This document shows positions 1-64,000 of a DNA stretch of 64,000 bases, piece after piece. The DNA comes from Sphingorhabdus sp. EL138 (GTDB lineage Bacteria > Pseudomonadota > Alphaproteobacteria > Sphingomonadales > Sphingomonadaceae): assembly GCF_945862485.1 (NCBI RefSeq), contig NZ_CAMAYF010000001.1:89401-153400 (forward strand). The letters are read 5' to 3'. A program made the translations under genes and the position numbers. Every line of letters starts with the position of its first letter. Position 1 is the first letter of the stretch. The notes under the pieces are model-generated. The model was not told the DNA's origin and ran no database searches. It worked only from the letters and a program-made list of their open reading frames with translations.

Positions 1-1
1 C

Positions 2-199
2 GCCGTCGCAACTATTCAGGAACTTGGCCCCAAGGGCTTTGGCGAAGCTGTCGGCCGCAGTTGGAAAAGCTTCCTAACCGCAGCCGATGGCGTTGTGGAC
101 ATTGAAACCCATACGGGATTAGAGGCCGCCGCAAGCGTCTTTGTGGAAACGCTTCAAGGGCGGACTGATCCGCAAAAGGGAATAATCATTCAGCCTTAA
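2..199 (+). CDS. C-terminal fragment of a protein, possibly DUF2855 family
   Basis: An open frame enters from the left edge and ends with TAA at 197-199, leaving 65 residues. Visible pieces are VGRSWKSFL, DGVVDIETHTG and ETLQGRTDPQKG. The spacing of W, F, the VxIE strand and the closing GRxDPxxG segment resembles, from memory, the end of DUF2855 proteins, which are zinc-less relatives of medium-chain dehydrogenases. No catalytic motif lies in this part, so the family call is tentative. The gene converges on the amidohydrolase and overlaps its end by 14 bases, so there is no terminator between them. Confidence 0.4.
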   Translation, partial: AVATIQELGPKGFGEAVGRSWKSFLTAADGVVDIETHTGLEAAASVFVETLQGRTDPQKGIIIQP

Positions 200-1490
200 A
201 AACCCGCCCGTCCTTCATAACGAAACGCACAGATTTCAATGTCGTGATGTCCGCTATGGGGTCACCTGCGACTGCGATCAAATCGGCCGCTTTACCGGGT
301 TCAATTGAGCCAACGTCTTTTTCAACACCCAATAAGGACGCGGCATTGATTGTCGCAGCCTGAATGGCCGCGCTGGCGGGCATGCCATGTTTGACCATCA
401 ATTCAAATTCGTCTGCGTTCCGGCCATGTTTGGACACACCGGCATCTGTGCCAAATGCAATTTTTACGCCGGCGGGATAGGCTTTGGCAAGGCTCTTACC
501 GGTAACACCAATCCGCCATTGCACTTTCGCAAGAACGTCGGGCGGGTAGGCATTGGGGTTAGCAGCCAACCGCTCAAGATAGCCATTTACGGTAGACAGA
601 GTAGGCACATAATAGGCGCCTGAGGATTTGAACAATTTGATGGTCTCGTCGGTCATCATGGTACCGTGCTCAATCGAGTCCGCGCCCGCGGCTAAGGCGA
701 TGTTGACGCCGTCGTCACCATGGGCGTGTACAGCAATTTTCTTGCCGTAAAGATGCGCGGTATCAACTAATGCCTTCACCTCGTCATCGAATAACTGCCG
801 CCCGAGTCCAGCTCCAATGCGGCTATTTACGCCGCCAGTGGTTGCAATCTTGATCACGTCCACGCCACGCCGGACTTGTTTGCGTATCGCCTGACGGCAG
901 CTTTCAACGCCATCACACAGATTTTCCTGACCGATGCTGCCATGCAAGTCTTCGGAGACCGATAGCGTTGCGTCCATATGCCCGCTGGTCGTTGAGATCG
1001 AACGGCCAGCATCGATAATCCGGGGGCCGGGAAGGTCACCTGCAGCAACCGCATCGCGTAAAGCAAGGGTTGCGCCAGTGCCGTCGCCCAAATTGCGCAC
1101 CGTCGTGAAGCCAGCCATCAACGTCTTCTTCGCATTACCCGCAGCGCAATAGGCAGCCCGTGCCGGACTGTCGGTTAAGCCCTCGATTAATGCTGCATTA
1201 CCGCCAGCGTCGCTATCCAGATGTACATGGCTGTCGATTAACCCGGGGAGGACAAACTTCTCTTTCAGATCAATGATCGTCGCGCCTGCTGGTCCCTGCT
1301 GATGGCCAGAGAAAACTTCAGCGATTTTGCCGTTGCGAATAATTACAGTGGATGGTCCGCGCGGCGGGGTTCCTGGCTTGTCTAGTAGTTTGCCGACATG
1401 GATCACCGTAACCACGTCGCTTGGCTGCGCGGCCAAGGGCGTGCTGGCTAGAAAGACTGCGCCTAATGAGACAAAAACGACCTTCTTCAT
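186..1490 (-). CDS. Exported metal-dependent amidohydrolase (imidazolonepropionase/prolidase-like)
   Basis: The 434-residue product starts at ATG 1490, where an AGGGGAG ribosome site is well placed. The upstream in-frame extension to 1583 has none and would bury the signal peptide. Residues 1-22 are a signal peptide ending in PLAAQ, so the enzyme should be periplasmic. The amidohydrolase TIM barrel shows all expected metal ligands: HVH at 88-90, the probable carboxylated lysine K214 in DVIKI, HAH at 255-257, H275 in IEHG, and the GTDAG aspartate near the end, followed by the composite strand ADLIAV. Relatives cleave Xaa-Pro or Xaa-Arg dipeptides or cyclic amides; the substrate here is unknown. 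It is last in the operon, 5 bases after the TIGR03084 gene. Confidence 0.88.
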   Translation of the reverse strand: MKKVVFVSLGAVFLASTPLAAQPSDVVTVIHVGKLLDKPGTPPRGPSTVIIRNGKIAEVFSGHQQGPAGATIIDLKEKFVLPGLIDSHVHLDSDAGGNAALIEGLTDSPARAAYCAAGNAKKTLMAGFTTVRNLGDGTGATLALRDAVAAGDLPGPRIIDAGRSISTTSGHMDATLSVSEDLHGSIGQENLCDGVESCRQAIRKQVRRGVDVIKIATTGGVNSRIGAGLGRQLFDDEVKALVDTAHLYGKKIAVHAHGDDGVNIALAAGADSIEHGTMMTDETIKLFKSSGAYYVPTLSTVNGYLERLAANPNAYPPDVLAKVQWRIGVTGKSLAKAYPAGVKIAFGTDAGVSKHGRNADEFELMVKHGMPASAAIQAATINAASLLGVEKDVGSIEPGKAADLIAVAGDPIADITTLKSVRFVMKDGRVFKAE

Positions 1491-1495
1491 GCTAT

Positions 1496-2299
1496 TCAAA
1501 CTCCCCTGTCGGCGCGATGCCGTGAACCTTTTGCTGGTGGGTCCTGTGGTGGCCCCGCAAAACATTGCGCAATACCCATCCATTGATGCGCGACTTCGCC
1601 TGTGACTTCAAGCGCAGTGTCGGCAATATTGCGACATTGGGTGACGACTTGGCAGAATTCTGTCGCACTACCGGAAATCATAATACTTTCGGAGGGCTCG
1701 CCATATTCCCACACAGCGCCCGATGGCGCGGACAGGCGAACTCTCGGCATCTCGCCCGGTGGCTCGAGGCGGCGATTTTTCCATGTGAAGCCCCACGTAT
1801 TTACGCCAAGGCGTACGATGTTACCAATCCGGTCAGTGTCCTGCCGCTCCACGCCAAGAGCATCGTAAACGGCCTGCCCATGTGCCCATGTTTCCATTAG
1901 CCGCGCAGTGATTGAACTTAGCGCGCTCATATCCGGACCAACCCATTTGAGACGAAGCTTAGGATCTGTGGCAGCAAATGCCGCGGCAGTGGCTTTCGCG
2001 CGCTCTATCCAAGCGTTTCGTAATGCATGGCCCGAAAGACCATCTAGATAGCTTACCTCAAACTCAGGCAGCTTTCCCCCGCGAACACCAGCCATCATCT
2101 CGGCTACAAACGCGCCAAAGGCTGCCTTGTCACGCAATGATAAGTCGACTGCTATGTTCCAAACATGCAGATGGCGGATGATGTTGTTGATGGTCCAGCC
2201 CTTGAACTGGGTTGACGCTTCGAACTCTGCTTCGGAAAGCGGCGTCAGCAGCGCGCTTAACGCCTTGCTTTCGTCCAAAAAGTCTACTGCCTGTTGCAT
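1496..2299 (-). CDS. TIGR03084 family metal-binding protein (DinB/maleylpyruvate-isomerase-like fold)
   Basis: The 267-residue protein carries the pattern of the TIGR03084 group. There is an N-terminal four-helix DinB-like half with GWTINNIIRHLHVWN near residues 34-48 and a second conserved histidine in ETWAHGQAVYDALG near 137-150. A C-terminal domain follows, with GVNTWGFTWKNRR and an RVRLxxPSGxxWxxG strand. The histidines are the likely metal site; the reaction is unknown for the family. The C-terminal tail after WMGIAQCFAG is polar and encodes the ribosome site of the next gene. It lies 24 bases after the 133-residue protein, within the same operon. Confidence 0.75.
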   Translation of the reverse strand: MQQAVDFLDESKALSALLTPLSEAEFEASTQFKGWTINNIIRHLHVWNIAVDLSLRDKAAFGAFVAEMMAGVRGGKLPEFEVSYLDGLSGHALRNAWIERAKATAAAFAATDPKLRLKWVGPDMSALSSITARLMETWAHGQAVYDALGVERQDTDRIGNIVRLGVNTWGFTWKNRRLEPPGEMPRVRLSAPSGAVWEYGEPSESIMISGSATEFCQVVTQCRNIADTALEVTGEVAHQWMGIAQCFAGPPQDPPAKGSRHRADRGV

Positions 2300-2323
2300 T
2301 AGTTTCGTGATCCCAGATGAGTT

Positions 2324-2725
2324 TCAAATTCGAAGCGATTGGTCTTGCCAATATGCGAACACATCATCCTGCAGCGTGCGGATATGGGCATGCGCTTGCG
2401 GCCCTGTCCATTCACCTTGATAATCACTTCGCCCTGTCCACCATCCCTGCCCCGGTAAGCCGTCACCTTCACGCACCACAAGCACGGCGAGCGCAGGCGC
2501 ACCTTCTTCGGCGGTGATCTGATCTATCTTGTCCAGCGTCTTACAGACCGCGCGCATTTTGGGCCGTGTGAAGCGGAAGCCAAGGTTCAGCAAAAGCTCG
2601 GAATAGCTGATCGCACGGCCATCACGCCCACATTGCTCCAATATGGCCTTTATCCGGGCAACATCATGCAGCGCCGAAACATCTGCGGCAGGATCGCTCA
2701 AAAACTCTTCAAGGACTGGGTCCAA
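2324..2725 (-). CDS. Conserved hypothetical protein, TTG start
   Basis: The product has 133 residues and I do not recognise its family. The middle (AISYSELLLNLGFRFTRPKMR) looks like a small winged-helix unit, and a conserved-looking LAVLVVREGDGLPGQGWW segment follows. There is no signal peptide or membrane segment. The frame is closed by the NMO stop just upstream, and the first internal ATG is only at residue 57. Initiation therefore has to be at TTG 2725. An AGGA at 2733-2736, overlapping the preceding TAG stop, lies 7 bases from that TTG, which supports it. The gene sits between the NMO-like gene (9-base gap) and the TIGR03084 gene. Confidence 0.7.
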   Translation of the reverse strand: MDPVLEEFLSDPAADVSALHDVARIKAILEQCGRDGRAISYSELLLNLGFRFTRPKMRAVCKTLDKIDQITAEEGAPALAVLVVREGDGLPGQGWWTGRSDYQGEWTGPQAHAHIRTLQDDVFAYWQDQSLRI

Positions 2726-2734
2726 GTCAAAATC

Positions 2735-3676
2735 CTAAAGATAGTCGCGTCGCAAATCATTCATGACAGAATAAAATTCGTCCATCACTTCGTCGATGAT
2801 TTGCTTGGCGGGTTTCACCGCATCAATGCGTCCGGCCACTTGCCCGGAAAGCGCAATCGCAGCCTCCATGTCACCGCCGAAATACAAATCAAGTACCCCG
2901 CGCATTTCGCCCATGATGTTATCCGTTGGTTCAACGTCTAGCTTTGTTGTTCGCTCGGTGCGCAAGGCGCGCAATGCCGGTCCGGGTCCATGACGGTTAA
3001 GGAACAATGTATCGGTTTCCTTCGCGTTGATGATGGCGTCTTTCCAATTATGGTGCACGGGTGATTCCGCAGCGCTTACCATCCGTGTGCCCATTTGAAC
3101 CGCCTCAGCGCCAAGAGCGAAGGCAGCTGCCATTGTCCGTCCGCAGACGATGCCGCCGGCGGCCACAATTGGCACATCCAATTTGCTCCGGATGAGAGGC
3201 AACAGGACCATTAAAGCAACGTCCTTCGGATTTTTGAAACCTCCGCCTTCGCCGCCTTCAACCACTAGGCCATCAACGCCAGCATCAATAGCTTTCAACG
3301 CACCTGCCAATGTTGGTACGACGTGAAACACAGTAAGGCCGGCCGCCTTTAATGGTCCGCAATATTTGTTGGGGTCGCCCGCTGATGTAGTTACAAACTT
3401 GATGCCTTGGTCGACCACAAAATCAACGATCCCGGGATCACGCACAAAGGCTTGTGCGATATTAACACCGAAGGGCTTATCGGTAAGTTCACGCATCTTG
3501 ATGATTTCGGCGCGTACTGCATCCAACTCACCTGAGGATGTTTCGATGATACCAAGTCCACCCGCGTTCGACACTGCCGATGCCAGTTGCGCCCGCGCAA
3601 TCCAACCCATTGGCGCTTGAATGATGGGATATTCGACGCCGAGCAGCTCAGTCATGCGGTTCTTCATAGGCTTCAT
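2735..3676 (-). CDS. Nitronate monooxygenase-like FMN TIM-barrel protein
   Basis: The 313-residue FMN-binding barrel has the family opening (RMTELLGVEYPIIQAPMGW), the FMN phosphate glycines in VPIVAAGGI, and ALGAEAVQMGTRM. Start ATG 3676 lies one base after the stop of the DUF1330 gene, with GGAC upstream; ATG 3664 is possible, and the in-frame TTG at 3688 is less likely. In nitronate monooxygenases and FabK the catalytic loop reads GxEAGGH. Here it reads GGEGGGF, so the histidine is replaced by phenylalanine. The barrel fold is secure, but nitroalkane oxidation is not. A reductase or dehydrogenase role on an unsaturated substrate is an alternative. Confidence 0.82.
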   Translation of the reverse strand: MKPMKNRMTELLGVEYPIIQAPMGWIARAQLASAVSNAGGLGIIETSSGELDAVRAEIIKMRELTDKPFGVNIAQAFVRDPGIVDFVVDQGIKFVTTSAGDPNKYCGPLKAAGLTVFHVVPTLAGALKAIDAGVDGLVVEGGEGGGFKNPKDVALMVLLPLIRSKLDVPIVAAGGIVCGRTMAAAFALGAEAVQMGTRMVSAAESPVHHNWKDAIINAKETDTLFLNRHGPGPALRALRTERTTKLDVEPTDNIMGEMRGVLDLYFGGDMEAAIALSGQVAGRIDAVKPAKQIIDEVMDEFYSVMNDLRRDYL

Positions 3677-3677
3677 A

Positions 3678-4091
3678 TTAACGTCCAATCTTACTGGTGC
3701 GGATATTTAATTGGCCAGAAAGCCCCGCTTTGCGATGGGTTTCAATGGCCTGATATTCAGGCGAAGACATCATTTTCTGCATGGCCGAGAGTGACGGATA
3801 TTCGACCAAGGCGATCATGTCCCATTGGTCCTCAACTTCACCGATCATCATTCCAGTAACGTTCCCGGCGTAAATTTGGCGCGCCCCAACAGCTGCCAAG
3901 CAGGCCTGAATAGCTTCCCCATAACGGGCATAAGCAGCAGCGCCCGAAAGATCGGAATCACTGCCATCGGCATATTCCGCCTTGTCTTTGAACTTCAGCA
4001 AATTGACCATGATAAACGGCCCATTCTCTGGACCGCCGAAAAATGCCGAAGCCTGCTCCATTGATGGAAATATAGCATTATCGACGCGCAT
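3678..4091 (-). CDS. DUF1330 family protein
   Basis: A 137-residue alpha/beta-barrel ferredoxin-like protein. The DUF1330 pattern is plain: MVNLLKFKDKAEYADG, then AYARYGEAI, then WDMIALVEYPSLSAM, then SPEYQAIETHRKAGL. The longer frame starts at ATG 4121 without a ribosome site. ATG 4091 is preceded by GAGGGGAG about 10 bases away, so I use 4091. The biochemical role of the family is unknown; members often sit with catabolic flavoenzymes, as here, where the NMO-like gene follows after one base. It is the first gene of the five-gene operon that runs to 186. Confidence 0.8.
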   Translation of the reverse strand: MRVDNAIFPSMEQASAFFGGPENGPFIMVNLLKFKDKAEYADGSDSDLSGAAAYARYGEAIQACLAAVGARQIYAGNVTGMMIGEVEDQWDMIALVEYPSLSAMQKMMSSPEYQAIETHRKAGLSGQLNIRTSKIGR

Positions 4092-4271
4092 AAACAGCTT
4101 ACTCCCCTCAAATTTAATCATGTGCTTAAATCAGCACTGTGACATTGTAAAAGTGATTATATGCTACAAAGGCGGGCACAGACCGAACAGGGGTGTTTTG
4201 CGACATTCCTTGCCTTGGCTCGACTGCGACACAATTCGGCAGCCGCCAGAAACCCTAGATACCTGCTCGGT

Positions 4272-4916
4272 TTATGAAACAATTCTGATGTGCGGTTGGG
4301 CAAGCTTTTGCGCTGACGATTTTTTACCTAGTCCTCGAAAAATTGTCTCAACAATAGTTGCAAGCTTCTCGACCCTCAACTTGACCGGGCCAACGTAAAA
4401 AAGCGCATCGGGGTTTGTGTAGCACTGTACCATCTGGTTGATGAGGGACACTGTCTCATCAATCGAGAGGCCTTCAAAATAGCCCAAGTCCATGGCTTCT
4501 GCGACAATGAGAGAGAGATAATGATCTCCCAGATCAACATATCCGCGGACAACCTCAAAATATTGCTGGCCAATTTCGAGGTAACTTTTCAGTAGGTCTG
4601 GTTCGGCCTCATATTGAACAACCATCGCGCGAAAACGCCGCGCAAAAAATTGGTACATCTTGTCCTGCACAGGCAAGTCGGATTCTGTTACCTCAACCAT
4701 TATCGCGACTTTTTCGGCAAAAAAGCGCTCGGCCACCGCCTCAAGCAATGCTTCTTTATTGTCGAAAAAGCGGTATAGATTAGATGGCGACATGCCAGCC
4801 GCAGCGGCAAGATCTGTCATCGAGATGTCTACCGCCCCGCGCTTGCGAACCAAATCATTTACCACCTCCAGCAGTGCAGTTCTTCCAGCATCAATGTCTG
4901 TTTGTGGGCGCGCCAT
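4272..4916 (-). CDS. TetR family transcriptional regulator
   Basis: The 214-residue protein starts MARPQTDIDAG. Its N-terminal helix-turn-helix spans about residues 28-52 (DISMTDLAAAAGMSPSNLYRFF), the classic TetR_N signature, followed by an all-helical ligand domain that I cannot assign to a ligand. ATG 4916 is chosen because the upstream ATG 4952 has no ribosome site and would put a clear inverted repeat into the coding region. The 180-base gap to DUF1330 suggests that the catabolic operon has its own promoter and that TetR regulates it or its own gene. It is transcribed in the same direction as dinB, 65 bases downstream of it. Confidence 0.88.
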   Translation of the reverse strand: MARPQTDIDAGRTALLEVVNDLVRKRGAVDISMTDLAAAAGMSPSNLYRFFDNKEALLEAVAERFFAEKVAIMVEVTESDLPVQDKMYQFFARRFRAMVVQYEAEPDLLKSYLEIGQQYFEVVRGYVDLGDHYLSLIVAEAMDLGYFEGLSIDETVSLINQMVQCYTNPDALFYVGPVKLRVEKLATIVETIFRGLGKKSSAQKLAQPHIRIVS

Positions 4917-4927
4917 TTCATTTCCTG

Positions 4928-4945
4928 TGTTACATATACATAACA
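4928..4945. promoter_or_regulatory. Candidate TetR operator
   Basis: Inverted repeat with perfect arms TGTTA and TAACA separated by eight bases; over nine-base arms seven positions pair. It begins 12 bases upstream of the TetR start codon, the usual place for an autoregulatory TetR site. Size (18 bases) and symmetry fit a TetR dimer. I found no second copy in front of DUF1330. Confidence 0.5.
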
Positions 4946-4981
4946 GTTTCATGATATATGACGAAAAATTTCAATTTTCAA

Positions 4982-6079
4982 TCAATCAAATGTAAATTGT
5001 CCCTGCGGCTTTGCACAGTGCGCGATTTCATCGTGCCCTACCAAACCGGATAATGTTAGCCCAAGAAGCCGAACGCCCATTTCGACGGGTAAAATTTGAT
5101 CAAGCAAAGCATGCCCAACCTGCGCAATGGTTGCACGGTCGGACAAGGCATACCCAACGGTACGAGAGCGCGTGATCGTCCGGAAATCCGAATAGCGTGC
5201 CTTCAATACTAATGTCCTACCCTCTGCCTGATACCGGTCAATGCGGTCCCAAACGATATCGACTATTTCTTCTAATGCATCCCGCAGTTCTGGTTCACTG
5301 CGCTTGTCGTTGTAATAGGTGCTTTCCGCCCCGATCGATTTGCGCACAGCATTTTCGTTGACTGGACGGTGATCAATCCCGCGTGCGGCCCAGAAAAGAT
5401 AGCTGCCCCAACTGCCAAAATGCTGTGCCAGCCACGCCTCATCCTTTTGCGCAAGGTCCGCGCCCGTATGCACCCCCAGCTTTGCCATTTTCTCGGCAGT
5501 ACGCGGCCCGACGCCGTGGAAACGGCGTACAGGCAAGCTGGCGACAAACTCCGGGCCTTGATCCGGCAATATGACGCACATTCCGTCGGGCTTATTCTGG
5601 TCGCTGGCCAGTTTCGCAATGAACTTGTTGTAGCTTACGCCAGCGCTGGCGGTAAGCCCCGTCTCGTCGCGGATAGCCGCGCGGATTGCCTTAGCAATCT
5701 TGACCGCTGACCCGATGCCCTGCTTGTCATGGGTCACATCAAGATAGGCCTCATCTAAGGAGAGCGGTTGAATGAGGTCGGTGTGCCGCGCGAATATTTC
5801 TCGAATTTGCCGAGATACATCTTTGTAGGCCTCAAACCTTGGTTTGACGAAAATTAGGTCGGGGCATTGCCTTTGCGCCGTGACCGAAGGCATGGCCGAG
5901 CGTACACCGAACGCGCGCGCTTCATAGCTTGCCGCAGCGACTACGCCACGCTTGGAAGAGCCGCCGACGGCGACAGGTTTGCCCCGCAGATCGGAGTTAT
6001 CCCGCTGCTCAACGCTGGCATAAAATGCATCCATGTCGACATGGATTATTTTGCGGATGAGAGCGGGATCCCCTTCCAT
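4982..6079 (-). CDS. dinB: DNA polymerase IV (Y family)
   Basis: The 365-residue translesion polymerase. The first catalytic block is HVDMDAFYASVEQRD near residue 13, the second is SLDEAYLDVT with the metal-binding D and E near 108-109, and the thumb helix-hairpin-helix includes FHGVGPRTAEKMAKLG. The little-finger domain follows with SRSRTVGYALSD. I start at ATG 6079, 13 bases after the acyl-CoA ligase stop; the longer frame to 6130 overlaps that gene and has no ribosome site. Pol IV extends mismatched or lesion-blocked primers. The gene has no promoter gap of its own and appears to be the last gene of an MBL-hydrolase/acyl-CoA-ligase operon. I see no LexA-type box beside it. Confidence 0.93.
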   Translation of the reverse strand: MEGDPALIRKIIHVDMDAFYASVEQRDNSDLRGKPVAVGGSSKRGVVAAASYEARAFGVRSAMPSVTAQRQCPDLIFVKPRFEAYKDVSRQIREIFARHTDLIQPLSLDEAYLDVTHDKQGIGSAVKIAKAIRAAIRDETGLTASAGVSYNKFIAKLASDQNKPDGMCVILPDQGPEFVASLPVRRFHGVGPRTAEKMAKLGVHTGADLAQKDEAWLAQHFGSWGSYLFWAARGIDHRPVNENAVRKSIGAESTYYNDKRSEPELRDALEEIVDIVWDRIDRYQAEGRTLVLKARYSDFRTITRSRTVGYALSDRATIAQVGHALLDQILPVEMGVRLLGLTLSGLVGHDEIAHCAKPQGQFTFD

Positions 6080-6092
6080 TGCAGACCAACGC

Positions 6093-7775
6093 CTAAGGAC
6101 CCAGCGCGATCCGCAATGCTTTGCGGTCAAGCTTTCCGATCATTGTTTTTGGCAAGACATCCATGATCGTGACACCCTGAACGCGTTCATGCTTGCCCAA
6201 TTTCGGGTTTAGCCAGGCAGCAAGTACAGCGCCATCTACGGTTACCCCATTGTGCAATGTCACAAAGGCCCGCGGAATTTCACCGAGATATGCATCTGCA
6301 ACGCCAATGACGAGCGCTTCCTTGACCGCAGGGTGTTGGTAGAGCACATTTTCAACCTGGCTTGGGAACACCTTAAACCCGCCAACGGCGATCATGTCCT
6401 TCAACCGGTCAACGATGAAGATAAAGCCTTCTTCGTCAATCGTCGCGACATCGCCGGTGCGCAGATACTTGCCGAGAAACACTTCTGCATCCGCCTCTGG
6501 CCGATTCCAATATCCGCACATAACCTGTGGACCAGAGAAAGTAAGCTCGCCGGGTTCGCCAGGTAGAGCGGGCTTAGCCGGGTCCTCCTTGTCAACAAGC
6601 CGGACGTCGGTTCCAGGGAGAGGTTGCCCGATGCTGCCAAACTTATTCATGCCCTCATAGGGGTTGCACGAAACGACACCTGAGCTTTCGGTCAAGCCAT
6701 AGCCTTCTATGACGACGGCTCCGGTAGCTGTCTCAAACCGCTTTTTCAGTTCACCGGCCAAGGGCGCACCGCCCGAAATACAGGCGCGAAGGCTGCTGAA
6801 ATCGGTCTTTGCAAGGTTCGAGCAATCCAGCAACGCTTGATACATGGTCGGCACGCCAGGAAGCGAAGTTATCTTTGCGCGGGTAATCGCCGCCAACGCG
6901 GCCTTTGCCTCAAAACGCGGAAGCATGACAATTTCACCGCCATTGGCGATTGTGCGATTAAGGACGGTCGCATTTGCGAAGACATGGAAAAACGGCAGGA
7001 CACCAAGGATGCGATCATCCAATGGTTCATCAGGCTGATTCATTCTGCTGTGCGGATCAAGCATGTTGATTTGCCGCGCATTGGCCGTAATATTCTGATG
7101 GCTCAGCATTGCACCTTTGGGTGTGCCAGTGGTCCCGCCTGTATATTGCAACTGCGCAATATCTTTTTCGGGTGCACACGGCTGAATCGTATAATTGCCT
7201 TCATTTGCGACCAGATGGGCAAAAGTAGACACACGACTATCTGGGGGTATCGCCGCAATCTCGTTCCGTTTGAACAAACGATATGCCCAGCTTTTCGCTT
7301 TTGGCAACGCTTCGGATATGCTTCCAACGATCAATTCTTTCAGGCTGCTATTGTTGAGTACCTTCATCGCCGTGGGCAGTAGCGCCGCCGCAGAGACCGT
7401 GAACAAAATGGAAGTCCCGCTATCGGCAACCTGGTGCCCAAGTTCGTCTGCTGTGTAGAGCGGCGAGAAATTGACGACTGTCGCGCCCGCTGCCAGGGCG
7501 CCATAATAAGCCGCAATATACTGCGGCACATTCGGCAGAAACAGGCCAATATGGTCGCCCTTGCCTATACCCTTATTCTGCAACCCTCGGGCGACGCGTC
7601 GAACTGTCTGCGCCATCTCGGCATAGCTATATTTGCGGCCCATGAAGTCCGCCATTGCTGCACGGCCCATGCGCTCGGCCGATTGAAAAAACAGGTCATG
7701 CAACGCCAATGCGGGAAACTGCTGATCCCATTTGCTAGGATGAAGATAGTGGTCGCTCCAAATGCTCTGCGTCAT
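6093..7775 (-). CDS. fadD: Long-chain acyl-CoA ligase (AMP-forming)
   Basis: The 560-residue product belongs to the ANL adenylating superfamily. The P-loop-like A3 motif YTGGTTGTPKGA lies near residues 213-224, the A5 motif EGYGLTES near 360, the hinge motif YLRTGDVATIDEEGFIFIVDR near 440-460, and the catalytic lysine in KTMIGKLDRKALR near the C-terminus. It should activate fatty acids to acyl-CoA via acyl-AMP at the cytoplasmic membrane, feeding beta-oxidation. The start MTQSIW at 7775 falls 7 bases after the MBL gene stop. Exact chain length preference cannot be read from sequence; the symbol follows closest resemblance. Confidence 0.87.
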   Translation of the reverse strand: MTQSIWSDHYLHPSKWDQQFPALALHDLFFQSAERMGRAAMADFMGRKYSYAEMAQTVRRVARGLQNKGIGKGDHIGLFLPNVPQYIAAYYGALAAGATVVNFSPLYTADELGHQVADSGTSILFTVSAAALLPTAMKVLNNSSLKELIVGSISEALPKAKSWAYRLFKRNEIAAIPPDSRVSTFAHLVANEGNYTIQPCAPEKDIAQLQYTGGTTGTPKGAMLSHQNITANARQINMLDPHSRMNQPDEPLDDRILGVLPFFHVFANATVLNRTIANGGEIVMLPRFEAKAALAAITRAKITSLPGVPTMYQALLDCSNLAKTDFSSLRACISGGAPLAGELKKRFETATGAVVIEGYGLTESSGVVSCNPYEGMNKFGSIGQPLPGTDVRLVDKEDPAKPALPGEPGELTFSGPQVMCGYWNRPEADAEVFLGKYLRTGDVATIDEEGFIFIVDRLKDMIAVGGFKVFPSQVENVLYQHPAVKEALVIGVADAYLGEIPRAFVTLHNGVTVDGAVLAAWLNPKLGKHERVQGVTIMDVLPKTMIGKLDRKALRIALGP

Positions 7776-7782
7776 ACAGACA

Positions 7783-8883
7783 TTATGACGCGTGATACCA
7801 GCCAACGCCATCGCGGATTTCACATTTTATTCGCCCGGCAATATGCAAATGCCGTAAATGCGCCTGCGCCTCGCCCGCAGCTAAGCCATAGACGCTATCG
7901 TCAATCTCGCGGACAAACAGTAACGAGAACGTATCAACAGCTCGCATTTCGTTGGTACGCAATTCCAATTCAAGCTTATCAAGCCGTTCATGATGTCCCG
8001 AGGCAAGCTTGTCCAAACGGACGTGCACACCGGTAAATGGTTCCCCGTGTGCGGGCAGCACCAACATATCAGCTGGCAAAGCCGCACGGAATTTCGCAAT
8101 GGACGTCAGCCATTCACCGAGCGGATCAGCCTCCGGCTCGCTGTCCATGACCGATACATTCGATGTAATGCGCGGCAAAATTTGGTCGCCCGCAATAACC
8201 ATTCCATTAGCGAAATCTACCAAGCAAGCATGTTCAGGTGTGTGGCCACCGCCAGTCATCACGGTCCAGGCGCGCCGTCCGATTTGAATGACTTGCCCGT
8301 CATCCATGCGCACATGCCCAGTCGGCAGTTTGGATACGGCTCTCGCAAAGCCGCCCCAATCGCCTTTTCGCAAAATATCGATGCGTTCTTCGTCAAAGCC
8401 CGCGAATTTTCGATTACTCAAGACGTCTTCTGGCGGGTGATCTAACTGCTCGGCGGTCAGCATGCGCGCCATCAGCCATTCGGTCCGGTTCATCCAGATC
8501 GGGACTTTGAACTTGTTTGCCAACCAACCAGCGCAGCCCACATGGTCTGGATGGAAATGCGTCACGAAAATCCGTGTTAGGTCGCGGTGCGCCAACGCAC
8601 CCTTGAAAAGCAACTGCCATTGATCAATCGTCTCTGGCATGAAAAGGCCTGTATCGGCAATTGCATATCCGCCATTCGCCTCATCCAGCAGCCATAGATT
8701 GATATGAGACAGGTTGCCGGGGACGGGCATCCGCGTCCAACCCATATCGGGCGCTATTGGGTAAATTTCACCATATTGCGGAGCGTGTTCGCCCAAGGGG
8801 TAGGTTAGCCCCTTAAGCTCTCTTGCTTCAAATCCATGGTCGGCAAGCGATGCGTCATATGCGGGGGGTGTTTTAGTCGCCAT
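7783..8883 (-). CDS. MBL-fold metallo-hydrolase
   Basis: The 366-residue metallo-beta-lactamase-fold protein. The metal motif THFHPDHVG is near residue 108, further ligands are in GGGHTPEHACLVD and VIAGDQILP, and the last histidine is in LVLPAHGEPF. A C-terminal helical extension ends with ARGUMENT-like strands HIAGRIKCEIRDGVGWY, a small winged-helix tail seen in related hydrolases that act on thioesters or lactones. A GGGGGG run just before ATG 8883 is the ribosome site. It is first in the operon with the acyl-CoA ligase, so an acyl thioester or related ester substrate is plausible but unproven. Confidence 0.85.
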   Translation of the reverse strand: MATKTPPAYDASLADHGFEARELKGLTYPLGEHAPQYGEIYPIAPDMGWTRMPVPGNLSHINLWLLDEANGGYAIADTGLFMPETIDQWQLLFKGALAHRDLTRIFVTHFHPDHVGCAGWLANKFKVPIWMNRTEWLMARMLTAEQLDHPPEDVLSNRKFAGFDEERIDILRKGDWGGFARAVSKLPTGHVRMDDGQVIQIGRRAWTVMTGGGHTPEHACLVDFANGMVIAGDQILPRITSNVSVMDSEPEADPLGEWLTSIAKFRAALPADMLVLPAHGEPFTGVHVRLDKLASGHHERLDKLELELRTNEMRAVDTFSLLFVREIDDSVYGLAAGEAQAHLRHLHIAGRIKCEIRDGVGWYHAS

Positions 8884-8894
8884 CCCCCCGCCGT

Positions 8895-8916
8895 GCCTTA
8901 ATCAAGCGATTAAGGC
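8895..8916. promoter_or_regulatory. Perfect palindromic operator candidate, acyl-CoA ligase operon
   Basis: Perfect inverted repeat: GCCTTAATC, four bases (AAGC), GATTAAGGC. It lies 12 to 33 bases upstream of the MBL-hydrolase start codon in the short gap after the DUF1013 gene. The same core with the same 4-base spacer occurs at 40086-40105 before the beta-oxidation operon. No run of T follows on either strand, so a terminator is unlikely. It is probably a binding site for a dimeric repressor. Confidence 0.6.
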
Positions 8917-8932
8917 AATCATCACGTTTCGA

Positions 8933-9634
8933 TTATTCGCCAGCTTTTTTGAATAAGGTGTCGGCGGTCAATTCTGCCTTGCCAACATTTTCGTCTTCGC
9001 CGTTCAATGCGGCTTCGGCCCGGCGCGCAGCTTCCGTACGTTCCGCGCGCAATTCTTCGATCAAAGCTTCACGATCGGTTCCAAGGCGCGCGTCGTTGGC
9101 AGCGGTATTGTCGATACCGGCTTTCTTTGCAGCGCGGTTTACTATCGCATCCAGTTCGCGCTGCGATGTCAGACCAAGGGTGACTGGGTCCTTCGCCTGA
9201 ATTTCAGCTATGTTCCAGTGGCTGCGCTCACGAATGGCAGCGATTGTATTGCGCGTCGTACCGATCAACTTGCAGATCGCGCCATCCGAAATTTCAGGAT
9301 GATTGCGCAGAAGCCAAGCGATGCCATCGGGCTTGTCCTGCCGCTTCGATACCGGCGTATACCGCGGGCCTTTTGTGCGGCGCACCTGATCCGGTCCCTT
9401 TGACATTTTGAGGACATAATCCTCATCCGCCTGACCCTTTTCAATTTCTTCCATTGCCAGTTCGCCAGCGTGCACAGGATCACGACCAGTATACTTCGAT
9501 CCAGTCATGTCATCAGCCATTGCCTGAACTTCAAGAATATGAATTCCGCAGAATTCGGCGATTTGCGAGAAGCTCAAACCCGTATTGTCGACCAACCAAG
9601 CGGCGGTCGCATGTGGCATCAAAGGGGTGGCCAT
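8933..9634 (-). CDS. DUF1013 family cell-cycle-type transcriptional regulator (TrcR-like)
   Basis: The 233-residue protein opens with PLMPHATAAWLVDNTGLSF and FCGIHILEVQAMAD, the hallmark of the DUF1013 family of Alphaproteobacteria, which I recall being named TrcR. Two helix-turn-helix-like units are visible, at about residues 12-40 (LSFSQIAEFCGIHILEVQ) and 110-135 (ISDGAICKLIGTTRNTIAAIR). A charged coiled tail follows (LIEELRAERTEAARRAEAAL). It likely binds DNA or RNA polymerase in the cytoplasm; targets are unknown. GGAG 8 bases before ATG 9634 sets the start. A terminator-like hairpin lies just upstream in its leader (9656-9677). Confidence 0.82.
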   Translation of the reverse strand: MATPLMPHATAAWLVDNTGLSFSQIAEFCGIHILEVQAMADDMTGSKYTGRDPVHAGELAMEEIEKGQADEDYVLKMSKGPDQVRRTKGPRYTPVSKRQDKPDGIAWLLRNHPEISDGAICKLIGTTRNTIAAIRERSHWNIAEIQAKDPVTLGLTSQRELDAIVNRAAKKAGIDNTAANDARLGTDREALIEELRAERTEAARRAEAALNGEDENVGKAELTADTLFKKAGE

Positions 9635-9655
9635 TTCATTTGCTCCAATAATAAG

Positions 9656-9677
9656 GGCCGCCCCTTACGGAGCGGCC
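9656..9677 (-). terminator. Terminator-like hairpin in the leader of the DUF1013 gene
   Basis: On the minus strand GGCCGCTCC pairs with GGGGCGGCC around a GTAA loop (nine pairs, one G-U) and is followed by CTTATTATT. It sits 22 bases before the DUF1013 start codon. About 20 bases further upstream a minus-strand frame ends in LSLADMANFA and TAA without any start codon. The hairpin is either the terminator of a lost gene or an attenuator of the regulator gene. Confidence 0.55.
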
Positions 9678-9796
9678 TGAATGTCTTGGCCAAGCATTAG
9701 GCGAAGTTTGCCATATCGGCAAGCGACAATGCGCGTTTGGACTTGCACGTACCCTACCACCCGTGCATTCCTCGGAGCAACCATCGGGGGGAAGAT

Positions 9797-10768
9797 ATGC
9801 TACGTTTGATCAAATGGCTCATTATTTTGTTACTTGCCGCCTTGGCCGCGCTGTTTTTCTGGGGCTACGCGCCTGACACAGAGGCAGCCCAGATGGAGAG
9901 AAAATATGGCAGCGCCGCTTCGCGCTTTGCCGAATTGGAGCCTGGTCTGCGCGTGCATTATCGTGATGAAGGCAAGTCCGATGGCCGTGTTCTCGTTCTT
10001 ATTCACGGTTCAAACGCCTCTTTGCATACTTGGGAACCATGGGTCAAAGCTCTCGGCAAGGACTATCGCGTCATTTCGCTTGATCTTCCCGGACATGGTC
10101 TGACTGGGCGCAACCCCACGGGCATCTACGACAATACATCATATGTTAGCGTTGTTGACCGTTTATTGACCAAGCTGAATGTTGATAATGCGGTCATCGG
10201 CGGCAATTCTATGGGCGGCGGCGTGTCGTGGTTATATGCATTGGAGCATCCCGAGAAGGTCGAAGCTTTGTTGTTGGTCGATGCCAGTGGGCAGCCTCAT
10301 GCCAAATCTGGCGAATTACCGCTTGGGTTCAAACTAATGCGCATGCCGGTTATAAAAGAAGCCGTCCGCTTCATTGCACCCCGCAGCATTTTTGAATCGA
10401 GCATTAAAACGTCAATGAGCGTTCAATCCAAAATCGACGACAAGCTCGTTGATCGATACTGGGAATTAAACCGCTATCCCGGCAACCGCGAGGCAACGAT
10501 GCAGCGCTTTTCAAGTCCCAAGAATATGAAACCTGGCACAAAAGAGCGGCTCTCGTCCATCAAGGCGCCAGTTTTTATCTTATGGGGCGCTGAAGATAAA
10601 TTAATCCCCGTCACCTCGGCCAAATGGTTCGCTGAAGCCTTGCCGCAAGCGAAGTTGATTATATATCCCAATGTCGGCCATATCCCGATGGAGGAAATAC
10701 CTGAAAAGAGCGCCAATGATGTCAAAACATGGTTGGATAGCTTGGCGGTAAAAACGCCTAAGGTATAA
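9797..10768 (+). CDS. Membrane-anchored alpha/beta hydrolase
   Basis: The 323-residue protein starts at ATG 9797 behind GGGGGGA. Residues 3-23 form one transmembrane helix (LIKWLIILLLAALAALFFWG), probably an uncleaved anchor with the enzyme outside. The oxyanion region is VLIHGSNAS, the nucleophile elbow GNSMGGG (serine near residue 139), the acid is in LWGAEDKLIP, and the catalytic histidine in NVGHIPMEE. It resembles broad esterases and haloalkane-dehalogenase-like hydrolases, but the substrate is not predictable. It is transcribed alone and divergently from the DUF1013 gene, and converges on the quinone oxidoreductase with a 6-base gap. Confidence 0.85.
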   Translation: MLRLIKWLIILLLAALAALFFWGYAPDTEAAQMERKYGSAASRFAELEPGLRVHYRDEGKSDGRVLVLIHGSNASLHTWEPWVKALGKDYRVISLDLPGHGLTGRNPTGIYDNTSYVSVVDRLLTKLNVDNAVIGGNSMGGGVSWLYALEHPEKVEALLLVDASGQPHAKSGELPLGFKLMRMPVIKEAVRFIAPRSIFESSIKTSMSVQSKIDDKLVDRYWELNRYPGNREATMQRFSSPKNMKPGTKERLSSIKAPVFILWGAEDKLIPVTSAKWFAEALPQAKLIIYPNVGHIPMEEIPEKSANDVKTWLDSLAVKTPKV

Positions 10769-10774
10769 ACGCGC

Positions 10775-11773
10775 CTAAACTTCCAACATGATTTTTCCGA
10801 CATGGGCGCCGGATTCCATATAAGCATGTGCTGTGGCAGCTTCGGCAAGCGGGAAAATCTTGTCCATTTCGGGACGCAACGTTCCTTCGCAAACTATTGG
10901 CCAGACTTTCGCTAATAATTGCTGCGCAAGCATTGCCTTAAATGCGGTGGTTCGCGGGCGCAGCGTTGAGCCAGTCAGCATCAGGCGACGTGACATGACA
11001 TACGCCATGTTAATTTCCGCTGTCATCCCGCCCTGCACCGCAATGGTCACATGCCGCCCGTCTTCCCGCAAACACTGCAAATTTCGCGACACATAACTAC
11101 CGGCGACCATATCAAGCACAAGATGGACGCCCTCGCCACCTGTGATCGCCTTCACACGTTCGACGAAATCGGAATTATTATAGTTGATAGCGTGATCAGC
11201 GCCAATTTTTTGAGCTGCTGCGCATTTGTGATCAGAACCACAGGTCACAATCACCGTCAGACCGAAAAGCTTGCCCAACTTGATTGCCATGGTTCCAATT
11301 CCGCTGGTCCCTCCGTGAATGAGTACGGTCTCGCTAGGGGCGGCGTAGCCCCGCTCAAACACGTTATGCCAAACTGTGAACAATGTCTCAGGCAAAGCAC
11401 CCGCTTCGGCCATGTCCATGCTTGCTGGCACCGGCAAGCACACATCCATGCGCGCAAGGCAATATTCGGCATATCCGCCGCCCGAGACCAAAGCGCAATA
11501 ACGCGCACCGATTATGGTCGGGTCGACATCATCACCCACCGCGACGACTGTTCCTGACACTTCAAGCCCGGGCAGATCGCTTGCCCCTGGAGGTGCGGGG
11601 TAAAGACCCTTGCGCTGGATAACGTCAGGCCGGTTTACGCCCGCATAAGCGACTTTCAAAAGAACTTCGCCCACACCCGGAACCGGTAGCGGCCGACGTG
11701 TCGGGACAAGCACCTCGGGTCCACCCGGCGTCGAAATCTCGATTACAGTCATTAATTCCGGTAGCTTATCCAT
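10775..11773 (-). CDS. NAD(P)H quinone oxidoreductase, PIG3-like zinc-free MDR
   Basis: The 332-residue medium-chain dehydrogenase family protein lacks the zinc-binding cysteines of alcohol dehydrogenases. Typical pieces are GVNRPDVIQRKGLYPAPPG near residue 48, LPGLEVSGTV, the nucleotide-binding loop HGGTSGIGTMAIKLG near 150, and the PIG3-type ending HAYMESGAHVGKIMLEV. It should reduce quinones with NADPH. Start ATG 11773 has AGGGA upstream. MTVIEIS at 11752 is an alternative and matches the usual family N-terminus. The longer frame to 12058 is antisense to the DUF1192 gene and is rejected. It is divergent from DUF1192, with 82 bases between. Confidence 0.88.
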   Translation of the reverse strand: MDKLPELMTVIEISTPGGPEVLVPTRRPLPVPGVGEVLLKVAYAGVNRPDVIQRKGLYPAPPGASDLPGLEVSGTVVAVGDDVDPTIIGARYCALVSGGGYAEYCLARMDVCLPVPASMDMAEAGALPETLFTVWHNVFERGYAAPSETVLIHGGTSGIGTMAIKLGKLFGLTVIVTCGSDHKCAAAQKIGADHAINYNNSDFVERVKAITGGEGVHLVLDMVAGSYVSRNLQCLREDGRHVTIAVQGGMTAEINMAYVMSRRLMLTGSTLRPRTTAFKAMLAQQLLAKVWPIVCEGTLRPEMDKIFPLAEAATAHAYMESGAHVGKIMLEV

Positions 11774-11855
11774 CTGTAGCCCATCCCTTTTGATTGACCG
11801 ACCTTTTAAGCAAGCTTCATATTGACAGCAACCGCCCATCGGTAAAATATGCGGT

Positions 11856-12053
11856 ATGGTTATTGACGAAAATCTGCCGCGCCGGCGCGACGATCCTGTG
11901 GCCAATCTTGTCATGCAGGATATTGACGCCCTATCTGTTGCGGAACTTGAGTTACGGATCGCTGCGCTAAAGGCAGAAATCACGCGCTGCGAAGGCAAAA
12001 TCACGTTTGCAAGCAAGCACAGAAGCGTTGCCGACGCGTTGTTCAAGAAGTGA
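11856..12053 (+). CDS. DUF1192 family small protein
   Basis: A 65-residue acidic protein. After MVIDENLPRRRDDP comes a short coiled coil, DALSVAELELRIAALKAEI near residues 29-47, ending ADALFKK. This is the layout of DUF1192, a small alphaproteobacterial family of unknown function. The longer minus-strand reading across this interval has poor composition, so this plus-strand gene is the real one. It is followed 130 bases later by clpA, which has its own promoter candidate. Confidence 0.75.
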   Translation: MVIDENLPRRRDDPVANLVMQDIDALSVAELELRIAALKAEITRCEGKITFASKHRSVADALFKK

Positions 12054-12111
12054 CACATAGCGAGCCAATGCTAAGAAAGCGGGAACCCAAACCGTTATCT
12101 CTCTCATCATG

Positions 12112-12140
12112 CTTGAAAGCACCGAAGGCAGCGCCGATAT
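12112..12140 (+). promoter_or_regulatory. Candidate promoter of clpA, housekeeping or heat-shock type
   Basis: CTTGAA at 12112-12117, 17 bases, then CGATAT at 12135-12140. This matches the alphaproteobacterial CTTGAC/CTATAT pattern, and the CTTGAA element also suits sigma-32. Predicted start of transcription is near 12147, leaving a leader of about 37 bases before the clpA start. Confidence 0.45.
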
Positions 12141-12183
12141 AGAGTAGAGACCGTGCAGCGACTCATTTTAGGGAGACCAAATT

Positions 12184-14526
12184 ATGCCATCATTTGCAGA
12201 GTCGCTGGAAACCACACTTCATAACGCATTGAAGCATGCTGGCGACCGCGCGCATGAATATGCAACGCTGGAGCATCTCCTGTTGGCGCTCATTGAAGAT
12301 GCGGATGCGGCGAAAGTTATGCAGGCTTGCGGTGTCGAGCTTGGCGAACTTTCGGACATCATCATTACATATTTGGATACCGAGTTGGAAAGCCTTCGCG
12401 TGGAGGGCAAGGTTGACCCATCGCCGACAAGCGGCTTCCAGCGCGTTGTTCAACGCGCGATTCTGCATGTCCAAAGTTCCGGTAAGGATGTCGTTACCGG
12501 AGCAAATGTACTGGTAGCCTTGTTTTCAGAGCGCGAGAGCTATGCCGTCTATTTCCTGCAACAGCAGGATATGAGCAGGCTCGATGCGGTATCTTACATT
12601 AGCCACGGCATTGGCAAGGACGGCAAGCTAGCCGAACCACGGCCAGTCGCCGGCACTGAGCAGAAAAACGAAGAGCCAGAAGACGCCAAGTCAAAAAAGG
12701 ACAAGAAAGAAGGTGCGCTGGATCAATTCACGGTCAACCTGAATGAGAAAGCGAAACAGGGCCGCATCGATCCCTTGATTGGGCGTGCGGCCGAAGTTGA
12801 CCGTACCGTCCAAATTTTGTGCCGCCGGTCGAAGAACAACCCCCTTTATGTGGGCGAACCGGGCGTTGGGAAGACCGCGATTGCAGAAGGCCTAGCCCGT
12901 CGCATAGTCGAAAATCAGGTGCCTGAGGTTCTGTTACCAGCCGTGATCTATTCGCTAGACATGGGCGCGTTGCTGGCTGGAACGCGGTATCGCGGTGACT
13001 TTGAAGAGCGCTTAAAAGCGGTTGTGTCCGAACTGGAGAAGCTTCCGGATGCAATCCTGTTCATCGATGAAATCCATACGGTCATCGGCGCGGGCGCAAC
13101 AAGCGGCGGGGCGATGGACGCATCGAACTTGCTAAAGCCGGCGTTGTCGGGCGGGACCATCCGTTGCATCGGTTCGACCACTTACAAGGAATTCCGCAAC
13201 CATTTCGAAAAGGACCGCGCATTGCTGCGCCGGTTCCAGAAGATTGATGTCAACGAACCAAGCATTGAGGACACGATCAAAATCCTTGCGGGCTTGCGCA
13301 GCGCATTTGAAGAGCATCACAAAGTTAAATACACCCCCGATGCCATCAAGGCCGCAGTGGAACTGTCCTCACGCTACATCAATGACCGTAAGCAGCCAGA
13401 CAAGGCCATCGACGTCATTGACGAAGTTGGTGCCATGCAGATGCTTGTCGCCCCATCAAAGCGCCGCAAGTTAATCACTGCGCGCGAAATCGAAGCAGTC
13501 ATAGCCACAATCGCCCGCATTCCGCCAAAGCAGGTTTCGACTGATGACAAAACTGCGCTTGGCACCCTCGAAGCTGATCTCAAGCGCGTGGTGTTTGGGC
13601 AAGACAAAGCAATTGAAGTTTTGGCGAGCGCCATCAAGCTCAGCCGTGCCGGCCTGCGCGATACCGAAAAGCCAATCGGCAGCTATTTGTTCAGCGGACC
13701 GACCGGCGTCGGTAAAACCGAAGTCGCGCGGCAATTGGCGTCTATCCTTGGCATTCCGCTCAAGAGGTTTGACATGTCGGAATATATGGAACGTCACAGC
13801 GTCAGCCGTCTGATTGGCGCCCCTCCCGGCTATGTCGGCTTTGACCAAGGCGGACTGCTGACAGATGCCGTAGACCAAAGCCCGCATAGCGTATTGTTGC
13901 TCGACGAAATCGAAAAGGCGCATCCCGACCTGTTCAACATCCTGTTGCAAGTTATGGATAATGGACGCTTGACCGACCATCACGGCAAGACTGTTGACTT
14001 CCGTAATGTCATTTTGATCATGACAACCAATGCGGGTGCCAGCGACATGGCGAAAGAAGGCATTGGTTTCGGTAACAATATCAGCAAAGAAGATGCCGGC
14101 GACGAAGCCGTTAAAAAGATGTTTGCACCGGAATTCCGCAACCGCCTCGATGCCACTGTGCCCTTTGGATATCTGCCAACTGAAGTCGTCGCGCGCGTTG
14201 TCGACAAGTTCATTTTGCAACTCGAACTGCAACTTGCCGACCAAAATGTGCACATCAAGTTGGATGACGAAGCACGGGCATGGTTGACCGAGCGTGGCTA
14301 TGACAAGCTGTACGGCGCGCGCCCGATGGGTCGCCTGATACAGGAGAAGATCAAGCAACCGCTGGCGGAAGAGCTATTGTTTGGAAAGCTTGTTCATGGC
14401 GGCGAAGTTGCTGTGCGTATCAAGGACGGCCAACCCGTCTTTGAAGTAACGCCTGCGCCCCCTAAATCTGCCAAGCCCAAGCCGCCGAAGAAGAGTGCTG
14501 CGAAAAAGCCTAGCAAAGCGGGTTAA
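12184..14526 (+). CDS. clpA: ATP-dependent Clp protease ATP-binding subunit ClpA
   Basis: The 780-residue Hsp100 unfoldase begins with the Clp N-domain (SLETTLHNALKHAGDRAHEY, repeated motif near 80). AAA1 has Walker A GEPGVGKTAI near 222 and Walker B LFIDEIHTVIGAG near 290. AAA2 has Walker A GPTGVGKTEV near 505 and Walker B LLLDEIEKAHPD near 575. There is no ClpB middle domain. The ClpP-docking loop is IGF near 625, so it should feed substrates to ClpP. The tail is a lysine/proline-rich stretch ending AAKKPSKAG. GGGAG precedes ATG 12184. No clpS lies directly upstream. A strong hairpin follows the stop. Confidence 0.96.
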   Translation: MPSFAESLETTLHNALKHAGDRAHEYATLEHLLLALIEDADAAKVMQACGVELGELSDIIITYLDTELESLRVEGKVDPSPTSGFQRVVQRAILHVQSSGKDVVTGANVLVALFSERESYAVYFLQQQDMSRLDAVSYISHGIGKDGKLAEPRPVAGTEQKNEEPEDAKSKKDKKEGALDQFTVNLNEKAKQGRIDPLIGRAAEVDRTVQILCRRSKNNPLYVGEPGVGKTAIAEGLARRIVENQVPEVLLPAVIYSLDMGALLAGTRYRGDFEERLKAVVSELEKLPDAILFIDEIHTVIGAGATSGGAMDASNLLKPALSGGTIRCIGSTTYKEFRNHFEKDRALLRRFQKIDVNEPSIEDTIKILAGLRSAFEEHHKVKYTPDAIKAAVELSSRYINDRKQPDKAIDVIDEVGAMQMLVAPSKRRKLITAREIEAVIATIARIPPKQVSTDDKTALGTLEADLKRVVFGQDKAIEVLASAIKLSRAGLRDTEKPIGSYLFSGPTGVGKTEVARQLASILGIPLKRFDMSEYMERHSVSRLIGAPPGYVGFDQGGLLTDAVDQSPHSVLLLDEIEKAHPDLFNILLQVMDNGRLTDHHGKTVDFRNVILIMTTNAGASDMAKEGIGFGNNISKEDAGDEAVKKMFAPEFRNRLDATVPFGYLPTEVVARVVDKFILQLELQLADQNVHIKLDDEARAWLTERGYDKLYGARPMGRLIQEKIKQPLAEELLFGKLVHGGEVAVRIKDGQPVFEVTPAPPKSAKPKPPKKSAAKKPSKAG

Positions 14527-14529
14527 TCG

Positions 14530-14553
14530 GGCGGCCCTCATCGTAGGGCCGCC
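14530..14553 (+). terminator. Rho-independent terminator after clpA
   Basis: Perfect nine-base stem (GGCGGCCCT with AGGGCCGCC) around CATCGT, starting 4 bases after the clpA stop and followed by TTATCATT. Its position between convergent clpA and recF also allows use from the other side, though the T run is weaker there. Confidence 0.7.
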
Positions 14554-14556
14554 TTA

Positions 14557-15612
14557 TCATTGCCCAATTGGCAACAATTGGGCTGAAGCGCCAATACCAT
14601 TGAATAATTCGGGTTCTGTTCCAGTCATCCAGACTTGCGCGCCCGTATCGGCCAACAATCCAAACAACGCAGCGCGTCTTGAAGGATCGAGATGCGCAGC
14701 GACCTCATCCAGCAATAATATCGGCGGTGTATCACGCTGGACCGCTACAAGTGCCGCGTGCGCGAGAATGAGCGAGAGCAACAAAGCCTTCTGTTCTCCT
14801 GTGGAGCATTGCTCTGCAATCTGCCCTGAGGCGCTGTGTAATACTTCAAGATCAGCACGGTGAGGGCCTACCAACGTACGCCCGGCGGCCGCGTCCCGAT
14901 TACGTCCCTTACACCAGGCAGTCGCAAGATCGCCGTGAGCAGCTGCATCCTTATCAACTAATTTGATCTGCGGCGTGGCAAATGGCCCGGACATTGTCGT
15001 CAGCAATTGTGCACTCAACGCCTCTACGACCGAAGCACGGGCCGCTTGTATAAAGTTTCCGCTCTCGGCCATCTGCGCCTCAAGCGCATCTAACCAAAGG
15101 GGGTCGGCGGCAATACCGCCCGCCAAAAGCCTGTTGCGTTGTTGCATGGCCTTTTCATATCGGCTGCTGTGCCGCGCATGCCCTGGGTTTATCGCCAATA
15201 CCAAGCGATCCAGAAACCGCCGTCGCGCGGCTGCACCATCCGCAAACAATCGGTCCATCGCTGGAGTTAACCAGATGACCGACAGCCATTCGGCAAGGCT
15301 GTTTATTGTAGCATTGCTCTCGTTAACCCGTACCTTGCGTCGTTCAGGCTGCTCTGCGTTGACACCGGTGCCAATCACATTGCCGCCAGCGTGCGCAACG
15401 ATGGCAAAGCCGCCGCTGCCCTCGTTGCGTACCATGTCGGACATGGCCGCCCGGCGAAGACCTCTGCCTGGCACCAATAGCGACACTGCCTCCAGGATAT
15501 TCGTCTTACCGGCCCCGTTTGACCCGTGAAGTGCAATGAACTGCGTCCCTGGCCGGATGTCCAGCGCAGCATGATTGCGAAAATCATTCAGGATCAGTCG
15601 CGACAGCGTCAT
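14557..15612 (-). CDS. recF: DNA replication and repair protein RecF
   Basis: The 351-residue SMC-like ATPase. Walker A is GSNGAGKTN near residues 30-38, the signature is STGEQKALLLSLILAHA near 270, and Walker B is ILLLDEVAAHLD near 305. The N-terminus MTLSRLILNDFRNHAALDI is typical. RecF with RecO and RecR loads RecA at single-strand gaps. The gene stands alone here and is not in a dnaA-dnaN-recF-gyrB cluster. It converges with clpA, and upstream lies an AT-rich 226-base gap. Confidence 0.94.
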   Translation of the reverse strand: MTLSRLILNDFRNHAALDIRPGTQFIALHGSNGAGKTNILEAVSLLVPGRGLRRAAMSDMVRNEGSGGFAIVAHAGGNVIGTGVNAEQPERRKVRVNESNATINSLAEWLSVIWLTPAMDRLFADGAAARRRFLDRLVLAINPGHARHSSRYEKAMQQRNRLLAGGIAADPLWLDALEAQMAESGNFIQAARASVVEALSAQLLTTMSGPFATPQIKLVDKDAAAHGDLATAWCKGRNRDAAAGRTLVGPHRADLEVLHSASGQIAEQCSTGEQKALLLSLILAHAALVAVQRDTPPILLLDEVAAHLDPSRRAALFGLLADTGAQVWMTGTEPELFNGIGASAQLLPIGQ

Positions 15613-15677
15613 ATCATGCGTCTGCTATAGTATGGCCACTTTTGGTCAAGCGGCTATTGGCACTCCATCGCTCCCAA

Positions 15678-15700
15678 ATATTGGTATAATTTCCCAATAT
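15678..15700. repeat. Inverted repeat upstream of recF and the PspC pair
   Basis: Perfect seven-base arms ATATTGG and CCAATAT with nine bases between them, in the AT-rich divergent gap between recF and the 39-residue peptide gene. It could be an operator for either side. The rest of the gap (15613-15838) is AT-rich with TATAAT at 15739-15744 but no convincing -35 box. Confidence 0.35.
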
Positions 15701-15838
15701 ATGAATTTATTCCAGCAATGCGATACCCTTATATATACTATAATATATTGTTTTTTATAGATAAATTGATTCTGTTATAGGCTATGCAATGCAGTTCGCA
15801 TACCCGGAATGGTCCGGAACATCGAAAAGGAAATCAAC

Positions 15839-15958
15839 ATGACACAATATGCACGCACACAAGTTCTATCGGCTTTCGCAGCAATTATCTGCGCATTCAT
15901 CACCGTAGGCATTAGCGTAGCACCTGCCGTTGCACCTGCCGCCGCAATCATCGCATAA
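15839..15958 (+). CDS. 39-residue hydrophobic peptide preceding PspC
   Basis: A small open frame with a good ribosome site: AAGGA followed by 8 bases and ATG 15839, stopping at TAA 15956-15958. The peptide has a short polar start (MTQYARTQ), then a membrane-length hydrophobic stretch (VLSAFAAIICAFITVGIS), then an Ala/Pro tail ending AAAIIA. It could be a single-pass membrane peptide or a tiny secreted one. The pspC gene follows after 35 bases in the same direction, so the two are probably co-transcribed. I cannot name a family. Confidence 0.6.
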   Translation: MTQYARTQVLSAFAAIICAFITVGISVAPAVAPAAAIIA

Positions 15959-15993
15959 TACAACCCAGCGTTTTGGAATTAGGGAGCAATTTA

Positions 15994-16170
15994 ATGGCAC
16001 GTTTAACACTTGATAAAACCAATAAGAAAGTTCTTGGCGTTTGCGCTGGTCTAGCAAACTGGGCTGGCATAGATGCCATGATCATTCGCTTGATTTTCGC
16101 CGTGGCAACGGTTGTCGGCTTTGGTTCACCGGTTTTGATTTACATATTGTTCGCAATGATACTCGACTAA
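15994..16170 (+). CDS. pspC: PspC domain membrane protein
   Basis: A 58-residue protein made of little more than one PspC domain: LDKTNKKVLGVCAGLANWAG, then IDAMIIRLIFAVATVVGFG, then a second hydrophobic segment ending in YILFAMILD. E. coli PspC has a longer C-terminal part, so this is the minimal single-domain form common in many bacteria. It probably sits in the inner membrane and senses envelope stress or partners a toxin-like peptide. AGGGAG 8 bases before ATG 15994 selects that start over the in-frame TTG at 15973. Confidence 0.82.
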   Translation: MARLTLDKTNKKVLGVCAGLANWAGIDAMIIRLIFAVATVVGFGSPVLIYILFAMILD

Positions 16171-16195
16171 CGCACACAGACTCCGTCAAAGAGGC

Positions 16196-16260
16196 TGCAG
16201 GGCAAAGCAAGTTGATTTGACCCACCAATCACAGGTCGTGTTGCGCGCGAATGCCCTGCA
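16196..16260. repeat. 65-base element closed by a perfect nine-base inverted repeat
   Basis: TGCAGGGCA at 16196-16204 and TGCCCTGCA at 16252-16260 are perfect complements, with 47 bases between. The interior contains a smaller helix (GATT with AATC, near 16214-16230). It fills the convergent gap between pspC and the KASIII-type gene. No T tract follows on the plus side. It might be a structured 3' end, a small RNA or a remnant of a repeat family. Confidence 0.35.
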
Positions 16261-16277
16261 TTACAGAAAGTTAAAGC

Positions 16278-17417
16278 TTAAGAGACTTTCCGCACGAATA
16301 CAGAGCCCGCAGAATAGCCTGCGCCAAAGGAACAGATTAAACCAACATCACCTGCGCTCAGGTCTTCATTATGTTTGTGAAATGCGATGATGGAGCCGGC
16401 GCTTGATGTGTTAGCATAGGTATCAAGCACCGTGGGACTCTCATCCTCACTCGCTTCATGCCCCAAAACCTTTTGTGCAATTAGTCTGTTCATACCCGTA
16501 TTGGCCTGATGCAGCCACATCCGACGTAAATTTGTTCCGGAGAAGCCCAGGCTTTCCGCATGTTCAATGATCATTTGCCCGACCATTGGCACAACCTCTT
16601 TAAACACCTTCCTGCCCTCTTGAACAAATAGCTTGTCATTGCGCGGTCCGCTTTGGTTGACAGGCCCCTGTCCATGCGCACGGTTGAGAAAGCCAAAATT
16701 GTTGCGGATATTGTTCGAGAATTGCGTTTTTAGGCGCGTCCCGAGAATTTCCCAATGTTGCGCGGGCGCTATATCCTTCGCCTCAACCAATATTGCCGTA
16801 GCAACATCACCAAAGATGAAGTGGCTGTCCCGGTCGCGCCAGTTAAGATGTCCTGAGGTTATTTCGGGATTTACGACCAATACCGAGCGCGCATTACCGC
16901 TACGGATATAGTCAGCAGCAGTTTGAATGCCGAACGTAGCTGAAGAGCAGGCAACATTCATGTCGAAGCCAAAGCCGCGTTGCATACCAAGCTCATGCTG
17001 GATCTCTACCGCCATGGCAGGATAAGCACGCTGCATATTCGACGCAGCGCATAAAACGGCATCTACATCTTCGATGTTCCGCCCGGCGCGCGCCAACGCA
17101 TCACGGCATGCCGCGACACCGATTTCGGCCATTAACGAAATTTGGTCATTTGGCCGTTCGGGGTAACGTGGCTCCATGATGTCGGGATCGACGATGGCGC
17201 GCTTATCCATCACGTGCCGGGATTTTATCCCGCTAGCTTTCTCGACAAATTCAACCGAGCTATGCGTAAGTGGCTCTGCATCGGGGTTGGCCGCATTATA
17301 TCGGTCGGCATAGGTATTGAAGCTCGCAACCAGTTCCGCGTTGCTGATGGTATCCGAAGGGGTAAACAATCCGGTGGAAGAAATGACTGGGGTGGCGCCG
17401 TGTGCATGTTGCGACAT
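16278..17417 (-). CDS. Beta-ketoacyl-ACP synthase III family enzyme (long FabH-like form)
   Basis: A 379-residue thiolase-fold condensing enzyme, longer than the usual 320-residue FabH. The active-site cysteine is in MNVACSSATFGIQ near residue 160, the histidine in MWLHQANTGMNR near 305, and the asparagine in YANTSSAGSI near 340; so the Cys-His-Asn triad is complete. An insertion between the halves (RNNFGFLNRAHGQGPVNQSG) is unlike E. coli FabH and probably shapes the acyl pocket. It may start fatty acid synthesis or build a special lipid. Start ATG 17417 is preceded by GGGAA. It is divergent from an acyltransferase gene, with 119 bases between. Confidence 0.82.
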   Translation of the reverse strand: MSQHAHGATPVISSTGLFTPSDTISNAELVASFNTYADRYNAANPDAEPLTHSSVEFVEKASGIKSRHVMDKRAIVDPDIMEPRYPERPNDQISLMAEIGVAACRDALARAGRNIEDVDAVLCAASNMQRAYPAMAVEIQHELGMQRGFGFDMNVACSSATFGIQTAADYIRSGNARSVLVVNPEITSGHLNWRDRDSHFIFGDVATAILVEAKDIAPAQHWEILGTRLKTQFSNNIRNNFGFLNRAHGQGPVNQSGPRNDKLFVQEGRKVFKEVVPMVGQMIIEHAESLGFSGTNLRRMWLHQANTGMNRLIAQKVLGHEASEDESPTVLDTYANTSSAGSIIAFHKHNEDLSAGDVGLICSFGAGYSAGSVFVRKVS

Positions 17418-17536
17418 GTATTTTCCCGCGTTGATTTTTGTTGCGTCCGAATGCCTAGCCTTTGCGTATTTGCGAAACAAGCCGTTTGAAATGCATTGTA
17501 ACGGCGTTATGTGAGCGATGGGGGAGGAATATCTTA

Positions 17537-18142
17537 ATGTCGTTGAATGAACGCCAGCCCAGCTGGCTATCCAGGTTGTTCAGGCGGGCGCTGGTGGGCA
17601 TCTATAAAGGTGCGGGCTGGCATGCACATGGCGTGGTCCCGGAACCTCGCAAATTCGTCCTTATTGCCGCGCCGCACACCAGCAATTGGGACTTTGTCTA
17701 TTTTCTGGGACTGACTGATGACTTAGGAATTAAGCCACATTTCATGGCTAAGACCTCGCTTTTCCGCTGGCCATTTACAAATTTCATGCTCGATATGGGC
17801 GGCGTTCCCGTCGACCGCAGTTCAAACCGCAATTATGTGCAGCAGATGATTGACGAATTTCGTCGCCGCGACGAATTCATGCTGACCATCGCTCCGGAGG
17901 GAACGCGCGGCACGGTGAAGGCTTGGAAAACCGGTTTTTACCATATCGCGATGGGCGCAGGCGTGCCCTTGGTAGTCGGCATGATGGATTATGGTTCCAA
18001 AACGGGCGGGCTTGGTCCAGCGATCTGGCCGACCGGTGATTATAAAGCCGATATGGCGAAGGTTGCAGAAATCTACGCGAAGGTTAAACCAAAATACCTC
18101 GCCAAGGGTATGACAGAGATATTTGCGAGGGACGATGCATGA
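17537..18142 (+). CDS. 1-acyl-sn-glycerol-3-phosphate acyltransferase family protein
   Basis: The 201-residue lysophospholipid acyltransferase has the HX4D motif as PHTSNWD near residue 49, the substrate motif VPVDRSSNRN near 95, and the third motif APEGTRG near 120. No multi-pass membrane region is seen, so it probably associates peripherally with the inner membrane. GGGGGAGG precedes ATG 17537. The last codons overlap the DUF1295 gene by four bases (ATGA), so the pair is translationally coupled. The divergent neighbour is a KASIII-type enzyme, pointing to a lipid-synthesis locus. Confidence 0.85.
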   Translation: MSLNERQPSWLSRLFRRALVGIYKGAGWHAHGVVPEPRKFVLIAAPHTSNWDFVYFLGLTDDLGIKPHFMAKTSLFRWPFTNFMLDMGGVPVDRSSNRNYVQQMIDEFRRRDEFMLTIAPEGTRGTVKAWKTGFYHIAMGAGVPLVVGMMDYGSKTGGLGPAIWPTGDYKADMAKVAEIYAKVKPKYLAKGMTEIFARDDA

Positions 18143-18948
18143 CTGATTTTGGTTCGACGATGCTTATCAATGCGGCGGCGTTGCTCGCGGTGATTCTTGC
18201 CTTATGGGCATATTCCGTGAAAATTCGGGATGTGTCATTTATCGATGCCTTTTGGGCATTCGGCATGGTATTACTGGCCTGGGCGACTTGGGCGCAATCA
18301 AACGCACCGGATGCACGGTCCCACCTGCTGCTGGCGCTGACCAACCTATGGGGATTACGCCTCACCTTTCATCTTTGGACACGCTGGCGCGCGCATGGCG
18401 AAGATCCACGCTACACAAAAATCATGGGTAGCGCGATGGAAAAGAAAGGCTGGAGCTGGAGCAAGACGTCTCTACTTTCGGTGTTTCTCACACAAGCACC
18501 ATTGCTATTCATAACATCCCTACCCGCGCAGCTTGGTATTTGGGCAAGCGAAGGTGGGAACACGGTTTTGGGCCCGTTGGCATTATGCGGCGCAGTGATT
18601 GCGATCATCGGCATATCATTTGAAACCATCGGCGATTCACAGCTTAACGCATTCCGCGCCAATCCGGCTAATAAGGGCAAGGTTCTGGATACCGGCCTAT
18701 GGCGCTATACCCGCCATCCCAATTATTTTGGTGATGCCTGCACATGGTGGGGCATTTGGCTTATAGCCTGCGAAACAGGTCTGGCCGGATGGATCAGTGT
18801 CATTGGCCCGATATTTTTGACATTCACCCTGACGCGCTGGTCAGGCAAGCCATTATTGGAACGTGGTATGAAGAAGACGCGGCCCGAATATGCCGATTAT
18901 GTCGCCCGCACATCGGGCTTCTTTCCTTTACCGCCAAAGCGCAAATAA
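18139..18948 (+). CDS. DUF1295 membrane protein (steroid-reductase/isoprenylcysteine-methyltransferase-like)
   Basis: A 269-residue protein with about six to seven hydrophobic segments. The conserved C-terminal motif is LDTGLWRYTRHPNYFGDACTWWG near residues 195-215, followed by TRPEYADYVARTSGFFP. These define DUF1295, related to steroid 5-alpha reductases and ICMT-like methyltransferases; the tyrosine/arginine/histidine cluster is the usual NADPH or SAM site. The reaction is not known. It is coupled by an ATGA overlap to the acyltransferase, and its TAA stop abuts the rimO stop directly. Confidence 0.83.
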   Translation: MTDFGSTMLINAAALLAVILALWAYSVKIRDVSFIDAFWAFGMVLLAWATWAQSNAPDARSHLLLALTNLWGLRLTFHLWTRWRAHGEDPRYTKIMGSAMEKKGWSWSKTSLLSVFLTQAPLLFITSLPAQLGIWASEGGNTVLGPLALCGAVIAIIGISFETIGDSQLNAFRANPANKGKVLDTGLWRYTRHPNYFGDACTWWGIWLIACETGLAGWISVIGPIFLTFTLTRWSGKPLLERGMKKTRPEYADYVARTSGFFPLPPKRK

Positions 18949-20313
18949 TCAGGCTACCACGCCAAACAGGTCGTGCTCGTCAGCGTCCTCGACATTGACG
19001 AGCACGACATCACCCGACTTCAAAGAGGAGGCGACATCACGCAGATAGACATGGCCGTCGATTTCAGGCGCATCGGCCTGCGACCGTCCGGTCGCACCGA
19101 TGCTGCCATCTTCATCCACGTCGCCGATTTCGTCGATGATAACTGGAATGCTATGCCCCACCTTTGCCGCAAGCTTAGCGGCGCTGATTGCGGCTGTTTT
19201 CGCCATGATACGCTGGAATCGCTCTTCCTTGACCTCTTCGGGCACTGGGTTGGGCAGATCGTTCGCTTGCGCGCCGTCTACCGGTTCAAAGCGGAACGCG
19301 CCAACACGGTCTAGTTGCGCTTCCTCGAGCCAATTGAGCAGATATTCAAAATCAGATTCGGTTTCACCGGGAAAGCCGACAACAAAACTTGAACGGATCG
19401 CGATGTCCGGCGCGATGCTGCGCCACTTGCGAATACGCTCAAGCACCTTGGCGTCATTGGCTGGCCGCTTCATGGCCTTCAGGACATCCGGCGCAGCATG
19501 CTGGAACGGAATGTCGAGATAGGGAGTCAAATATCCCTCCGCCATTAACGGTATGACATCATCCACATGTGGGTAAGGGTAAACATAATGCAGCCGGACC
19601 CATGGCGCAATGCCGTCACTGGTACGCAATAAACCGAGTTCGCGCGCAAGGTCAGTCATATGCGCCCGCACCTGACGCCCCTGCCATTCGCGTGGTTCAT
19701 GCCGTGTATCGACGCCGTAAGCGGATGTGTCTTGCGAGATAACGAGCAGCTCTTTGGTACCTGCAGAAACTAGCTTCTCCGCCTCACGCAGCACCGCGTC
19801 TATCCGGCGACTGGCAAGCTTTCCGCGCAGGGAGGGAATAATACAGAACGCGCAACTGTGGTTGCAGCCTTCTGAAATTTTCAAATAGCTGTAATGGCGC
19901 GGCGTGAGCTTCAATCCGCCTTCAGGCACCAGATCTACGAATGCACCGCGTGTCGGCGGGGCAGCTTCATGGACCGCTGATACGACAGCCTCATATTGAT
20001 GCGCACCGGTAATTGCCAACACATCGGGAAAGCGCGCGCGAATAACATCGGCCTCATTACCCATGCAGCCCGTCACAATGACACGGCCATTTTCCGCTAT
20101 AGCCTCGCCAATGGCTTCTAAGCTCTCTTCCTTTGCGGAATCGAGGAACCCGCACGTATTTACGAGCACGACATCGGCACCCGCATAATCGGGCGACAGG
20201 CCATAGCCGTCTGCACGCAGTTTGGTGAGAATTCGTTCGCTATCGACCAGCGCCTTGGGACAGCCAAGCGATACCATGCCGACTTTCGGCGCTGCTTTAA
20301 TTACTGTTGCCAT
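18949..20313 (-). CDS. rimO: Ribosomal protein S12 methylthiotransferase RimO
   Basis: The 454-residue radical SAM enzyme. The N-terminal MTTase domain has [13 protein letters not shown] near 15 with further cysteines in [16 protein letters not shown] and [10 protein letters not shown], which bind the auxiliary cluster. The SAM cluster motif is CNHSCAFC near 150. A C-terminal TRAM domain follows, and the length and KALVDSER signature point to RimO rather than MiaB. It methylthiolates an aspartate of S12. ATG 20313 lacks a clear ribosome site; ATG 20328 is possible. The frame continues far upstream, but that part overlaps the DUF1761 gene. Confidence 0.93.
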
Positions 20314-20403
20314 GATGATGGGCCGCATAGCGGGTTTCGGTGCTCTTGTCACGACTAGTGAACAAGCGCATGATAAATCGGCGGAATGACGAAAGGGATA
20401 TTG

Positions 20404-20805
20404 ATGGCAAACGCAAATCTGTTGGCGATACTGGTGGCCGCCGCGACGGGATTTCTGATTGGTGGCCTCTGGTACGGGCCATTTTTCGGGAAAGCATGGA
20501 TGGCAGAGCATGGATTTACGGAAGAACAATTGCGTGGCAGCAACATGATTAAAATCTACGGCCTAACCTTTGCTTTTTCTGTACTTTCCGCCGTTTTTCT
20601 TGGTCATTTACTGGCATTTTTTGATACCAATACGCGTTCGACGTTGATGATATCTGTTGGTATTTCGCTTGGCTATATCATCCCCGCCATTGTTACAAAT
20701 TACCTGTTCTCGCGCAAGTCAGGCAAGTTATTCGCCATCGATGCCGGATATTGGATCGTGTTCTACGCGGCTATGGGCTTGGTCTTCCTAATCCTTGAGC
20801 ATTAG
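20404..20805 (+). CDS. DUF1761 family membrane protein
   Basis: A 133-residue protein with four predicted membrane helices. The first carries the family motif [18 protein letters not shown] near residues 16-33, the others are near 50-72, 80-100 and 112-131. DUF1761 proteins are small inner-membrane proteins of unknown role. ATG 20404 is chosen because AAAGGG sits 6 bases before it; an ATG at 20386 is in frame but without a site. It is divergent from rimO and converges on surE. Confidence 0.8.
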
Positions 20806-20828
20806 GGTCATGAGCCCAGAGCGCGGCT

Positions 20829-21596
20829 TCAAATGCTATATCTGTGCCTCAATGCCGCTAACGATTCATGGTGTGTCAGATCAAGTTGGAGAGGCGTGAC
20901 GGCAATATAACCGTCTTCTATGACTTCAAGGTCGGTATCATGGCCCGGCGTATGCAGCGTGCCATGCAAACCAAACCAATAATAATCATATCCGCGTGGG
21001 TCTGTACCTTTGACAATTGAACCACGGCTGTAATCATGAAAGCCCTGACGGGCGACTTTAATCCCCTTCACGTCTTCCGGCAGCAGCGGCGGAAAGTTGA
21101 TGTTTGTCAATGTACGCGGGGTATCTGGCATATCGAGCAGCGGGCGAAGGACACGCTCGCCCCATGCTTCGGCGGCCGAAAAGGGCACAGCGTCGGCCAT
21201 GCCTTCCTTGCTGTAAACCTGGCTCAGTGCGATGGACCGAATGCCTGCCAACGCCCCTTCCATCGCGGCAGACACCGTGCCGGAATAAGTGATGTCATCA
21301 CCCAAATTGGCACCACGGTTCACGCCCGATAGGATAAGATCTGGCGTCGCATCTTTCATAATGACCCCGAGCCCCAGCATGACAGAATCGGTTGGTGTTC
21401 CAGCGACCGAATAATGCTTATCCCCATGCTGGCGAATGCGTACGGGCTTCGTCAGGGTAAGCGAATGGCCGGCGCCAGAGTTTTCCTCCGCAGGCGCCAC
21501 AATCCAGATATCATCACTGATCGTGCGGGCAATCGCCTCAAGCACCTTAAGGCCTGGTGCATTCACGCCATCATCATTGGTCAATAATATACGCAT
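20829..21596 (-). CDS. surE: 5'/3'-nucleotidase SurE
   Basis: The 255-residue stationary-phase survival phosphatase. The metal-binding motif TNDDGVNAPG lies at residues 6-15, followed by APAEENSGAGHSLT, the phosphate motif SGVNRGANLGDDITYSGTV near 90, and the C-terminal TDLEVIEDGYIAVTPLQLD. It dephosphorylates nucleoside monophosphates and possibly polyphosphate in a Mg/Mn-dependent way. Its start codon shares one base with the serS stop (TGATG), so translation is coupled to serS. The usual partner pcm is not adjacent here. Confidence 0.95.
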   Translation of the reverse strand: MRILLTNDDGVNAPGLKVLEAIARTISDDIWIVAPAEENSGAGHSLTLTKPVRIRQHGDKHYSVAGTPTDSVMLGLGVIMKDATPDLILSGVNRGANLGDDITYSGTVSAAMEGALAGIRSIALSQVYSKEGMADAVPFSAAEAWGERVLRPLLDMPDTPRTLTNINFPPLLPEDVKGIKVARQGFHDYSRGSIVKGTDPRGYDYYWFGLHGTLHTPGHDTDLEVIEDGYIAVTPLQLDLTHHESLAALRHRYSI

Positions 21597-22876
21597 CAGG
21601 CGGTTGGCTCCAACTTCATAAGGCCGCCCATATAGGGCAGCAAGGCCGCAGGAATATTGACACTGCCGTCGGCCTGCTGATGATTTTCAAGCACAGCAAC
21701 GAGCGTACGGCCAACCGCAAGGCCAGAACCATTCAGCGTATGAACGAAGACATTGCCTTTGCCTTCCGTTGGACGGTAGCGGGTATTCATCCGCCGTGCC
21801 TGCCAGTCACCGCAGTTCGAGCAGCTTGAGATTTCGCGGTATAGTGCTTGGCCCGGTAACCAGACCTCGAGATCATAGGTCCGCCGCGCGCTTGCACCCA
21901 TATCACCCGTACACAGCAGCATCTTCCGATATGGCAATTCAAGCGCTTGCAAAATGCCTTCGGCGCTCTCCACCATGCGTTCATGCTCTGCCACACTGTC
22001 TTCGGGCTGGACGATGGAGACCAGTTCCACCTTTTCAAACTGGTGCTGACGGATAAGGCCCTTGGTATCGCGGCCCGCAGCCCCTGCCTCGGAACGGAAG
22101 CATGGGGTCAGCGCCGTCAGCCGGATCGGCAATGCGCTTTCGTCCAAAATTTGCTCCCGCACACTGTTGGTCAGCGACACTTCAGCGGTTGGAATAAGCC
22201 ATCGACCATCGGTTGTCTGGAAATTGTCTTCGGCAAATTTGGGCAACTGCCCCGTTCCGAACAAAGATTCCTGCCGCACAAGATAAGGCGTAGCGCACTC
22301 TGTATAGCCGCGCTGCGCCGTCTGATGATCGAGCATGAATTGCCCAAGCGCGCGATTCAAGCGCGCCATTTGTCCCCGCATGAAGGTGAACCGCGCACCG
22401 GAAATGGCAACACCGGTTTCAAAATCAAGGCCAAGAGATGGACCAATATCGGCATGGTCGCGGGGTTCAAAATCAAAATTGCGTGGTTCGCCCCAGCGCG
22501 CAATTTCGACATTCTCGGTCTCATCTGCGCCGTCCGGGGTGTCAGCAGCGGGCAAGTTCGGCAATCCGGCAAGAAAGGCATCGAGTTCCATACCCGCCGC
22601 CCGTTCGCGCTCCTCCAACTGCGGCAATGTGTCTTTCAACTGCGCGACTTCGGCCTTCAAAGCTTCAGCCGTTGCGGTATCGCCCTTGCCCATGGCCGCC
22701 CCTATGGCTTTGGACGCATCGTTGCGGCGGGCCTGCGCATTCTGCATTTCGGTCAAAATTGCACGCCGGTTTTCGTCCAGAACGAGAATGGATGCAGCAA
22801 CGGGTGCAGCGCCCCGGCGCATAAGAGCTGCGTCAAAGTCTACTGGATTTTCGCGGATGTATTTTAGGTCATGCAT
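21596..22876 (-). CDS. serS: Seryl-tRNA synthetase
   Basis: The 426-residue class II synthetase. The N-terminal long coiled-coil arm that grips the tRNA extra arm covers about residues 25-110 ([20 protein letters not shown] and onward). Motif 2 is [15 protein letters not shown] near 265, and motif 3 is [19 protein letters not shown] near 385, preceded by [15 protein letters not shown]. All expected active-site elements are present. It charges tRNA-Ser and tRNA-Sec. It heads a serS-surE operon; the gap to dksA on the other strand is 279 bases. No T-box-like leader is visible. Confidence 0.97.
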
Positions 22877-23155
22877 GGCTTTAGGCTATGCCGCGCGTGT
22901 CTCGGTTTCGCAACGAAAAAGGGGGTTGATCAGATGCACAAACATGTTTGGCGCCTAAACATTTACGGCCTGCAGCACCCTTTGCAGACCTTTCCCTTTC
23001 CATACGCCCCGATTTCCAAAATTATTGTCCAATTGATGACAAGCCTTGCCATTTGGCGCTTGTGCCCCATTGGGCCCGAAGCTATAGCGCCGCGAAGAGT
23101 GGATTGGACGCAGATTCCTTCGTACTGGAGGGCTGTCCCAGGGTGGAGAATTTGG

Positions 23156-23620
23156 ATGGGCGTGAACGCCAAGCCTCAAGACACGATCAGTGAAACAAGC
23201 GTCTCTGACTTTGGCATCGATGATACATATGTGCCTAGCGACGACGAGCCGTTCATGAATGAGCGGCAACTGAGATTCTTTGAAAAGCAACTTGTTGACT
23301 GGAAGAATAGCATCCTGGCGGAGGCACAAGGGACGTTGAACCAGCTTCAAGATGGTCCCATGCGTGAGCCTGATCTTAACGACCGCGCTTCGAGCGAAAC
23401 CGATTGGGGCATAGAACTTCGTACCCGCGACCGCCAACGTAAACTTATCACCAAGATTGAGTCTGCTTTGCGCCGCATCACGGAGGGTGAATATGGTTAC
23501 TGCCAAGTGACCGGGGAACCTATCTCGCTCGCGCGCCTGCTCGCACGGCCCATCGCGACCATGACGTTGGAGGCACAAGAACGCCATGAACGTCAGGAAC
23601 GCGTCTCACGCGACGACTGA
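23156..23620 (+). CDS. dksA: RNA polymerase-binding transcription factor DksA
   Basis: A 154-residue protein. After an acidic lead (VPSDDEPFMNERQLRFFEKQL) comes the coiled coil with the aspartates that enter the polymerase secondary channel (DLNDRASSETDWGIELRTRDR), then a zinc-finger-like region, YGYCQVTGEPISLARLLARP. Only one cysteine remains there, so the four-cysteine site is not conserved; such low-cysteine DksA forms are known in other bacteria. GGAG 7 bases before ATG 23156 sets the start. The frame is open for 95 more codons upstream, but nothing there looks like DksA. It mediates ppGpp responses. Confidence 0.9.
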   Translation: MGVNAKPQDTISETSVSDFGIDDTYVPSDDEPFMNERQLRFFEKQLVDWKNSILAEAQGTLNQLQDGPMREPDLNDRASSETDWGIELRTRDRQRKLITKIESALRRITEGEYGYCQVTGEPISLARLLARPIATMTLEAQERHERQERVSRDD

Positions 23621-23672
23621 CCCTTAGGCTAACAAACATGCGGGCAATCCCCGCAGAACGCGCCGAGCGTAA

Positions 23673-24380
23673 TCAGTCGTCGAGGCAGTAAATGTCGACA
23701 GGCACAACAATTTTGTCGAGCACGCGGCCAACAGGATAGGCTGATTTTCCGCCCTGCTCGATAGCTGTTTCCAGCACTTCACGTTTCTTTGCGCCGCTAA
23801 TTACCAAAATCGCAGTCCGCGCAGCACCGATGGCGGCACCCGTTAATGTCACCCTATTGACGGGCGCTTCGGGTGGTAAAGGATCGGGCGCAACGCCCAC
23901 GGCCCGCACATCTTTGCCGCTGTCCATTGCCGAATCAAGATCAGGGCCGGGGAAGATCGATGCCGTATGGCCATCTGCTCCCATGCCGAGCCAAACCAGA
24001 TCTGGCGGCCAATGCAAATCAGCCAACCGTGCATTCGCCGCGCTGCCCGCCAGTTTATGGTCGGCGGCATCACTTGCGATTGGCAACACCCGCGCACCCT
24101 TTGGAATGAAGATTTTGGCAATCATCGCCACATTGGACAAGGGATTGTCCACAGGTACCAATCGGTCATCGGTTGGGATAATCGTAACATTTTTCCAACG
24201 AATATTGGCTTGAGCAAGCTTTTCCAAAATCGGTTTAGGCGTTGAGCCGCCGGGGAATGCTACCAGCGCCTGACCACGAGCGTCCAACGCGCTTTCGATG
24301 ATGAAGCTGACGTCGCCGACCACTGCATCGATCAAATCTTCCGCAGCGTCAAAATCCCACCATTCGATTTCTTCGGCCAT
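23673..24380 (-). CDS. pgl: 6-phosphogluconolactonase
   Basis: The 235-residue enzyme hydrolyses 6-phosphogluconolactone to 6-phosphogluconate. Family motifs: VAFPGGSTPKPILEKLA near residue 36, TIIPTDDRLVP near 63, and PDLVWLGMGADGHTASIFPG near 115. ATG 24380 has AAGG just upstream; the longer frame overlaps eda and is rejected. It is the last gene of the Entner-Doudoroff operon, 16 bases after eda. Many sphingomonads are remembered as placing pgl directly after zwf, so its terminal position may be a local variation. Confidence 0.93.
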   Translation of the reverse strand: MAEEIEWWDFDAAEDLIDAVVGDVSFIIESALDARGQALVAFPGGSTPKPILEKLAQANIRWKNVTIIPTDDRLVPVDNPLSNVAMIAKIFIPKGARVLPIASDAADHKLAGSAANARLADLHWPPDLVWLGMGADGHTASIFPGPDLDSAMDSGKDVRAVGVAPDPLPPEAPVNRVTLTGAAIGAARTAILVISGAKKREVLETAIEQGGKSAYPVGRVLDKIVVPVDIYCLDD

Positions 24381-24396
24381 ATACCTTGCGTCTCCG

Positions 24397-25011
24397 TTAG
24401 TTCCGTAATGCCGATGCGGCACGCGCTGCCGATTCAATCGCGGCAACATCGGGAACGCCTTTACCAACAAGCCAGCTACCGCCAACACATAAAATTTCCG
24501 GAACAGCCAACCAATCTGCCGCTGTGTCCTGTTTTATGCCACCCGTAGGGCAAAATTTGCACTGAGCGAATGGTCCAATAAGCGACTTGAGTGCCGGAAG
24601 GCCGCCATTGGCCTCGGCTGGAAAGAATTTGAAATGCGTAAGGCCGAGATCAAGCCCGCGCATGATGTCACCAGCGCTCGCGATACCGGGCAAGAATGGT
24701 ATGCCTTTGGCGACGGCTGCTTTACCCAAATTGTCGGTCAGGCCCGGTGAGACAATGAAATCAGCGCCAGCAGCGATCGCGCTGTCCAGACCCGGCAGGT
24801 CGACGACAGTACCAGCGCCAACAATCGCACCGGGAACTTTCTTCATCTCGGCAATCGCATCCAACGCCGCAGCGGTGCGTAAGGTTACCTCAAGCACGGG
24901 AAGCCCTCCCGCAACGAGCGCCTCCGCTATACCACGCGCGTGTGCGACATCTTCGATAACCAGCACCGGAATGACGGGCGCAGTGCGCATGATTTTTTCG
25001 ATGGGTGTCAT
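24397..25011 (-). CDS. eda: 2-dehydro-3-deoxy-phosphogluconate (KDPG) aldolase
   Basis: A 204-residue class I aldolase that splits KDPG to pyruvate and glyceraldehyde 3-phosphate. The catalytic glutamate is in VLEVTLRT near residue 40, and the Schiff-base lysine in THFKFFPAEANGG near 130. GIPFLPGIAS and FCPTGGI complete the phosphate site. Start ATG 25011 lies 12 bases after the glk stop. It completes the Entner-Doudoroff pathway with edd. Confidence 0.95.
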   Translation of the reverse strand: MTPIEKIMRTAPVIPVLVIEDVAHARGIAEALVAGGLPVLEVTLRTAAALDAIAEMKKVPGAIVGAGTVVDLPGLDSAIAAGADFIVSPGLTDNLGKAAVAKGIPFLPGIASAGDIMRGLDLGLTHFKFFPAEANGGLPALKSLIGPFAQCKFCPTGGIKQDTAADWLAVPEILCVGGSWLVGKGVPDVAAIESAARAASALRN

Positions 25012-25023
25012 ATGACGATATCC

Positions 25024-25995
25024 TTAAATATGTTGCTGGGCATAAGCTGCCGCTGCACCAAAAAGGCCCGGCTGCGGATGTGTGATAAGTTTGACCGGAA
25101 TCGCAGCCATTAGGCCCTCAAAGCGCCCCTTAGCCCTGAAGCGTTCGGCAAAACCGGAACGAATAAGGCTGTCCTTTATGCGCAGGCCTAACCCGCCCGC
25201 AATCACGACGCCCGCGAAACCGCCCTGTGCGAGAGTGATGTCACCCGCGACACTGCCCAGCGACAGACAAAAGCGGTCCACCGCGGCGGCGGCAAGGCTG
25301 TCTTCACCTGACATGCCCATTTGCCATAAAGTCTTGTCGTCATATTGCTGGACCGCACGCCCCTCAATAGCCGCAAGCGTTTCGTAGAGGTCGATAAGGC
25401 CTGGTCCAGATACGACGCGTTCCACAGACACCCGGCGGTAGCGTTTACGCAGCCGCGCCAAAACGGCGTCCTCAATTGCGTCGAGCGGCGCAAAATCAAT
25501 ATGCCCGCCTTCGGTCGCTTGCACATGATAGGCAGCGCCCTTGCGCCACACATGCGCCACGCCGAGTCCCGTGCCTGGCCCTATAATGCTCAACGTTCCG
25601 TCCGCAGCAAAGTCCTGCTCCGGCCCTGTCAGATGCTGGAAATGCCCTGTTCCGGCTTGCGCTACGGCATGCCCAACGGCGCCAAAGTCATTAACGATGA
25701 CAAAACTATCTACCTGCAATTTCTCGCACACCATAGACCGACGGATAATCCAAGGATTGTTGGTCAGCTTGATAACATCGGCGTCCACTGGCCCGGCAAT
25801 TGCAATTGCCGCGGCGCGGGGAAGTACCTTGCCATTGATCCGTTCAAATTCCTGCCATGCTGTCTGAAAACTGGCATGCTCAGAGGTTTTCAGCGTCATG
25901 ACCTCGCCAAGCACAAGCACGCGGCCGTCCTGAACCTCGGCCAGGGCGAACCGGGCGTGGGTTCCGCCGATATCGACAGCGACGATCGCCGTCAT
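25024..25995 (-). CDS. glk: Glucokinase
   Basis: The 323-residue bacterial glucokinase (hexokinase family, not ROK). The ATP phosphate loop is [16 protein letters not shown] near residue 5, the glucose-binding stretch is [14 protein letters not shown] near 99, and [15 protein letters not shown] and EGGHIDFAP follow. [13 protein letters not shown] is the adenosine motif. It phosphorylates glucose and feeds glucose 6-phosphate to Zwf. Its ATG overlaps the edd stop (ATGA), so the two are translationally coupled. There is no PTS gene nearby, consistent with import of free glucose. Confidence 0.95.
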
Positions 25996-27815
25996 AGTCC
26001 AGCAACCGCCAACATGGCCGACCCACCTTTCTCCGCCTCATCAGCGCCAGCCTGCATCAATGCAAACAGCTCGCGCCCCGTACCGATATGCCGTGCGGGC
26101 GTCGGTGCTGGCGCGCGAGATGCCCAGATATCAGCATCGACCAACACCGACAATGCTCCGGTGTTCGCGCAGAGCCGGACGATGTCGCCATCCTGTAACT
26201 TTGCAATAGACCCGCCGCGCGCGCCTTCTGGACTTAAATGGATAGCAGCGGGCACTTTGCCCGACGCGCCGGACATGCGGCCATCCGTGACGAGCGCCAC
26301 ATTAAAGCCCTTATCCTGCAACACACCCAGGGATGGGGTCAGCTTGTGCAATTCAGGCATGCCGTTGGCGACTGGTCCTTGGAAACGGATAACGACGATA
26401 ACGTCGCGATCCAATTCGCCTGCCTTGAATGCGGCCAATGCGTCATTCTGGTCATGAAACACGCGGACGGGCGCTTCTATCGTCCAGCGGGCAGGATCGA
26501 CTGCGCTGGTCTTGAATGTTGCACGGCCCAAATTGCCCGTTACCAGACGCATGCCGCCATCGGGGCTAAACGGTGCAGATGGCGGCCGCAACAAGGTGTC
26601 GTCGGCGGTCACTGCAGGGGAATCGCGCCAAACAAGCTGGTCATTCTCCAGCATGGGCTCACGCCCGTAATCGGCCAAGTCCTTGCCTGCGACCGTCATG
26701 ATGTCGCGGTGTAACAAGCCGGCATCGATCAGTTCGCGAATAACATAGCCCATCCCGCCTGCGGCATGGAAATGATTCACATCGCCCGAGCCATTTGGAT
26801 AGACTCTGGCAATGAGGGGCACAGCAGAGGACAGTTGGTCAAAATCTTCCCAATCGATAATGATCCCCGCTGCCCGCGCAATTGCCGGAATATGCAGTGC
26901 ATGATTGGTTGAACCGCCCGTCGCAAGCAAGCCAACACAGGCGTTCACAATGGCCTTTTCATCGACGCAAAGCCCCAAGGGCCGATAATCATCCCCATCC
27001 CACCCAATCTCGCTGAGGCGGTGGACGGCAGCCCGGGTCAATTCGGTCCGCAACTTCGTGCCGGGGTTGATAAAGGCCGAACCCGGAATGTGCAGCCCCA
27101 TGACCTCCATCATCATCTGGTTGGAATTGGCTGTGCCGTAAAAGGTGCAGGTGCCCGCGCTATGATATGACGCGGCTTCCGCCTCTAACAATTGGGCGCG
27201 CCCGACTTTACCTTCTGCATAAAGCTGCCGCACGCGTTGCTTTTCTTTATTGGCAAGCCCCGATGGCATTGGCCCAGCGGGCACAAGGATGGTTGGTAAA
27301 TGGCCAAAGCGCAAGGCTCCCATTAACAGGCCGGGTACAATCTTGTCGCAAATGCCAAGCATCGCAACGCTTTCGAACATACCATGGCTTAAACCTACCG
27401 CAGTTGCCATCGCGATCACATCGCGGCTGAACAAGGACAGTTCCATCGAATCCTGCCCCTGTGTGACACCATCGCACATGGCAGGGGTCGAACCTGCCAC
27501 TTGCGCGGTGGCACCAACCTCACGGGCGAAAATCTTCATCTGCTCGGGATAGCGGCCATAAGGCTGATGCGCGGACAGCATGTCGTTATACGCGCTGATA
27601 ATGCCGATATTCATCGCCTTGCCATCGCGAATGGCGGCCTTGTCCTCGCCACTAGCGGCAAAGCCATGCGCAAGGTTACCGCAGCTTAAAATCGGACGGT
27701 TAACACCAGCGTCGCGTTGCGTGGCGATCAGGTCGAGATAGGCCTGACGCCCCGGCTTAGAGCGCTCAATTATCCGCGCGGTGACGGCTTTGACTGTGAC
27801 GTGCAATTTACTCAT
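25992..27815 (-). CDS. edd: 6-phosphogluconate dehydratase
   Basis: The 607-residue IlvD/Edd-family Fe-S dehydratase. Cluster cysteines are seen in [19 protein letters not shown] near residue 153 and [10 protein letters not shown] near 205; [19 protein letters not shown] and [17 protein letters not shown] mark the C-terminal half. It makes KDPG from 6-phosphogluconate. Length and the [17 protein letters not shown] segment distinguish it from dihydroxy-acid dehydratase. The start at ATG 27815 overlaps the zwf end by 8 bases. Confidence 0.96.
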
Positions 27816-29253
27816 GCCAACTCACACCATCGCGTTCAGTCAGCGCAATGGCCGCATTGGGTCCCCAGCTTCCCGCACCGTAGGTTTTTGGTTTTAGGGC
27901 CGTGGCGCTCCATAAGCGCCGGATGGCATCAATCCATGTCCATTGTGCCTCTACTTCATCCCGACGGACAAATAGCGTCTGGTCGCCTTCTATGAGGTCG
28001 AGGAGCAGTCTTTCATAGGCAATCCGGCGGCGTGATCCAGCGAACGCTGCCGTCAGCGACAAATCCAATGGCACTTCGCGCAAAGTAGCCCCGCCCCGTT
28101 CCAATCCGGGTTCCTTTGCCATCACCAACAAGCGCACATATTCCTCCGGTTGCAAACGGATGATAAGCGTGTTGGCTTCGAGTTTTCCGCCCCGATCGCG
28201 AAACACGTTATGTGGGACCGGTTTGAATTGGATAACAATCTCGCTGCGCCTTTCGGGTAGGCGTTTGCCCGTGCGCAGGAAAAACGGAACGCCTTGCCAG
28301 CGCCAATTGTCGACATAAGCCTTTATCGCAACAAATGTTTCGGTGTCGGACGCTTTGCCTAGATCGCTTTCGTAGCTTTTGACCGCATCGCCTTGGACAG
28401 CGCCATCGGTATATTTACCGGTCACAACATCGCCCTCCGCCACAGGGCGAAGCGCGCGCAAAACCTTGACCTTTTCGTCGCGGATAGCGGTGGCATCAAG
28501 GCTAGCGGGCGGCTCCATCGCGGTCAGGGCGAGCAATTGCAGCATATGGTTCTGTACCATGTCGCGCAGCGCGCCCGTATCATCGTAAAAGCCTGCGCGT
28601 CCCTCAAGCCCGACAGTTTCGCTAACCGTGATCTGCACATGCTCGATAGCATTGGCATTCCATAATGGTTCAAACAACATATTGGCAAAGCGCAGCGCCA
28701 TCAGGTTCTGCACGGTTTCCTTGCCCAGATAATGATCTATGCGAAAGGCACGTTTTTCCGGAAATACGGCGTTTACCGCATCATTGATATGGCGCGAGGA
28801 TGCGAGATCGTGGCCTAAAGGTTTTTCGAGGCCGATCCTTACATTCTCGCCCGAAAGCCCTGCATTGTGCAGTCCTTTGATCGTCGCTTCGAACAAAGAG
28901 GGGGCTGTGGATAGGAAAATCGACAAGCCACCCGATATATCTCCGATGGTAGTGGCGAGTTCTCCAAAGCCATCAGGGTTAGAGGCGTCTAACGTGACAT
29001 AATGTAAGCGTTGCAAGAAGGCGTCGATCAACCCCTCAGCCTTACGGTCGTCAGGCAGAAATTCACACAAAGCGGAGCGCGCCATATCCCGAAAGGCGTC
29101 GTCGCTCAGCGCGCTGCGTGCAGTGCCGAAAATGCGTAAATTGGGATCAATTAAGCCATCGGTGTGCAATGCATATAAGGACGGCAGCAGCATCCGGCGG
29201 GAAAGGTCACCCGTCGCCCCGAACAGCAGCAAGGTTGAACTATGGTCCGGCAT
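27808..29253 (-). CDS. zwf: Glucose-6-phosphate 1-dehydrogenase
   Basis: A 481-residue dehydrogenase. The coenzyme loop is [20 protein letters not shown] near residue 10. The active-site peptide [13 protein letters not shown] near 170 contains the substrate lysine and the catalytic neighbours. [11 protein letters not shown] and the C-terminal [10 protein letters not shown] are typical. AGGAG and AAGGA precede ATG 29253. It opens the five-gene operon zwf-edd-glk-eda-pgl, all overlapping or within 16 bases. The 100-base upstream gap holds no HexR-type palindrome that I can see. Confidence 0.96.
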
Positions 29254-29353
29254 TCCTTTGATCTCCTAGCAAGGCGGCAATAATGGCCTCACAATTCGCC
29301 ACTCCCTTTATCCCGAAGTGAGAAGGCGTCTAGGGCTTATTCGTATGCAATGA

Positions 29354-30388
29354 TTAGCTTAACGACCACGCGCGCTGTTCGGCCATGCCCATTGATATCA
29401 AAACGGGTTCATCCTGCTGCCGTGCTTGGAAGTCTGCCTTGCCAGAAAGGCCGCGCCAGCCCGAAGCTATCAGCGACTGAATGGTTGGCGCGCCCAAGGA
29501 TGTGCCGGGACCAAGCACAATGATCGTATCGGGTGCAAACTCTGCAGCCGCGACTTGGACCGCACGGGTAAAATCATAGCTATCGGTCAGTTGTGCACCG
29601 AGCGTGTAATCATAAATAGCGTCACGGCTGAATGCGCGCGGGGACCAAATTCGGCCCTGCCCATCAATCGCGGGAATTTCGCCAGACCCGAAATCGCCTA
29701 GCGGATTGGCTGTCCGCGCCATCGGAACAACATGGTTTAGCAAAGGGCTATGGAATGCGGCATGGTGCATAAGCTTTAACGGGAAACGGTCATCTTTAGG
29801 CAACCGTTCCATTAACCATTTGAGCCCAGCCTCGTCCGCAGCAAAGACTATCATTCCGCCAAGCCGGATGGAAATATGCACGTTTATTTCAGAAATTGTA
29901 TATGATTCATCCATTAAATTATTAACAAATAATAATTTATCCTGCTGCATATTCCAGTCATCATCCGCGACTGACCAGACAATTTGCCCACCGGCTCCAT
30001 GCTGGTGCATGATGCTGCCCATATTGTTGACGAGCCGTGCCCCGCCGGCAAGATCGACTATACCCGCACAAGCCAAGGCCAGATACCAACCCATAGAATT
30101 GCCGGTTACAGCCACAATATCATATTGTTCGCGGTCAATCGCAGCAAAGTCCGCCATTGCACAGGCATAGATTAACGCCGAGGCATTATCGCCCGTCATA
30201 TGGACTGACGGCGCGTATTTGTCTGCGGCATCAAGCTGCGAGACAGTTACCTGCCCCATCGCGGTCCGAGCGGCGTCCACTGTCGCAATAACGTCTTGGC
30301 GCGCCGCATGATGCGCCTTCAGATAGCCAAGTTCTGTAGCATTATAGGTCCCGCGCCCAGGGCAAATAACTAAAGCCGGTTTTTTCAT
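29354..30388 (-). CDS. ACP S-malonyltransferase-like acyltransferase
   Basis: The 344-residue protein has a FabD-like fold. The nucleophile elbow is VTGNSMGWYLALA near residue 100 (GNSMG rather than GHSxG), the arginine is in the NMGSIM neighbourhood only weakly, and a catalytic histidine occurs in HHAAFHSPLLNHVVP near 215. It starts PALVICPGRGTYNATE. The relation to malonyl-CoA:ACP transacylases is clear, but the replaced histidine beside the serine and its partner gene suggest a different acyl group. Its ATG overlaps the stop of the E1 gene, so it is made together with a 2-oxoacid dehydrogenase. Confidence 0.75.
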   Translation of the reverse strand: MKKPALVICPGRGTYNATELGYLKAHHAARQDVIATVDAARTAMGQVTVSQLDAADKYAPSVHMTGDNASALIYACAMADFAAIDREQYDIVAVTGNSMGWYLALACAGIVDLAGGARLVNNMGSIMHQHGAGGQIVWSVADDDWNMQQDKLLFVNNLMDESYTISEINVHISIRLGGMIVFAADEAGLKWLMERLPKDDRFPLKLMHHAAFHSPLLNHVVPMARTANPLGDFGSGEIPAIDGQGRIWSPRAFSRDAIYDYTLGAQLTDSYDFTRAVQVAAAEFAPDTIIVLGPGTSLGAPTIQSLIASGWRGLSGKADFQARQQDEPVLISMGMAEQRAWSLS

Positions 30389-32577
30389 GCCACCGCCGCC
30401 CGCGCCGCTTCGATGATAGATGCTTTGCTGGGCAACACCAATTCCGCTGCTGGTCCCAACGGAATGAAGCAATCCTCCGCTGTAATCCGGCTGACAGCAT
30501 CGCCGCGTCCAGATTCGGTCAAAATGGTCATCAACTTTTCGCTGAGGCTGCCCGACTTGCGGCATTCATCGACAATCAAAATCTTTCTGCAATCGGCCAC
30601 AACCGCTACAATCGCGTCAGCATTTAACGGGTGCAGCCAGCGTAGATCAATGATCCGCAGGTCAATCCCCCCCGCCTTTAATTCATCCGCCGCCTGTCGT
30701 GATAGAAAATAACCATTTCCGTATGTTATAATGGCAAGTTCAGTACCCTTACCAAATTGACCAAGCGCGCCAAGTGCGATCATTTTGTCCTGATCCGGCG
30801 CAACATAAGGCGCGGTCCAACCACCGTCATTCGGTTGTTGCAGGTCAGTCGTATGATAGAGCGCGATAGGCTCAATAAAGACCACAACTCGTCCGTCCTC
30901 ATGCGCCAGCCGGACGCATTCCCGCAACATTGCTGGCGCATCTGCGGCGCTGGAGGGGCAAGCAACGATGATACCGGGAATATCGGTCAGGACAGCCAAG
31001 CTATTGTCATTATGGAAATGCCCGCCAAACCCCTTTTGATATGGCAGGCCAGCAATGCGGATCACCATTGGGTTGCGATATTGCTGGTTCGAAAAGAACG
31101 ACAAGGTCGCAGCCTCTCCGCGGATCTGATCCTCAGCATTGTGCAGATAAGCCAAAAACTGGATTTCGGGAATTGGCACAAAGCCGTTATGTGCCATTCC
31201 AATGGCAAGGCCCAAAATCGTTTGTTCGTCCAGCAATGTGTCAAACACACGCGCGGCGCCGAATTTCTCCTGCAAACCCTGTGTCACGCCATAGACACCG
31301 CCCTTGCGTGCAACATCTTCGCCAAACACTGCGACGTGAGGATATTGCAGCATGATGTCTGCCAACGCGAAGTTAATGCTCTTGGCCAAGGTCGCTGGCT
31401 TGGCAAGGTTTCGCGCATCTTTGGTAATCAGCGCATCACGCTTCGCCGCATCGGGCAAGGGCTGCTGCGGTTGTGCTGATTTCTGCGGTTCGATTGAGGC
31501 CATGACTTGCGCCGCCGATACCAATCGCGGCTTAGCTAAGGCATCCTGTGCCACGCGGTCGACCCGGACACGCATATCTTCATAGCGTGCAAGGATCTCT
31601 GCGCCTGACATGCCCGCTTGTTCATGCAAAATACGCGCGCTGTGTAACAACGGATCTTCCGCTTCTGCAGCTTCAATCTGTGCAATAGAAGCGTAGCTTA
31701 GCTCAACATCTGCACCAGCATGCCCCATCAACCGGACTGTCTGCATGTGCAGAAACACTGGCTTACGCCGCATACGAGCATAGGTCACCGCTTCTGCGCA
31801 TCCGCGCAGCGCATCATTCATGTCCGCACCATCACAGCTTATATAATGCAACGCGGGCCTATGCGCGAAATTGGCCGCAATCCAGCCGCCTGGCGTGCGC
31901 ACGGAAATACCGATGCCATTATCCTCACACAAAAAGACAATAGGCATAGGCAAATGCTGATACGCGGCCCAACACGCGGCGTTGAACGCACCTTGCGACG
32001 TTGAATGGTTCGCGGACGCATCACCAAATGAACATATAATTACGGAGTCATGCGGCAACACCGCATCGGCCAGTTGCAACCGTTGTGCCATGCCAATTGA
32101 ATGCGCCGCGCCAACGGCCTTTGGTAGATGTGAGGCAATCGTACTGGTTTGCGGCGGAACAAAGGTGTGAGCGCAGCCCAATACCTTGTGCCGCCCGCCC
32201 GAAATCGGGTCATCCGCGGATGCAGCGAAGGACAAGGCCATGTCATACAAAGGCGTGAGGCCACCCGCTTGTTTCTTACGTTGGATCAGGAACGCAGCAT
32301 CACGGTAATGCAGGAATGCCATATCGGTCGAGCGTGTTGCGGCGGCCATGGCTGCTGTGCCCTCATGTCCCGAACTGCCAATGGAATAAAAAGTCTTGCC
32401 CTTGGAACGCCGCGCCCAAAAGTCGAGATGGCGGCTCATAATCTGACTATCGAACAGATCAATAAGCATGTGCGTCGGAACCGTTTCGGCAACGTTGCTG
32501 GAACGCGGATTTGGAAAGTCATGCGCAGCGACGCGGCGGGAAAATGCCTCGTCCAAGATCGTGGGGCGGTCAAACAT
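30385..32577 (-). CDS. 2-oxoacid dehydrogenase E1, fused alpha and beta subunits
   Basis: A 730-residue fusion. The alpha half (about 1-350) has YSIGSSGHEGTAAMAAATR, LHYRDAAFL, and the thiamine diphosphate motif GDASANHSTSQGAFNAA ending in CEDNG. The beta half (about 385-730) has FGEDVARKGGVYGVTQGLQEKFG, DTLLDEQTILGLAIGMA and the closing DLRWLHPLNADAIV. This is the branched-chain (2-oxoisovalerate) type rather than pyruvate dehydrogenase AceE. It decarboxylates a 2-oxo acid and passes the acyl group to a lipoyl E2. No E2 or E3 gene lies in the window; instead it is coupled to a FabD-like protein. No strong ribosome site precedes ATG 32577. Confidence 0.88.
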   Translation of the reverse strand: MFDRPTILDEAFSRRVAAHDFPNPRSSNVAETVPTHMLIDLFDSQIMSRHLDFWARRSKGKTFYSIGSSGHEGTAAMAAATRSTDMAFLHYRDAAFLIQRKKQAGGLTPLYDMALSFAASADDPISGGRHKVLGCAHTFVPPQTSTIASHLPKAVGAAHSIGMAQRLQLADAVLPHDSVIICSFGDASANHSTSQGAFNAACWAAYQHLPMPIVFLCEDNGIGISVRTPGGWIAANFAHRPALHYISCDGADMNDALRGCAEAVTYARMRRKPVFLHMQTVRLMGHAGADVELSYASIAQIEAAEAEDPLLHSARILHEQAGMSGAEILARYEDMRVRVDRVAQDALAKPRLVSAAQVMASIEPQKSAQPQQPLPDAAKRDALITKDARNLAKPATLAKSINFALADIMLQYPHVAVFGEDVARKGGVYGVTQGLQEKFGAARVFDTLLDEQTILGLAIGMAHNGFVPIPEIQFLAYLHNAEDQIRGEAATLSFFSNQQYRNPMVIRIAGLPYQKGFGGHFHNDNSLAVLTDIPGIIVACPSSAADAPAMLRECVRLAHEDGRVVVFIEPIALYHTTDLQQPNDGGWTAPYVAPDQDKMIALGALGQFGKGTELAIITYGNGYFLSRQAADELKAGGIDLRIIDLRWLHPLNADAIVAVVADCRKILIVDECRKSGSLSEKLMTILTESGRGDAVSRITAEDCFIPLGPAAELVLPSKASIIEAARAAVA

Positions 32578-32629
32578 AATATGCGATGATTAATGCCAAA
32601 AGGCACAAAAGCCACAGTAAAATCATATT

Positions 32630-32647
32630 TTCAATCGTGCGATTAAA
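32630..32647. promoter_or_regulatory. Degenerate copy of the CTTAATC/GATTAAG operator
   Basis: TTCAATC, four bases (GTGC), GATTAAA: the inner AATC and GATT and the spacer match the perfect sites at 8895 and 40086. It stands 53 bases before the E1 gene and in the divergent gap to the TonB receptor. The match is weaker, so it is offered as a candidate only. Confidence 0.35.
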
Positions 32648-32697
32648 TTGCTGGATTTGTCAAATTTCGGCGATAGGATGGATCGTTCATGGAGTTT

Positions 32698-32723
32698 CTT
32701 CCCGGATTTTCCCAACCGGGAAG
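32698..32723. promoter_or_regulatory. Perfect inverted repeat before the TonB receptor gene
   Basis: Arms CTTCCCGG and CCGGGAAG separated by ten bases, about 70 bases before the receptor start. It is GC-rich and not followed by T residues, so it reads as an operator or a leader hairpin rather than a terminator. Confidence 0.45.
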
Positions 32724-32795
32724 CGTTTAGAGTGCCGCCAACCATATATGAGCAGCAAATGCCAATGGGTTGACGGTAAAATGGAGGAGAGAGAA

Positions 32796-35405
32796 ATGCG
32801 TCGATTTAATCGTGTTATTACCGCTGCTTTGTGCAGCACCGTCTGTAGTGTTATGTTGATTCCTGCAGCTTTTGCCCAAACAGCCCAAGCCGAAGACGAT
32901 AGTGGTGATGAACCCATCATCGTAACCGCGACGTTGCGCGCGATGGATGTGCAAGACATTCCGCTGGCTGTGACCGCCGTCGCGCCAGAGGCGTTGGAGC
33001 GTCAGGGCATCAACGACATTAAAAACTTGGCATCTATTTCGCCCAGCTTCAACATTCAGTCGTCGCAGACTGAAACGCAAGGTACCTCGATCAAAATTCG
33101 TGGCGTCGGCACGACGGGCAACAATACCGGCCTTGAAAGCTCGGTTGGCGTATTCATTGACGGCGTCTATCAGTCGCGCCCCGGCGTTGCACTCGGCGAC
33201 CTCGTTGATCTTGAGCGCCTTGAAATCTTGCGTGGCCCTCAAGGCACGCTGTTCGGTCGCAACACGTCAGCAGGTGCGTTAAATGTTACGACAAAGCGCC
33301 CTAGCCTTTCGACGACCGAGGGCTTTGCGAATGCAAGCTATGGCAATTACAATTTCATGAATGTGCAAGCAGGTGTCAGCCTTCCGGTAGCACAAGATGT
33401 CGCAGGCGTTCGTTTGTCCGGCACATGGCGCAAGCGTGATGGCTATCTAAAAACCCCCGCTGGCGTCGAAAGCAATGATCGTGACCGCTATATGCTGCGC
33501 GGACAACTTTACATCGAACCCAATGCTGATGTCAGCATCCGTTTGCTTGCGGATTACGCCAAGACTGATGAACAATGCTGCGAAGCCGTCATTGTTCGCG
33601 AAACCGAACTTGCGCCTTTCTCCGCTTTCCATGGTTTGGCCAGCGATGGCGTAGACCAGTCCGGAATGAGCGCGCTGAACAATCTATCGATCAACGGTGG
33701 ACCCTATCTGAACGGCTCCAAGCAATGGGGTACTTCGGCCGAACTGAAATGGGACTTGGGTGCTGCAAAGCTGACCTCGGTAACCGCATATCGTAAGTTC
33801 GATTCGAGCTCGACGACGGTCGGTGGTTTCACCGCCAACGACACCTACACAGTGGGCAATGGCGCACCGACATCACGCACTGGCATTTTGCCATCGGGTG
33901 ACCATATCAAGACCTTTACACAAGAGTTGCGCCTGCAAGGCACCGCTCTCAATGATGGTCTCGACTGGCTGATTGGTGGTTTCTACTCGAGCGAGAAAAT
34001 CCGCGCTGACCAGACGATGACCTTAAATGCCGATTTCCAGCGGACAGGTAGTGCTTTCAACTTTGGCAATGCGGCAGGGGTCAACCCGTTGTTCGCACTG
34101 ACCGCGCTCGGCAATGCCGGCGTTCCAGTCAATGCCAATGGTAACTACGCCGAAAACCGGTTTAACCAAGATGCAAGCAGTTGGTCGGTATTCACGCATA
34201 ATGTTCTTAATTTCACCGACAAACTGAGTTTGACGGTAGGTGCCCGTTACGTAAATGAAACCAAGGACGCATCGTTCAACCAGCTTGCTGGAACGACTGG
34301 TGCAGGCGCCAGTGCGTGCCAAGCCAGCGTGAATGGTGTTTTAACCGGCGCCGTACCTGCCGCACTTCGTGCGGGTATGATTGGTATCAACTGCTTCCCG
34401 TTTGCAACGTCGGTTGCCCTTACTGCCCCGGCAGCAGTCGGCGGTGGCCTTGCGAGCGCCAAGCTACCCTTGCCGCGCGTGTGGTCGCAAGAGTTCAAGG
34501 ACGATGAGATCACCTATACGGCTCAACTTGGTTACAAGGCGAACGAAGATTTGTTGTTCTACGCTGGTTACAGCCATGGATTCAAATCGGGTGGCTTCAA
34601 CCTCGATCCACAGTCCGCAACATTGCAGAACTCGGCAGCCATTCTTGCCGGTTTGGCAACACCGGGCGGTCCGGTGATTGTTGCGCCGGTTTATGCTGAT
34701 CCAAGCTTCAAATCGGAGAAGGTCAACCAAATAGAAGTTGGCGTTAAGGCAACATTATTTGGCGGCATCAAAGCCAATCTGGCTTTGTTCGATATGAAAA
34801 TGAGCGACTTCCAGGTGCTTGAATTCACTGGCGTTCAGTTCCTGACCTTCAACGTCAATTCGGCGCGGTCAACAGGTGCTGAACTGGAGTTGTTTGGTAA
34901 GCTGAGCGACCATATTTCGGCAAGTGCATCGGGAACATATGCCAATGCCCGCTATCCGGGAAACTGCGCGGATGGCGTAGCAGCCGCAGCCCTCGCATCC
35001 ACATTGCGACTTTGCGGTCAAGATCTGACGAACGCGCCTAGATTTGCGGGCGTAATCGGTATGACGTACGATGGTCCGTTGAATGACTCGGGTTGGAGTT
35101 TGCTGGTCAACGGAAATGTGAATTATTCCGATAGCCGCACGACCCGGACAATCGACACCGATACGAACGGTCTACCCGTGCCATTGGCTCGGCAGGAAAA
35201 CTACTACAAGATCAACGCACGCATCGGCCTGACCACGCCAGACGATCGTTATACCTTTGAGCTTTGGGGTACGAACTTGAACAACGAAATCACGCGCGGT
35301 ATCACCGCCAACACGCCACTGCGTGGCGGTGCTGGTACGCGGTCGTTAATTGGTTTCGTAGAAGAGCCTCGCATGTACGGCCTGACCGTCCGCGCCAAGT
35401 TCTAA
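32796..35405 (+). CDS. TonB-dependent outer membrane receptor
   Basis: The 869-residue receptor starts MRRFNRV at ATG 32796 behind GGAGGAGAGAG. A signal peptide of about 28 residues ends IPAAFA. The TonB box is EPIIVTATLRA near 40, then the plug with IKIRGVGTTGNN, SVGVFIDGVYQSR and RGPQGTLFGRNTSAGALNVTTKRP. A beta barrel fills the rest and ends in an aromatic-position phenylalanine (LTVRAKF). It belongs to the large sphingomonad iron/carbohydrate/steroid-type receptors; ligand unknown. An unusual cysteine pair occurs in DEQCCEAV near 255. It is divergent from the E1 operon and closed by a strong terminator. Confidence 0.93.
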   Translation: MRRFNRVITAALCSTVCSVMLIPAAFAQTAQAEDDSGDEPIIVTATLRAMDVQDIPLAVTAVAPEALERQGINDIKNLASISPSFNIQSSQTETQGTSIKIRGVGTTGNNTGLESSVGVFIDGVYQSRPGVALGDLVDLERLEILRGPQGTLFGRNTSAGALNVTTKRPSLSTTEGFANASYGNYNFMNVQAGVSLPVAQDVAGVRLSGTWRKRDGYLKTPAGVESNDRDRYMLRGQLYIEPNADVSIRLLADYAKTDEQCCEAVIVRETELAPFSAFHGLASDGVDQSGMSALNNLSINGGPYLNGSKQWGTSAELKWDLGAAKLTSVTAYRKFDSSSTTVGGFTANDTYTVGNGAPTSRTGILPSGDHIKTFTQELRLQGTALNDGLDWLIGGFYSSEKIRADQTMTLNADFQRTGSAFNFGNAAGVNPLFALTALGNAGVPVNANGNYAENRFNQDASSWSVFTHNVLNFTDKLSLTVGARYVNETKDASFNQLAGTTGAGASACQASVNGVLTGAVPAALRAGMIGINCFPFATSVALTAPAAVGGGLASAKLPLPRVWSQEFKDDEITYTAQLGYKANEDLLFYAGYSHGFKSGGFNLDPQSATLQNSAAILAGLATPGGPVIVAPVYADPSFKSEKVNQIEVGVKATLFGGIKANLALFDMKMSDFQVLEFTGVQFLTFNVNSARSTGAELELFGKLSDHISASASGTYANARYPGNCADGVAAAALASTLRLCGQDLTNAPRFAGVIGMTYDGPLNDSGWSLLVNGNVNYSDSRTTRTIDTDTNGLPVPLARQENYYKINARIGLTTPDDRYTFELWGTNLNNEITRGITANTPLRGGAGTRSLIGFVEEPRMYGLTVRAKF

Positions 35406-35421
35406 AACCAAGATTGCAAAC

Positions 35422-35457
35422 AAAAAGGGCGGCCTCCGCGTGGAGGTCGCCCTTTTT
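35422..35457. terminator. Bidirectional terminator between the TonB receptor and the beta-oxidation operon
   Basis: AAAAAGGGCGGCCTCC pairs with GGAGGTCGCCCTTTTT (one G-U type mismatch) around four bases. The outer A and T runs give U tracts in both directions, fitting the convergent genes on either side. Confidence 0.88.
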
Positions 35458-35475
35458 GTATCTGTCGTTCCGGCT

Positions 35476-37671
35476 TTATGCGGCGGCTTTATACAAAGTC
35501 TCCCCCTTCTCCGCCATTTCGCGGAAACTTTTGGGCGGTGCGAAACGGTGGCCAAAACGTTGCGCCAAATTATCCGCAGTGCGGACGAAGTTTTCCAGTC
35601 CTACTGTGTCGATATAGCTCATTGGACCGCCGGTATAAGGGGCAAAGCCCCAACCAAAGATCGCGCCCAAATCGGCGCTTTGCGGATCCTTAACAACATC
35701 TTCTTCAAAGCACTGCGCCGTTGCAATCAGTTGGATATACAACAAACGCTGCTTCACCTCTTCGACCGACGGCTGTTCCTCGGCGAGCGGATAATGCTCG
35801 GCCATGCCCTGCCACAGGCTCAGGCGCTCGCCCTTGGCATCATAATCGTAGAAACCCGAACCAAAACGGCGGCCCTTGCGGCCAAGTTTGACCACCATCA
35901 ACTCCATAAAATCTTCGGTGCCGCTTGGCTGATACGCGTCACCCAATTCCTTCTTGGTCGACTGCATGACATCATAGCCCAGTTGCAACGTGGTTTCGTC
36001 CAGCAAAGCTAGCGGGCCGATCGGCATACCAAGCGCCTTGGCCGCATTTTCGATCAAAGCGGGCTTCACGCCCTCCGTAACCAGCTTCATCGCCTCACCC
36101 ATATAAGGCGGGAACACGCGGTTGGTGAAAAATCCTCGCACATCCTTAACGACAATCGGCGTTTTCTTGATTTTGGCGTTGTAATCAAACGCCGCCGCCA
36201 AGGCACGATCACCCGTCAATGCGCCGGGGATAATCTCAAGCAACGGCATCTTTTCAACCGGTGAAAAGAAATGCAGTCCAACGAACAATTCCGGCCGCGA
36301 CGAATTTTTGGCGAGGCCAGTGATCGGCAATGTCGACGTGTTGGACGCGAATACGACATCAGGACCGATGACGGCTTCGGCTTTCTTGATAACATCCGCC
36401 TTCACATCGGGGCGTTCAAAAACGGCTTCGATGATGAGGTCAACGTCTTTCAAATCGTCATAATTATCGGTCGGCGTAATACGCGCCATGAAGGCGTCAC
36501 CTGCTTCTTTGGTCATCTTGCCACGGCTAACGGCCTTGTCGATGATCTTACGGCTGTAATCGACGGCCTTGTTGGCGTCTTCCAAGCTACGATCGAGGAC
36601 AACCACATCCATGCCGCCCTTGACGGTGACATGTGTGATGCCCGAACCCATCAGTCCACCACCTAAAACGCCAACCTTCTTTATCTCCACTGGAGGCACT
36701 CCTGCGGGACGTCCCGCGCCCTTCTCGGCGGCCTGCTTGTTGATGAACAAGGTGCGGATCATGTTTTTGGCTTGGCTACCCGAAAGCAGTTTGGTGAAAT
36801 ATTTCGATTCCACACGCAGCGCGGTGTCGAATGGCAGGATCGAGCCTTCATACAAGCAGGACAAAATCGCCTTTATGGCATCGAAATTGCCTTTGCTTTC
36901 CTTGTGCGCCATGGCGTTAAGGCCAACAAATAACTGCACGGCGCGCGGGTCCATTGCCCCTGCCCCACCCGGGAATTTGAAATCCTTCTTATCCCAAGGT
37001 GCTGTGACCTTCGGATTGGCTTTCACCCATGCCTTTGCATTGGCAATCAGGTCGGCCGCTGGCACGACTTCGTGGACTAGGCCTTGTGCCTTTGCCGTCG
37101 CCGGATCGAGCGACTTGCCTTGAATGATCATCATCGCTGCGTTTTGCAGACCGATAAGGCGCGGCGTCCGCTGTGTGCCGCCGCCGCCGGGCAGCAAGCC
37201 CACCATGACTTCGGGCATGCCAAGCTGAATTTTCGGATGGTCGACAACGATGCGGTAATGGCACGCCAAAGCCAGCTCAAGTCCGCCGCCCAAGGCAAGT
37301 CCATTCAGCGCGCAAGCCACTGGCTTAGCCGACGCTTTGCCGGAACTCAGGTCCTTGGCCGACTGACCGCCCGTTTCCATTTTGCGTAACAATGCGTTCA
37401 ACGCAAATGCTTGGTCAAAAGCTTCTTTTGTGCTGTTAGCCTTCGCGCCGCCTAGCATCGTAAGGTCAGCACCGGCCAAGAAACCGGATTTTTTGCCCGA
37501 GGTAATGACCGCGCCTTTAACGGCGTCATTGGTCGTGAAATCTTCAACCCATTTGGCAAATTCTTCAATCAATGCGCCATTCCATACATTCATAGAGGCT
37601 TCGGGTAGATCGATGGTCAAAAGTGCAATGCCATCGGCGTCGATATCGACGGAGAAAGTTTTATATGTCAT
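35476..37671 (-). CDS. Bifunctional enoyl-CoA hydratase / 3-hydroxyacyl-CoA dehydrogenase (FadB/FadJ-like)
   Basis: The 731-residue multifunctional beta-oxidation protein. The N-terminal crotonase half has GFLAGADLTMLGG near 65, ALNGLALGGGLELALACHYR and MPEVMVGLLPGGGGTQR, with the two catalytic acidic positions. The NAD-binding half has VGVLGGGLMGSGI near 325, SNTSTLPITGLA and LHFFSPVEKMPLLEI with the catalytic histidine. It hydrates enoyl-CoA and oxidises the hydroxyacyl-CoA. ATG 37671 with GGGA upstream is preferred over the in-frame TTG 37689. It is last in the operon, 14 bases after the thiolase. Confidence 0.92.
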   Translation of the reverse strand: MTYKTFSVDIDADGIALLTIDLPEASMNVWNGALIEEFAKWVEDFTTNDAVKGAVITSGKKSGFLAGADLTMLGGAKANSTKEAFDQAFALNALLRKMETGGQSAKDLSSGKASAKPVACALNGLALGGGLELALACHYRIVVDHPKIQLGMPEVMVGLLPGGGGTQRTPRLIGLQNAAMMIIQGKSLDPATAKAQGLVHEVVPAADLIANAKAWVKANPKVTAPWDKKDFKFPGGAGAMDPRAVQLFVGLNAMAHKESKGNFDAIKAILSCLYEGSILPFDTALRVESKYFTKLLSGSQAKNMIRTLFINKQAAEKGAGRPAGVPPVEIKKVGVLGGGLMGSGITHVTVKGGMDVVVLDRSLEDANKAVDYSRKIIDKAVSRGKMTKEAGDAFMARITPTDNYDDLKDVDLIIEAVFERPDVKADVIKKAEAVIGPDVVFASNTSTLPITGLAKNSSRPELFVGLHFFSPVEKMPLLEIIPGALTGDRALAAAFDYNAKIKKTPIVVKDVRGFFTNRVFPPYMGEAMKLVTEGVKPALIENAAKALGMPIGPLALLDETTLQLGYDVMQSTKKELGDAYQPSGTEDFMELMVVKLGRKGRRFGSGFYDYDAKGERLSLWQGMAEHYPLAEEQPSVEEVKQRLLYIQLIATAQCFEEDVVKDPQSADLGAIFGWGFAPYTGGPMSYIDTVGLENFVRTADNLAQRFGHRFAPPKSFREMAEKGETLYKAAA

Positions 37672-37685
37672 GTTTTCTGTCCCGA

Positions 37686-38900
37686 TCAATTCACGCGTTC
37701 AATGATGGTTGCGGTGCCCATGCCCGCGCCGATGCACAGGGTGGTAAGCGCAGTCGACTTGCCGGACCGCTCCAGCTCATCCAATACCGTCCCAAGGATC
37801 ATCGCACCCGTTGCACCTAAAGGATGGCCCATGGCGATTGCGCCACCGTTTACATTGATATCTGAATGGTCGATCTTCATCGCTTCCATGAAACGCAGGA
37901 CAACCGAAGCGAAGGCTTCGTTCAATTCCCACACGTCAATGTCGCCTTTGTCCATGCCTGCACGCGCCAGCGCCTTCTGCGCAGCAAATTCGGGGCCTGT
38001 CAGCATGATTGCAGGCTCAGAACCTATGGACGCCATCGAAACGATCCGCGCCCGCGCCTTTAGGCCATATTTTTCGCCTGCTTCCTTCGTCCCAATCAGC
38101 ACGGCAGCAGAACCATCGACAATACCAGAGCTATTGCCAGCATGATGGACATGATTGATCTTTTCGACGTCGGGATAACGCATGATAGCAATGTCATCAA
38201 AGCCAGGCATCATCGTGCCCATCATTTGGAATGCAGGGGCCAACGCACCCAAGGACTGCATATCGGTTTGCGGACGCATCAACTCGTCATGGTCAAGCAC
38301 AACCTCACCGATAACGTCTTTGATGGGCAGGATGGAGCGCGCAAAGCGCTTCTCAGCCCATGCACGGCCAGCGCGCTTCTGGCTTTCAACGGCATATGCG
38401 TCGACATCGTCGCGGCTGTAACCATATCTGGTGGCAATAAGATCGGCAGAAATGCCTTGCGGAATGAAGTAATTGGCAATCGCTGAACGCGGGTCGATTG
38501 GCCATGCGCCGCCGTCTGAACCCATGGGCACGCGGCTCATCGATTCAATACCGCCGCCAACCGCAAGATCGCACTCGCCGGATTTCACCTTAGCCGCAGC
38601 GATGTTCGACGCTTCAAGGCCAGAACCGCAGAAACGGTTTACCTGAATCCCCGAAGTTGTGTGCGGATAGCCCGCAGCGAGAACTGCAGTGCGTGTAATG
38701 ACGGCGCCTTGTTCCCCAACGGGCGAAACGCAACCAAAGGCCACATCCTCAATTTCTTCCCCCGACAGGCCATTGCGGTCGCGGATCGCGGCCAAGACCT
38801 GCGCTGCCAGATCGATCGGCGTAATTTCATGCAGTGCACCATCAGGGCGCCCCTTGCCGCGGGGGCTACGCACCGCATCATATATGTAAGCTTCAGTCAT
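37686..38900 (-). CDS. fadA: Acetyl-CoA C-acyltransferase (thiolase)
   Basis: The 404-residue thiolase has the acylated cysteine in NRFCGSGLEASNIAAAK near residue 92, the histidine motif NGGAIAMGHPLGATGA near 350, and the second cysteine in TLCIGAGMGTATIIE near 390. It cleaves 3-ketoacyl-CoA with CoA. AGGA lies before ATG 38900. Position between the CaiB-family gene and the hydratase/dehydrogenase argues for a degradative thiolase; a biosynthetic acetoacetyl-CoA thiolase is possible but less likely. Confidence 0.9.
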   Translation of the reverse strand: MTEAYIYDAVRSPRGKGRPDGALHEITPIDLAAQVLAAIRDRNGLSGEEIEDVAFGCVSPVGEQGAVITRTAVLAAGYPHTTSGIQVNRFCGSGLEASNIAAAKVKSGECDLAVGGGIESMSRVPMGSDGGAWPIDPRSAIANYFIPQGISADLIATRYGYSRDDVDAYAVESQKRAGRAWAEKRFARSILPIKDVIGEVVLDHDELMRPQTDMQSLGALAPAFQMMGTMMPGFDDIAIMRYPDVEKINHVHHAGNSSGIVDGSAAVLIGTKEAGEKYGLKARARIVSMASIGSEPAIMLTGPEFAAQKALARAGMDKGDIDVWELNEAFASVVLRFMEAMKIDHSDINVNGGAIAMGHPLGATGAMILGTVLDELERSGKSTALTTLCIGAGMGTATIIERVN

Positions 38901-38909
38901 CGTCTTTTC

Positions 38910-40061
38910 CTAATTTGTGACCACGGCGCCCGCCGCGATCAGTTGGGAGATTTCATGTTCACCGAGGCCAGCCTCGGTCAATATATCGGCATAATCGCCG
39001 CCTTTTGTTGCAACATCGAAATGGGTAGCCAATGGCTGCGTTGCAAGTCTTGGCGCAACTTGCGGATGCACCCAACGGCCATCCTGCACAAAGGCCTGCC
39101 GCGCGGCGTTTGCGGGATGGGATGGGGCTTCGACATAATCCAGCACGGGCGTAACACATGCGTCGGTTCCGGCAAAAATCGCTTCCCATTCGTCGCGCGT
39201 TTTGGTCGCGAACACATCTTCTAGTAATTCGTGCTGCATCGCCCAAGCCGTGCGGTCATGCTGACCGCCATATAAATCCTCGTCTACGGGCAAACGCTCC
39301 ATCATCGCCGCGAAAAACTGCGGTTCAATGCAGCCAACGGCCATAAACTTACCGTCAGACGTCAAATAACAACGGTAGAATGGCATCGCCCCGTCGAGCA
39401 AATTTGCCTCACGCTGCGTGCGCCATTGGCCAAGCCCGGCCATGCCATGGACAAAACTCATCAGGCTGTTGGTGCCATCGACAATCGCCGCATCCACTAT
39501 ATTGCCTTTACCGGTCCTTGCACGTTCAACCAAAGCCGCAAGAATACCATTGACTAGAAACATCGACCCGCCGCCAAAATCGCCAATCATGTTGAGCGAC
39601 GGGACGGGCGGCTGCCCTTCCTTGCCGATCGCGTTCAAAACACCAGTCATACCAATATAATTAATGTCATGCCCGGCCATTTGGTTCCACGGACCCGTTT
39701 GGCCCCAGCCAGTCATCCGGCCATAGATAAGACCTGGATTAACCGCCTGACAAACATCGGGACCAACCCCCATCCGTTCCGTCACACCCGGCCGCAGTCC
39801 CTCAATCAAGACATCAGCCGATGCAACCAACTTCAACAATGCGGTAACCGCTTCAGGTTTCTTCAAATCAAGGATTATTGATTTTTTACCACGTGCATCA
39901 ATCCCCTTGGGAACGATCGAACCGCCGGGCCTGTCGATAACAATAACATCCGCACCCATGTCCGCCAGCAACTGGCCAGCATAAGGTCCAGGCCCAATAC
40001 CAGCAAGTTCGACAATCTTTATGCCGCTTAGCGGACCGGATTTGGGGGGAGAATCGGTCAT
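38910..40061 (-). CDS. CaiB/BaiF CoA-transferase family protein, alpha-methylacyl-CoA racemase-like
   Basis: The 383-residue protein has GIKIVELAGIGPGPYAGQLLADMGADVI near residue 14, a family hallmark, then GLRPGVTERMGVGPD and MAGHDINYIGMTG with the aspartate used by the racemase. GRMTGWGQTGPW and DAAIVDGTNSL follow. The HDINY motif favours alpha-methylacyl-CoA racemase over formyl-CoA transferase; it would prepare branched acyl-CoAs for oxidation. It opens the operon with the thiolase 9 bases downstream. A perfect palindrome sits 25 bases before ATG 40061. Confidence 0.87.
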   Translation of the reverse strand: MTDSPPKSGPLSGIKIVELAGIGPGPYAGQLLADMGADVIVIDRPGGSIVPKGIDARGKKSIILDLKKPEAVTALLKLVASADVLIEGLRPGVTERMGVGPDVCQAVNPGLIYGRMTGWGQTGPWNQMAGHDINYIGMTGVLNAIGKEGQPPVPSLNMIGDFGGGSMFLVNGILAALVERARTGKGNIVDAAIVDGTNSLMSFVHGMAGLGQWRTQREANLLDGAMPFYRCYLTSDGKFMAVGCIEPQFFAAMMERLPVDEDLYGGQHDRTAWAMQHELLEDVFATKTRDEWEAIFAGTDACVTPVLDYVEAPSHPANAARQAFVQDGRWVHPQVAPRLATQPLATHFDVATKGGDYADILTEAGLGEHEISQLIAAGAVVTN

Positions 40062-40085
40062 GAATTGGTTTCCGTTACTATAGGC

Positions 40086-40105
40086 GCTTAATCGCCTGAT
40101 TAAGC
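40086..40105. promoter_or_regulatory. Perfect palindromic operator candidate, beta-oxidation operon
   Basis: GCTTAATC, four bases (GCCT), GATTAAGC, perfect over eight-base arms, 25 bases before the racemase-family start codon. Same core and spacer as the site at 8895-8916. The position fits a repressor site near the start of transcription. Confidence 0.6.
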
Positions 40106-40130
40106 CCAACCTTTTAAGGTGCCCACGCAC

Positions 40131-40146
40131 TTGACGCAAGCGTCAA
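40131..40146. promoter_or_regulatory. Second inverted repeat upstream of the beta-oxidation operon
   Basis: TTGACGC and GCGTCAA with two bases between. The minus strand reads TTGACG, which could double as a -35 box for the operon. The remaining gap to prfB (40147-40275) shows only a single GATTAAGG half-site at 40243-40250. Confidence 0.35.
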
Positions 40147-40275
40147 CTAGGTTTTTTGGCTTGAAGTGACTGTCGGGTGGTGCACACAGGCTTCGGGGTA
40201 TCATCGCCCTACTGCTTGGCAGGCAGCGCAGCTTCGCCAAGGGATTAAGGACCGGTTTGACGGCCAGACCGAAAA

Positions 40276-41403
40276 CTAATCCACGTCCTCAACCGCAACC
40301 GCCTCACCTGTTACCCGCTGTGCGAGGGCTGCGGCGATGAAATTGTCGAGGTCGCCATCGAGCACGTCGCTGGGTGTTGGGGACGTGACGCCGGTGCGCA
40401 GGTCTTTAACCATTTGGTAAGGCTGCAGCACATAAGAGCGGATCTGGTGGCCCCAACCGATTTCGGTCTTGGCCGCATATTCGCCGCTTGCGACCTCTTC
40501 GCGTTTGCGCAGTTCGGCTTCGTATAGTCGCGCCTTGAGCATACCCATAGCGGTGGCGCGGTTTTTATGCTGACTGCGGTCATTCTGGCTAGCAACGACA
40601 ATGCCTGACGGCTTGTGCGTGATGCGGACGGCCGAGTCCGTGGTGTTAACGTGCTGCCCGCCAGCGCCAGACGCGCGGTAGGTGTCGATCTTCAAATCGC
40701 CTTCGTTGATTTCAATGTCGATATTGTCGTCGATGACCGGATACACCCAGACGCTTGAAAAGCTGGTATGCCGCTTTGCCGCGCTGTCATAAGGCGAAAT
40801 GCGGACCAGACGGTGGACGCCGCTCTCGGTCTTGGCATAGCCATAAGCATTCTCGCCCTTCACCAGCAATGTCGCGGATTTTATGCCTGCTTGATCACCT
40901 GCCTGATAATCAACCATCTCAACCTTATATCCACGCTGCTCGGCCCAGCGATAATACATGCGTTGCAGCATTTCAGCCCAATCCTGGCTTTCGGTGCCGC
41001 CAGCGCCCGCGTGAATTTCAATGAAGGTATCGTTGCCGTCTGCCTCGCCGGACAGTAAGGCAGAAACCTTGTCGCGATCAGCTTTATCAGCCAATGTTTT
41101 CAATGCAGCAGCGCCTTCGTCGCCCAACTCGGAATCGCCTTCCATCTCGGCAAGCTCGATTAACTCAACCGTGCCCGTCTTATCGGCATCAATTTCGCGC
41201 ACGGTAGCAATAGCCGCATCCAAGCGGCGGCGTTCGCGCATGACTTCTTCGGCGGCTTTCGGATTATCCCACAAGGTCGGATCCTCAACCTTGGCGTTCA
41301 GTTCATCCAAGCGACGCAAAGCGCGATCCCAGTCAAGCGACATCTTGACGAGGTTGAGGGCGGCATCAATGCGGGCAACATAGCCTTCTGCGTCGGCGCG
41401 CAT
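40276..41403 (-). CDS. prfB: Peptide chain release factor 2
   Basis: The 375-residue factor reads UAA and UGA stops. The peptidyl-tRNA hydrolysis motif is SGAGGQHVNTTDSAVRITH near 240. The stop-recognition tripeptide is SPY in VRISPYDSAAKRHTSF where E. coli has SPF; I recall SPY as usual in Alphaproteobacteria. The frame is continuous, so the UGA frameshift that autoregulates E. coli prfB is absent. ATG 41403 has GGAG 7 bases upstream; the TTG at 41415 overlaps that site. It lies 118 bases after mrcA on the same strand. Confidence 0.95.
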   Translation of the reverse strand: MRADAEGYVARIDAALNLVKMSLDWDRALRRLDELNAKVEDPTLWDNPKAAEEVMRERRRLDAAIATVREIDADKTGTVELIELAEMEGDSELGDEGAAALKTLADKADRDKVSALLSGEADGNDTFIEIHAGAGGTESQDWAEMLQRMYYRWAEQRGYKVEMVDYQAGDQAGIKSATLLVKGENAYGYAKTESGVHRLVRISPYDSAAKRHTSFSSVWVYPVIDDNIDIEINEGDLKIDTYRASGAGGQHVNTTDSAVRITHKPSGIVVASQNDRSQHKNRATAMGMLKARLYEAELRKREEVASGEYAAKTEIGWGHQIRSYVLQPYQMVKDLRTGVTSPTPSDVLDGDLDNFIAAALAQRVTGEAVAVEDVD

Positions 41404-41521
41404 AAGAAACTCCAAGGGAATGAAAAGGTCAGCCGCGGCCTTTAGCGGATTGGACGCTCAAGTCAAAGGCAGCGATGACCAGAGTTATCCGCCGCATCAC
41501 AATATCTACCTGGCAGTAAAC

Positions 41522-44038
41522 CTAATAAATTCCGCCTTCTTGCTGGATAAACTCCTGGTCGCGCTTTGTACCAATGCTTGCGCTTGGGGCATTGGCTGCA
41601 CCGGCAGCGCCTTCAGACTGTGTTTCGGCCGCTTTCTTAGGCTTGTCGTCCCGCGTGGCCAGTTCTTCCTGACGGATAGATCGCTTTGGCTCCGTCTCCG
41701 CCTTGAACGCCTCCCAGATCACGGCGCTTAGCGGGTCATCACTCGGCCAAGCACCATAGACGCGCTTGCCACTCCTGCGATCCACACGGACAAGCCGTGT
41801 TCCGGCAGGTGCAATGAATGGTGTCTTAGGCATATCGGCCATTGCTGTGCGTGCGAACTGTTTGAAAATAGGCGCGGCAAGTGAGCTTCCCTGTGCATAG
41901 CCACCCATATTACGTGGTTGGTCAAAGCCCAGATAGAGGCCAGCAACCAAATGTGGCGATCCACCAATGAACCATACATTTGTTGGGCCGGTGGTTGTTC
42001 CGGTTTTGCCAAACAACGGCCGGTCAAGTTCGCGCAAGGTGACGGCGGTGCCGCGTTGAATCACACCTTCCAACATATGCACGACTTGATACGCCGTGAT
42101 GGGGTCCATGACTTGCTTGCCCGTGGGTGTGAAGCGCGGCATTGGCCTGCCATTCCAATCGGACGCGCGGCAACCAGTGCAGGGTTTCCACTTGGCTGGC
42201 CAAATGACCTTGCCTTTGCGATTTTGCGCAAAATCAATGAATGTCGGTTTCAATTCACGTCCGTGATTGACCAGCATCGAGTAAGCGTTGACCATCTTCA
42301 ACACTGTCGTATCGCCTGCACCCAGCGCGTAGGAAAGATATTCAGGGTAATCGCCAATCGACATGTCACGCAAAGTGTCCGTCACATTGTCCATGCCCGA
42401 TTCAGCCGCCGCCCGCACCGTCATCAGGTTGCGTGATTGTTCAAGGCCCCAACGCATGGTTTGCGGCCCCGCCCCGCCACCTGTGAAATTGCGAAAGCAT
42501 TTTTGGCCTAAGTTCGCACCTTGCCAGACGCAATATGGACCATCGACGATAATCGACGTGGGCGTCATTCCATTGTCGAGAGCAGTTGCGTAGACAAAAG
42601 GTTTAATTGTTGAACCGGGCTGCCGCTGTGCCTGTGTCGCGCGGTTGAAGCTGGATATACGATTGTCGAAACCACCTTGCACCGCGAGCACACGACCGTT
42701 GAAAGGATTTTGGACAACCATGCCACCGCCAACCTCTGGCACGCTGCGGACAACAAAGCTGTTCATACCATTAGGCGCAACCGCGATCACGTCGCCTGCC
42801 TTCAACGCAGTTGGGGCACCATCAAGACGCGCGGTCGAACCATCGGCAAATCCAACGCGTCCCTTGCCCAGCGCAACGCCAGCACGCCAATTGGCATAAT
42901 CGATACCAATATTGGTCGACGCAAAGCGGGATGGCCATTTGTCATCGGTGACGTCAATTGTACCCAAATTGGCTTTCCAAGCCTTACCCGCATTGTAGCG
43001 CAGCAAGCCGTCACGCAACGCCTTGGTCGCCGCAAGTTGATGTTCGGGATGCATGGATGACCGAACCCACAGACCGCCCGAATACACGCTGTATGGACCC
43101 GCTTCGTCCGTTTCGCCAAATTTTTCTATAAGCTGTCGACGCACTTCTTCTGCAAAATAACCGCCAACATTCTTATAACCGGTGCCGCGTTGCTTCACCA
43201 AGCCAAGCGGTTGGGCACGCGCGGTCGCAAGCTGCGCATCAGTGATCCATCCGTTAGCGCGCATTTCGCCAAGCACCCAATTACGACGGGACATGGCGAG
43301 ATTAGCATTTTTGGCGCGCCCATAACGCTCCGGCGCCTTTGGCAAGATGGCCAGAAAGGCCATTTCGTGGAGCAAAAGCTTATCGATACTTTTTCCAAAA
43401 TAGGCCTGCGCCGCGGCCTCAACCCCGAACGACTGGCGCCCAAGCGCAATTTCATTGAGGTAGAGCGACAAAATCTGAGGTTTGGTAAGCGCGCTTTCGA
43501 TGCGCTTGGCCAAGATCGCTTCTTTAACCTTGCGGGTGTAACTATATTCGTTGGTCAATAGGAGGTTTTTCGCGACCTGTTGCGTGATGGTCGAGGCACC
43601 ACGCGACCGCTTGTCGCTGAAAATATTATCAAAAATGGCTGACACGATACCGGGATAATCAATCCCACCATGGCTGAAAAACGTTTTGTCTTCGGCCGCG
43701 AGATAGGCATGCACCAAGGTTTTCGGAAAATCGGCATATTCCAATTGGACGCGACGTTCCCGGGCGTAACTGTGAAAAGGCTCTCCATTGATATCGCGCA
43801 CCACGGTTGGCAGCGGTGATTCATATTCGATCAGCGCCTCTGCATCGGGGAGATTACGGGCGAACAACGCCCAGAATAGAAGGAACAGAACGAACAGCAC
43901 ACCCGCGGCGTAAGTGGCCAAACGAATGCGCTTGTTTTGCCACCATCCCTGCCAGCGGGTCACAAAATTTTCGGCGTCGCGTTTCAGCCGGTAACTGATC
44001 GTTGTCGGCACTTCGGCAGGTGGGGGCTGGATATCCAT
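41522..44038 (-). CDS. mrcA: Penicillin-binding protein 1A (bifunctional transglycosylase/transpeptidase)
   Basis: The 838-residue class A PBP. One membrane anchor at about residues 40-62 follows a cytoplasmic tail. The GT51 domain has AAEDKTFFSHGGID near 115 and RGASTITQQVAKNLL near 146. An OB-like insert follows. The transpeptidase has the nucleophile in PGSTIKPFVYA near 478, SRN in EQSRNLMTVRAA near 534, and KTGTTTG near 672. It polymerises and cross-links peptidoglycan. The frame ends with a proline-poor acidic/alanine tail. It is divergent from rne across 654 bases. Confidence 0.95.
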   Translation of the reverse strand: MDIQPPPAEVPTTISYRLKRDAENFVTRWQGWWQNKRIRLATYAAGVLFVLFLLFWALFARNLPDAEALIEYESPLPTVVRDINGEPFHSYARERRVQLEYADFPKTLVHAYLAAEDKTFFSHGGIDYPGIVSAIFDNIFSDKRSRGASTITQQVAKNLLLTNEYSYTRKVKEAILAKRIESALTKPQILSLYLNEIALGRQSFGVEAAAQAYFGKSIDKLLLHEMAFLAILPKAPERYGRAKNANLAMSRRNWVLGEMRANGWITDAQLATARAQPLGLVKQRGTGYKNVGGYFAEEVRRQLIEKFGETDEAGPYSVYSGGLWVRSSMHPEHQLAATKALRDGLLRYNAGKAWKANLGTIDVTDDKWPSRFASTNIGIDYANWRAGVALGKGRVGFADGSTARLDGAPTALKAGDVIAVAPNGMNSFVVRSVPEVGGGMVVQNPFNGRVLAVQGGFDNRISSFNRATQAQRQPGSTIKPFVYATALDNGMTPTSIIVDGPYCVWQGANLGQKCFRNFTGGGAGPQTMRWGLEQSRNLMTVRAAAESGMDNVTDTLRDMSIGDYPEYLSYALGAGDTTVLKMVNAYSMLVNHGRELKPTFIDFAQNRKGKVIWPAKWKPCTGCRASDWNGRPMPRFTPTGKQVMDPITAYQVVHMLEGVIQRGTAVTLRELDRPLFGKTGTTTGPTNVWFIGGSPHLVAGLYLGFDQPRNMGGYAQGSSLAAPIFKQFARTAMADMPKTPFIAPAGTRLVRVDRRSGKRVYGAWPSDDPLSAVIWEAFKAETEPKRSIRQEELATRDDKPKKAAETQSEGAAGAANAPSASIGTKRDQEFIQQEGGIY

Positions 44039-44348
44039 TGCGGGCCCTATCTAGCCGATTTGCCGGACAGGTCCAGAATGTAAATCAGCAAATGGTCTCT
44101 AATTTGGCCACACGCCGGTTTAACGTGACGCAATCCGCTATGCGAAATGGACTTGAATGGCATGGAACAACGTCCGTGCGATCTTGCACTGTCCTTTGGC
44201 TAACGACAGCACGCGCAGACCCGCTGCATTGGCTGAGATAAGCCGCATCTTGCAGCAAATCATTGTTTACAAGAACCTGTCCCAGCCAACCAAAATTGTA
44301 AAAATGACAATCCACGGGTCGTAATAACAGGCTAAATCGCGGGATGCT

Positions 44349-44377
44349 CTTGCCGATAACATGTGGGAGTGCTACCT
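44349..44377 (+). promoter_or_regulatory. Possible rne promoter
   Basis: CTTGCC at 44349-44354, 17 bases, CTACCT at 44372-44377. This gives five of six and four of six matches to CTTGAC/CTATAT. It would leave a leader of about 310 bases. A TTGACG at 44451 with TATTTC 15 bases later is an alternative with poor spacing. Confidence 0.25.
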
Positions 44378-44639
44378 ATTAAGTACAGGGAATTCTGACG
44401 AATGCCCCGAAAGTCCGCCGTTCGGTGTTTACGCTCGGCATTTTAACAGGTTGACGCTACATGAGGCATGATATTTCCACCAACGCCGCCCGCTCTGGGC
44501 ATGGCGCATGGTTTGGAAATCAAGCGCGCGCGATACACGCCCGCCATGCACAAGCAGCAGACGCATTTTTAACATTTCCACCATATCGCTTTGCCGACAA
44601 GAACGCTGTGCGTCCGATCCGGCAACGTATCAACAATGA

Positions 44640-44680
44640 AGCGAGCGGCCTTCGGCTAACAATCGGCTGCCGTGCTCGCT
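44640..44680 (+). promoter_or_regulatory. Hairpin abutting the rne ribosome site
   Basis: AGCGAGC at 44640-44646 pairs perfectly with GCTCGCT at 44674-44680, and GGC/GCC extends the stem past a two-base bulge. The GGAG ribosome site starts at the next base, 44681. Such a stem could present or hide the site, and could serve as an RNase E autoregulation target. Confidence 0.4.
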
Positions 44681-44692
44681 GGAGTAAATTAC

Positions 44693-47311
44693 ATGACAAC
44701 GCGTATGCTTATCGACGCGCGTCACCGGGAAGAAACCCGGGTCGCAGTCGTAACAGGAAACCAGATTGAGGAATTTGATTTTGAATCAGCCGAGCATAAG
44801 CAGCTCAAAGGCAACATCTACCTCGCAAAAGTAACCAGGGTCGAACCATCGTTACAGGCGGCTTTCGTCGACTATGGTGGCAACCGTCACGGATTTTTGG
44901 CGTTTGCCGAAATTCATCCGGATTATTACCAAATCCCTCGGGAAGATCGCGACCGGTTGTTGGCCGAAGAAGCCGAAGCTGCTGCTGAAGAAGCCGCACT
45001 GCGTGAGCAGGAAGAAGAAGAGAGCGACGAGCCTTCTGATATCATGCAAGGTTTTTCGGAACGTGACGACGACATAACGGATCTTATTGAGGTCGATAGC
45101 GACGACAGCATCGATACCATCGACATAACGGAGGGTGAGGAACCCGACCTTGGTGGTAACGGGGACGATCTCGACGAGAACGAACGTGGCGACCAGCAGG
45201 GCGAAAATGGCCGCAACAACCGTCGCCGTCGTGGTCGCGGTGGTCGAAATGGCGAAGGTCGCGCACCTAAGGCAAGCGATGAAGTGCGCGCTAAGCGTAT
45301 GAACTTGCGCCGCCGTTATAAGATTCAGGACGTCATTCATCGTCGTCAAGTTTTGCTCGTTCAAGTTGTTAAGGAAGAACGCGGCAACAAGGGTGCTGCG
45401 CTCACCACATATTTGAGCCTGGCGGGTCGTTATTGCGTCTTGATGCCAAACACGTCGCATGGCGGCGGTATCAGCCGTAAAATCCACAGCGCAGCCGACC
45501 GTAAGCGTTTGAAGACGATCATTTCTGATCTCACTTTGCCATCAACCATGGGTTGCATCATCCGTACCGCCGGGCTTGCCCGGACGAAGCCTGAAATCAA
45601 GCGCGATTTTGATTATCTGGCGCGCCTGTGGGACGAAATCCGTGAGCGCACACTACGCGGTGCTGCACCCATGCTGATCCACACTGACAGCGACCTTATC
45701 AAACGTGCTATCCGCGATATCTACAATAAAGATATTGACGAGGTGTTCGTTGAGGGACCCGACGGGTACAAGGCCGCCAAGGACTTCATGAAGTTGCTTA
45801 TGCCAAGCCATGCCAAGCGTGTGCAGCATTATGCCGATCCAGTGCCATTGTTCCAACGCTATCATGTCGAAGATCAGTTGAACGCGATGTATCAGCCGAT
45901 CGTTCAATTGAAATCCGGAGGCTACATCGTCATCAACCCGACTGAGGCCTTGGTTTCGATCGACATCAACTCAGGCCGTTCGACCAAGGAACATGGTATT
46001 GAACAAACCGCGCTTTCCACCAATTTGGAAGCTGCGCGCGAGATTGCTCGTCAGTTGCGCCTGCGCGATATGGCTGGCCTTGTGGTCATCGACTTCATCG
46101 ATATGGAGCATCATTCGAACGCCCGCAAAGTCGAGCGCGCGATGAAAGAAGCATTGAAGCATGATCGCGCCCGCATTCAGGTCGGTCGTATTTCCAGCTT
46201 TGGCCTGATGGAAATGAGCCGTCAGCGTCTGCGCACCGGCGTACTGGAGGCATCGACCCGCGAATGTCCGCATTGTGAAGGCACTGGCCTCGTCCGCACC
46301 GCATCGTCGGCGGCATTGTCCGCACTGCGCCTCATCGAGGACGAGGCTGCAAAGGGTCAAGGCAACCAGATCGTTTTGCAAGCAAGCCAAGAGGCAACTA
46401 TTTATTGCCTCAACAACAAGCGTGCCGAATTGGCAGCGATCGAAGAACGCTATCATGTCCGCGTCCTGATAGTGCCGAATGGCGAGACCGAGGGTGCAAA
46501 GCTTGCTGTTTCCAGTTCCGGCCCGCGTCCAGAGCGTCCTGCGGAACTACCGCCGATTATCGACCTCGACGATGACGACATTGAAGACGACATCGAAGAT
46601 TTCGACGACGAGGCTGAGGCACTCGAGGAAACCGCTCGTGAACCACGTCGCGCCCGCGAAGAGCGTCCACGCGAAGAGGGTGAAGGCGGAGAAGGCCGTA
46701 AACGCAAGCGTCGGCGCGGCCGCCGTGGTGGCAAGGGCCGCGACCGTGATGGCCGTCTTGAAGGCGAAGATGCTGTTGCAGGCGGAAATGAGAGTTCGGC
46801 AGAGCGCTCGGAAGATAATGACATAGCTCAAGCCCCTGAAGCTGATTCGGACACTAAGCCAAAGGCACGCCGTGGACGTCGCGGTGGCCGAGGTCGCGAC
46901 CGTCAGGAGACTGGTGTTGACGCCATTGTTGATACGTCAACACCTGTCGAAGCCGAAACGTCTGCAGACCCAGAAGCTGCGCAAGAAGCCGATGCCAAGC
47001 CAAAGCGCCGTAGCCGCGCCAAGCCAAAGGCCGACGCGGTTGCTGATACAGCTACAGACGCGCCTGCAGAGGCTGCGGCGGAGCCCGCTGCAAAGGTAAA
47101 GGCCCCAGCCAAGCCACGCGCCAAGACAAAGGCAACACCGGCGGTTGCTGAAGTCCCGGCCAAAGAAGCAGTCGAAGCACCAAAGACCAAAGCCCCACGC
47201 AAAAAAGCAGCTGCAAAAGATACTGCGAAAGATGTAGCATCCACGCAAGTGGACAGTGCCCCTGAAGACGGCACGCCCCGCACAGGTTGGTGGCAACGCA
47301 CCTTTGGTTAA
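44693..47311 (+). CDS. rne: Ribonuclease E
   Basis: The 872-residue endonuclease and degradosome scaffold. The S1 domain (GNIYLAKVTRVEPSLQAAFVDYG near 40) is interrupted by an acidic then RG-rich insert of about 130 residues (roughly 90-215) before RGNKGAALTTYLSLAGRY. Catalytic aspartates are in LVSIDINSGRSTK near 425 and VVIDFIDMEHH near 468. The zinc-link CPHCEGTG near 525 allows tetramers. The C-terminal half is disordered with Arg-rich RNA-binding patches (RKRKRRRGRRGGKGRDRDG) and Ala/Lys repeats, ending GWWQRTFG, a probable degradosome contact. GGAG 8 bases before ATG 44693 sets the start; GTG 44672 is rejected. Confidence 0.95.
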   Translation: MTTRMLIDARHREETRVAVVTGNQIEEFDFESAEHKQLKGNIYLAKVTRVEPSLQAAFVDYGGNRHGFLAFAEIHPDYYQIPREDRDRLLAEEAEAAAEEAALREQEEEESDEPSDIMQGFSERDDDITDLIEVDSDDSIDTIDITEGEEPDLGGNGDDLDENERGDQQGENGRNNRRRRGRGGRNGEGRAPKASDEVRAKRMNLRRRYKIQDVIHRRQVLLVQVVKEERGNKGAALTTYLSLAGRYCVLMPNTSHGGGISRKIHSAADRKRLKTIISDLTLPSTMGCIIRTAGLARTKPEIKRDFDYLARLWDEIRERTLRGAAPMLIHTDSDLIKRAIRDIYNKDIDEVFVEGPDGYKAAKDFMKLLMPSHAKRVQHYADPVPLFQRYHVEDQLNAMYQPIVQLKSGGYIVINPTEALVSIDINSGRSTKEHGIEQTALSTNLEAAREIARQLRLRDMAGLVVIDFIDMEHHSNARKVERAMKEALKHDRARIQVGRISSFGLMEMSRQRLRTGVLEASTRECPHCEGTGLVRTASSAALSALRLIEDEAAKGQGNQIVLQASQEATIYCLNNKRAELAAIEERYHVRVLIVPNGETEGAKLAVSSSGPRPERPAELPPIIDLDDDDIEDDIEDFDDEAEALEETAREPRRAREERPREEGEGGEGRKRKRRRGRRGGKGRDRDGRLEGEDAVAGGNESSAERSEDNDIAQAPEADSDTKPKARRGRRGGRGRDRQETGVDAIVDTSTPVEAETSADPEAAQEADAKPKRRSRAKPKADAVADTATDAPAEAAAEPAAKVKAPAKPRAKTKATPAVAEVPAKEAVEAPKTKAPRKKAAAKDTAKDVASTQVDSAPEDGTPRTGWWQRTFG

Positions 47312-47336
47312 GTAGCGATTTGAATTACGTTAATAT

Positions 47337-47370
47337 AGCCCCGCCCGTCCCTGACTGGTGGGGCTTCTTT
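47337..47370 (+). terminator. Terminator after rne
   Basis: AGCCCC and GGGGCT form a six-pair stem with a 17-base loop, followed by TCTTTTTG. It starts 26 bases after the rne stop. Confidence 0.6.
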
Positions 47371-47421
47371 TTGTCTCATTTCTTCATTGCGCGTTCATGC
47401 AGTTCGGGCCATTCAACAGAA

Positions 47422-48789
47422 ATGGGTATTTTCACGCTTCGCGACGTACGGACAATATTTGTCCTGTTTCTTGCCGTTCTGGTGTCCGTGCGCCCCGTCA
47501 TGGCGCAGTCGATTTTACGCGATGCGGAGACCGAAGCCTTTTTCGAAGAGATTTCCGCGCCTTTGATTGAGGCGGCTGGACTTGATCCCAAAAATGTTGA
47601 GATAATCCTTATCAACGACAAATCGATCAACGCCTTTGTCGCCGGAGGGCAAGCAGTTTACATCCACAGTGGCTTAATCGACGCCGCCACAACCGCAAAT
47701 GAAGTCCAAGGCGTGATTGCGCACGAGCTAGGTCATGTTGTCGGAGGCCATGTCGTGCGTTTCGACGAGGGCGTTTCAGCCGCCAGCGGTATTAGCATCG
47801 CAAGCCTCATTCTCGCAGCAGCAGCCATTGCGGCAGGCGCTGGCGAGGCCGGCATGGGCATATTGTCCGCTGGTCAGCAGGCCGCGATGGGCAAGTTTTT
47901 GGCCTACAGCCGCGGGCAAGAAGGGACAGCCGATGCGTCAGGTGCGAAATATTTGTCAAAGGCAGGGATATCAGGCCGCGGTTCAATAAGCTTCTTCAAA
48001 AAGCTGCAGAATTTTGAATTCCGCCTCGGCATCCCGCAAGAGGATAGCTACGGCCGCACACACCCATTATCCGGTGAGCGTATTGCGATTCTGGAGGACA
48101 CATATTCAGCAGACCCTTCGTGGAACGCGCCGCTCAACCCCAAATGGGAAAGTGATTTCAAGCGCGTCAAAGCAAAGTTAACTGGCTATCTCGCTGACCC
48201 AACGGCGACGATGCGGGATTATCCTGAGACCGACACATCGGTGTCTGGCCGCTATGCGCGCGCTTATGCGTGGCACAAGTCGGCTTATCCGCAAAAAGCG
48301 CTGGATGAATCATCCGCCCTTGTCGCCTCAGCACCCGAAGATCCCTATTTCCTCGAACTGCATGGGCAGATTTTGTTGGAATCGGGGCGCCCTACCGATG
48401 CGGTTGCACCATTGCGTAAAGCCGTAAACCTGACTGGTAACCAACCATTAATCGCGGCAATCTTCGGACATGCATTGATCGCTACAGAAGACAAAACGCA
48501 ACTTGATGAAGCGGCGCAGGTGTTAAAAGCTGCCGTTACCAAAGATAACCAAAACCCGTTTGCTTGGTATCAGCTTGGCGTCGTCTATGCACAAAAAGGC
48601 GACACGGCGCGCGCCGCACTCGCCAGCGCGGAACGTTATATGATGGAAGGCGCACCACAATTCGCGTTGCCCAATGCGCAAACCGCAATGGCTGGGCTGC
48701 CCGAATTTTCACCGGATTGGATCCGCGCGCAGGATATCAATATGGTAGCCGAGGCACAGCTTGCACAGTTGAAGAAGCGCCGCCGCTAA
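47422..48789 (+). CDS. Periplasmic M48 family metalloprotease with TPR domain (BepA-like)
   Basis: The 455-residue protein starts MGIFTLRD at ATG 47422; the ribosome site is weak, and the upstream frame overlaps the rne terminator. A signal peptide ends VRPVMAQ near 29. The zinc motif HELGHVVGGH is near 98, and a third ligand glutamate lies in SRGQEGTADASGAKYL near 170. A hydrophobic hairpin follows the zinc site. The C-terminal third is TPR-like (ALDESSALVASAPEDPYFLELHGQ and later repeats). The layout matches BepA/YfgC, which cleans up misassembled outer membrane proteins. It is followed by a DsbA-like gene 40 bases downstream. Confidence 0.88.
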   Translation: MGIFTLRDVRTIFVLFLAVLVSVRPVMAQSILRDAETEAFFEEISAPLIEAAGLDPKNVEIILINDKSINAFVAGGQAVYIHSGLIDAATTANEVQGVIAHELGHVVGGHVVRFDEGVSAASGISIASLILAAAAIAAGAGEAGMGILSAGQQAAMGKFLAYSRGQEGTADASGAKYLSKAGISGRGSISFFKKLQNFEFRLGIPQEDSYGRTHPLSGERIAILEDTYSADPSWNAPLNPKWESDFKRVKAKLTGYLADPTATMRDYPETDTSVSGRYARAYAWHKSAYPQKALDESSALVASAPEDPYFLELHGQILLESGRPTDAVAPLRKAVNLTGNQPLIAAIFGHALIATEDKTQLDEAAQVLKAAVTKDNQNPFAWYQLGVVYAQKGDTARAALASAERYMMEGAPQFALPNAQTAMAGLPEFSPDWIRAQDINMVAEAQLAQLKKRRR

Positions 48790-48829
48790 AAAGCTGGCAG
48801 AATATGTATGGCGCAGCTAATCAGCATCC

Positions 48830-49654
48830 ATGAATGAACAAGCGCCAACTCGCCGGATTATCATCGCAGCCATCATTACAGGATTAGCGATCTTAATTGC
48901 CTTGGCGGCCTATATCTTTTGGCCAAGTGTCGCCACGGTTCACCCTTCTGATGCTGCACCTGTCGCTGAAGACGCTGCAAAATCGGCCGACGAGGCTGTT
49001 GCTGCTGCCGGCATGTCGCCTGCTGACCGCAAGGCGACGGAGGCATTGGTGAAAGCCTATATCCTGGAAAATCCAGAAATCATTACCGACGCCGTCGCCA
49101 TTTTGCAGCAACGCGAAGTCGCACAACGCCTATCTGCAGCAGGAGATGACATCACCAAGCCCTTCCCCGGAGCCGAAGCGGGCAACCCTCAGGGCGACGT
49201 GACGATCGTCGAATTCACCGACTATAATTGCGGATTTTGTCGGGCAAGCGTGCCCGATGTCCAGCGCTTGTTGAGAAGCGATGGCAACATCAGGTTGGTC
49301 TATCGCGAATTGCCGATACTCAGCCAATCTAGCCGCGACGCAGCCTTATGGGCGCTTGCGGCTGCGCGCCAAGGCAAGCACAAGGCATTTCATGATGCAT
49401 TGTTCGCCGGTGGCCGCGCTGATGAAGCAAATATCGTTGCCGCAGCGCGCACCGCAGGGCTGGATTTAGCCGCCGCGCGGACCTTCGCGGCCTCACCGCA
49501 AGCAAACCAGGAGATTGAGCGTAACTTGGCCTTTATGCAGCAAATCGGCTTCAACGGCACGCCGACATTCATTATCGGTGATCAGATATTGGAAGGCGCC
49601 TTGGGCTACGAGGCGCTGAAGCGCGCCGTCGAAAAGGCACGCCAAAAGGGCTGA
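48830..49654 (+). CDS. Membrane-anchored DsbA family thiol oxidoreductase
   Basis: The 274-residue protein has one N-terminal membrane helix (about 9-31) and then an alanine-rich linker. A helical oligomerisation segment (LVKAYILENPEIITDAVAILQQ near 70-90) is typical of the ScsC/Com1 group. The thioredoxin domain has VEFTDYNCGFCRASVPD near 125 with a CGFC active site, and the cis-proline loop GFNGTPTFIIG near 243. It likely oxidises or isomerises disulfides in the periplasm. Co-orientation with the M48 protease suggests shared work in envelope protein quality control. Confidence 0.88.
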   Translation: MNEQAPTRRIIIAAIITGLAILIALAAYIFWPSVATVHPSDAAPVAEDAAKSADEAVAAAGMSPADRKATEALVKAYILENPEIITDAVAILQQREVAQRLSAAGDDITKPFPGAEAGNPQGDVTIVEFTDYNCGFCRASVPDVQRLLRSDGNIRLVYRELPILSQSSRDAALWALAAARQGKHKAFHDALFAGGRADEANIVAAARTAGLDLAAARTFAASPQANQEIERNLAFMQQIGFNGTPTFIIGDQILEGALGYEALKRAVEKARQKG

Positions 49655-49666
49655 TTAGCCCTTTTT
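49644..49666. terminator. Bidirectional terminator containing two stop codons
   Basis: AAAAGGGCT and AGCCCTTTT pair perfectly over nine bases around GATT. The stem contains the end of the DsbA-like gene (TGA 49652-49654) and the stop of rlmE (TTA 49655-49657 on plus). T and A runs give a U tract both ways. Confidence 0.75.
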
Positions 49667-50341
49667 ACCTTGTGCAATCACATACCATTCAACCGAACCC
49701 TTGCGGCTTGCCGGCGGCTTTGCGTGTTTGACCGTCGTGAAGTTCGTCTTCAGGATGCTCAGCATTGCTGGATCCGTACCGCCTGCAAACACCTTCGCGA
49801 CAAAATCACCGCCTGGCACAAGGACCTTGATCGCAAAATCCACAGCGGCTTCCACTAGGCCCATCGTGCGCAAATGGTCGGTCTGCTTATGGCCGACGGT
49901 ATTGGCCGCCATATCTGACAAGATCAGGTCCGGTGCGCTGCCCAGTTCGGCGATCAACCGGTCGGGCGCGCTGTCATGCATGAAGTCCATTTCGAGCAGG
50001 ACAACCCCCTCAAGCGGATCTACGGGCAATAGATCAATACCGACAATGGCTGCCTTTGGTTGCTGCCGGCGCACCACCTGCGCCCATCCGCCGGGTGCAA
50101 CGCCCAAATCCACGACCGCCTTTTTGCCACGCAAAATATTGAATTTTTCGTCCAGCTCGACCAGCTTATACGCTGCACGGCTACGGTAGCCTTCGCCATG
50201 CGCGCGCTTCACATATGGGTCATTCAGTTGCCGTTCCAGCCAACGCGTCGACCCCGCCGTCCGCCGCTTGGCTGTTTTGACCTTTTGTTTACCAGCCAGT
50301 GTCCGACCGGAATTTTTACCACCAAAAAGATTATCTGCCAT
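49655..50341 (-). CDS. rlmE: 23S rRNA (uridine2552-2'-O)-methyltransferase RlmE
   Basis: The 228-residue FtsJ-family methyltransferase. The lysine of the catalytic set is in YRSRAAYKLVELDEKF near 56. The SAM motif is VVDLGVAPGGWAQVVRR near 76, the aspartate is in LILSDMAANTVGHKQTDH near 135, and the second lysine in GGDFVAKVFAGG near 175. A basic N-terminal extension (GKQKVKTAKRRTAGSTRW) is longer than in E. coli and probably binds rRNA. It acts on the large ribosomal subunit. Start is 3 bases after the ppx stop, in one operon. Confidence 0.94.
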   Translation of the reverse strand: MADNLFGGKNSGRTLAGKQKVKTAKRRTAGSTRWLERQLNDPYVKRAHGEGYRSRAAYKLVELDEKFNILRGKKAVVDLGVAPGGWAQVVRRQQPKAAIVGIDLLPVDPLEGVVLLEMDFMHDSAPDRLIAELGSAPDLILSDMAANTVGHKQTDHLRTMGLVEAAVDFAIKVLVPGGDFVAKVFAGGTDPAMLSILKTNFTTVKHAKPPASRKGSVEWYVIAQGKKG

Positions 50342-50344
50342 GTC

Positions 50345-51529
50345 TCAATCCCGCCGATTGCGGCGCTTGGCATCGCTGGCCATCAGCGCACGCAATATAC
50401 CTTCGCGAATGCCGCGATCTGCCACGCCCAGCCGTTCCCCGGGCCATATGTCAAAAATGGATTCCAATATCGCACAACCGGCCACTACCAAATCGGCTCG
50501 CTCTTGGCCAATCGTCGGAAATTCCGCGCGTCCGGCAATGTTGCGATGCGCCAGTTCACGGCTGATATCGCGCATAGCAGAGGTTGGCAGATGTAAACCA
50601 TCCACCGCACGCCGGTCATAGCTGTTAAGCTTCAAATAGACGCTGGCGAGCGTTGTGACGGTTCCCGACGTCCCCAACAGACGTCGATCGCCAACGTCTT
50701 CGGGTAAGCGGGCTGCAAAGTCGGCAAAACTAGCCATGACTTTGTCGCGCATGGATTGGTAGATTGCTCTTAACTGTTCCGGACCGTCGCCCTCCGTACG
50801 TTCGCTTTCCGTAAGCGAGACGACGCCCCAAGGCACGCTCACCCAATCAAGAATTTCAGGAATGGCATTGCTGGTAGACACAAGAACCAGTTCGGTTGAG
50901 CCACCACCGATATCAAAAATCAGCGCGGGTCCTACGCCCTCTTCCAACAGTGCGAAGCAGCCCATTACTGCCAGCCGCGCCTCTTCCTTTGGGCTGATTA
51001 TGTCGAGGTGGATGCCCGTCTCACGTTTAACCCGTTCGATAAACTGCACCCCGTTCACGGCCTGACGGCAGGCCTCAGTGGCAACAGATCGGGCCAGCAC
51101 CACGTTGCGTTTTCTGAGCTTTTCCGCACAAACGGCCAGTGCTTCAACCGCACGGTCCATGGCCTCATCGCTCATGCGGCCCGTGGCAGTCATCCCTTCA
51201 CCCAGACGGACAACACGCGAAAACGCGTCCACGACCGTAAAATCGTCGCCGCCAGCCCGCGCGATCAGCAACCGGCAATTGTTGGTGCCAAGGTCAAGCG
51301 CCGCATAGGCGGTTCGTTCAAACCAATTTCGGCGCAACGCAGCCTTGTCGCCCTGTGGCCCGCTGTTGCTAGCCGACGTTGAATTCTTCGGAGTGTCAGG
51401 ACGCACTGCGCCCTCGACCGAAGCCTGCTGCAACATTGCAGCCTTGGGTGCCGCATTCTTGCGACGGGACGAATTTCTACGTTTTCGTCCACGTCCTTTT
51501 TGCGGCGATGGTGCGACATTTTCGCCCAT
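50345..51529 (-). CDS. Exopolyphosphatase / guanosine pentaphosphatase (Ppx/GppA)
   Basis: The 394-residue ASKHA-fold phosphatase has the phosphate 1 loop AALDLGTNNCRLLIA near 77, IFDIGGGSTELVLVS near 207, and RLLGTSGTVTTLASVY near 295. The first 65 residues are a basic, low-complexity extension (GRGRKRRNSSRRKNAAPK) not needed for catalysis. Short single-domain length favours the alphaproteobacterial Ppx1-like form. It hydrolyses polyphosphate ends or pppGpp. Coupled with rlmE. Confidence 0.9.
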   Translation of the reverse strand: MGENVAPSPQKGRGRKRRNSSRRKNAAPKAAMLQQASVEGAVRPDTPKNSTSASNSGPQGDKAALRRNWFERTAYAALDLGTNNCRLLIARAGGDDFTVVDAFSRVVRLGEGMTATGRMSDEAMDRAVEALAVCAEKLRKRNVVLARSVATEACRQAVNGVQFIERVKRETGIHLDIISPKEEARLAVMGCFALLEEGVGPALIFDIGGGSTELVLVSTSNAIPEILDWVSVPWGVVSLTESERTEGDGPEQLRAIYQSMRDKVMASFADFAARLPEDVGDRRLLGTSGTVTTLASVYLKLNSYDRRAVDGLHLPTSAMRDISRELAHRNIAGRAEFPTIGQERADLVVAGCAILESIFDIWPGERLGVADRGIREGILRALMASDAKRRNRRD

Positions 51530-51659
51530 GGCCGATAACTCACTTCTTATTATCTATCCGGTCGAATGTGCCGCCGGTGCCTGAAGAGGACGCTACGCGC
51601 AGAGCGACAAAGTTTCAAGATTTTTGAACGCCCCCTCGGTAGCGCCATGATTCAGCGGG

Positions 51660-51688
51660 TTGACCGGCCATGGCCTCAGGCATATACG
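51660..51688 (+). promoter_or_regulatory. Promoter of the tRNA-Gln gene
   Basis: TTGACC at 51660-51665, 17 bases, TATACG at 51683-51688. Transcription would start near 51695, ten bases before the mature tRNA. Confidence 0.7.
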
Positions 51689-51704
51689 CTCGGACACACC
51701 CTGC

Positions 51705-51778
51705 TCCCCGGTCGTCTAACGGTAAGACTACGGACTCTGACTCCGTCTATTGAGGTTCGAATCCTTACCGGGGAACCA
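51705..51778 (+). tRNA. tRNA-Gln (anticodon CTG)
   Basis: Complete cloverleaf. The acceptor stem is TCCCCGG with CCGGGGA, the D stem GTCT with AGAC, the anticodon stem ACGGA with TCCGT and loop CTCTGAC. The anticodon is CTG at 51737-51739, and the T loop is TTCGAAT. The discriminator base is A at 51775 and CCA is encoded at 51776-51778. It reads CAG glutamine codons. Confidence 0.96.
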
Positions 51779-51839
51779 AGCTTCAGCGCGTGGCCGCAAC
51801 TCTTCCTTAGAACGTACCCGATCAGGGTCTCGCCGCCCG

Positions 51840-53090
51840 CTATTCGCTTCTCAACGCTTCAATAGGGGAGAGCCGCGATGCGCGGATAGCGGGATAGCCC
51901 CCGAATACTAGGCCGATAATAGCGGAAAAAGCGACCGCCATGATCGCCGTATCAAAGCCAATTGGCGCAGGGAATTCGGCGATGCGCTCAAAAATAGAGG
52001 CGGCCAATATGGCCAGCGACAGTCCAATGGCACCGCCGATTACGCACAAAACAGCCGCCTCCACCAGAAATTGGTTGCGAATGTCGCTCCGCTTTGCGCC
52101 CAATGCCATGCGAAGCCCAATTTCACGGGTGCGCTCTGTCACACTGACCAGCATGATGTTCATGATGCCGATCCCCCCGACCAGCAGCGAAATCGATGCA
52201 ATGGCGACAAGCACCGCCTGAAAAATTTGCGTTACTTCGCCGGTGGTTTCAGCAATTTCTGTCGTCGTGCGTACGGTGAACGGGTTAATTTTGCCTTTTG
52301 CTACGCGGTACCGATCGCGCAACAAACGCTCTATTTCCTTTTGCCCCGTAAGCAGCGAATCTTCATCTTCAAACCCGACTAAGATCAACGTTACATCGTC
52401 GGGCCCTTGCGTAGCTGTGGTCAACAAACGTTGGCGCAACGTCGTTATCGGAACGACGATTTGGTCGTCATTATCGTTGCCCAAATTGCTGCCCTTGCTT
52501 TCCAGAAGACCGATGACGGTGAACGGAACCCGGTTAATGCGAATAGTTTCACCAACCGGACTTGTTTCCGGGAACAATTTGCTGGCCACGGTTTCGCCGA
52601 TTACGGCGACCCGCGCCGCCGAACCAACATCGCTCTGTGTCAGAAATCGGCCCTCGGATGCCGTGATGTTAGAAACTGCGCCATATGCAGGGGTCGCACC
52701 AGTCGCCTGCGTCGTTGCACTTCGTCCTGGCGTCACAATCTGTACGCTGCTTCGGATTTGCGGCGCCACCGCGCTCACACCGGAAACCTCTCGCAGGATT
52801 GCGTCACCGTCGCGCTCGGTCAATCTGCCGCGATCGGTAGATCGTGGGGGACCGCTGCCGCTGTCGGGTTGCGGCACCACGATGGCCATGTTCGACCCCA
52901 AAGTCGCAATTTGCTGCGACACCGAAACCTGCGCGCCATTACCAACGGCCACAGCAAGTATAACGGAAAAGACACCAATCATGACGCCTAAAGTGGTCAG
53001 GATTGAGCGCATCAAATTGGTACGCAGCGCCGTCAGCGCAATCGCTACATTCACGCCCCACCCAGCAAGCGACGCAAGCAAGTCTTTCAT
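51840..53090 (-). CDS. MacB-like ABC transporter permease
   Basis: A 416-residue permease. The first membrane helix is near 28-50 (ILTTLGVMIGVFSVILAVAVGNGA), then a large periplasmic MacB_PCD domain of about 220 residues, then three C-terminal helices. The FtsX-type segment SVTERTREIGLRMALGA near 325 is conserved. The ATPase, which E. coli MacB carries in the same chain, is a separate gene here and overlaps this one by four bases. Together with the adaptor it forms a tripartite exporter of peptides, macrolide-like compounds or lipoproteins; no TolC-type gene is nearby. Confidence 0.9.
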   Translation of the reverse strand: MKDLLASLAGWGVNVAIALTALRTNLMRSILTTLGVMIGVFSVILAVAVGNGAQVSVSQQIATLGSNMAIVVPQPDSGSGPPRSTDRGRLTERDGDAILREVSGVSAVAPQIRSSVQIVTPGRSATTQATGATPAYGAVSNITASEGRFLTQSDVGSAARVAVIGETVASKLFPETSPVGETIRINRVPFTVIGLLESKGSNLGNDNDDQIVVPITTLRQRLLTTATQGPDDVTLILVGFEDEDSLLTGQKEIERLLRDRYRVAKGKINPFTVRTTTEIAETTGEVTQIFQAVLVAIASISLLVGGIGIMNIMLVSVTERTREIGLRMALGAKRSDIRNQFLVEAAVLCVIGGAIGLSLAILAASIFERIAEFPAPIGFDTAIMAVAFSAIIGLVFGGYPAIRASRLSPIEALRSE

Positions 53091-53806
53091 TCCGCACTGG
53101 CCCTGCGGCGAGACTTAACCCCCGCGTCCTCAATCACCTGCCCGTCGCGAAAGACAATCCGCCGCGCGGCATATTCGGCGATATCGGGTTCGTGGGTGAC
53201 AAGCACAACCGTAATGCCGTCGTCATTCAACTTCTGGAAAATACCCATAATGTCCAAGGATGTTTGGGTGTCCAGCGCGCCCGTTGGTTCGTCGGCCAGC
53301 AGCATAAGCGGGTCCGTCACCAATGCCCGCGCAATGGCCACACGCTGTTGCTGGCCGCCCGAAAGCTTCGCGGGCGTGTTCTGTAGACGATTGGCAAGGC
53401 CCATGGCCTCCAGCCTGTCCTGCGCGCGCGCGCGCCGCTCGGTATAGCCAACCCCCGCATAGATCAACGGCACTGCGACATTATCGAGCGCGCTGGTCCG
53501 CGCGAGCAGATTAAACTGCTGAAATACGAAACCGATCTTGCGGTTGCGTATTTCGGCCAGCGCATCGCTATCCAGAGATTTGGTATCAATCCCGTCCAAC
53601 AACAACGTGCCTGATGTGGGAATATCAAGGCAACCAATCATATTCATAAACGTCGATTTGCCAGATCCACTTGCCCCCATAATCGCGACAAATTCACCGC
53701 GCGAAATAGACAGCGACACATTATTAACCGCGTGGACAATTTCGCCGCCAATCGCATAATCCTTGACCAGATTATGCGTTTCAAGAAGCGGCGTTGTCAT
53801 CTTCAT
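53087..53806 (-). CDS. MacB/LolD-like ABC transporter ATPase
   Basis: The 239-residue ATPase has Walker A GASGSGKSTF near residue 44, Q-loop FVFQQFNLL, signature LSGGQQQRVAIARAL near 145, Walker B LLADEPTGALD, and the H-loop VTHEP. The class is the LolD/MacB type. ATGs at 53806 and 53800 are both possible; the first overlaps the adaptor gene by 26 bases. It energises the permease encoded downstream. Confidence 0.92.
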   Translation of the reverse strand: MKMTTPLLETHNLVKDYAIGGEIVHAVNNVSLSISRGEFVAIMGASGSGKSTFMNMIGCLDIPTSGTLLLDGIDTKSLDSDALAEIRNRKIGFVFQQFNLLARTSALDNVAVPLIYAGVGYTERRARAQDRLEAMGLANRLQNTPAKLSGGQQQRVAIARALVTDPLMLLADEPTGALDTQTSLDIMGIFQKLNDDGITVVLVTHEPDIAEYAARRIVFRDGQVIEDAGVKSRRRASAE

Positions 53807-55061
53807 CCGCGCTTTCGTCCGTCTCTTTCTTTGGCTTCAGCGACTTTGTGCGCACCAGCACCTTATCACCCTTTTTCAGGCCAGAAACGACCTCGGTATA
53901 ATCCTCGCCCTGCAAGCCCGTCCGGATAACGCGCCGTTCGGGTCGATAGGGATCAGACCCGACCACATATACTTTGGGCAGGGTCTTGCCCTTTTTTGTG
54001 GTGTCCGACGCTGGCTTTTCTGCCGCGGGCTGTGGTCGATCAGCCAAGCGCGGACGAAACCGCATCGCGTTGGTTGGAACCCGCGTAACATTGGTCCGGA
54101 CATCCGTAATGATTTCGACATTAGCCGTCATGCCCGGCAACAGCTTTCCGTTCACATTGTCGACATCGATAATCACAAGATAGCTGACGACATTCTGCGC
54201 CTCGACTGGCGCTTGTCGCACTTGCCGGACCTTGGCTTTGAAGACATCATCGGGATAGCTATCGACGGTGAAGCTGACCAGCTGACCTTCGCGAATTTGC
54301 CCAATATCCGCTTCATCGACCGATGCCTCGACCTGCATCTTCGTTGTATCTGCGGCAATTTCGAAAAGGTTCGGCGTTTGAAAACTTGCAGCAACCGTTG
54401 TGCCGGGCTCAACCAATTTGTTGATGATGACCCCGCTCGCTGGCGCGACAATCACGGTCCTCTTAAGGTCTAGTGTCGCCGACGACAGCTCGGCATTGCC
54501 CTGCCGGATCTGTGCGCCGCCGCTTTGCGTTTGCGCCAAAGCAACCTGCACGGCGTTGCGCGCGCTGTTCAGCTTGCTTTGCGCAATATCAAGACCGGCC
54601 TTTGACACAAATCCGCGTTCCGCCAGTGCCTTTTGCCTATCAAAATCACGCTCTTGAATTTCCAACTCAGCCCGCGCACGCGCCACATTGGCGGCGGTCT
54701 GTTGCAGATTGGCCTGCGCCACGGCAACTTGCGCCTCAGACTGTTCGACCCGCGCACGCACCCGCGTCGGGTCAATCTCGGCCAACACTTGCCCCGCCTC
54801 TACGCGCGAATTGAAATCGACATAGACCTTGGTGATTTGTCCCGAAACTTCCGCGCCCACCTTGATGGTGTTCAGGGCGCGCACTTTTCCGCTGGCCGAA
54901 ACCTTACGTATAACGTCGCCGCGCGTGACAGCCTCGCTGACATATTCATAATCAGGCGGCGTTGGACGAACGATCCGATACACAATAAAAAGCAGCACCA
55001 GCGCAATCAACACCGACCATCTCGGATGGCGTTTTGTCCATAAAATGAAGGTAGTTAGCAT
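53781..55061 (-). CDS. MacA-like periplasmic adaptor (membrane fusion protein)
   Basis: A 426-residue adaptor. The N-terminal membrane helix is near residues 14-31 (SVLIALVLLFIVYRIV). The lipoyl half-motifs VGAEVSGQITKVYVDFNSRV and VIVAPASGVIINKLVEPG flank a long alpha-hairpin coiled coil (about 105-195). A beta-barrel domain (VEASVDEADIGQIREGQ) and a membrane-proximal domain follow, and the tail is acidic (ESADEDDNAAS). It joins the inner-membrane ABC transporter to an outer-membrane channel. First gene of the three-gene exporter operon. Confidence 0.92.
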   Translation of the reverse strand: MLTTFILWTKRHPRWSVLIALVLLFIVYRIVRPTPPDYEYVSEAVTRGDVIRKVSASGKVRALNTIKVGAEVSGQITKVYVDFNSRVEAGQVLAEIDPTRVRARVEQSEAQVAVAQANLQQTAANVARARAELEIQERDFDRQKALAERGFVSKAGLDIAQSKLNSARNAVQVALAQTQSGGAQIRQGNAELSSATLDLKRTVIVAPASGVIINKLVEPGTTVAASFQTPNLFEIAADTTKMQVEASVDEADIGQIREGQLVSFTVDSYPDDVFKAKVRQVRQAPVEAQNVVSYLVIIDVDNVNGKLLPGMTANVEIITDVRTNVTRVPTNAMRFRPRLADRPQPAAEKPASDTTKKGKTLPKVYVVGSDPYRPERRVIRTGLQGEDYTEVVSGLKKGDKVLVRTKSLKPKKETDESADEDDNAAS

Positions 55062-55232
55062 ATTAGCCCGTCCGGTGCCTTTGGTTCGCCTGCTTTGTAT
55101 CTTGCGTTATGGAAACTGGCTAGCGCTTATGTGGGGGCAATTCCGATGACAGTTGCGTTATCTTTGGAATATCTGTCAGAGAGGCCTTTCTGCGACCTTT
55201 TACCCGCCATGCCGCAAAAACAAGGCTGGCTT

Positions 55233-55260
55233 TTGACGATAAAAGAAATGTCCCTATTGT
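55233..55260 (+). promoter_or_regulatory. Candidate promoter of the ferredoxin-NADP reductase gene
   Basis: TTGACG at 55233-55238, 16 bases, TATTGT at 55255-55260. The leader would be about 40 bases. No SoxR-type palindrome is seen beside it. Confidence 0.45.
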
Positions 55261-55307
55261 AAATTGCTCGATTGCCGTCAAAGAGCCCCTGAAACATGGA
55301 GTGAATA

Positions 55308-56060
55308 ATGGCATTTTCGACTGTTAAGGTTTTGACCACGCATCATTGGAACGAGGGACTATTTTCCTTTTCCGTGTCACGGCCGGCCTCATTTCGCTTT
55401 GTGAGCGGTCAATTCGTTATGATTGGTCTCATGGTCAATGATAAGCCATTGATGCGCGCTTACTCCATGGCTTCGCCATTTTGGGATGAATCGCTTGAAT
55501 TTTTAAGCATCATCGTTCCAGATGGTCCGCTCACCAGCCAGTTGTGCAAAATCCAGCCCGGCGACGAAATTCTTTTAGGCGCCAAACCAACCGGTACGCT
55601 CACGCTTGACGCGTTGCTGCCCGGCAAGCGGCTGCATTTGATTGGAACGGGAACGGGATTGGCCCCGTGGATGTCGATCATTCGCGATCCTGAAGCCTAT
55701 GAGCGTTATGAAAAGATAACCGTGCAGCACACAGTCCGGCAGGTGGAGGATTTGGCGTTTCGCGATGCATTGGATTCGCAACTGACGGATGACCCCCTGG
55801 TTGCAGACGAAGCCAAGCAGAAGCTATTCTATGACGCATCCGTCACCAAATGTCCGACTTGGACCGGGGAAAATCGACGCATCACGCAGAGAATTGAAAG
55901 CGGCGATTATCCGCTCGACCCCGAATTTGACCGCGTCATGCTCTGCGGCAGCATGGCGATGATTAAGGAAACTGGGGCACTGTTGGAAAGCCTTGGCTTC
56001 ACCGAAGGCGCACAATCGCAACCCGGCACTTATGTGCTGGAACGCGCCTTTGTCGGCTGA
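55308..56060 (+). CDS. fpr: Ferredoxin--NADP+ reductase
   Basis: The 250-residue flavoprotein. The FAD motif is RAYSMASP near 50, the second is GPLTSQLCKIQPGDEI near 76, the NADP loop GTGTGLAPWMSI near 110, and the pyridine nucleotide stretch VMLCGSMAMIKE near 210. The ending YVLERAFVG marks the bacterial subclass with a C-terminal aromatic-poor tail. It passes electrons between NADPH and ferredoxin or flavodoxin and is often oxidative-stress inducible. GGAG precedes ATG 55308. Convergent with galM, 5 bases apart. Confidence 0.92.
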   Translation: MAFSTVKVLTTHHWNEGLFSFSVSRPASFRFVSGQFVMIGLMVNDKPLMRAYSMASPFWDESLEFLSIIVPDGPLTSQLCKIQPGDEILLGAKPTGTLTLDALLPGKRLHLIGTGTGLAPWMSIIRDPEAYERYEKITVQHTVRQVEDLAFRDALDSQLTDDPLVADEAKQKLFYDASVTKCPTWTGENRRITQRIESGDYPLDPEFDRVMLCGSMAMIKETGALLESLGFTEGAQSQPGTYVLERAFVG

Positions 56061-56065
56061 CAACT

Positions 56066-57148
56066 TTAGTCACCAGTAGTGGTCCCGAACTGCCAAATGA
56101 TACTATTTTCATAACGCTCCCCAGGGTTAAGCCCGACTGAGGGAAAGTCGTGTTGATTGGGGGCATCCGGAAACATCTGCGGTTCCAAAGCAATGGCATC
56201 GCCCATCTGATAGCGTTTGCCAGACTTGCCCGCGATGGAACCGTCAAAAAAATTGCCGGAGTAGAATTGCAGGCCGGGTTGTTTGGACAGCAATGTCATG
56301 GTCCGTCCAGAAATGGGGTCTTCCAACACCGCCAGCGGCCGTGGTTGTTGCGTAACGACCTCATCAATGACCCAATTATGGTCGTATCCATTCCCATGCC
56401 GCAATTGGGCATCAGCAACATCCCCGATATGCTTAGCGATTGGCTTCGCTATGCGAAAATCAAACGCGGTGTCCGCCACAGGGCGACGCTCGCCGGTCGG
56501 GATAAGTGTGGCATCTACGGGCAAATAATGGGCGGCATGGATCGTCAACAGATGGTCCATTGCGTCGTGGGCGCCGCCCTCCCCGCCCAAATTCCAATAC
56601 GCATGGTTGGACAGATTAACGACAGTTGGCGCATCTTTGGTCGCTTGGTATCGCACTGATAGAGCGTTGTCCGCGTGCAATTGGTAGGTCGCCGTTACGG
56701 ATAGGTTTCCGGGATAGCCTTGGTCTCCATCGGGGCTAATATGCGAAAGCGTGACCGACAGTGCCACCTCATCGCAGGCTATGACGGTCCAGTTGACCTT
56801 GTCAAATCCCACGTCGCCACCATGCAAGGAGTTGCCGGCATCATTGGCAGGAACCTGATATTCTTTGTCCTCCAACGTAAAGCGCCCACCCGATATGCGG
56901 TTGGCGATGCGCCCTACGGTAGAACCGAAATAATGCAGATGCGCCAGATAGGCGTCCAGCGTATCAAAGCCCGTTGTTACATCCGCAAACCGGCCTTGTG
57001 CATCGGGCACATAGACCGATTGTAGGACCGCGCCATAGCTGATGATGCGCACTCGCATGCCGTTTGCGTTGATGAGTGTAATCGCTTCAACGCTATCTCC
57101 GTTGGGGAGCGTCCCAAAATATTCTCTACTCAGTTTTGACCGCGTCAG
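56066..57148 (-). CDS. galM: Aldose 1-epimerase (galactose mutarotase), apparent CTG start
   Basis: A 360-residue mutarotase if started at CTG 57148; the first ATG is at 57058. Catalytic residues are in NRISGGRFTL near 90, NLSNHAYWNLGG near 178 (histidine) and IALEPQMFPDAPNQ near 330 (glutamate). The conserved opening EYFGTLPNGDSVEAITL lies entirely upstream of the ATG, so translation should begin earlier. In frame there are only CTG codons at 57148 and 57133 after the TGA at 57161-57163, and AGGA lies 7 bases before CTG 57148. It interconverts alpha and beta aldoses, probably glucose for the Entner-Doudoroff route. Confidence 0.85.
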   Translation of the reverse strand: MTRSKLSREYFGTLPNGDSVEAITLINANGMRVRIISYGAVLQSVYVPDAQGRFADVTTGFDTLDAYLAHLHYFGSTVGRIANRISGGRFTLEDKEYQVPANDAGNSLHGGDVGFDKVNWTVIACDEVALSVTLSHISPDGDQGYPGNLSVTATYQLHADNALSVRYQATKDAPTVVNLSNHAYWNLGGEGGAHDAMDHLLTIHAAHYLPVDATLIPTGERRPVADTAFDFRIAKPIAKHIGDVADAQLRHGNGYDHNWVIDEVVTQQPRPLAVLEDPISGRTMTLLSKQPGLQFYSGNFFDGSIAGKSGKRYQMGDAIALEPQMFPDAPNQHDFPSVGLNPGERYENSIIWQFGTTTGD

Positions 57149-57246
57149 AAGAGATTCCTTTCATCGAGGCGTTTTTACGCGTCACGAAAGCCCCTGATTT
57201 TGCGCCGCGCACCGCGTCTTTAGTTATGTGAAACCCGTTAGACGTT

Positions 57247-57963
57247 CTACCCCTGCACTTCGCTGTTATCGTAGCGCATTTCAAGGTAACGGCCACGCAC
57301 CGCCAGCTTATCCAGCTCTCCACGCGAAATCTGTCCGGTCATGGTTTCAATTTCGCGATCTATGGTTTTCAACCCGTCCACAAGCTGCTGCGCGGGTGTT
57401 TTCCCCGCATGTTCTTTGTGTTTCAGGCTATCCGGAATTTTCTTATAACCGTTAATAAGTTCGGGCAGATGTTCGCCCACCAGCTTACGCACTTCGCGCG
57501 CTGCCGGATCGTTTTCATCCAATGTCTGCAATTGCGGCGCAAGCTGATCCAATCGCAAGCCGATATCCTGCATCAACGTTACCGCTGGCGCTGGCAGCGC
57601 CGGACGCTGCGCCTCCAACCAGATTTCGGTCTTGCCCGCCAAAGTCGCGAGATCCGTGACACGCAGGCTTTCGGTCGTAGGCATGGGCATTTCGGGATAG
57701 CGCATCAACACATACGCCGCCGCCGCGCCAACAATGCCGGTAATCATCACGCCCCAAAAACCGATGCCGTCTATAACCGCGCCAACAATGCCCGCGCCGA
57801 TCAACACCAGCCCTATCGCGACCACAGCCTTACTCAGCTTGCCCCAAAAATGCGCACGGCGCAGCGCCTGCGATTTGGAACCAATGGGTTTCATCCGCAC
57901 ATTACGCAACGACCGCGCAGCCGCATTCAGGGTCTCGTTTGAGTTGGATGCTGGATTATTCAC
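57247..57963 (-). CDS. XpaC-like membrane protein, TelA partner
   Basis: A 238-residue protein with two adjacent membrane helices near residues 45-90 (VVAIGLVLIGAGIVGAVIDG, then WGVMITGIVGAAAAYVLMRY) and a helical cytoplasmic C-terminal domain (LMQDIGLRLDQLAPQLQTL, VRKLVGEHLPELINGYKKIP). From its layout and position directly after TelA it is probably the XpaC/'5-bromo-4-chloroindolyl phosphate hydrolysis' type partner, though the sequence match is loose. Function unknown. Confidence 0.6.
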   Translation of the reverse strand: MNNPASNSNETLNAAARSLRNVRMKPIGSKSQALRRAHFWGKLSKAVVAIGLVLIGAGIVGAVIDGIGFWGVMITGIVGAAAAYVLMRYPEMPMPTTESLRVTDLATLAGKTEIWLEAQRPALPAPAVTLMQDIGLRLDQLAPQLQTLDENDPAAREVRKLVGEHLPELINGYKKIPDSLKHKEHAGKTPAQQLVDGLKTIDREIETMTGQISRGELDKLAVRGRYLEMRYDNSEVQG

Positions 57964-57993
57964 TGGCTTCCCTAAACTTTGTCAAACCAAGCA

Positions 57994-59202
57994 TCACCCC
58001 TCCAAAGCCGCGAGCAGACCGCTGTCCTGGGTTTCCTTCATCGCCTGCGCCTGACCTTCGGCGCGGGCGATATAGCCCTTGGACTTTTCGACTTCTTTCT
58101 CAAGCGCGTCCGATGTCTGCTTCATGCTGTCCAGCGCCTTCAGCTTGAACGTATCGATAGCATCCATGGTGTCATAGATATTTTGGAACGCGCGGCTTAA
58201 TGTTTCCAGTGGGATGGTCGATGCCGCGGCCTGTTCATGGATACGCCCCGTATTGTCGCGTAGCAATTTGCCAGTGCTGTCAATGATATTCGCCGTTGTG
58301 GTGTTCAACGACGTGATTTGGTCCAATACCAGTTTTTGGTTGGTCATGGCCTGTGCCACCGTGACGGCCGTCCGCAATGCCCCGACCGTCGTGGTCGATG
58401 CGCGGTCAACGCCCTTTACCAACTCGACATTATTCTTCTTCACAAGATCAAGCGCGAGATAACCCTGAACCGTCACAGCCATTTGGGTCAGCAAATCCTG
58501 AGTCCGTTGGCGCACATAGAATAATGCGCTTTCCTTTATCGCCCGCGACTTAGCAGGGTCGGATAGCTCCAATTCAGCCGCCTTTTCCTCTAGCTTTGTA
58601 TCCAATTGTTTGGACATGACGATCATTTGTTCCAGCTTGCCCATGGCAACCCAGAGATTTTGACGTTCCACATCAATGGCAGCATTGTCCATCAACAGTT
58701 CGTCTTTGCCGTTGCCAAGCCGCCCGAGGATCGAACTGATATGCGTTTGCGAACTTTGATAGCTGTCGAAATAATTGCGTAATTTATTGCCAAAGGGGAT
58801 GATGCCAAACAGTTTCTGCTTGGTCATCAGATTGCCTTTTTTGGAAGGATCCAAATCTTCGACAACGCGGCGCAATTCGGCTAAATCCGCCCCAACGCCG
58901 GACTCTGCGTCCATACGGCGGATGGGCTTGTCCAAGAAACGGTTCGACTGCGCCGATGCCTCCATAATTTCTTTGCGCCCCATGTTGGTCAGCTGGTCAA
59001 CCCGCTTGCCGAATTCAGGGCTGTTGACGTCCTGCGCAATCAGGTCAGTGACATAAGCATCCACCCGCTGCACCAGCTTCGTTTGCTGTTCATCGGTCAC
59101 GGGGACCAACCCCATTGCCTGTTGCGGTGTGACTGTTGGTACAGGATCCGGCGGTGTAAGCTTCAACTCTTGAACGGTCGTGGTTGCGGTTTCACTCGAC
59201 AT
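57994..59202 (-). CDS. telA: Toxic anion resistance protein TelA family
   Basis: The 402-residue, almost wholly helical protein carries TelA family segments: FGKRVDQLTNMGRKEIMEASAQSNRF near 45-70, LFGIIPFGNKLRNYFDSYQSSQTHI near 110-135, and DAIDTFKLKALDSMKQT near 350. GAGGGA 9 bases before ATG 59202 selects that start over ATG 59223. TelA proteins are linked with tellurite and with antimicrobial/envelope stress resistance; the biochemical action is unclear. The XpaC-like gene follows after 30 bases. Confidence 0.88.
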   Translation of the reverse strand: MSSETATTTVQELKLTPPDPVPTVTPQQAMGLVPVTDEQQTKLVQRVDAYVTDLIAQDVNSPEFGKRVDQLTNMGRKEIMEASAQSNRFLDKPIRRMDAESGVGADLAELRRVVEDLDPSKKGNLMTKQKLFGIIPFGNKLRNYFDSYQSSQTHISSILGRLGNGKDELLMDNAAIDVERQNLWVAMGKLEQMIVMSKQLDTKLEEKAAELELSDPAKSRAIKESALFYVRQRTQDLLTQMAVTVQGYLALDLVKKNNVELVKGVDRASTTTVGALRTAVTVAQAMTNQKLVLDQITSLNTTTANIIDSTGKLLRDNTGRIHEQAAASTIPLETLSRAFQNIYDTMDAIDTFKLKALDSMKQTSDALEKEVEKSKGYIARAEGQAQAMKETQDSGLLAALEG

Positions 59203-59285
59203 GGCCAAAAATCCCTCTGTCATTGATTACGAATTTAGATGGAACGCGTGCCCGACCATTTCAAGCACTTCCGTCCCCAACTGTA

Positions 59286-59990
59286 TTATTTTTCTAATAC
59301 AGCGTCATCTTGCTGCTTCAAAGCAGCTTCGACCAGCGGCGATAATCCTTCGACAACCCGCGACACGCCCTTGGCATTTGGATGGATATTGTCCGGCAGC
59401 ATTAAGGCCGGATCCGTCACCACGCCGTCGAGGAAAAAGGGATATAATGACGCACCATATGCATCCGCCAGATCGGGAAAAATCCCGTTGAAAGATTTGA
59501 CATAATCGGCACCTAAATTTGGCGCGGCCAACATGCCCGTCAGCACCACCGGAATGTCACGGCGTTTCAATTCGTCCATCATCGCGGTCAAATTGGCCTT
59601 GGTTTCCGTAGGCTTGATCCCGCGCAACATGTCATTGCCGCCAAGGCCAAGCACAACCAGATCAGGTTTTCGGTCCAGACTATCCAGCACGAAGGCCAGC
59701 CGAGCTTTTCCCGCCGCTGTGGTATCCCCCGACACGCCGGCATTGTGCACCCGGGCATTTATGCCCTCTGCCTGCAATGCCGCCTGCAATACCGGCGCCA
59801 GCCCTTCTTGTGGTGCAAGGCGATACCCAGCATAAAGGCTGTCGCCAAACGCAACGACTAATTGGTCATATTGCGTGACCTTTGCCATTTGCTGCGTTTC
59901 GGTCTTATTTTCGGCTACAGGATTAGACCCGCATCCCGACAACCCTTGGATTGCGACACATAACGCCCCATATACCCAAAAACTTCTCAT
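59286..59990 (-). CDS. tesA: SGNH-family lipoprotein esterase (TesA/arylesterase-like)
   Basis: The 234-residue protein starts MRSFWVYG at ATG 59990. Its signal ends with the lipobox GLSGC, so it should be a lipoprotein with Cys about residue 20. SGNH blocks are present: GDSLYAGY near 48 (serine), NAGVSGDTTAAG (glycine), GLGGNDMLRGI (asparagine), and DNIHPNAKG near 202 (aspartate and histidine). It hydrolyses thioesters and esters in the periplasm. Divergent from a YbbA-like ATPase gene with start codons 12 bases apart, as in the E. coli tesA-ybbA-ybbP locus. Confidence 0.88.
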   Translation of the reverse strand: MRSFWVYGALCVAIQGLSGCGSNPVAENKTETQQMAKVTQYDQLVVAFGDSLYAGYRLAPQEGLAPVLQAALQAEGINARVHNAGVSGDTTAAGKARLAFVLDSLDRKPDLVVLGLGGNDMLRGIKPTETKANLTAMMDELKRRDIPVVLTGMLAAPNLGADYVKSFNGIFPDLADAYGASLYPFFLDGVVTDPALMLPDNIHPNAKGVSRVVEGLSPLVEAALKQQDDAVLEK

Positions 59991-60002
59991 AAGGATTTTT
60001 CC

Positions 60003-60704
60003 TTGCACGCTCCGGTCACTCACAAAGCGGATATGGCAATCCGCGCGGCAAATGTCACCCTTAGCCTTGGTAGCAATGACGCATCCGTGTCGATTTTACG
60101 CGGCGTAGACCTTGATGTACCCTCTGACAGCAGCGTGGCGTTGCTTGGGCCGTCAGGGTCAGGCAAATCTTCTTTGATGGCCGTGCTAGCTGGTTTGGAA
60201 CAAGCCAGTGGCGGCACTGTCCTCGTCGATGGTCTGGACTTCACAAAGCTGGATGAAGACGCGCTCGCGCGGGCCCGGCGTGGGCGCATTGGCATTGTGT
60301 TGCAGGCGTTTCATTTGTTGCCCACCATGACCGCACTGGAAAATGTCGCGATCCCTTTGGAACTAGCGGGTCTGGAAGATCCCTTTGGCCGCGCGCAAAG
60401 CGAGCTTGAAGCTGTTGGCCTTGGCCACCGGCTGACGCATTATCCATCGCAATTGTCAGGCGGCGAACAACAACGTGTCGCCATTGCCCGCGCCATGGCC
60501 GCAGGACCAAAAATCATCTTTGCCGACGAACCAACGGGTAATTTGGATGGGTCTACCGGCGCGGCTATTGTCGATCTCTTATTCGCCCGCCGCGCCGCAT
60601 TGGGCGCTACTTTGTTAATCATAACCCACGACCCGGAACTTGCGCGCAAATGTGACCGCGTGATTGTGATGCAGGATGGCCATGTGGTGGAGAACGCAGG
60701 TTGA
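60003..60704 (+). CDS. YbbA-like ABC transporter ATPase
   Basis: The 233-residue ATPase has Walker A LLGPSGSGKSSL near 48, Q-loop VLQAFHLLPT, signature LSGGEQQRVAIARAM near 150, and Walker B IIFADEPTGNLDG. TTG 60003 is chosen because AAGGA lies 7 bases upstream; ATG 60033 has no good site and would cost the first ten residues. It pairs with the permease that starts within its stop codon. Role unknown, likely export of a lipid or protein. Confidence 0.88.
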   Translation: MHAPVTHKADMAIRAANVTLSLGSNDASVSILRGVDLDVPSDSSVALLGPSGSGKSSLMAVLAGLEQASGGTVLVDGLDFTKLDEDALARARRGRIGIVLQAFHLLPTMTALENVAIPLELAGLEDPFGRAQSELEAVGLGHRLTHYPSQLSGGEQQRVAIARAMAAGPKIIFADEPTGNLDGSTGAAIVDLLFARRAALGATLLIITHDPELARKCDRVIVMQDGHVVENAG

Positions 60705-63211
60705 ACCTTCCGCTCGCTGCCATTTGGCGCATATCGCGCCGTGATTTGTCAGCGCGCATCCGTGGGCTTCGCTTGCTGGCGATTTGCCTGTTCCTCGGTG
60801 TTGCGACGCTTGCGGCGATTGGCAGTCTGACCGCTGGCATAGCCGATGAACTGTCAAAGCGTGGCCAGACAATCCTTGGCGGAGATGTCGAAATCGGGAT
60901 CGCCCAACGCGAAGCAACGCAGGCCGAAATGGCCGCCATGCGCAAGGCAGGCGCAGTCTCCGAAACCATCCGATTCCGGGCAATGGCTATAGGCACGCAA
61001 ACGGGCAGCGACAGCGTGCTTGCCGAATTAAAGGCCGTAGACCGTGTTTACCCGCATTATGGCGCATTAACCCTGCGTGATGGTAGCTCGGTCAAAGCAC
61101 CAGCCAAACAACAAATTTACATCGGGCCGACCTTGTCCGAACGGCTTTATATCGAAACCGGCGGAACGATCCGCTTTGGTGACGCGACGTTCAAGGTCGC
61201 GGGCATTATCGGCGAAGAGCCTGACCGCTTGGGCGAAGGCTTCACACTTGGTCCGGTGGCTATCATCAACATGACCTCTTTGCCGGATACCGCTCTTATC
61301 CAGCCGGGCAGCATGTATGAGGCAAAATACCGCATCAAGCTGGCTCCGAACGAAGACGCCGCCGCGGTCGCAAAGTTGCTTGAGGCGCAGTTCCCGTCGG
61401 CAGGTTGGGACATTACGGATCGCTCCAACGGCGCACCCGGCACAAGGCGCTTCATTGAGCGTATGGGCCAATTCCTGACACTTGTCGGCCTTGCTGCCTT
61501 GGTCATCGCGGGCATTGGCGTCGGCAATGGCGTGAGCAGTTACCTCGCCAGCAAGCGCGCCAGCATTGCGACGTTAAAGGTTACAGGCGCGGACAGCGGA
61601 ACAATATTCCGCATCTATATGCTGCAAATCCTGACCGTGGCCGCAGGCGCGATTATCGCTGGCCTCTCGGTGGGAAGTGTCATGCCGATGGTCATTGGCT
61701 GGGTGGCTGGCGATATCTTGCCCGTTGCCCCGGGCTTCAACTTGCACCCCTTGCCATTGCTTGTCAGCGCCATTTACGGCCTGTTGATCGCCATTGCCTT
61801 TGCCCTGCCGCCTTTGGCCCGTGCACGCACGGTGCCGGCCGCTGGCCTGTTCCGCGCCATTGTGGAGGGCAACGCCCGCATCGACCGACGCAGCGCGATT
61901 TGGGTAATCTCGGCTATACTCGCAATCATTGCGCTCGCAGTGCTGTCGGCGCGAGAACCTTTATTCTCGCTCGCCTTTATCGGCGCGGCTTTTGGCCTGC
62001 TGTTGTTGCTGACTGGCATCGCTTGGTTGCTGCGCTTTATCGCGTTACGCCTGCCACGGCCAAAGGCACCGCTCCCGCGGCTCGCACTCGCCAACCTGCA
62101 TCGCCCCGGGGCGCAGACGCAGGCATTGGTCGTGGCGCTTGGCCTTGGCCTGACCTTATTTGTCACCCTCGCGGCTATTCAAACCAGCATCAACAATGAA
62201 ATCAAAAACAGCGTCCCCGATCGTGCGCCAAGCTTCTTTGCATTGGATATCCCACGCGATGGCGCGGCAAAATTCACGCAAATGGTGAAGGACACCGATC
62301 CTAAAGCTACCATCAACATGATCCCCGCCTTACGCGGCACTATTGTTGAATTTGGCGGTCAGCGCGTGGACCAGTTGGAAGAACTGCCCGAAGGCGCGTG
62401 GATCCTCAACGGCGATCGGGGACTGACCTATAGCAGTGCCCTGCCCAATGGCAGCGAGATTGTAGCGGGCAGTTGGTGGCCGCAGGACTATAAGGGCCCT
62501 GCCTTGGTCAGCCTTGAGGTAGACGCCGCGGAAAGCTTAGGCGTGGGTGTCGGCGATAGCTTAACCATCAGCCTGCTTGGCGTGGAAGTTCCCGCCAAAA
62601 TCGCGTCCTTACGCACCGTCAAATGGGATAATTTTGGCCTGAATTATGTGATGGTGTTTTCGCCGGGAAGTCTAGACGCCGCGCCGCATAACTTGGTAGC
62701 AACATTGACGGTGTCCAAGCCAGCCGAGCGCATATTGGCAAAATCGATCCCGCCAACGTTCCCGTCCGCGTCGCTGATTGAGGTCGGCGAAGTCACCTCG
62801 CAGATCACCGTTTTGTTGACGCAAATGGCGCAAGCCATCGCCGCTGCGGCATCGATCGCCATATTGGCCGGAATCGCCGTGCTTGTCGGCGCTATCGCTG
62901 CGGCGCGCCAGTCGCGCATCTACGACAGCGTCATCATGAAAATGCTAGGCAGCACAAGGCGGCAAATCTTGGGCGCGCAGGCGTTGGAATATGGCATCTT
63001 AGCGGTGGTGCTTGGTTTAGTGTCGCTGTTGCTCGGCATGTTGGCCGCTTATTATGTGGTGGTCGAGATATTCGACTTCAGCTTTGGGCCGGATTATGCG
63101 GTGCTAGCATTGACGCTCTTCGGTGGCGCTGGTGTGACCTTTGTGTTGGGTATTGTCGGTTCGCTCCCAATCTTGGCGGCGCGGCCTTCGGAAGCGCTTA
63201 GAAGCTTATAA
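60701..63211 (+). CDS. YbbP-like ABC transporter permease (FtsX family)
   Basis: The 836-residue permease has two FtsX-type membrane blocks. Helices are visible near residues 25-45, 260-290, 310-335, 350-375, 400-460, 478-495, 700-730 and 765-830. The conserved turn after the first block is SYLASKRASIATLKVTGAD, and at the end SRIYDSVIMKMLGSTRRQILGA. Two large periplasmic loops lie between. Initiation is at TTG 60701, overlapping the ATPase stop (TTGA), with GGAG 8 bases upstream. The tesA/ybbA/ybbP grouping suggests a role in lipid or lysophospholipid handling. Confidence 0.88.
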   Translation: MNLPLAAIWRISRRDLSARIRGLRLLAICLFLGVATLAAIGSLTAGIADELSKRGQTILGGDVEIGIAQREATQAEMAAMRKAGAVSETIRFRAMAIGTQTGSDSVLAELKAVDRVYPHYGALTLRDGSSVKAPAKQQIYIGPTLSERLYIETGGTIRFGDATFKVAGIIGEEPDRLGEGFTLGPVAIINMTSLPDTALIQPGSMYEAKYRIKLAPNEDAAAVAKLLEAQFPSAGWDITDRSNGAPGTRRFIERMGQFLTLVGLAALVIAGIGVGNGVSSYLASKRASIATLKVTGADSGTIFRIYMLQILTVAAGAIIAGLSVGSVMPMVIGWVAGDILPVAPGFNLHPLPLLVSAIYGLLIAIAFALPPLARARTVPAAGLFRAIVEGNARIDRRSAIWVISAILAIIALAVLSAREPLFSLAFIGAAFGLLLLLTGIAWLLRFIALRLPRPKAPLPRLALANLHRPGAQTQALVVALGLGLTLFVTLAAIQTSINNEIKNSVPDRAPSFFALDIPRDGAAKFTQMVKDTDPKATINMIPALRGTIVEFGGQRVDQLEELPEGAWILNGDRGLTYSSALPNGSEIVAGSWWPQDYKGPALVSLEVDAAESLGVGVGDSLTISLLGVEVPAKIASLRTVKWDNFGLNYVMVFSPGSLDAAPHNLVATLTVSKPAERILAKSIPPTFPSASLIEVGEVTSQITVLLTQMAQAIAAAASIAILAGIAVLVGAIAAARQSRIYDSVIMKMLGSTRRQILGAQALEYGILAVVLGLVSLLLGMLAAYYVVVEIFDFSFGPDYAVLALTLFGGAGVTFVLGIVGSLPILAARPSEALRSL

Positions 63212-63242
63212 CCGCCCTATCGCAAGCCGATTTAGAGCTATC

Positions 63243-64000
63243 TCACTTACCCTTCGCAAAATGCGTGGCCAATGGCGCGGACAATATCAACTGCGCCATA
63301 TGGTAGATAAGCGTTGGCAGCAGAACCATGCCCGCGATCGCGGGTGGGAATATCGTTGCAGCGAGCGGCGCGCCAATGGCCATGCTTTTCTGCCCACCCG
63401 AAAACAGCATTGTAATCCGGTCGCCGCGCGGCAGCTTCATCGCCCCACTTAAGGCCCACGCCCCACCAAAGCCGACAAGCAGCATGACCGATAACGCCAG
63501 CGCAAGCCAGGCAAGCTCGTCACCGCGTACGATGCTCCATATTCCAGCCACAACCGCACCGGAAAACGCCACATACACCGCAATCGCGATCGAGATGCGA
63601 TCCATCCACGTCGCCAACTCCTTGTTCCGGTCTACCCATGGCTTACACCAACGCTGCGCAATTTGGCCAAGTGTGAACGGCAAAAGCAAGATGAGCGCAA
63701 TGCGGCCAACGGCTGCACCTGAAATATTCGCTTCCCCCACATGCGCCAACACCGCCAAAAGCAGGGGCGACAAAAGTACGCCGGTCAGATTTACCAAAGC
63801 CGCCGCAACAACCGATGCCGCCACATTGCCTTTGGCCAAGGCGCAATAAGCCGAAGCCGACTGCACGGTGGACGGCAGGATACCTGTAAACAGCAACCCC
63901 AAAGCAAGTGTCGGTGGCAGGATATTATCGAAAAAATGCGACAGAGCCAATCCGGTGGCCGACATCACGCCAAATACGAAAAAGAAAATCGCCCCCTGCA
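63243..64000 (-). CDS. Bile acid:sodium symporter family (SBF-like) transporter, 5' end missing
   Basis: The frame runs through the right edge, so only the last 252 codons are seen. About seven membrane helices are present. SBF-like motifs are LLFTGILPSTVQSASAYCALAKGN (after the edge helix FFFVFGVMSATG) and MLFSGGQKSMAIGAPLA near the end. The ITMLFSGGQKS stretch is typical of the YfeH/Rch1-like SBF branch (PF13593) rather than classical bile acid transporters. Substrate is unknown; sodium coupling is inferred from the family. It converges on the YbbP-like gene with a 31-base gap. Confidence 0.87.
   Translation of the reverse strand, partial: QGAIFFFVFGVMSATGLALSHFFDNILPPTLALGLLFTGILPSTVQSASAYCALAKGNVAASVVAAALVNLTGVLLSPLLLAVLAHVGEANISGAAVGRIALILLLPFTLGQIAQRWCKPWVDRNKELATWMDRISIAIAVYVAFSGAVVAGIWSIVRGDELAWLALALSVMLLVGFGGAWALSGAMKLPRGDRITMLFSGGQKSMAIGAPLAATIFPPAIAGMVLLPTLIYHMAQLILSAPLATHFAKGK

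Follow-up and report, generated by a model that had tools for sequence, protein, structure and literature searches.

Two palindromes of a Sphingorhabdus genome are very probably docking sites of one repressor that switches many fatty-acid-breakdown genes of sphingomonads together

The window, i.e. the whole stretch of DNA analysed here (64,000 nucleotides of Sphingorhabdus sp. EL138), contains two operons with genes for acyl-CoA enzymes, both on the reverse strand; gene functions, here and below, are assigned by homology. Operon 1 encodes an MBL-fold hydrolase as its first gene (7783..8883; PF00753), an AMP-forming acyl-CoA ligase (6093..7823; PF00501/PF13193), a DNA polymerase IV (dinB) (4982..6130; NF002677, 461.5 bits for a cut-off of 256), whose ORF overlaps that of the ligase, and a TetR-family regulator, named TetR A hereafter (4272..4952; TetR_C_27, a relative of PDB 2ras). 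In NCBIfam the ligase comes closest to long-chain fatty acid-CoA ligases and PimA, without reaching the cut-off of any of these models. An earlier note on this DNA had described the operon as MBL hydrolase, ligase and dinB, which is correct but incomplete, as the tetR gene behind dinB also belongs to it. Operon 2 encodes (i) a CoA-transferase family III protein of the CaiB type (38910..40061; PF02515), which had been taken for a racemase, (ii) an acetyl-CoA acetyltransferase (thiolase) (37686..38900; NF006090, 685.8 bits for a cut-off of 514) and (iii) a FadJ-like enoyl-CoA hydratase/3-hydroxyacyl-CoA dehydrogenase (35476..37689; PF00378, PF02737, PF00725), which reaches 596.1 bits with NF008363, below the cut-off of 869. 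Furthermore, a DUF1330 protein (ORF as listed 3678..4121; PF07045), a nitronate monooxygenase family protein (2735..3688; PF03060) and a 2-oxoacid dehydrogenase E1-type protein with E1_dh and transketolase-type domains (30385..32577; PF00676/PF02779/PF02780) are encoded on the reverse strand, and a TonB-dependent receptor (ORF as listed 32586..35405) on the forward strand.

Each of the two operons is preceded by a palindrome, as the earlier note had claimed. Candidate operator site 1, GCCTTAATC-AAGC-GATTAAGGC at 8895-8916, is a perfect palindrome whose arms reach out to 8894..8917 (TGCCTTAATC-N4-GATTAAGGCA; weight-matrix score 21.8), and candidate operator site 2, GCTTAATC-GCCT-GATTAAGC, lies at 40086..40105 (score 20.8). 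Both were indeed found just upstream of the first start codons, their centres being about 22 bp from ATG 8883 and about 34 bp from ATG 40061. The two described sites are real, but they are not the only ones in the window: a weight matrix trained on sites from other genomes finds four (4114, 8898, 32631 and 40088) at scores of 20.8-22.2, the next best place scoring 8.8 and the maximum of the reversed window being 1.0. Candidate site 3 (TTAATC-ATGT-GCTTAA, 4114..4129, one mismatch, score 22.2) precedes the DUF1330 and nitronate monooxygenase genes and contains the ATG at 4121 of the listed DUF1330 ORF, so that the true start of this gene is probably further in. Candidate site 4 (TCAATC-GTGC-GATTAA, 32631..32646, one mismatch, score 22.2) is located between the genes for the E1 dehydrogenase and the TonB receptor, which are divergently oriented, and within the nominal 5' end of the receptor ORF, the true start of which is therefore probably ATG 32796. 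No strand is assigned to any of the four sites. A promoter scan gave no -35/-10-like match for operon 1, and for the operon 2 region a sole match at 39901-39874, inside coding sequence, which is of no use.

Counterparts of these sites exist in a related genome (G137), in which the orthologue of operon 1 (L162) is preceded by the identical 24-mer, read on the gene strand, site 3 has a counterpart directly before DUF1330 (L162:7784 / L305:84; score 20.4) and site 4 a weaker one (L304:8515; score 9.8). AT-rich promoters often contain short palindromes, and two unrelated ones could have arisen by chance; the probability of this is practically negligible, and a chance origin is refuted by the control counts, the window scores and the conservation at orthologues. 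Indeed, the 18-mer has 7 matches with up to three mismatches in the window for 1.3 expected, a number reached in 0 of 100 shuffles, and in the whole genome TTAATC-N4-GATTAA with up to one mismatch is found at 14 places in 2.18 Mb against 0 for the reversed control, which bears out the earlier view that a chance match is unlikely. Eleven of the 14 places are before a gene start, two are inside long frames and one is ambiguous.

The motif belongs to promoters rather than to coding sequence. Among 73 exact sites drawn from nine genera of the family (a set that leaves out G040 and G004, with one site each and no TetR protein B, described below, as well as four exact sites of G068), nine are inside called frames, against 2158 of 3753 AT-matched control positions. 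By automatic gene call, 63 of the 73 lie within -20 to 130 bp of a start, against 1056 of the 3753 controls, and the remaining ten were placed before gene starts by eye. The motif is also conserved before the thiolase operon of the window, a site with up to one mismatch being present upstream of this thiolase in 7/7 orthologues, own copy included, but before the MBL operon in only 4/9. Both the promoter placement and the conservation support a shared control of acyl-CoA operons by the palindrome, which had been proposed from the window.

About half of the genes adjoining the sites are acyl-CoA catabolism genes. A match to any of seven acyl-CoA enzymes of the own genome was obtained for 42 of 84 site-adjacent proteins and for 6 of 62 further frames from these loci. 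This control count is low, some of the automatically picked frames probably not being genes; one frame belongs to the AAA gene of the own genome, which is a one-mismatch target too. Pfam counts agree with this enrichment (first 25 families of each set). The sites are thus concentrated before acyl-CoA metabolism genes and would delineate an acyl-CoA catabolism regulon.

A second palindrome, TTGACGC-NN-GCGTCAA (40131..40146, likewise without strand), adjoins site 2 and is possibly the site of another, LiuR-like regulator. It is also present in G137 (L304:16010), where its 43-bp spacing to the counterpart of site 2 is kept. With up to one mismatch it was found at 31 places against 9 for the control, and only its exact copies were therefore followed.

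The initial candidate for the repressor was TetR A. This protein is encoded in the site-bearing operon of both the own genome and G137, and 12 of the 15 genomes with the motif have a strong orthologue of it; however, in the other motif genomes (G026, G059 and G131) its matches are no better than 1.4e-8, and 24 of the 36 genomes with a strong orthologue (at least 130 bits) have fewer than two sites. Moreover, in 30 TetR A loci (about 1.5 kb of flank) the ligase adjoins it only in the own genome and G137, and in G068 only dinB does. As its distribution did not fit that of the motif, TetR A was dropped, and it is very improbable that it acts on the palindrome.

A regulator gene under its own site, which the earlier note had advised looking for, does exist, as a second tetR gene outside the window (G000:C7:46920-47555). 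Its product, TetR protein B, is encoded by the last gene of a thiolase-SDR-hydratase-tetR operon which carries the same site. B has five Pfam matches, every one a TetR domain, including PF14514 (TetR_C_9; 169.5 bits for a cut-off of 25.3). With the N-terminal HTH model PF00440, B stays just under the cut-off (23.8 bits for 24.0, a single sequence being scored). The structure of a B orthologue has been solved (PDB 2qtq / 2rha; E 3.5e-109), presumably from Novosphingobium aromaticivorans, and was deposited as 'Transcriptional regulator, TetR family' with no function stated; among the literature matches listed, 2QTQ leads to a crystallography methods paper, and the name Saro_1072 to none. The recognition segment GLNSALVKYYFGNK is the same in this structure and in 17/17 B orthologues.

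The motif and B occur together. In a family sample of 149 genomes, the 15 genomes with at least two exact sites are precisely the 15 in which B matches best (264-462 bits), so that 15 of the 17 B genomes of this first sample have the motif. The exceptions (G069 and G138, both of genus g69, B being 57-62% identical) have no exact site and only three-mismatch matches within 18 kb around B, and one family genome without B (G061) has one site of wider form. In an order sample of 296 genomes, TTAAYCGNNCGRTTAA is present in 36/36 genomes with B at 300 bits or more (seven of them with a single site) and in 6/260 without B, one site each and all in other families, a co-occurrence that is partly shared ancestry, P values being therefore nominal. 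The reversed control pattern is found in 12/296 genomes and in 0/36 of those with B. Outside the first sample (227 genomes), the motif is present in 21/21 genomes with B, from three genera, vs 6/206 without. The motif is absent from 13 genomes whose B homologues score lower (160-215 bits). A thiolase paralogue (46-50% identical) has a site in 5/7 B genomes vs 0/13 B-less ones. The site is missing before it in G111 and in the own genome, in the latter when the T form is allowed one mismatch at most.

Linkage adds to co-distribution. A site with up to one mismatch precedes B's own operon in 61/66 loci, 2.6-3.4 kb upstream of B and in 45 distinct sequences, against 0 for the reversed control; L227, L242 and L256 (3/66) have no site at all. 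This count leaves out 14 of the 80 named loci, the flank of which is shorter than 3.4 kb, and among the sequences around B, L101 was left out and L086 delimited by hand. Genes that are inherited together are inseparable by co-occurrence alone, and the regulators compared here are TetR proteins; a third regulator, unlinked to the sites and co-inherited with B, might thus read the motif, but this is quite improbable, since a site before B's own operon is the usual sign of autoregulation and all B orthologues compared, except those of g69, keep both the recognition segment and the motif (15 of 17).

The two palindromes of the window are thus seen as very probable docking sites of one repressor that would switch many fatty-acid-breakdown genes of sphingomonads together, and with high confidence, on genomic grounds, we propose TTTAAyC-N4-GrTTAAA as the operator of a TetR homodimer, B, repressing acyl-CoA catabolism genes and its own operon. 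We infer each of its three parts, namely the binding of B to the site, repression rather than activation, and the ligand. The B homodimer would sit on the palindrome, in most cases some 20-80 bp ahead of the start codon, and probably block the transcription of acyl-CoA dehydrogenases, thiolases, ligases, FadJ, a CoA-transferase and an acyl-CoA carboxylase subunit; at the thiolase-SDR-hydratase-tetR operon it would repress itself, and it would probably be released by a fatty acyl-CoA or a fatty acid. It is rather unlikely that B activates from the site, or that it mainly serves branched-chain or steroid acyl-CoA catabolism and not fatty-acid beta-oxidation. The site neighbours do include CoA-transferases, carboxyltransferases, an E1 2-oxoacid dehydrogenase, a nitroreductase, P450s and a PQQ dehydrogenase, and the presumably LiuR-like palindrome adjoins site 2; however, 58 of the 63 measured sites are 18-86 bp upstream of the start codon, a position from which a dimer on the DNA would obstruct the polymerase, and the commonest site neighbours among the matches listed are acyl-CoA dehydrogenases, thiolases and ligases.

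Repression by B would differ from the known systems. Bacillus FadR (TetR family; PDB 3whb), which binds acyl-CoA and regulates fatty-acid metabolism, and Mycobacterium FasR are from other phyla, and both resemble B weakly (NF053878, 37.3 bits on B for a cut-off of 200, and the FasR model, 21.9 bits for a cut-off of 330, respectively). PsrA is of the TetR family like B, which nevertheless scores 25.5 bits on the Vibrio-type PsrA model NF053516 (cut-off 300). As B stays far below the cut-offs of these nearest NCBIfam fatty-acid regulators, its ligand cannot be borrowed from them. FasR is described as a TetR regulator of fatty-acid metabolism that binds acyl-CoA (PMC7382501). PsrA of Gammaproteobacteria and FadP of Betaproteobacteria are described as TetR proteins controlling fatty-acid degradation regulons, FadP, although of the same family as B, being set apart by its description as unique to Betaproteobacteria, and E. 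coli FadR as a GntR-family regulator of fatty-acid degradation, unlike B with its TetR domains (PMC5343134). EdcR of Caenibius tardaugens (former Novosphingobium) is described as a TetR repressor of a catabolic cluster, the estradiol operons, with palindromic operators overlapping the -10 boxes (PMC8700777). It is a TetR protein like B, but its TetR_C_11 domain is absent from the Pfam matches of B and its operator, given in the same source as TnnCnnTACnAnTnGTAnnGnnA, differs (PMC8700777). Among the open-access matches listed, none is on the operator sequence by its title or the start of its abstract, and none describes a regulator of general acyl-CoA catabolism in sphingomonads.

Sphingomonads are studied as degraders of pollutants, lignin fragments and steroids, by pathways which feed acyl-CoA steps. 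We tentatively suggest, as an idea with somewhat less than an even chance, that a large share of the sphingomonads has in B a previously undescribed master repressor of acyl-CoA catabolism, replacing FadR, PsrA and FadP, with a regulon extending beyond beta-oxidation to a MoxR-type AAA ATPase and its CoxE-like partner, to TonB-dependent uptake, to a PQQ dehydrogenase and, within this genus, to DNA polymerase IV, and that B may act at some promoters alongside a second, LiuR-like regulator. If true, this would provide a regulator, its operator and a first regulon, together with a function for the orphan crystal structure 2qtq, and it would be one more non-orthologous solution to a control task met elsewhere in Proteobacteria by FadR, PsrA and FadP.

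Two perfectly symmetrical palindromes had been described in the window in the earlier note, and inspection of the window confirmed their positions and symmetry. They lie in front of an operon encoding an MBL hydrolase, an acyl-CoA ligase, DinB and a TetR protein (TetR A, 4272-4952), and of an operon encoding a CoA-transferase III, a thiolase and FadJ. The arms of the first extend one pair further on each side (8894-8917), and this site occupies a 49-bp gap between the start of the MBL gene (8883) and the end of a TrcR-like gene (8933). The latter, a TrcR-like cell-cycle regulator gene (PF06242; 8933-9634), ends so close that the MBL operon promoter probably reaches into its 3' end, since only 49 bp separate the two. 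The match was rightly considered unlikely by chance: an 18-mer search with up to three mismatches gave 7 matches in the window versus 1.3 expected. Likewise, a scan of the whole genome (G000; 2,183,488 bases, 55 contigs, 96.6% complete) for TTAATC-N4-GATTAA with at most one mismatch found 14 places, 7 of them exact, and none for the reversed pattern. Both sites were present, but the count of two was incomplete. A weight matrix trained on 122 distinct site 32-mers, minus those of the own genome, found four sites in the window, at 4114, 8898, 32631 and 40088, scoring 20.8-22.2, with a fifth-best match of 8.8 and a reversed-window maximum of 1.0. The matrix reads T(0.80)-TTAA-T/C-C-G/A plus its mirror, the two central bases being free. 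The site at 4114 precedes DUF1330/NMO genes behind TetR A, that at 32631 lies between E1 dehydrogenase and TonB receptor genes, and G137, a genome of the same genus, has a site at each corresponding position (scores 20.4 and 9.8).

In the own genome, the seven exact sites precede (i) a nitroreductase, (ii) the MBL operon, (iii) the CoA-transferase/thiolase/FadJ operon, (iv) a carboxyltransferase whose gene diverges from that of a rhodanese protein, (v) a thiolase operon, (vi) a PQQ-type dehydrogenase and (vii) an acyl-CoA dehydrogenase. Four of the seven one-mismatch places lie before genes (acyl-CoA dehydrogenase, MoxR-like AAA ATPase, DUF1330, E1/TonB), two within long open frames and one without clear placement. 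The MoxR-like AAA ATPase adjoining a one-mismatch site (G000:C2:13841, L021) is followed by a protein resembling, by eye, a CoxE-type VWA protein, and such an ATPase also adjoins exact sites in seven other genomes (L110, L113, L117, L123, L133, L164, L171). In addition, dinB (DNA polymerase IV; 4982-6130) sits between the acyl-CoA ligase and TetR genes of an acyl-CoA operon, an order conserved in G137, and G068 shows only dinB and TetR A together. A second palindrome, TTGACGC-NN-GCGTCAA (40131-40146), lies 43 bp from the CoA-transferase operon site, at the same distance as in G137 (L304:16010). A similar palindrome (L029:255-270) is separated by 23 bp from the site of the own acyl-CoA dehydrogenase gene, and its G137 counterpart (L165:3031) keeps that spacing. 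The shared form is TTGACGY-NN-RCGTCAA, L165 and L304 reading TTGACGC-NN-GCGTCAA, and presumably resembles the site of LiuR (MerR).

Among 149 genomes of the family, 17 carry an exact site and 15 at least two (hereafter motif genomes). The analysis of placement covered 73 sites, namely 66 listed from the 14 other motif genomes and the seven own ones, four G068 sites being left out. By automatic gene call, in which one site may fall in both classes, 63 of the 73 lie within -20 to 130 bp of a start (1056 of 3753 AT-matched positions) and 9 within a called frame (2158 of 3753), as expected of a promoter motif and not of one equally frequent inside genes. The ten remaining sites also precede a likely start by eye, the weakest being L130, with no ATG. 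The 84 proteins starting beside sites, which include divergent neighbours, possibly non-targets, have among them 17 acyl-CoA dehydrogenases, 10 thiolases, 7 AMP-binding and 7 AAA proteins, 4 carboxyltransferases, 4 enoyl-CoA hydratases, 4 APH proteins and 2 CoA-transferases III. The 62 control frames of the same loci gave, in the first 25 of 73 families, 2 acyl-CoA dehydrogenases, 1 thiolase, 1 AMP-binding protein and 2 hydratases. The proposed enrichment before acyl-CoA genes was borne out, 42 of 84 site-side proteins matching seven own-genome enzymes versus 6 of 62 control frames, a contrast somewhat flattered because the control set probably includes frames that are not real genes. Conservation before orthologous operons held for the thiolase in 7 of 7 orthologues (the own copy and six others, identity at least 78%), each having a site with no more than one mismatch in the 1.4 kb upstream, the distance fitting an interposed CoA-transferase gene in four, but for the MBL gene in only 4 of the 9 orthologues found among 30 genomes searched (G000, G137, G087 and, with one mismatch, G089).

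TetR A was rejected as the regulator: strong orthologues (at least 130 bits) occur in 36 of 149 genomes, 24 of which have fewer than two sites, and it is absent from 3 of the 15 motif genomes. The search for it brought up a second TetR gene, B, beside a motif cluster on contig C7. A TetR gene under its own site had been sought, and B ends a one-strand thiolase-SDR-enoyl-CoA hydratase-tetR operon behind an exact site. B has 212 aa and a TetR_C_9 domain, and its recognition segment is identical in an orthologue of solved structure, 2qtq. In the family sample, the 15 genomes scoring best for B (264-462 bits) coincide exactly with the motif genomes, and nine genera combine B with at least two exact sites. 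Ranks 16-17, G138 (262 bits) and G069 (246 bits), from one genus, carry no exact site, and the 18 kb around B hold only three-mismatch matches, one of which (TTAAGC..GGCTAA and TTAGCC..GGTTAA) is found in both genomes some 0.9 kb upstream of B. In this genus, g69 (L172:10098, L173:7226), B thus keeps its recognition segment while the best site matches near it carry three mismatches, which may reflect operator decay or a shifted motif.

Seven B operons without an exact site (G089, G026, G132, G131, G059, G060, G111) show instead, roughly 3 kb upstream of B, a variant that departs from it by one or two mismatches, C replacing T at the fifth base of a half-site in five, and the motif was therefore widened to TTAAYC-N4-GRTTAA. 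Within the family, TTAAYCGNNCGRTTAA is found in those 15 motif genomes and, as a single copy, in G061, a genome that lacks a close B. In a sample of 296 genomes of the order, leaving out G138 and G069, TTAAYCGNNCGRTTAA occurs in 42 and its reversed control in 12; the 36 genomes in which a profile of B scores at least 300 bits are all among the 42 and none among the 12, seven having a single site. The other six of the 42 carry one site each and belong to other families. Among the 227 newly sampled genomes, the motif occurs in all 21 that have B (three genera) and in 6 of the 206 that do not, and it is absent from 13 order-sample genomes whose homologues are weaker (160-215 bits). The P values of the analysis are nominal, relatedness being ignored.

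The best 80 of 273 B loci, some being records of genomes already searched, include 66 with 3.4 kb upstream. Of these, 61 hold a site (at most one mismatch to TTAAYC-N4-GRTTAA; reversed control 0) at 2.6-3.4 kb upstream of B, the expected position of the thiolase promoter. The match is perfect in 42 of the 66, and the 61 sites represent 45 distinct sequences. The site is closer to B in L215 and L216, and L227, L242 and L256 have none before B. For a related thiolase (46-50%), taken as best match per genome, the site was present in 5 of the 6 B genomes and in 0 of 13 genomes lacking B (L283, L286, L287, L289-L298); with the own paralogue added (C4:146939, no listed site nearby), the fairer count for B genomes is 5 of 7.

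Curated models ruled out B as PsrA, Bacillus FadR or FasR, and its domain and operator distinguish it from EdcR. For Proteobacteria, PMC5343134 lists FadR, PsrA and FadP, and mentions Sphingomonadales once, for a histidine transporter. No description of the operator or of B was found among the matches listed in the open-access literature. For a TetR of bile-salt genes, PMC12882949 proposes other palindromes.

The distance to the start codon is 18-86 bp for 58 of 63 measured sites. TetR proteins are dimers on palindromes and usually block polymerase; the short distances would suit repression by the bound regulator. As B lies last in the operon behind the site, this candidate repressor would control its own operon and, judging from the targets, would respond to an acyl-CoA or a fatty acid as ligand.
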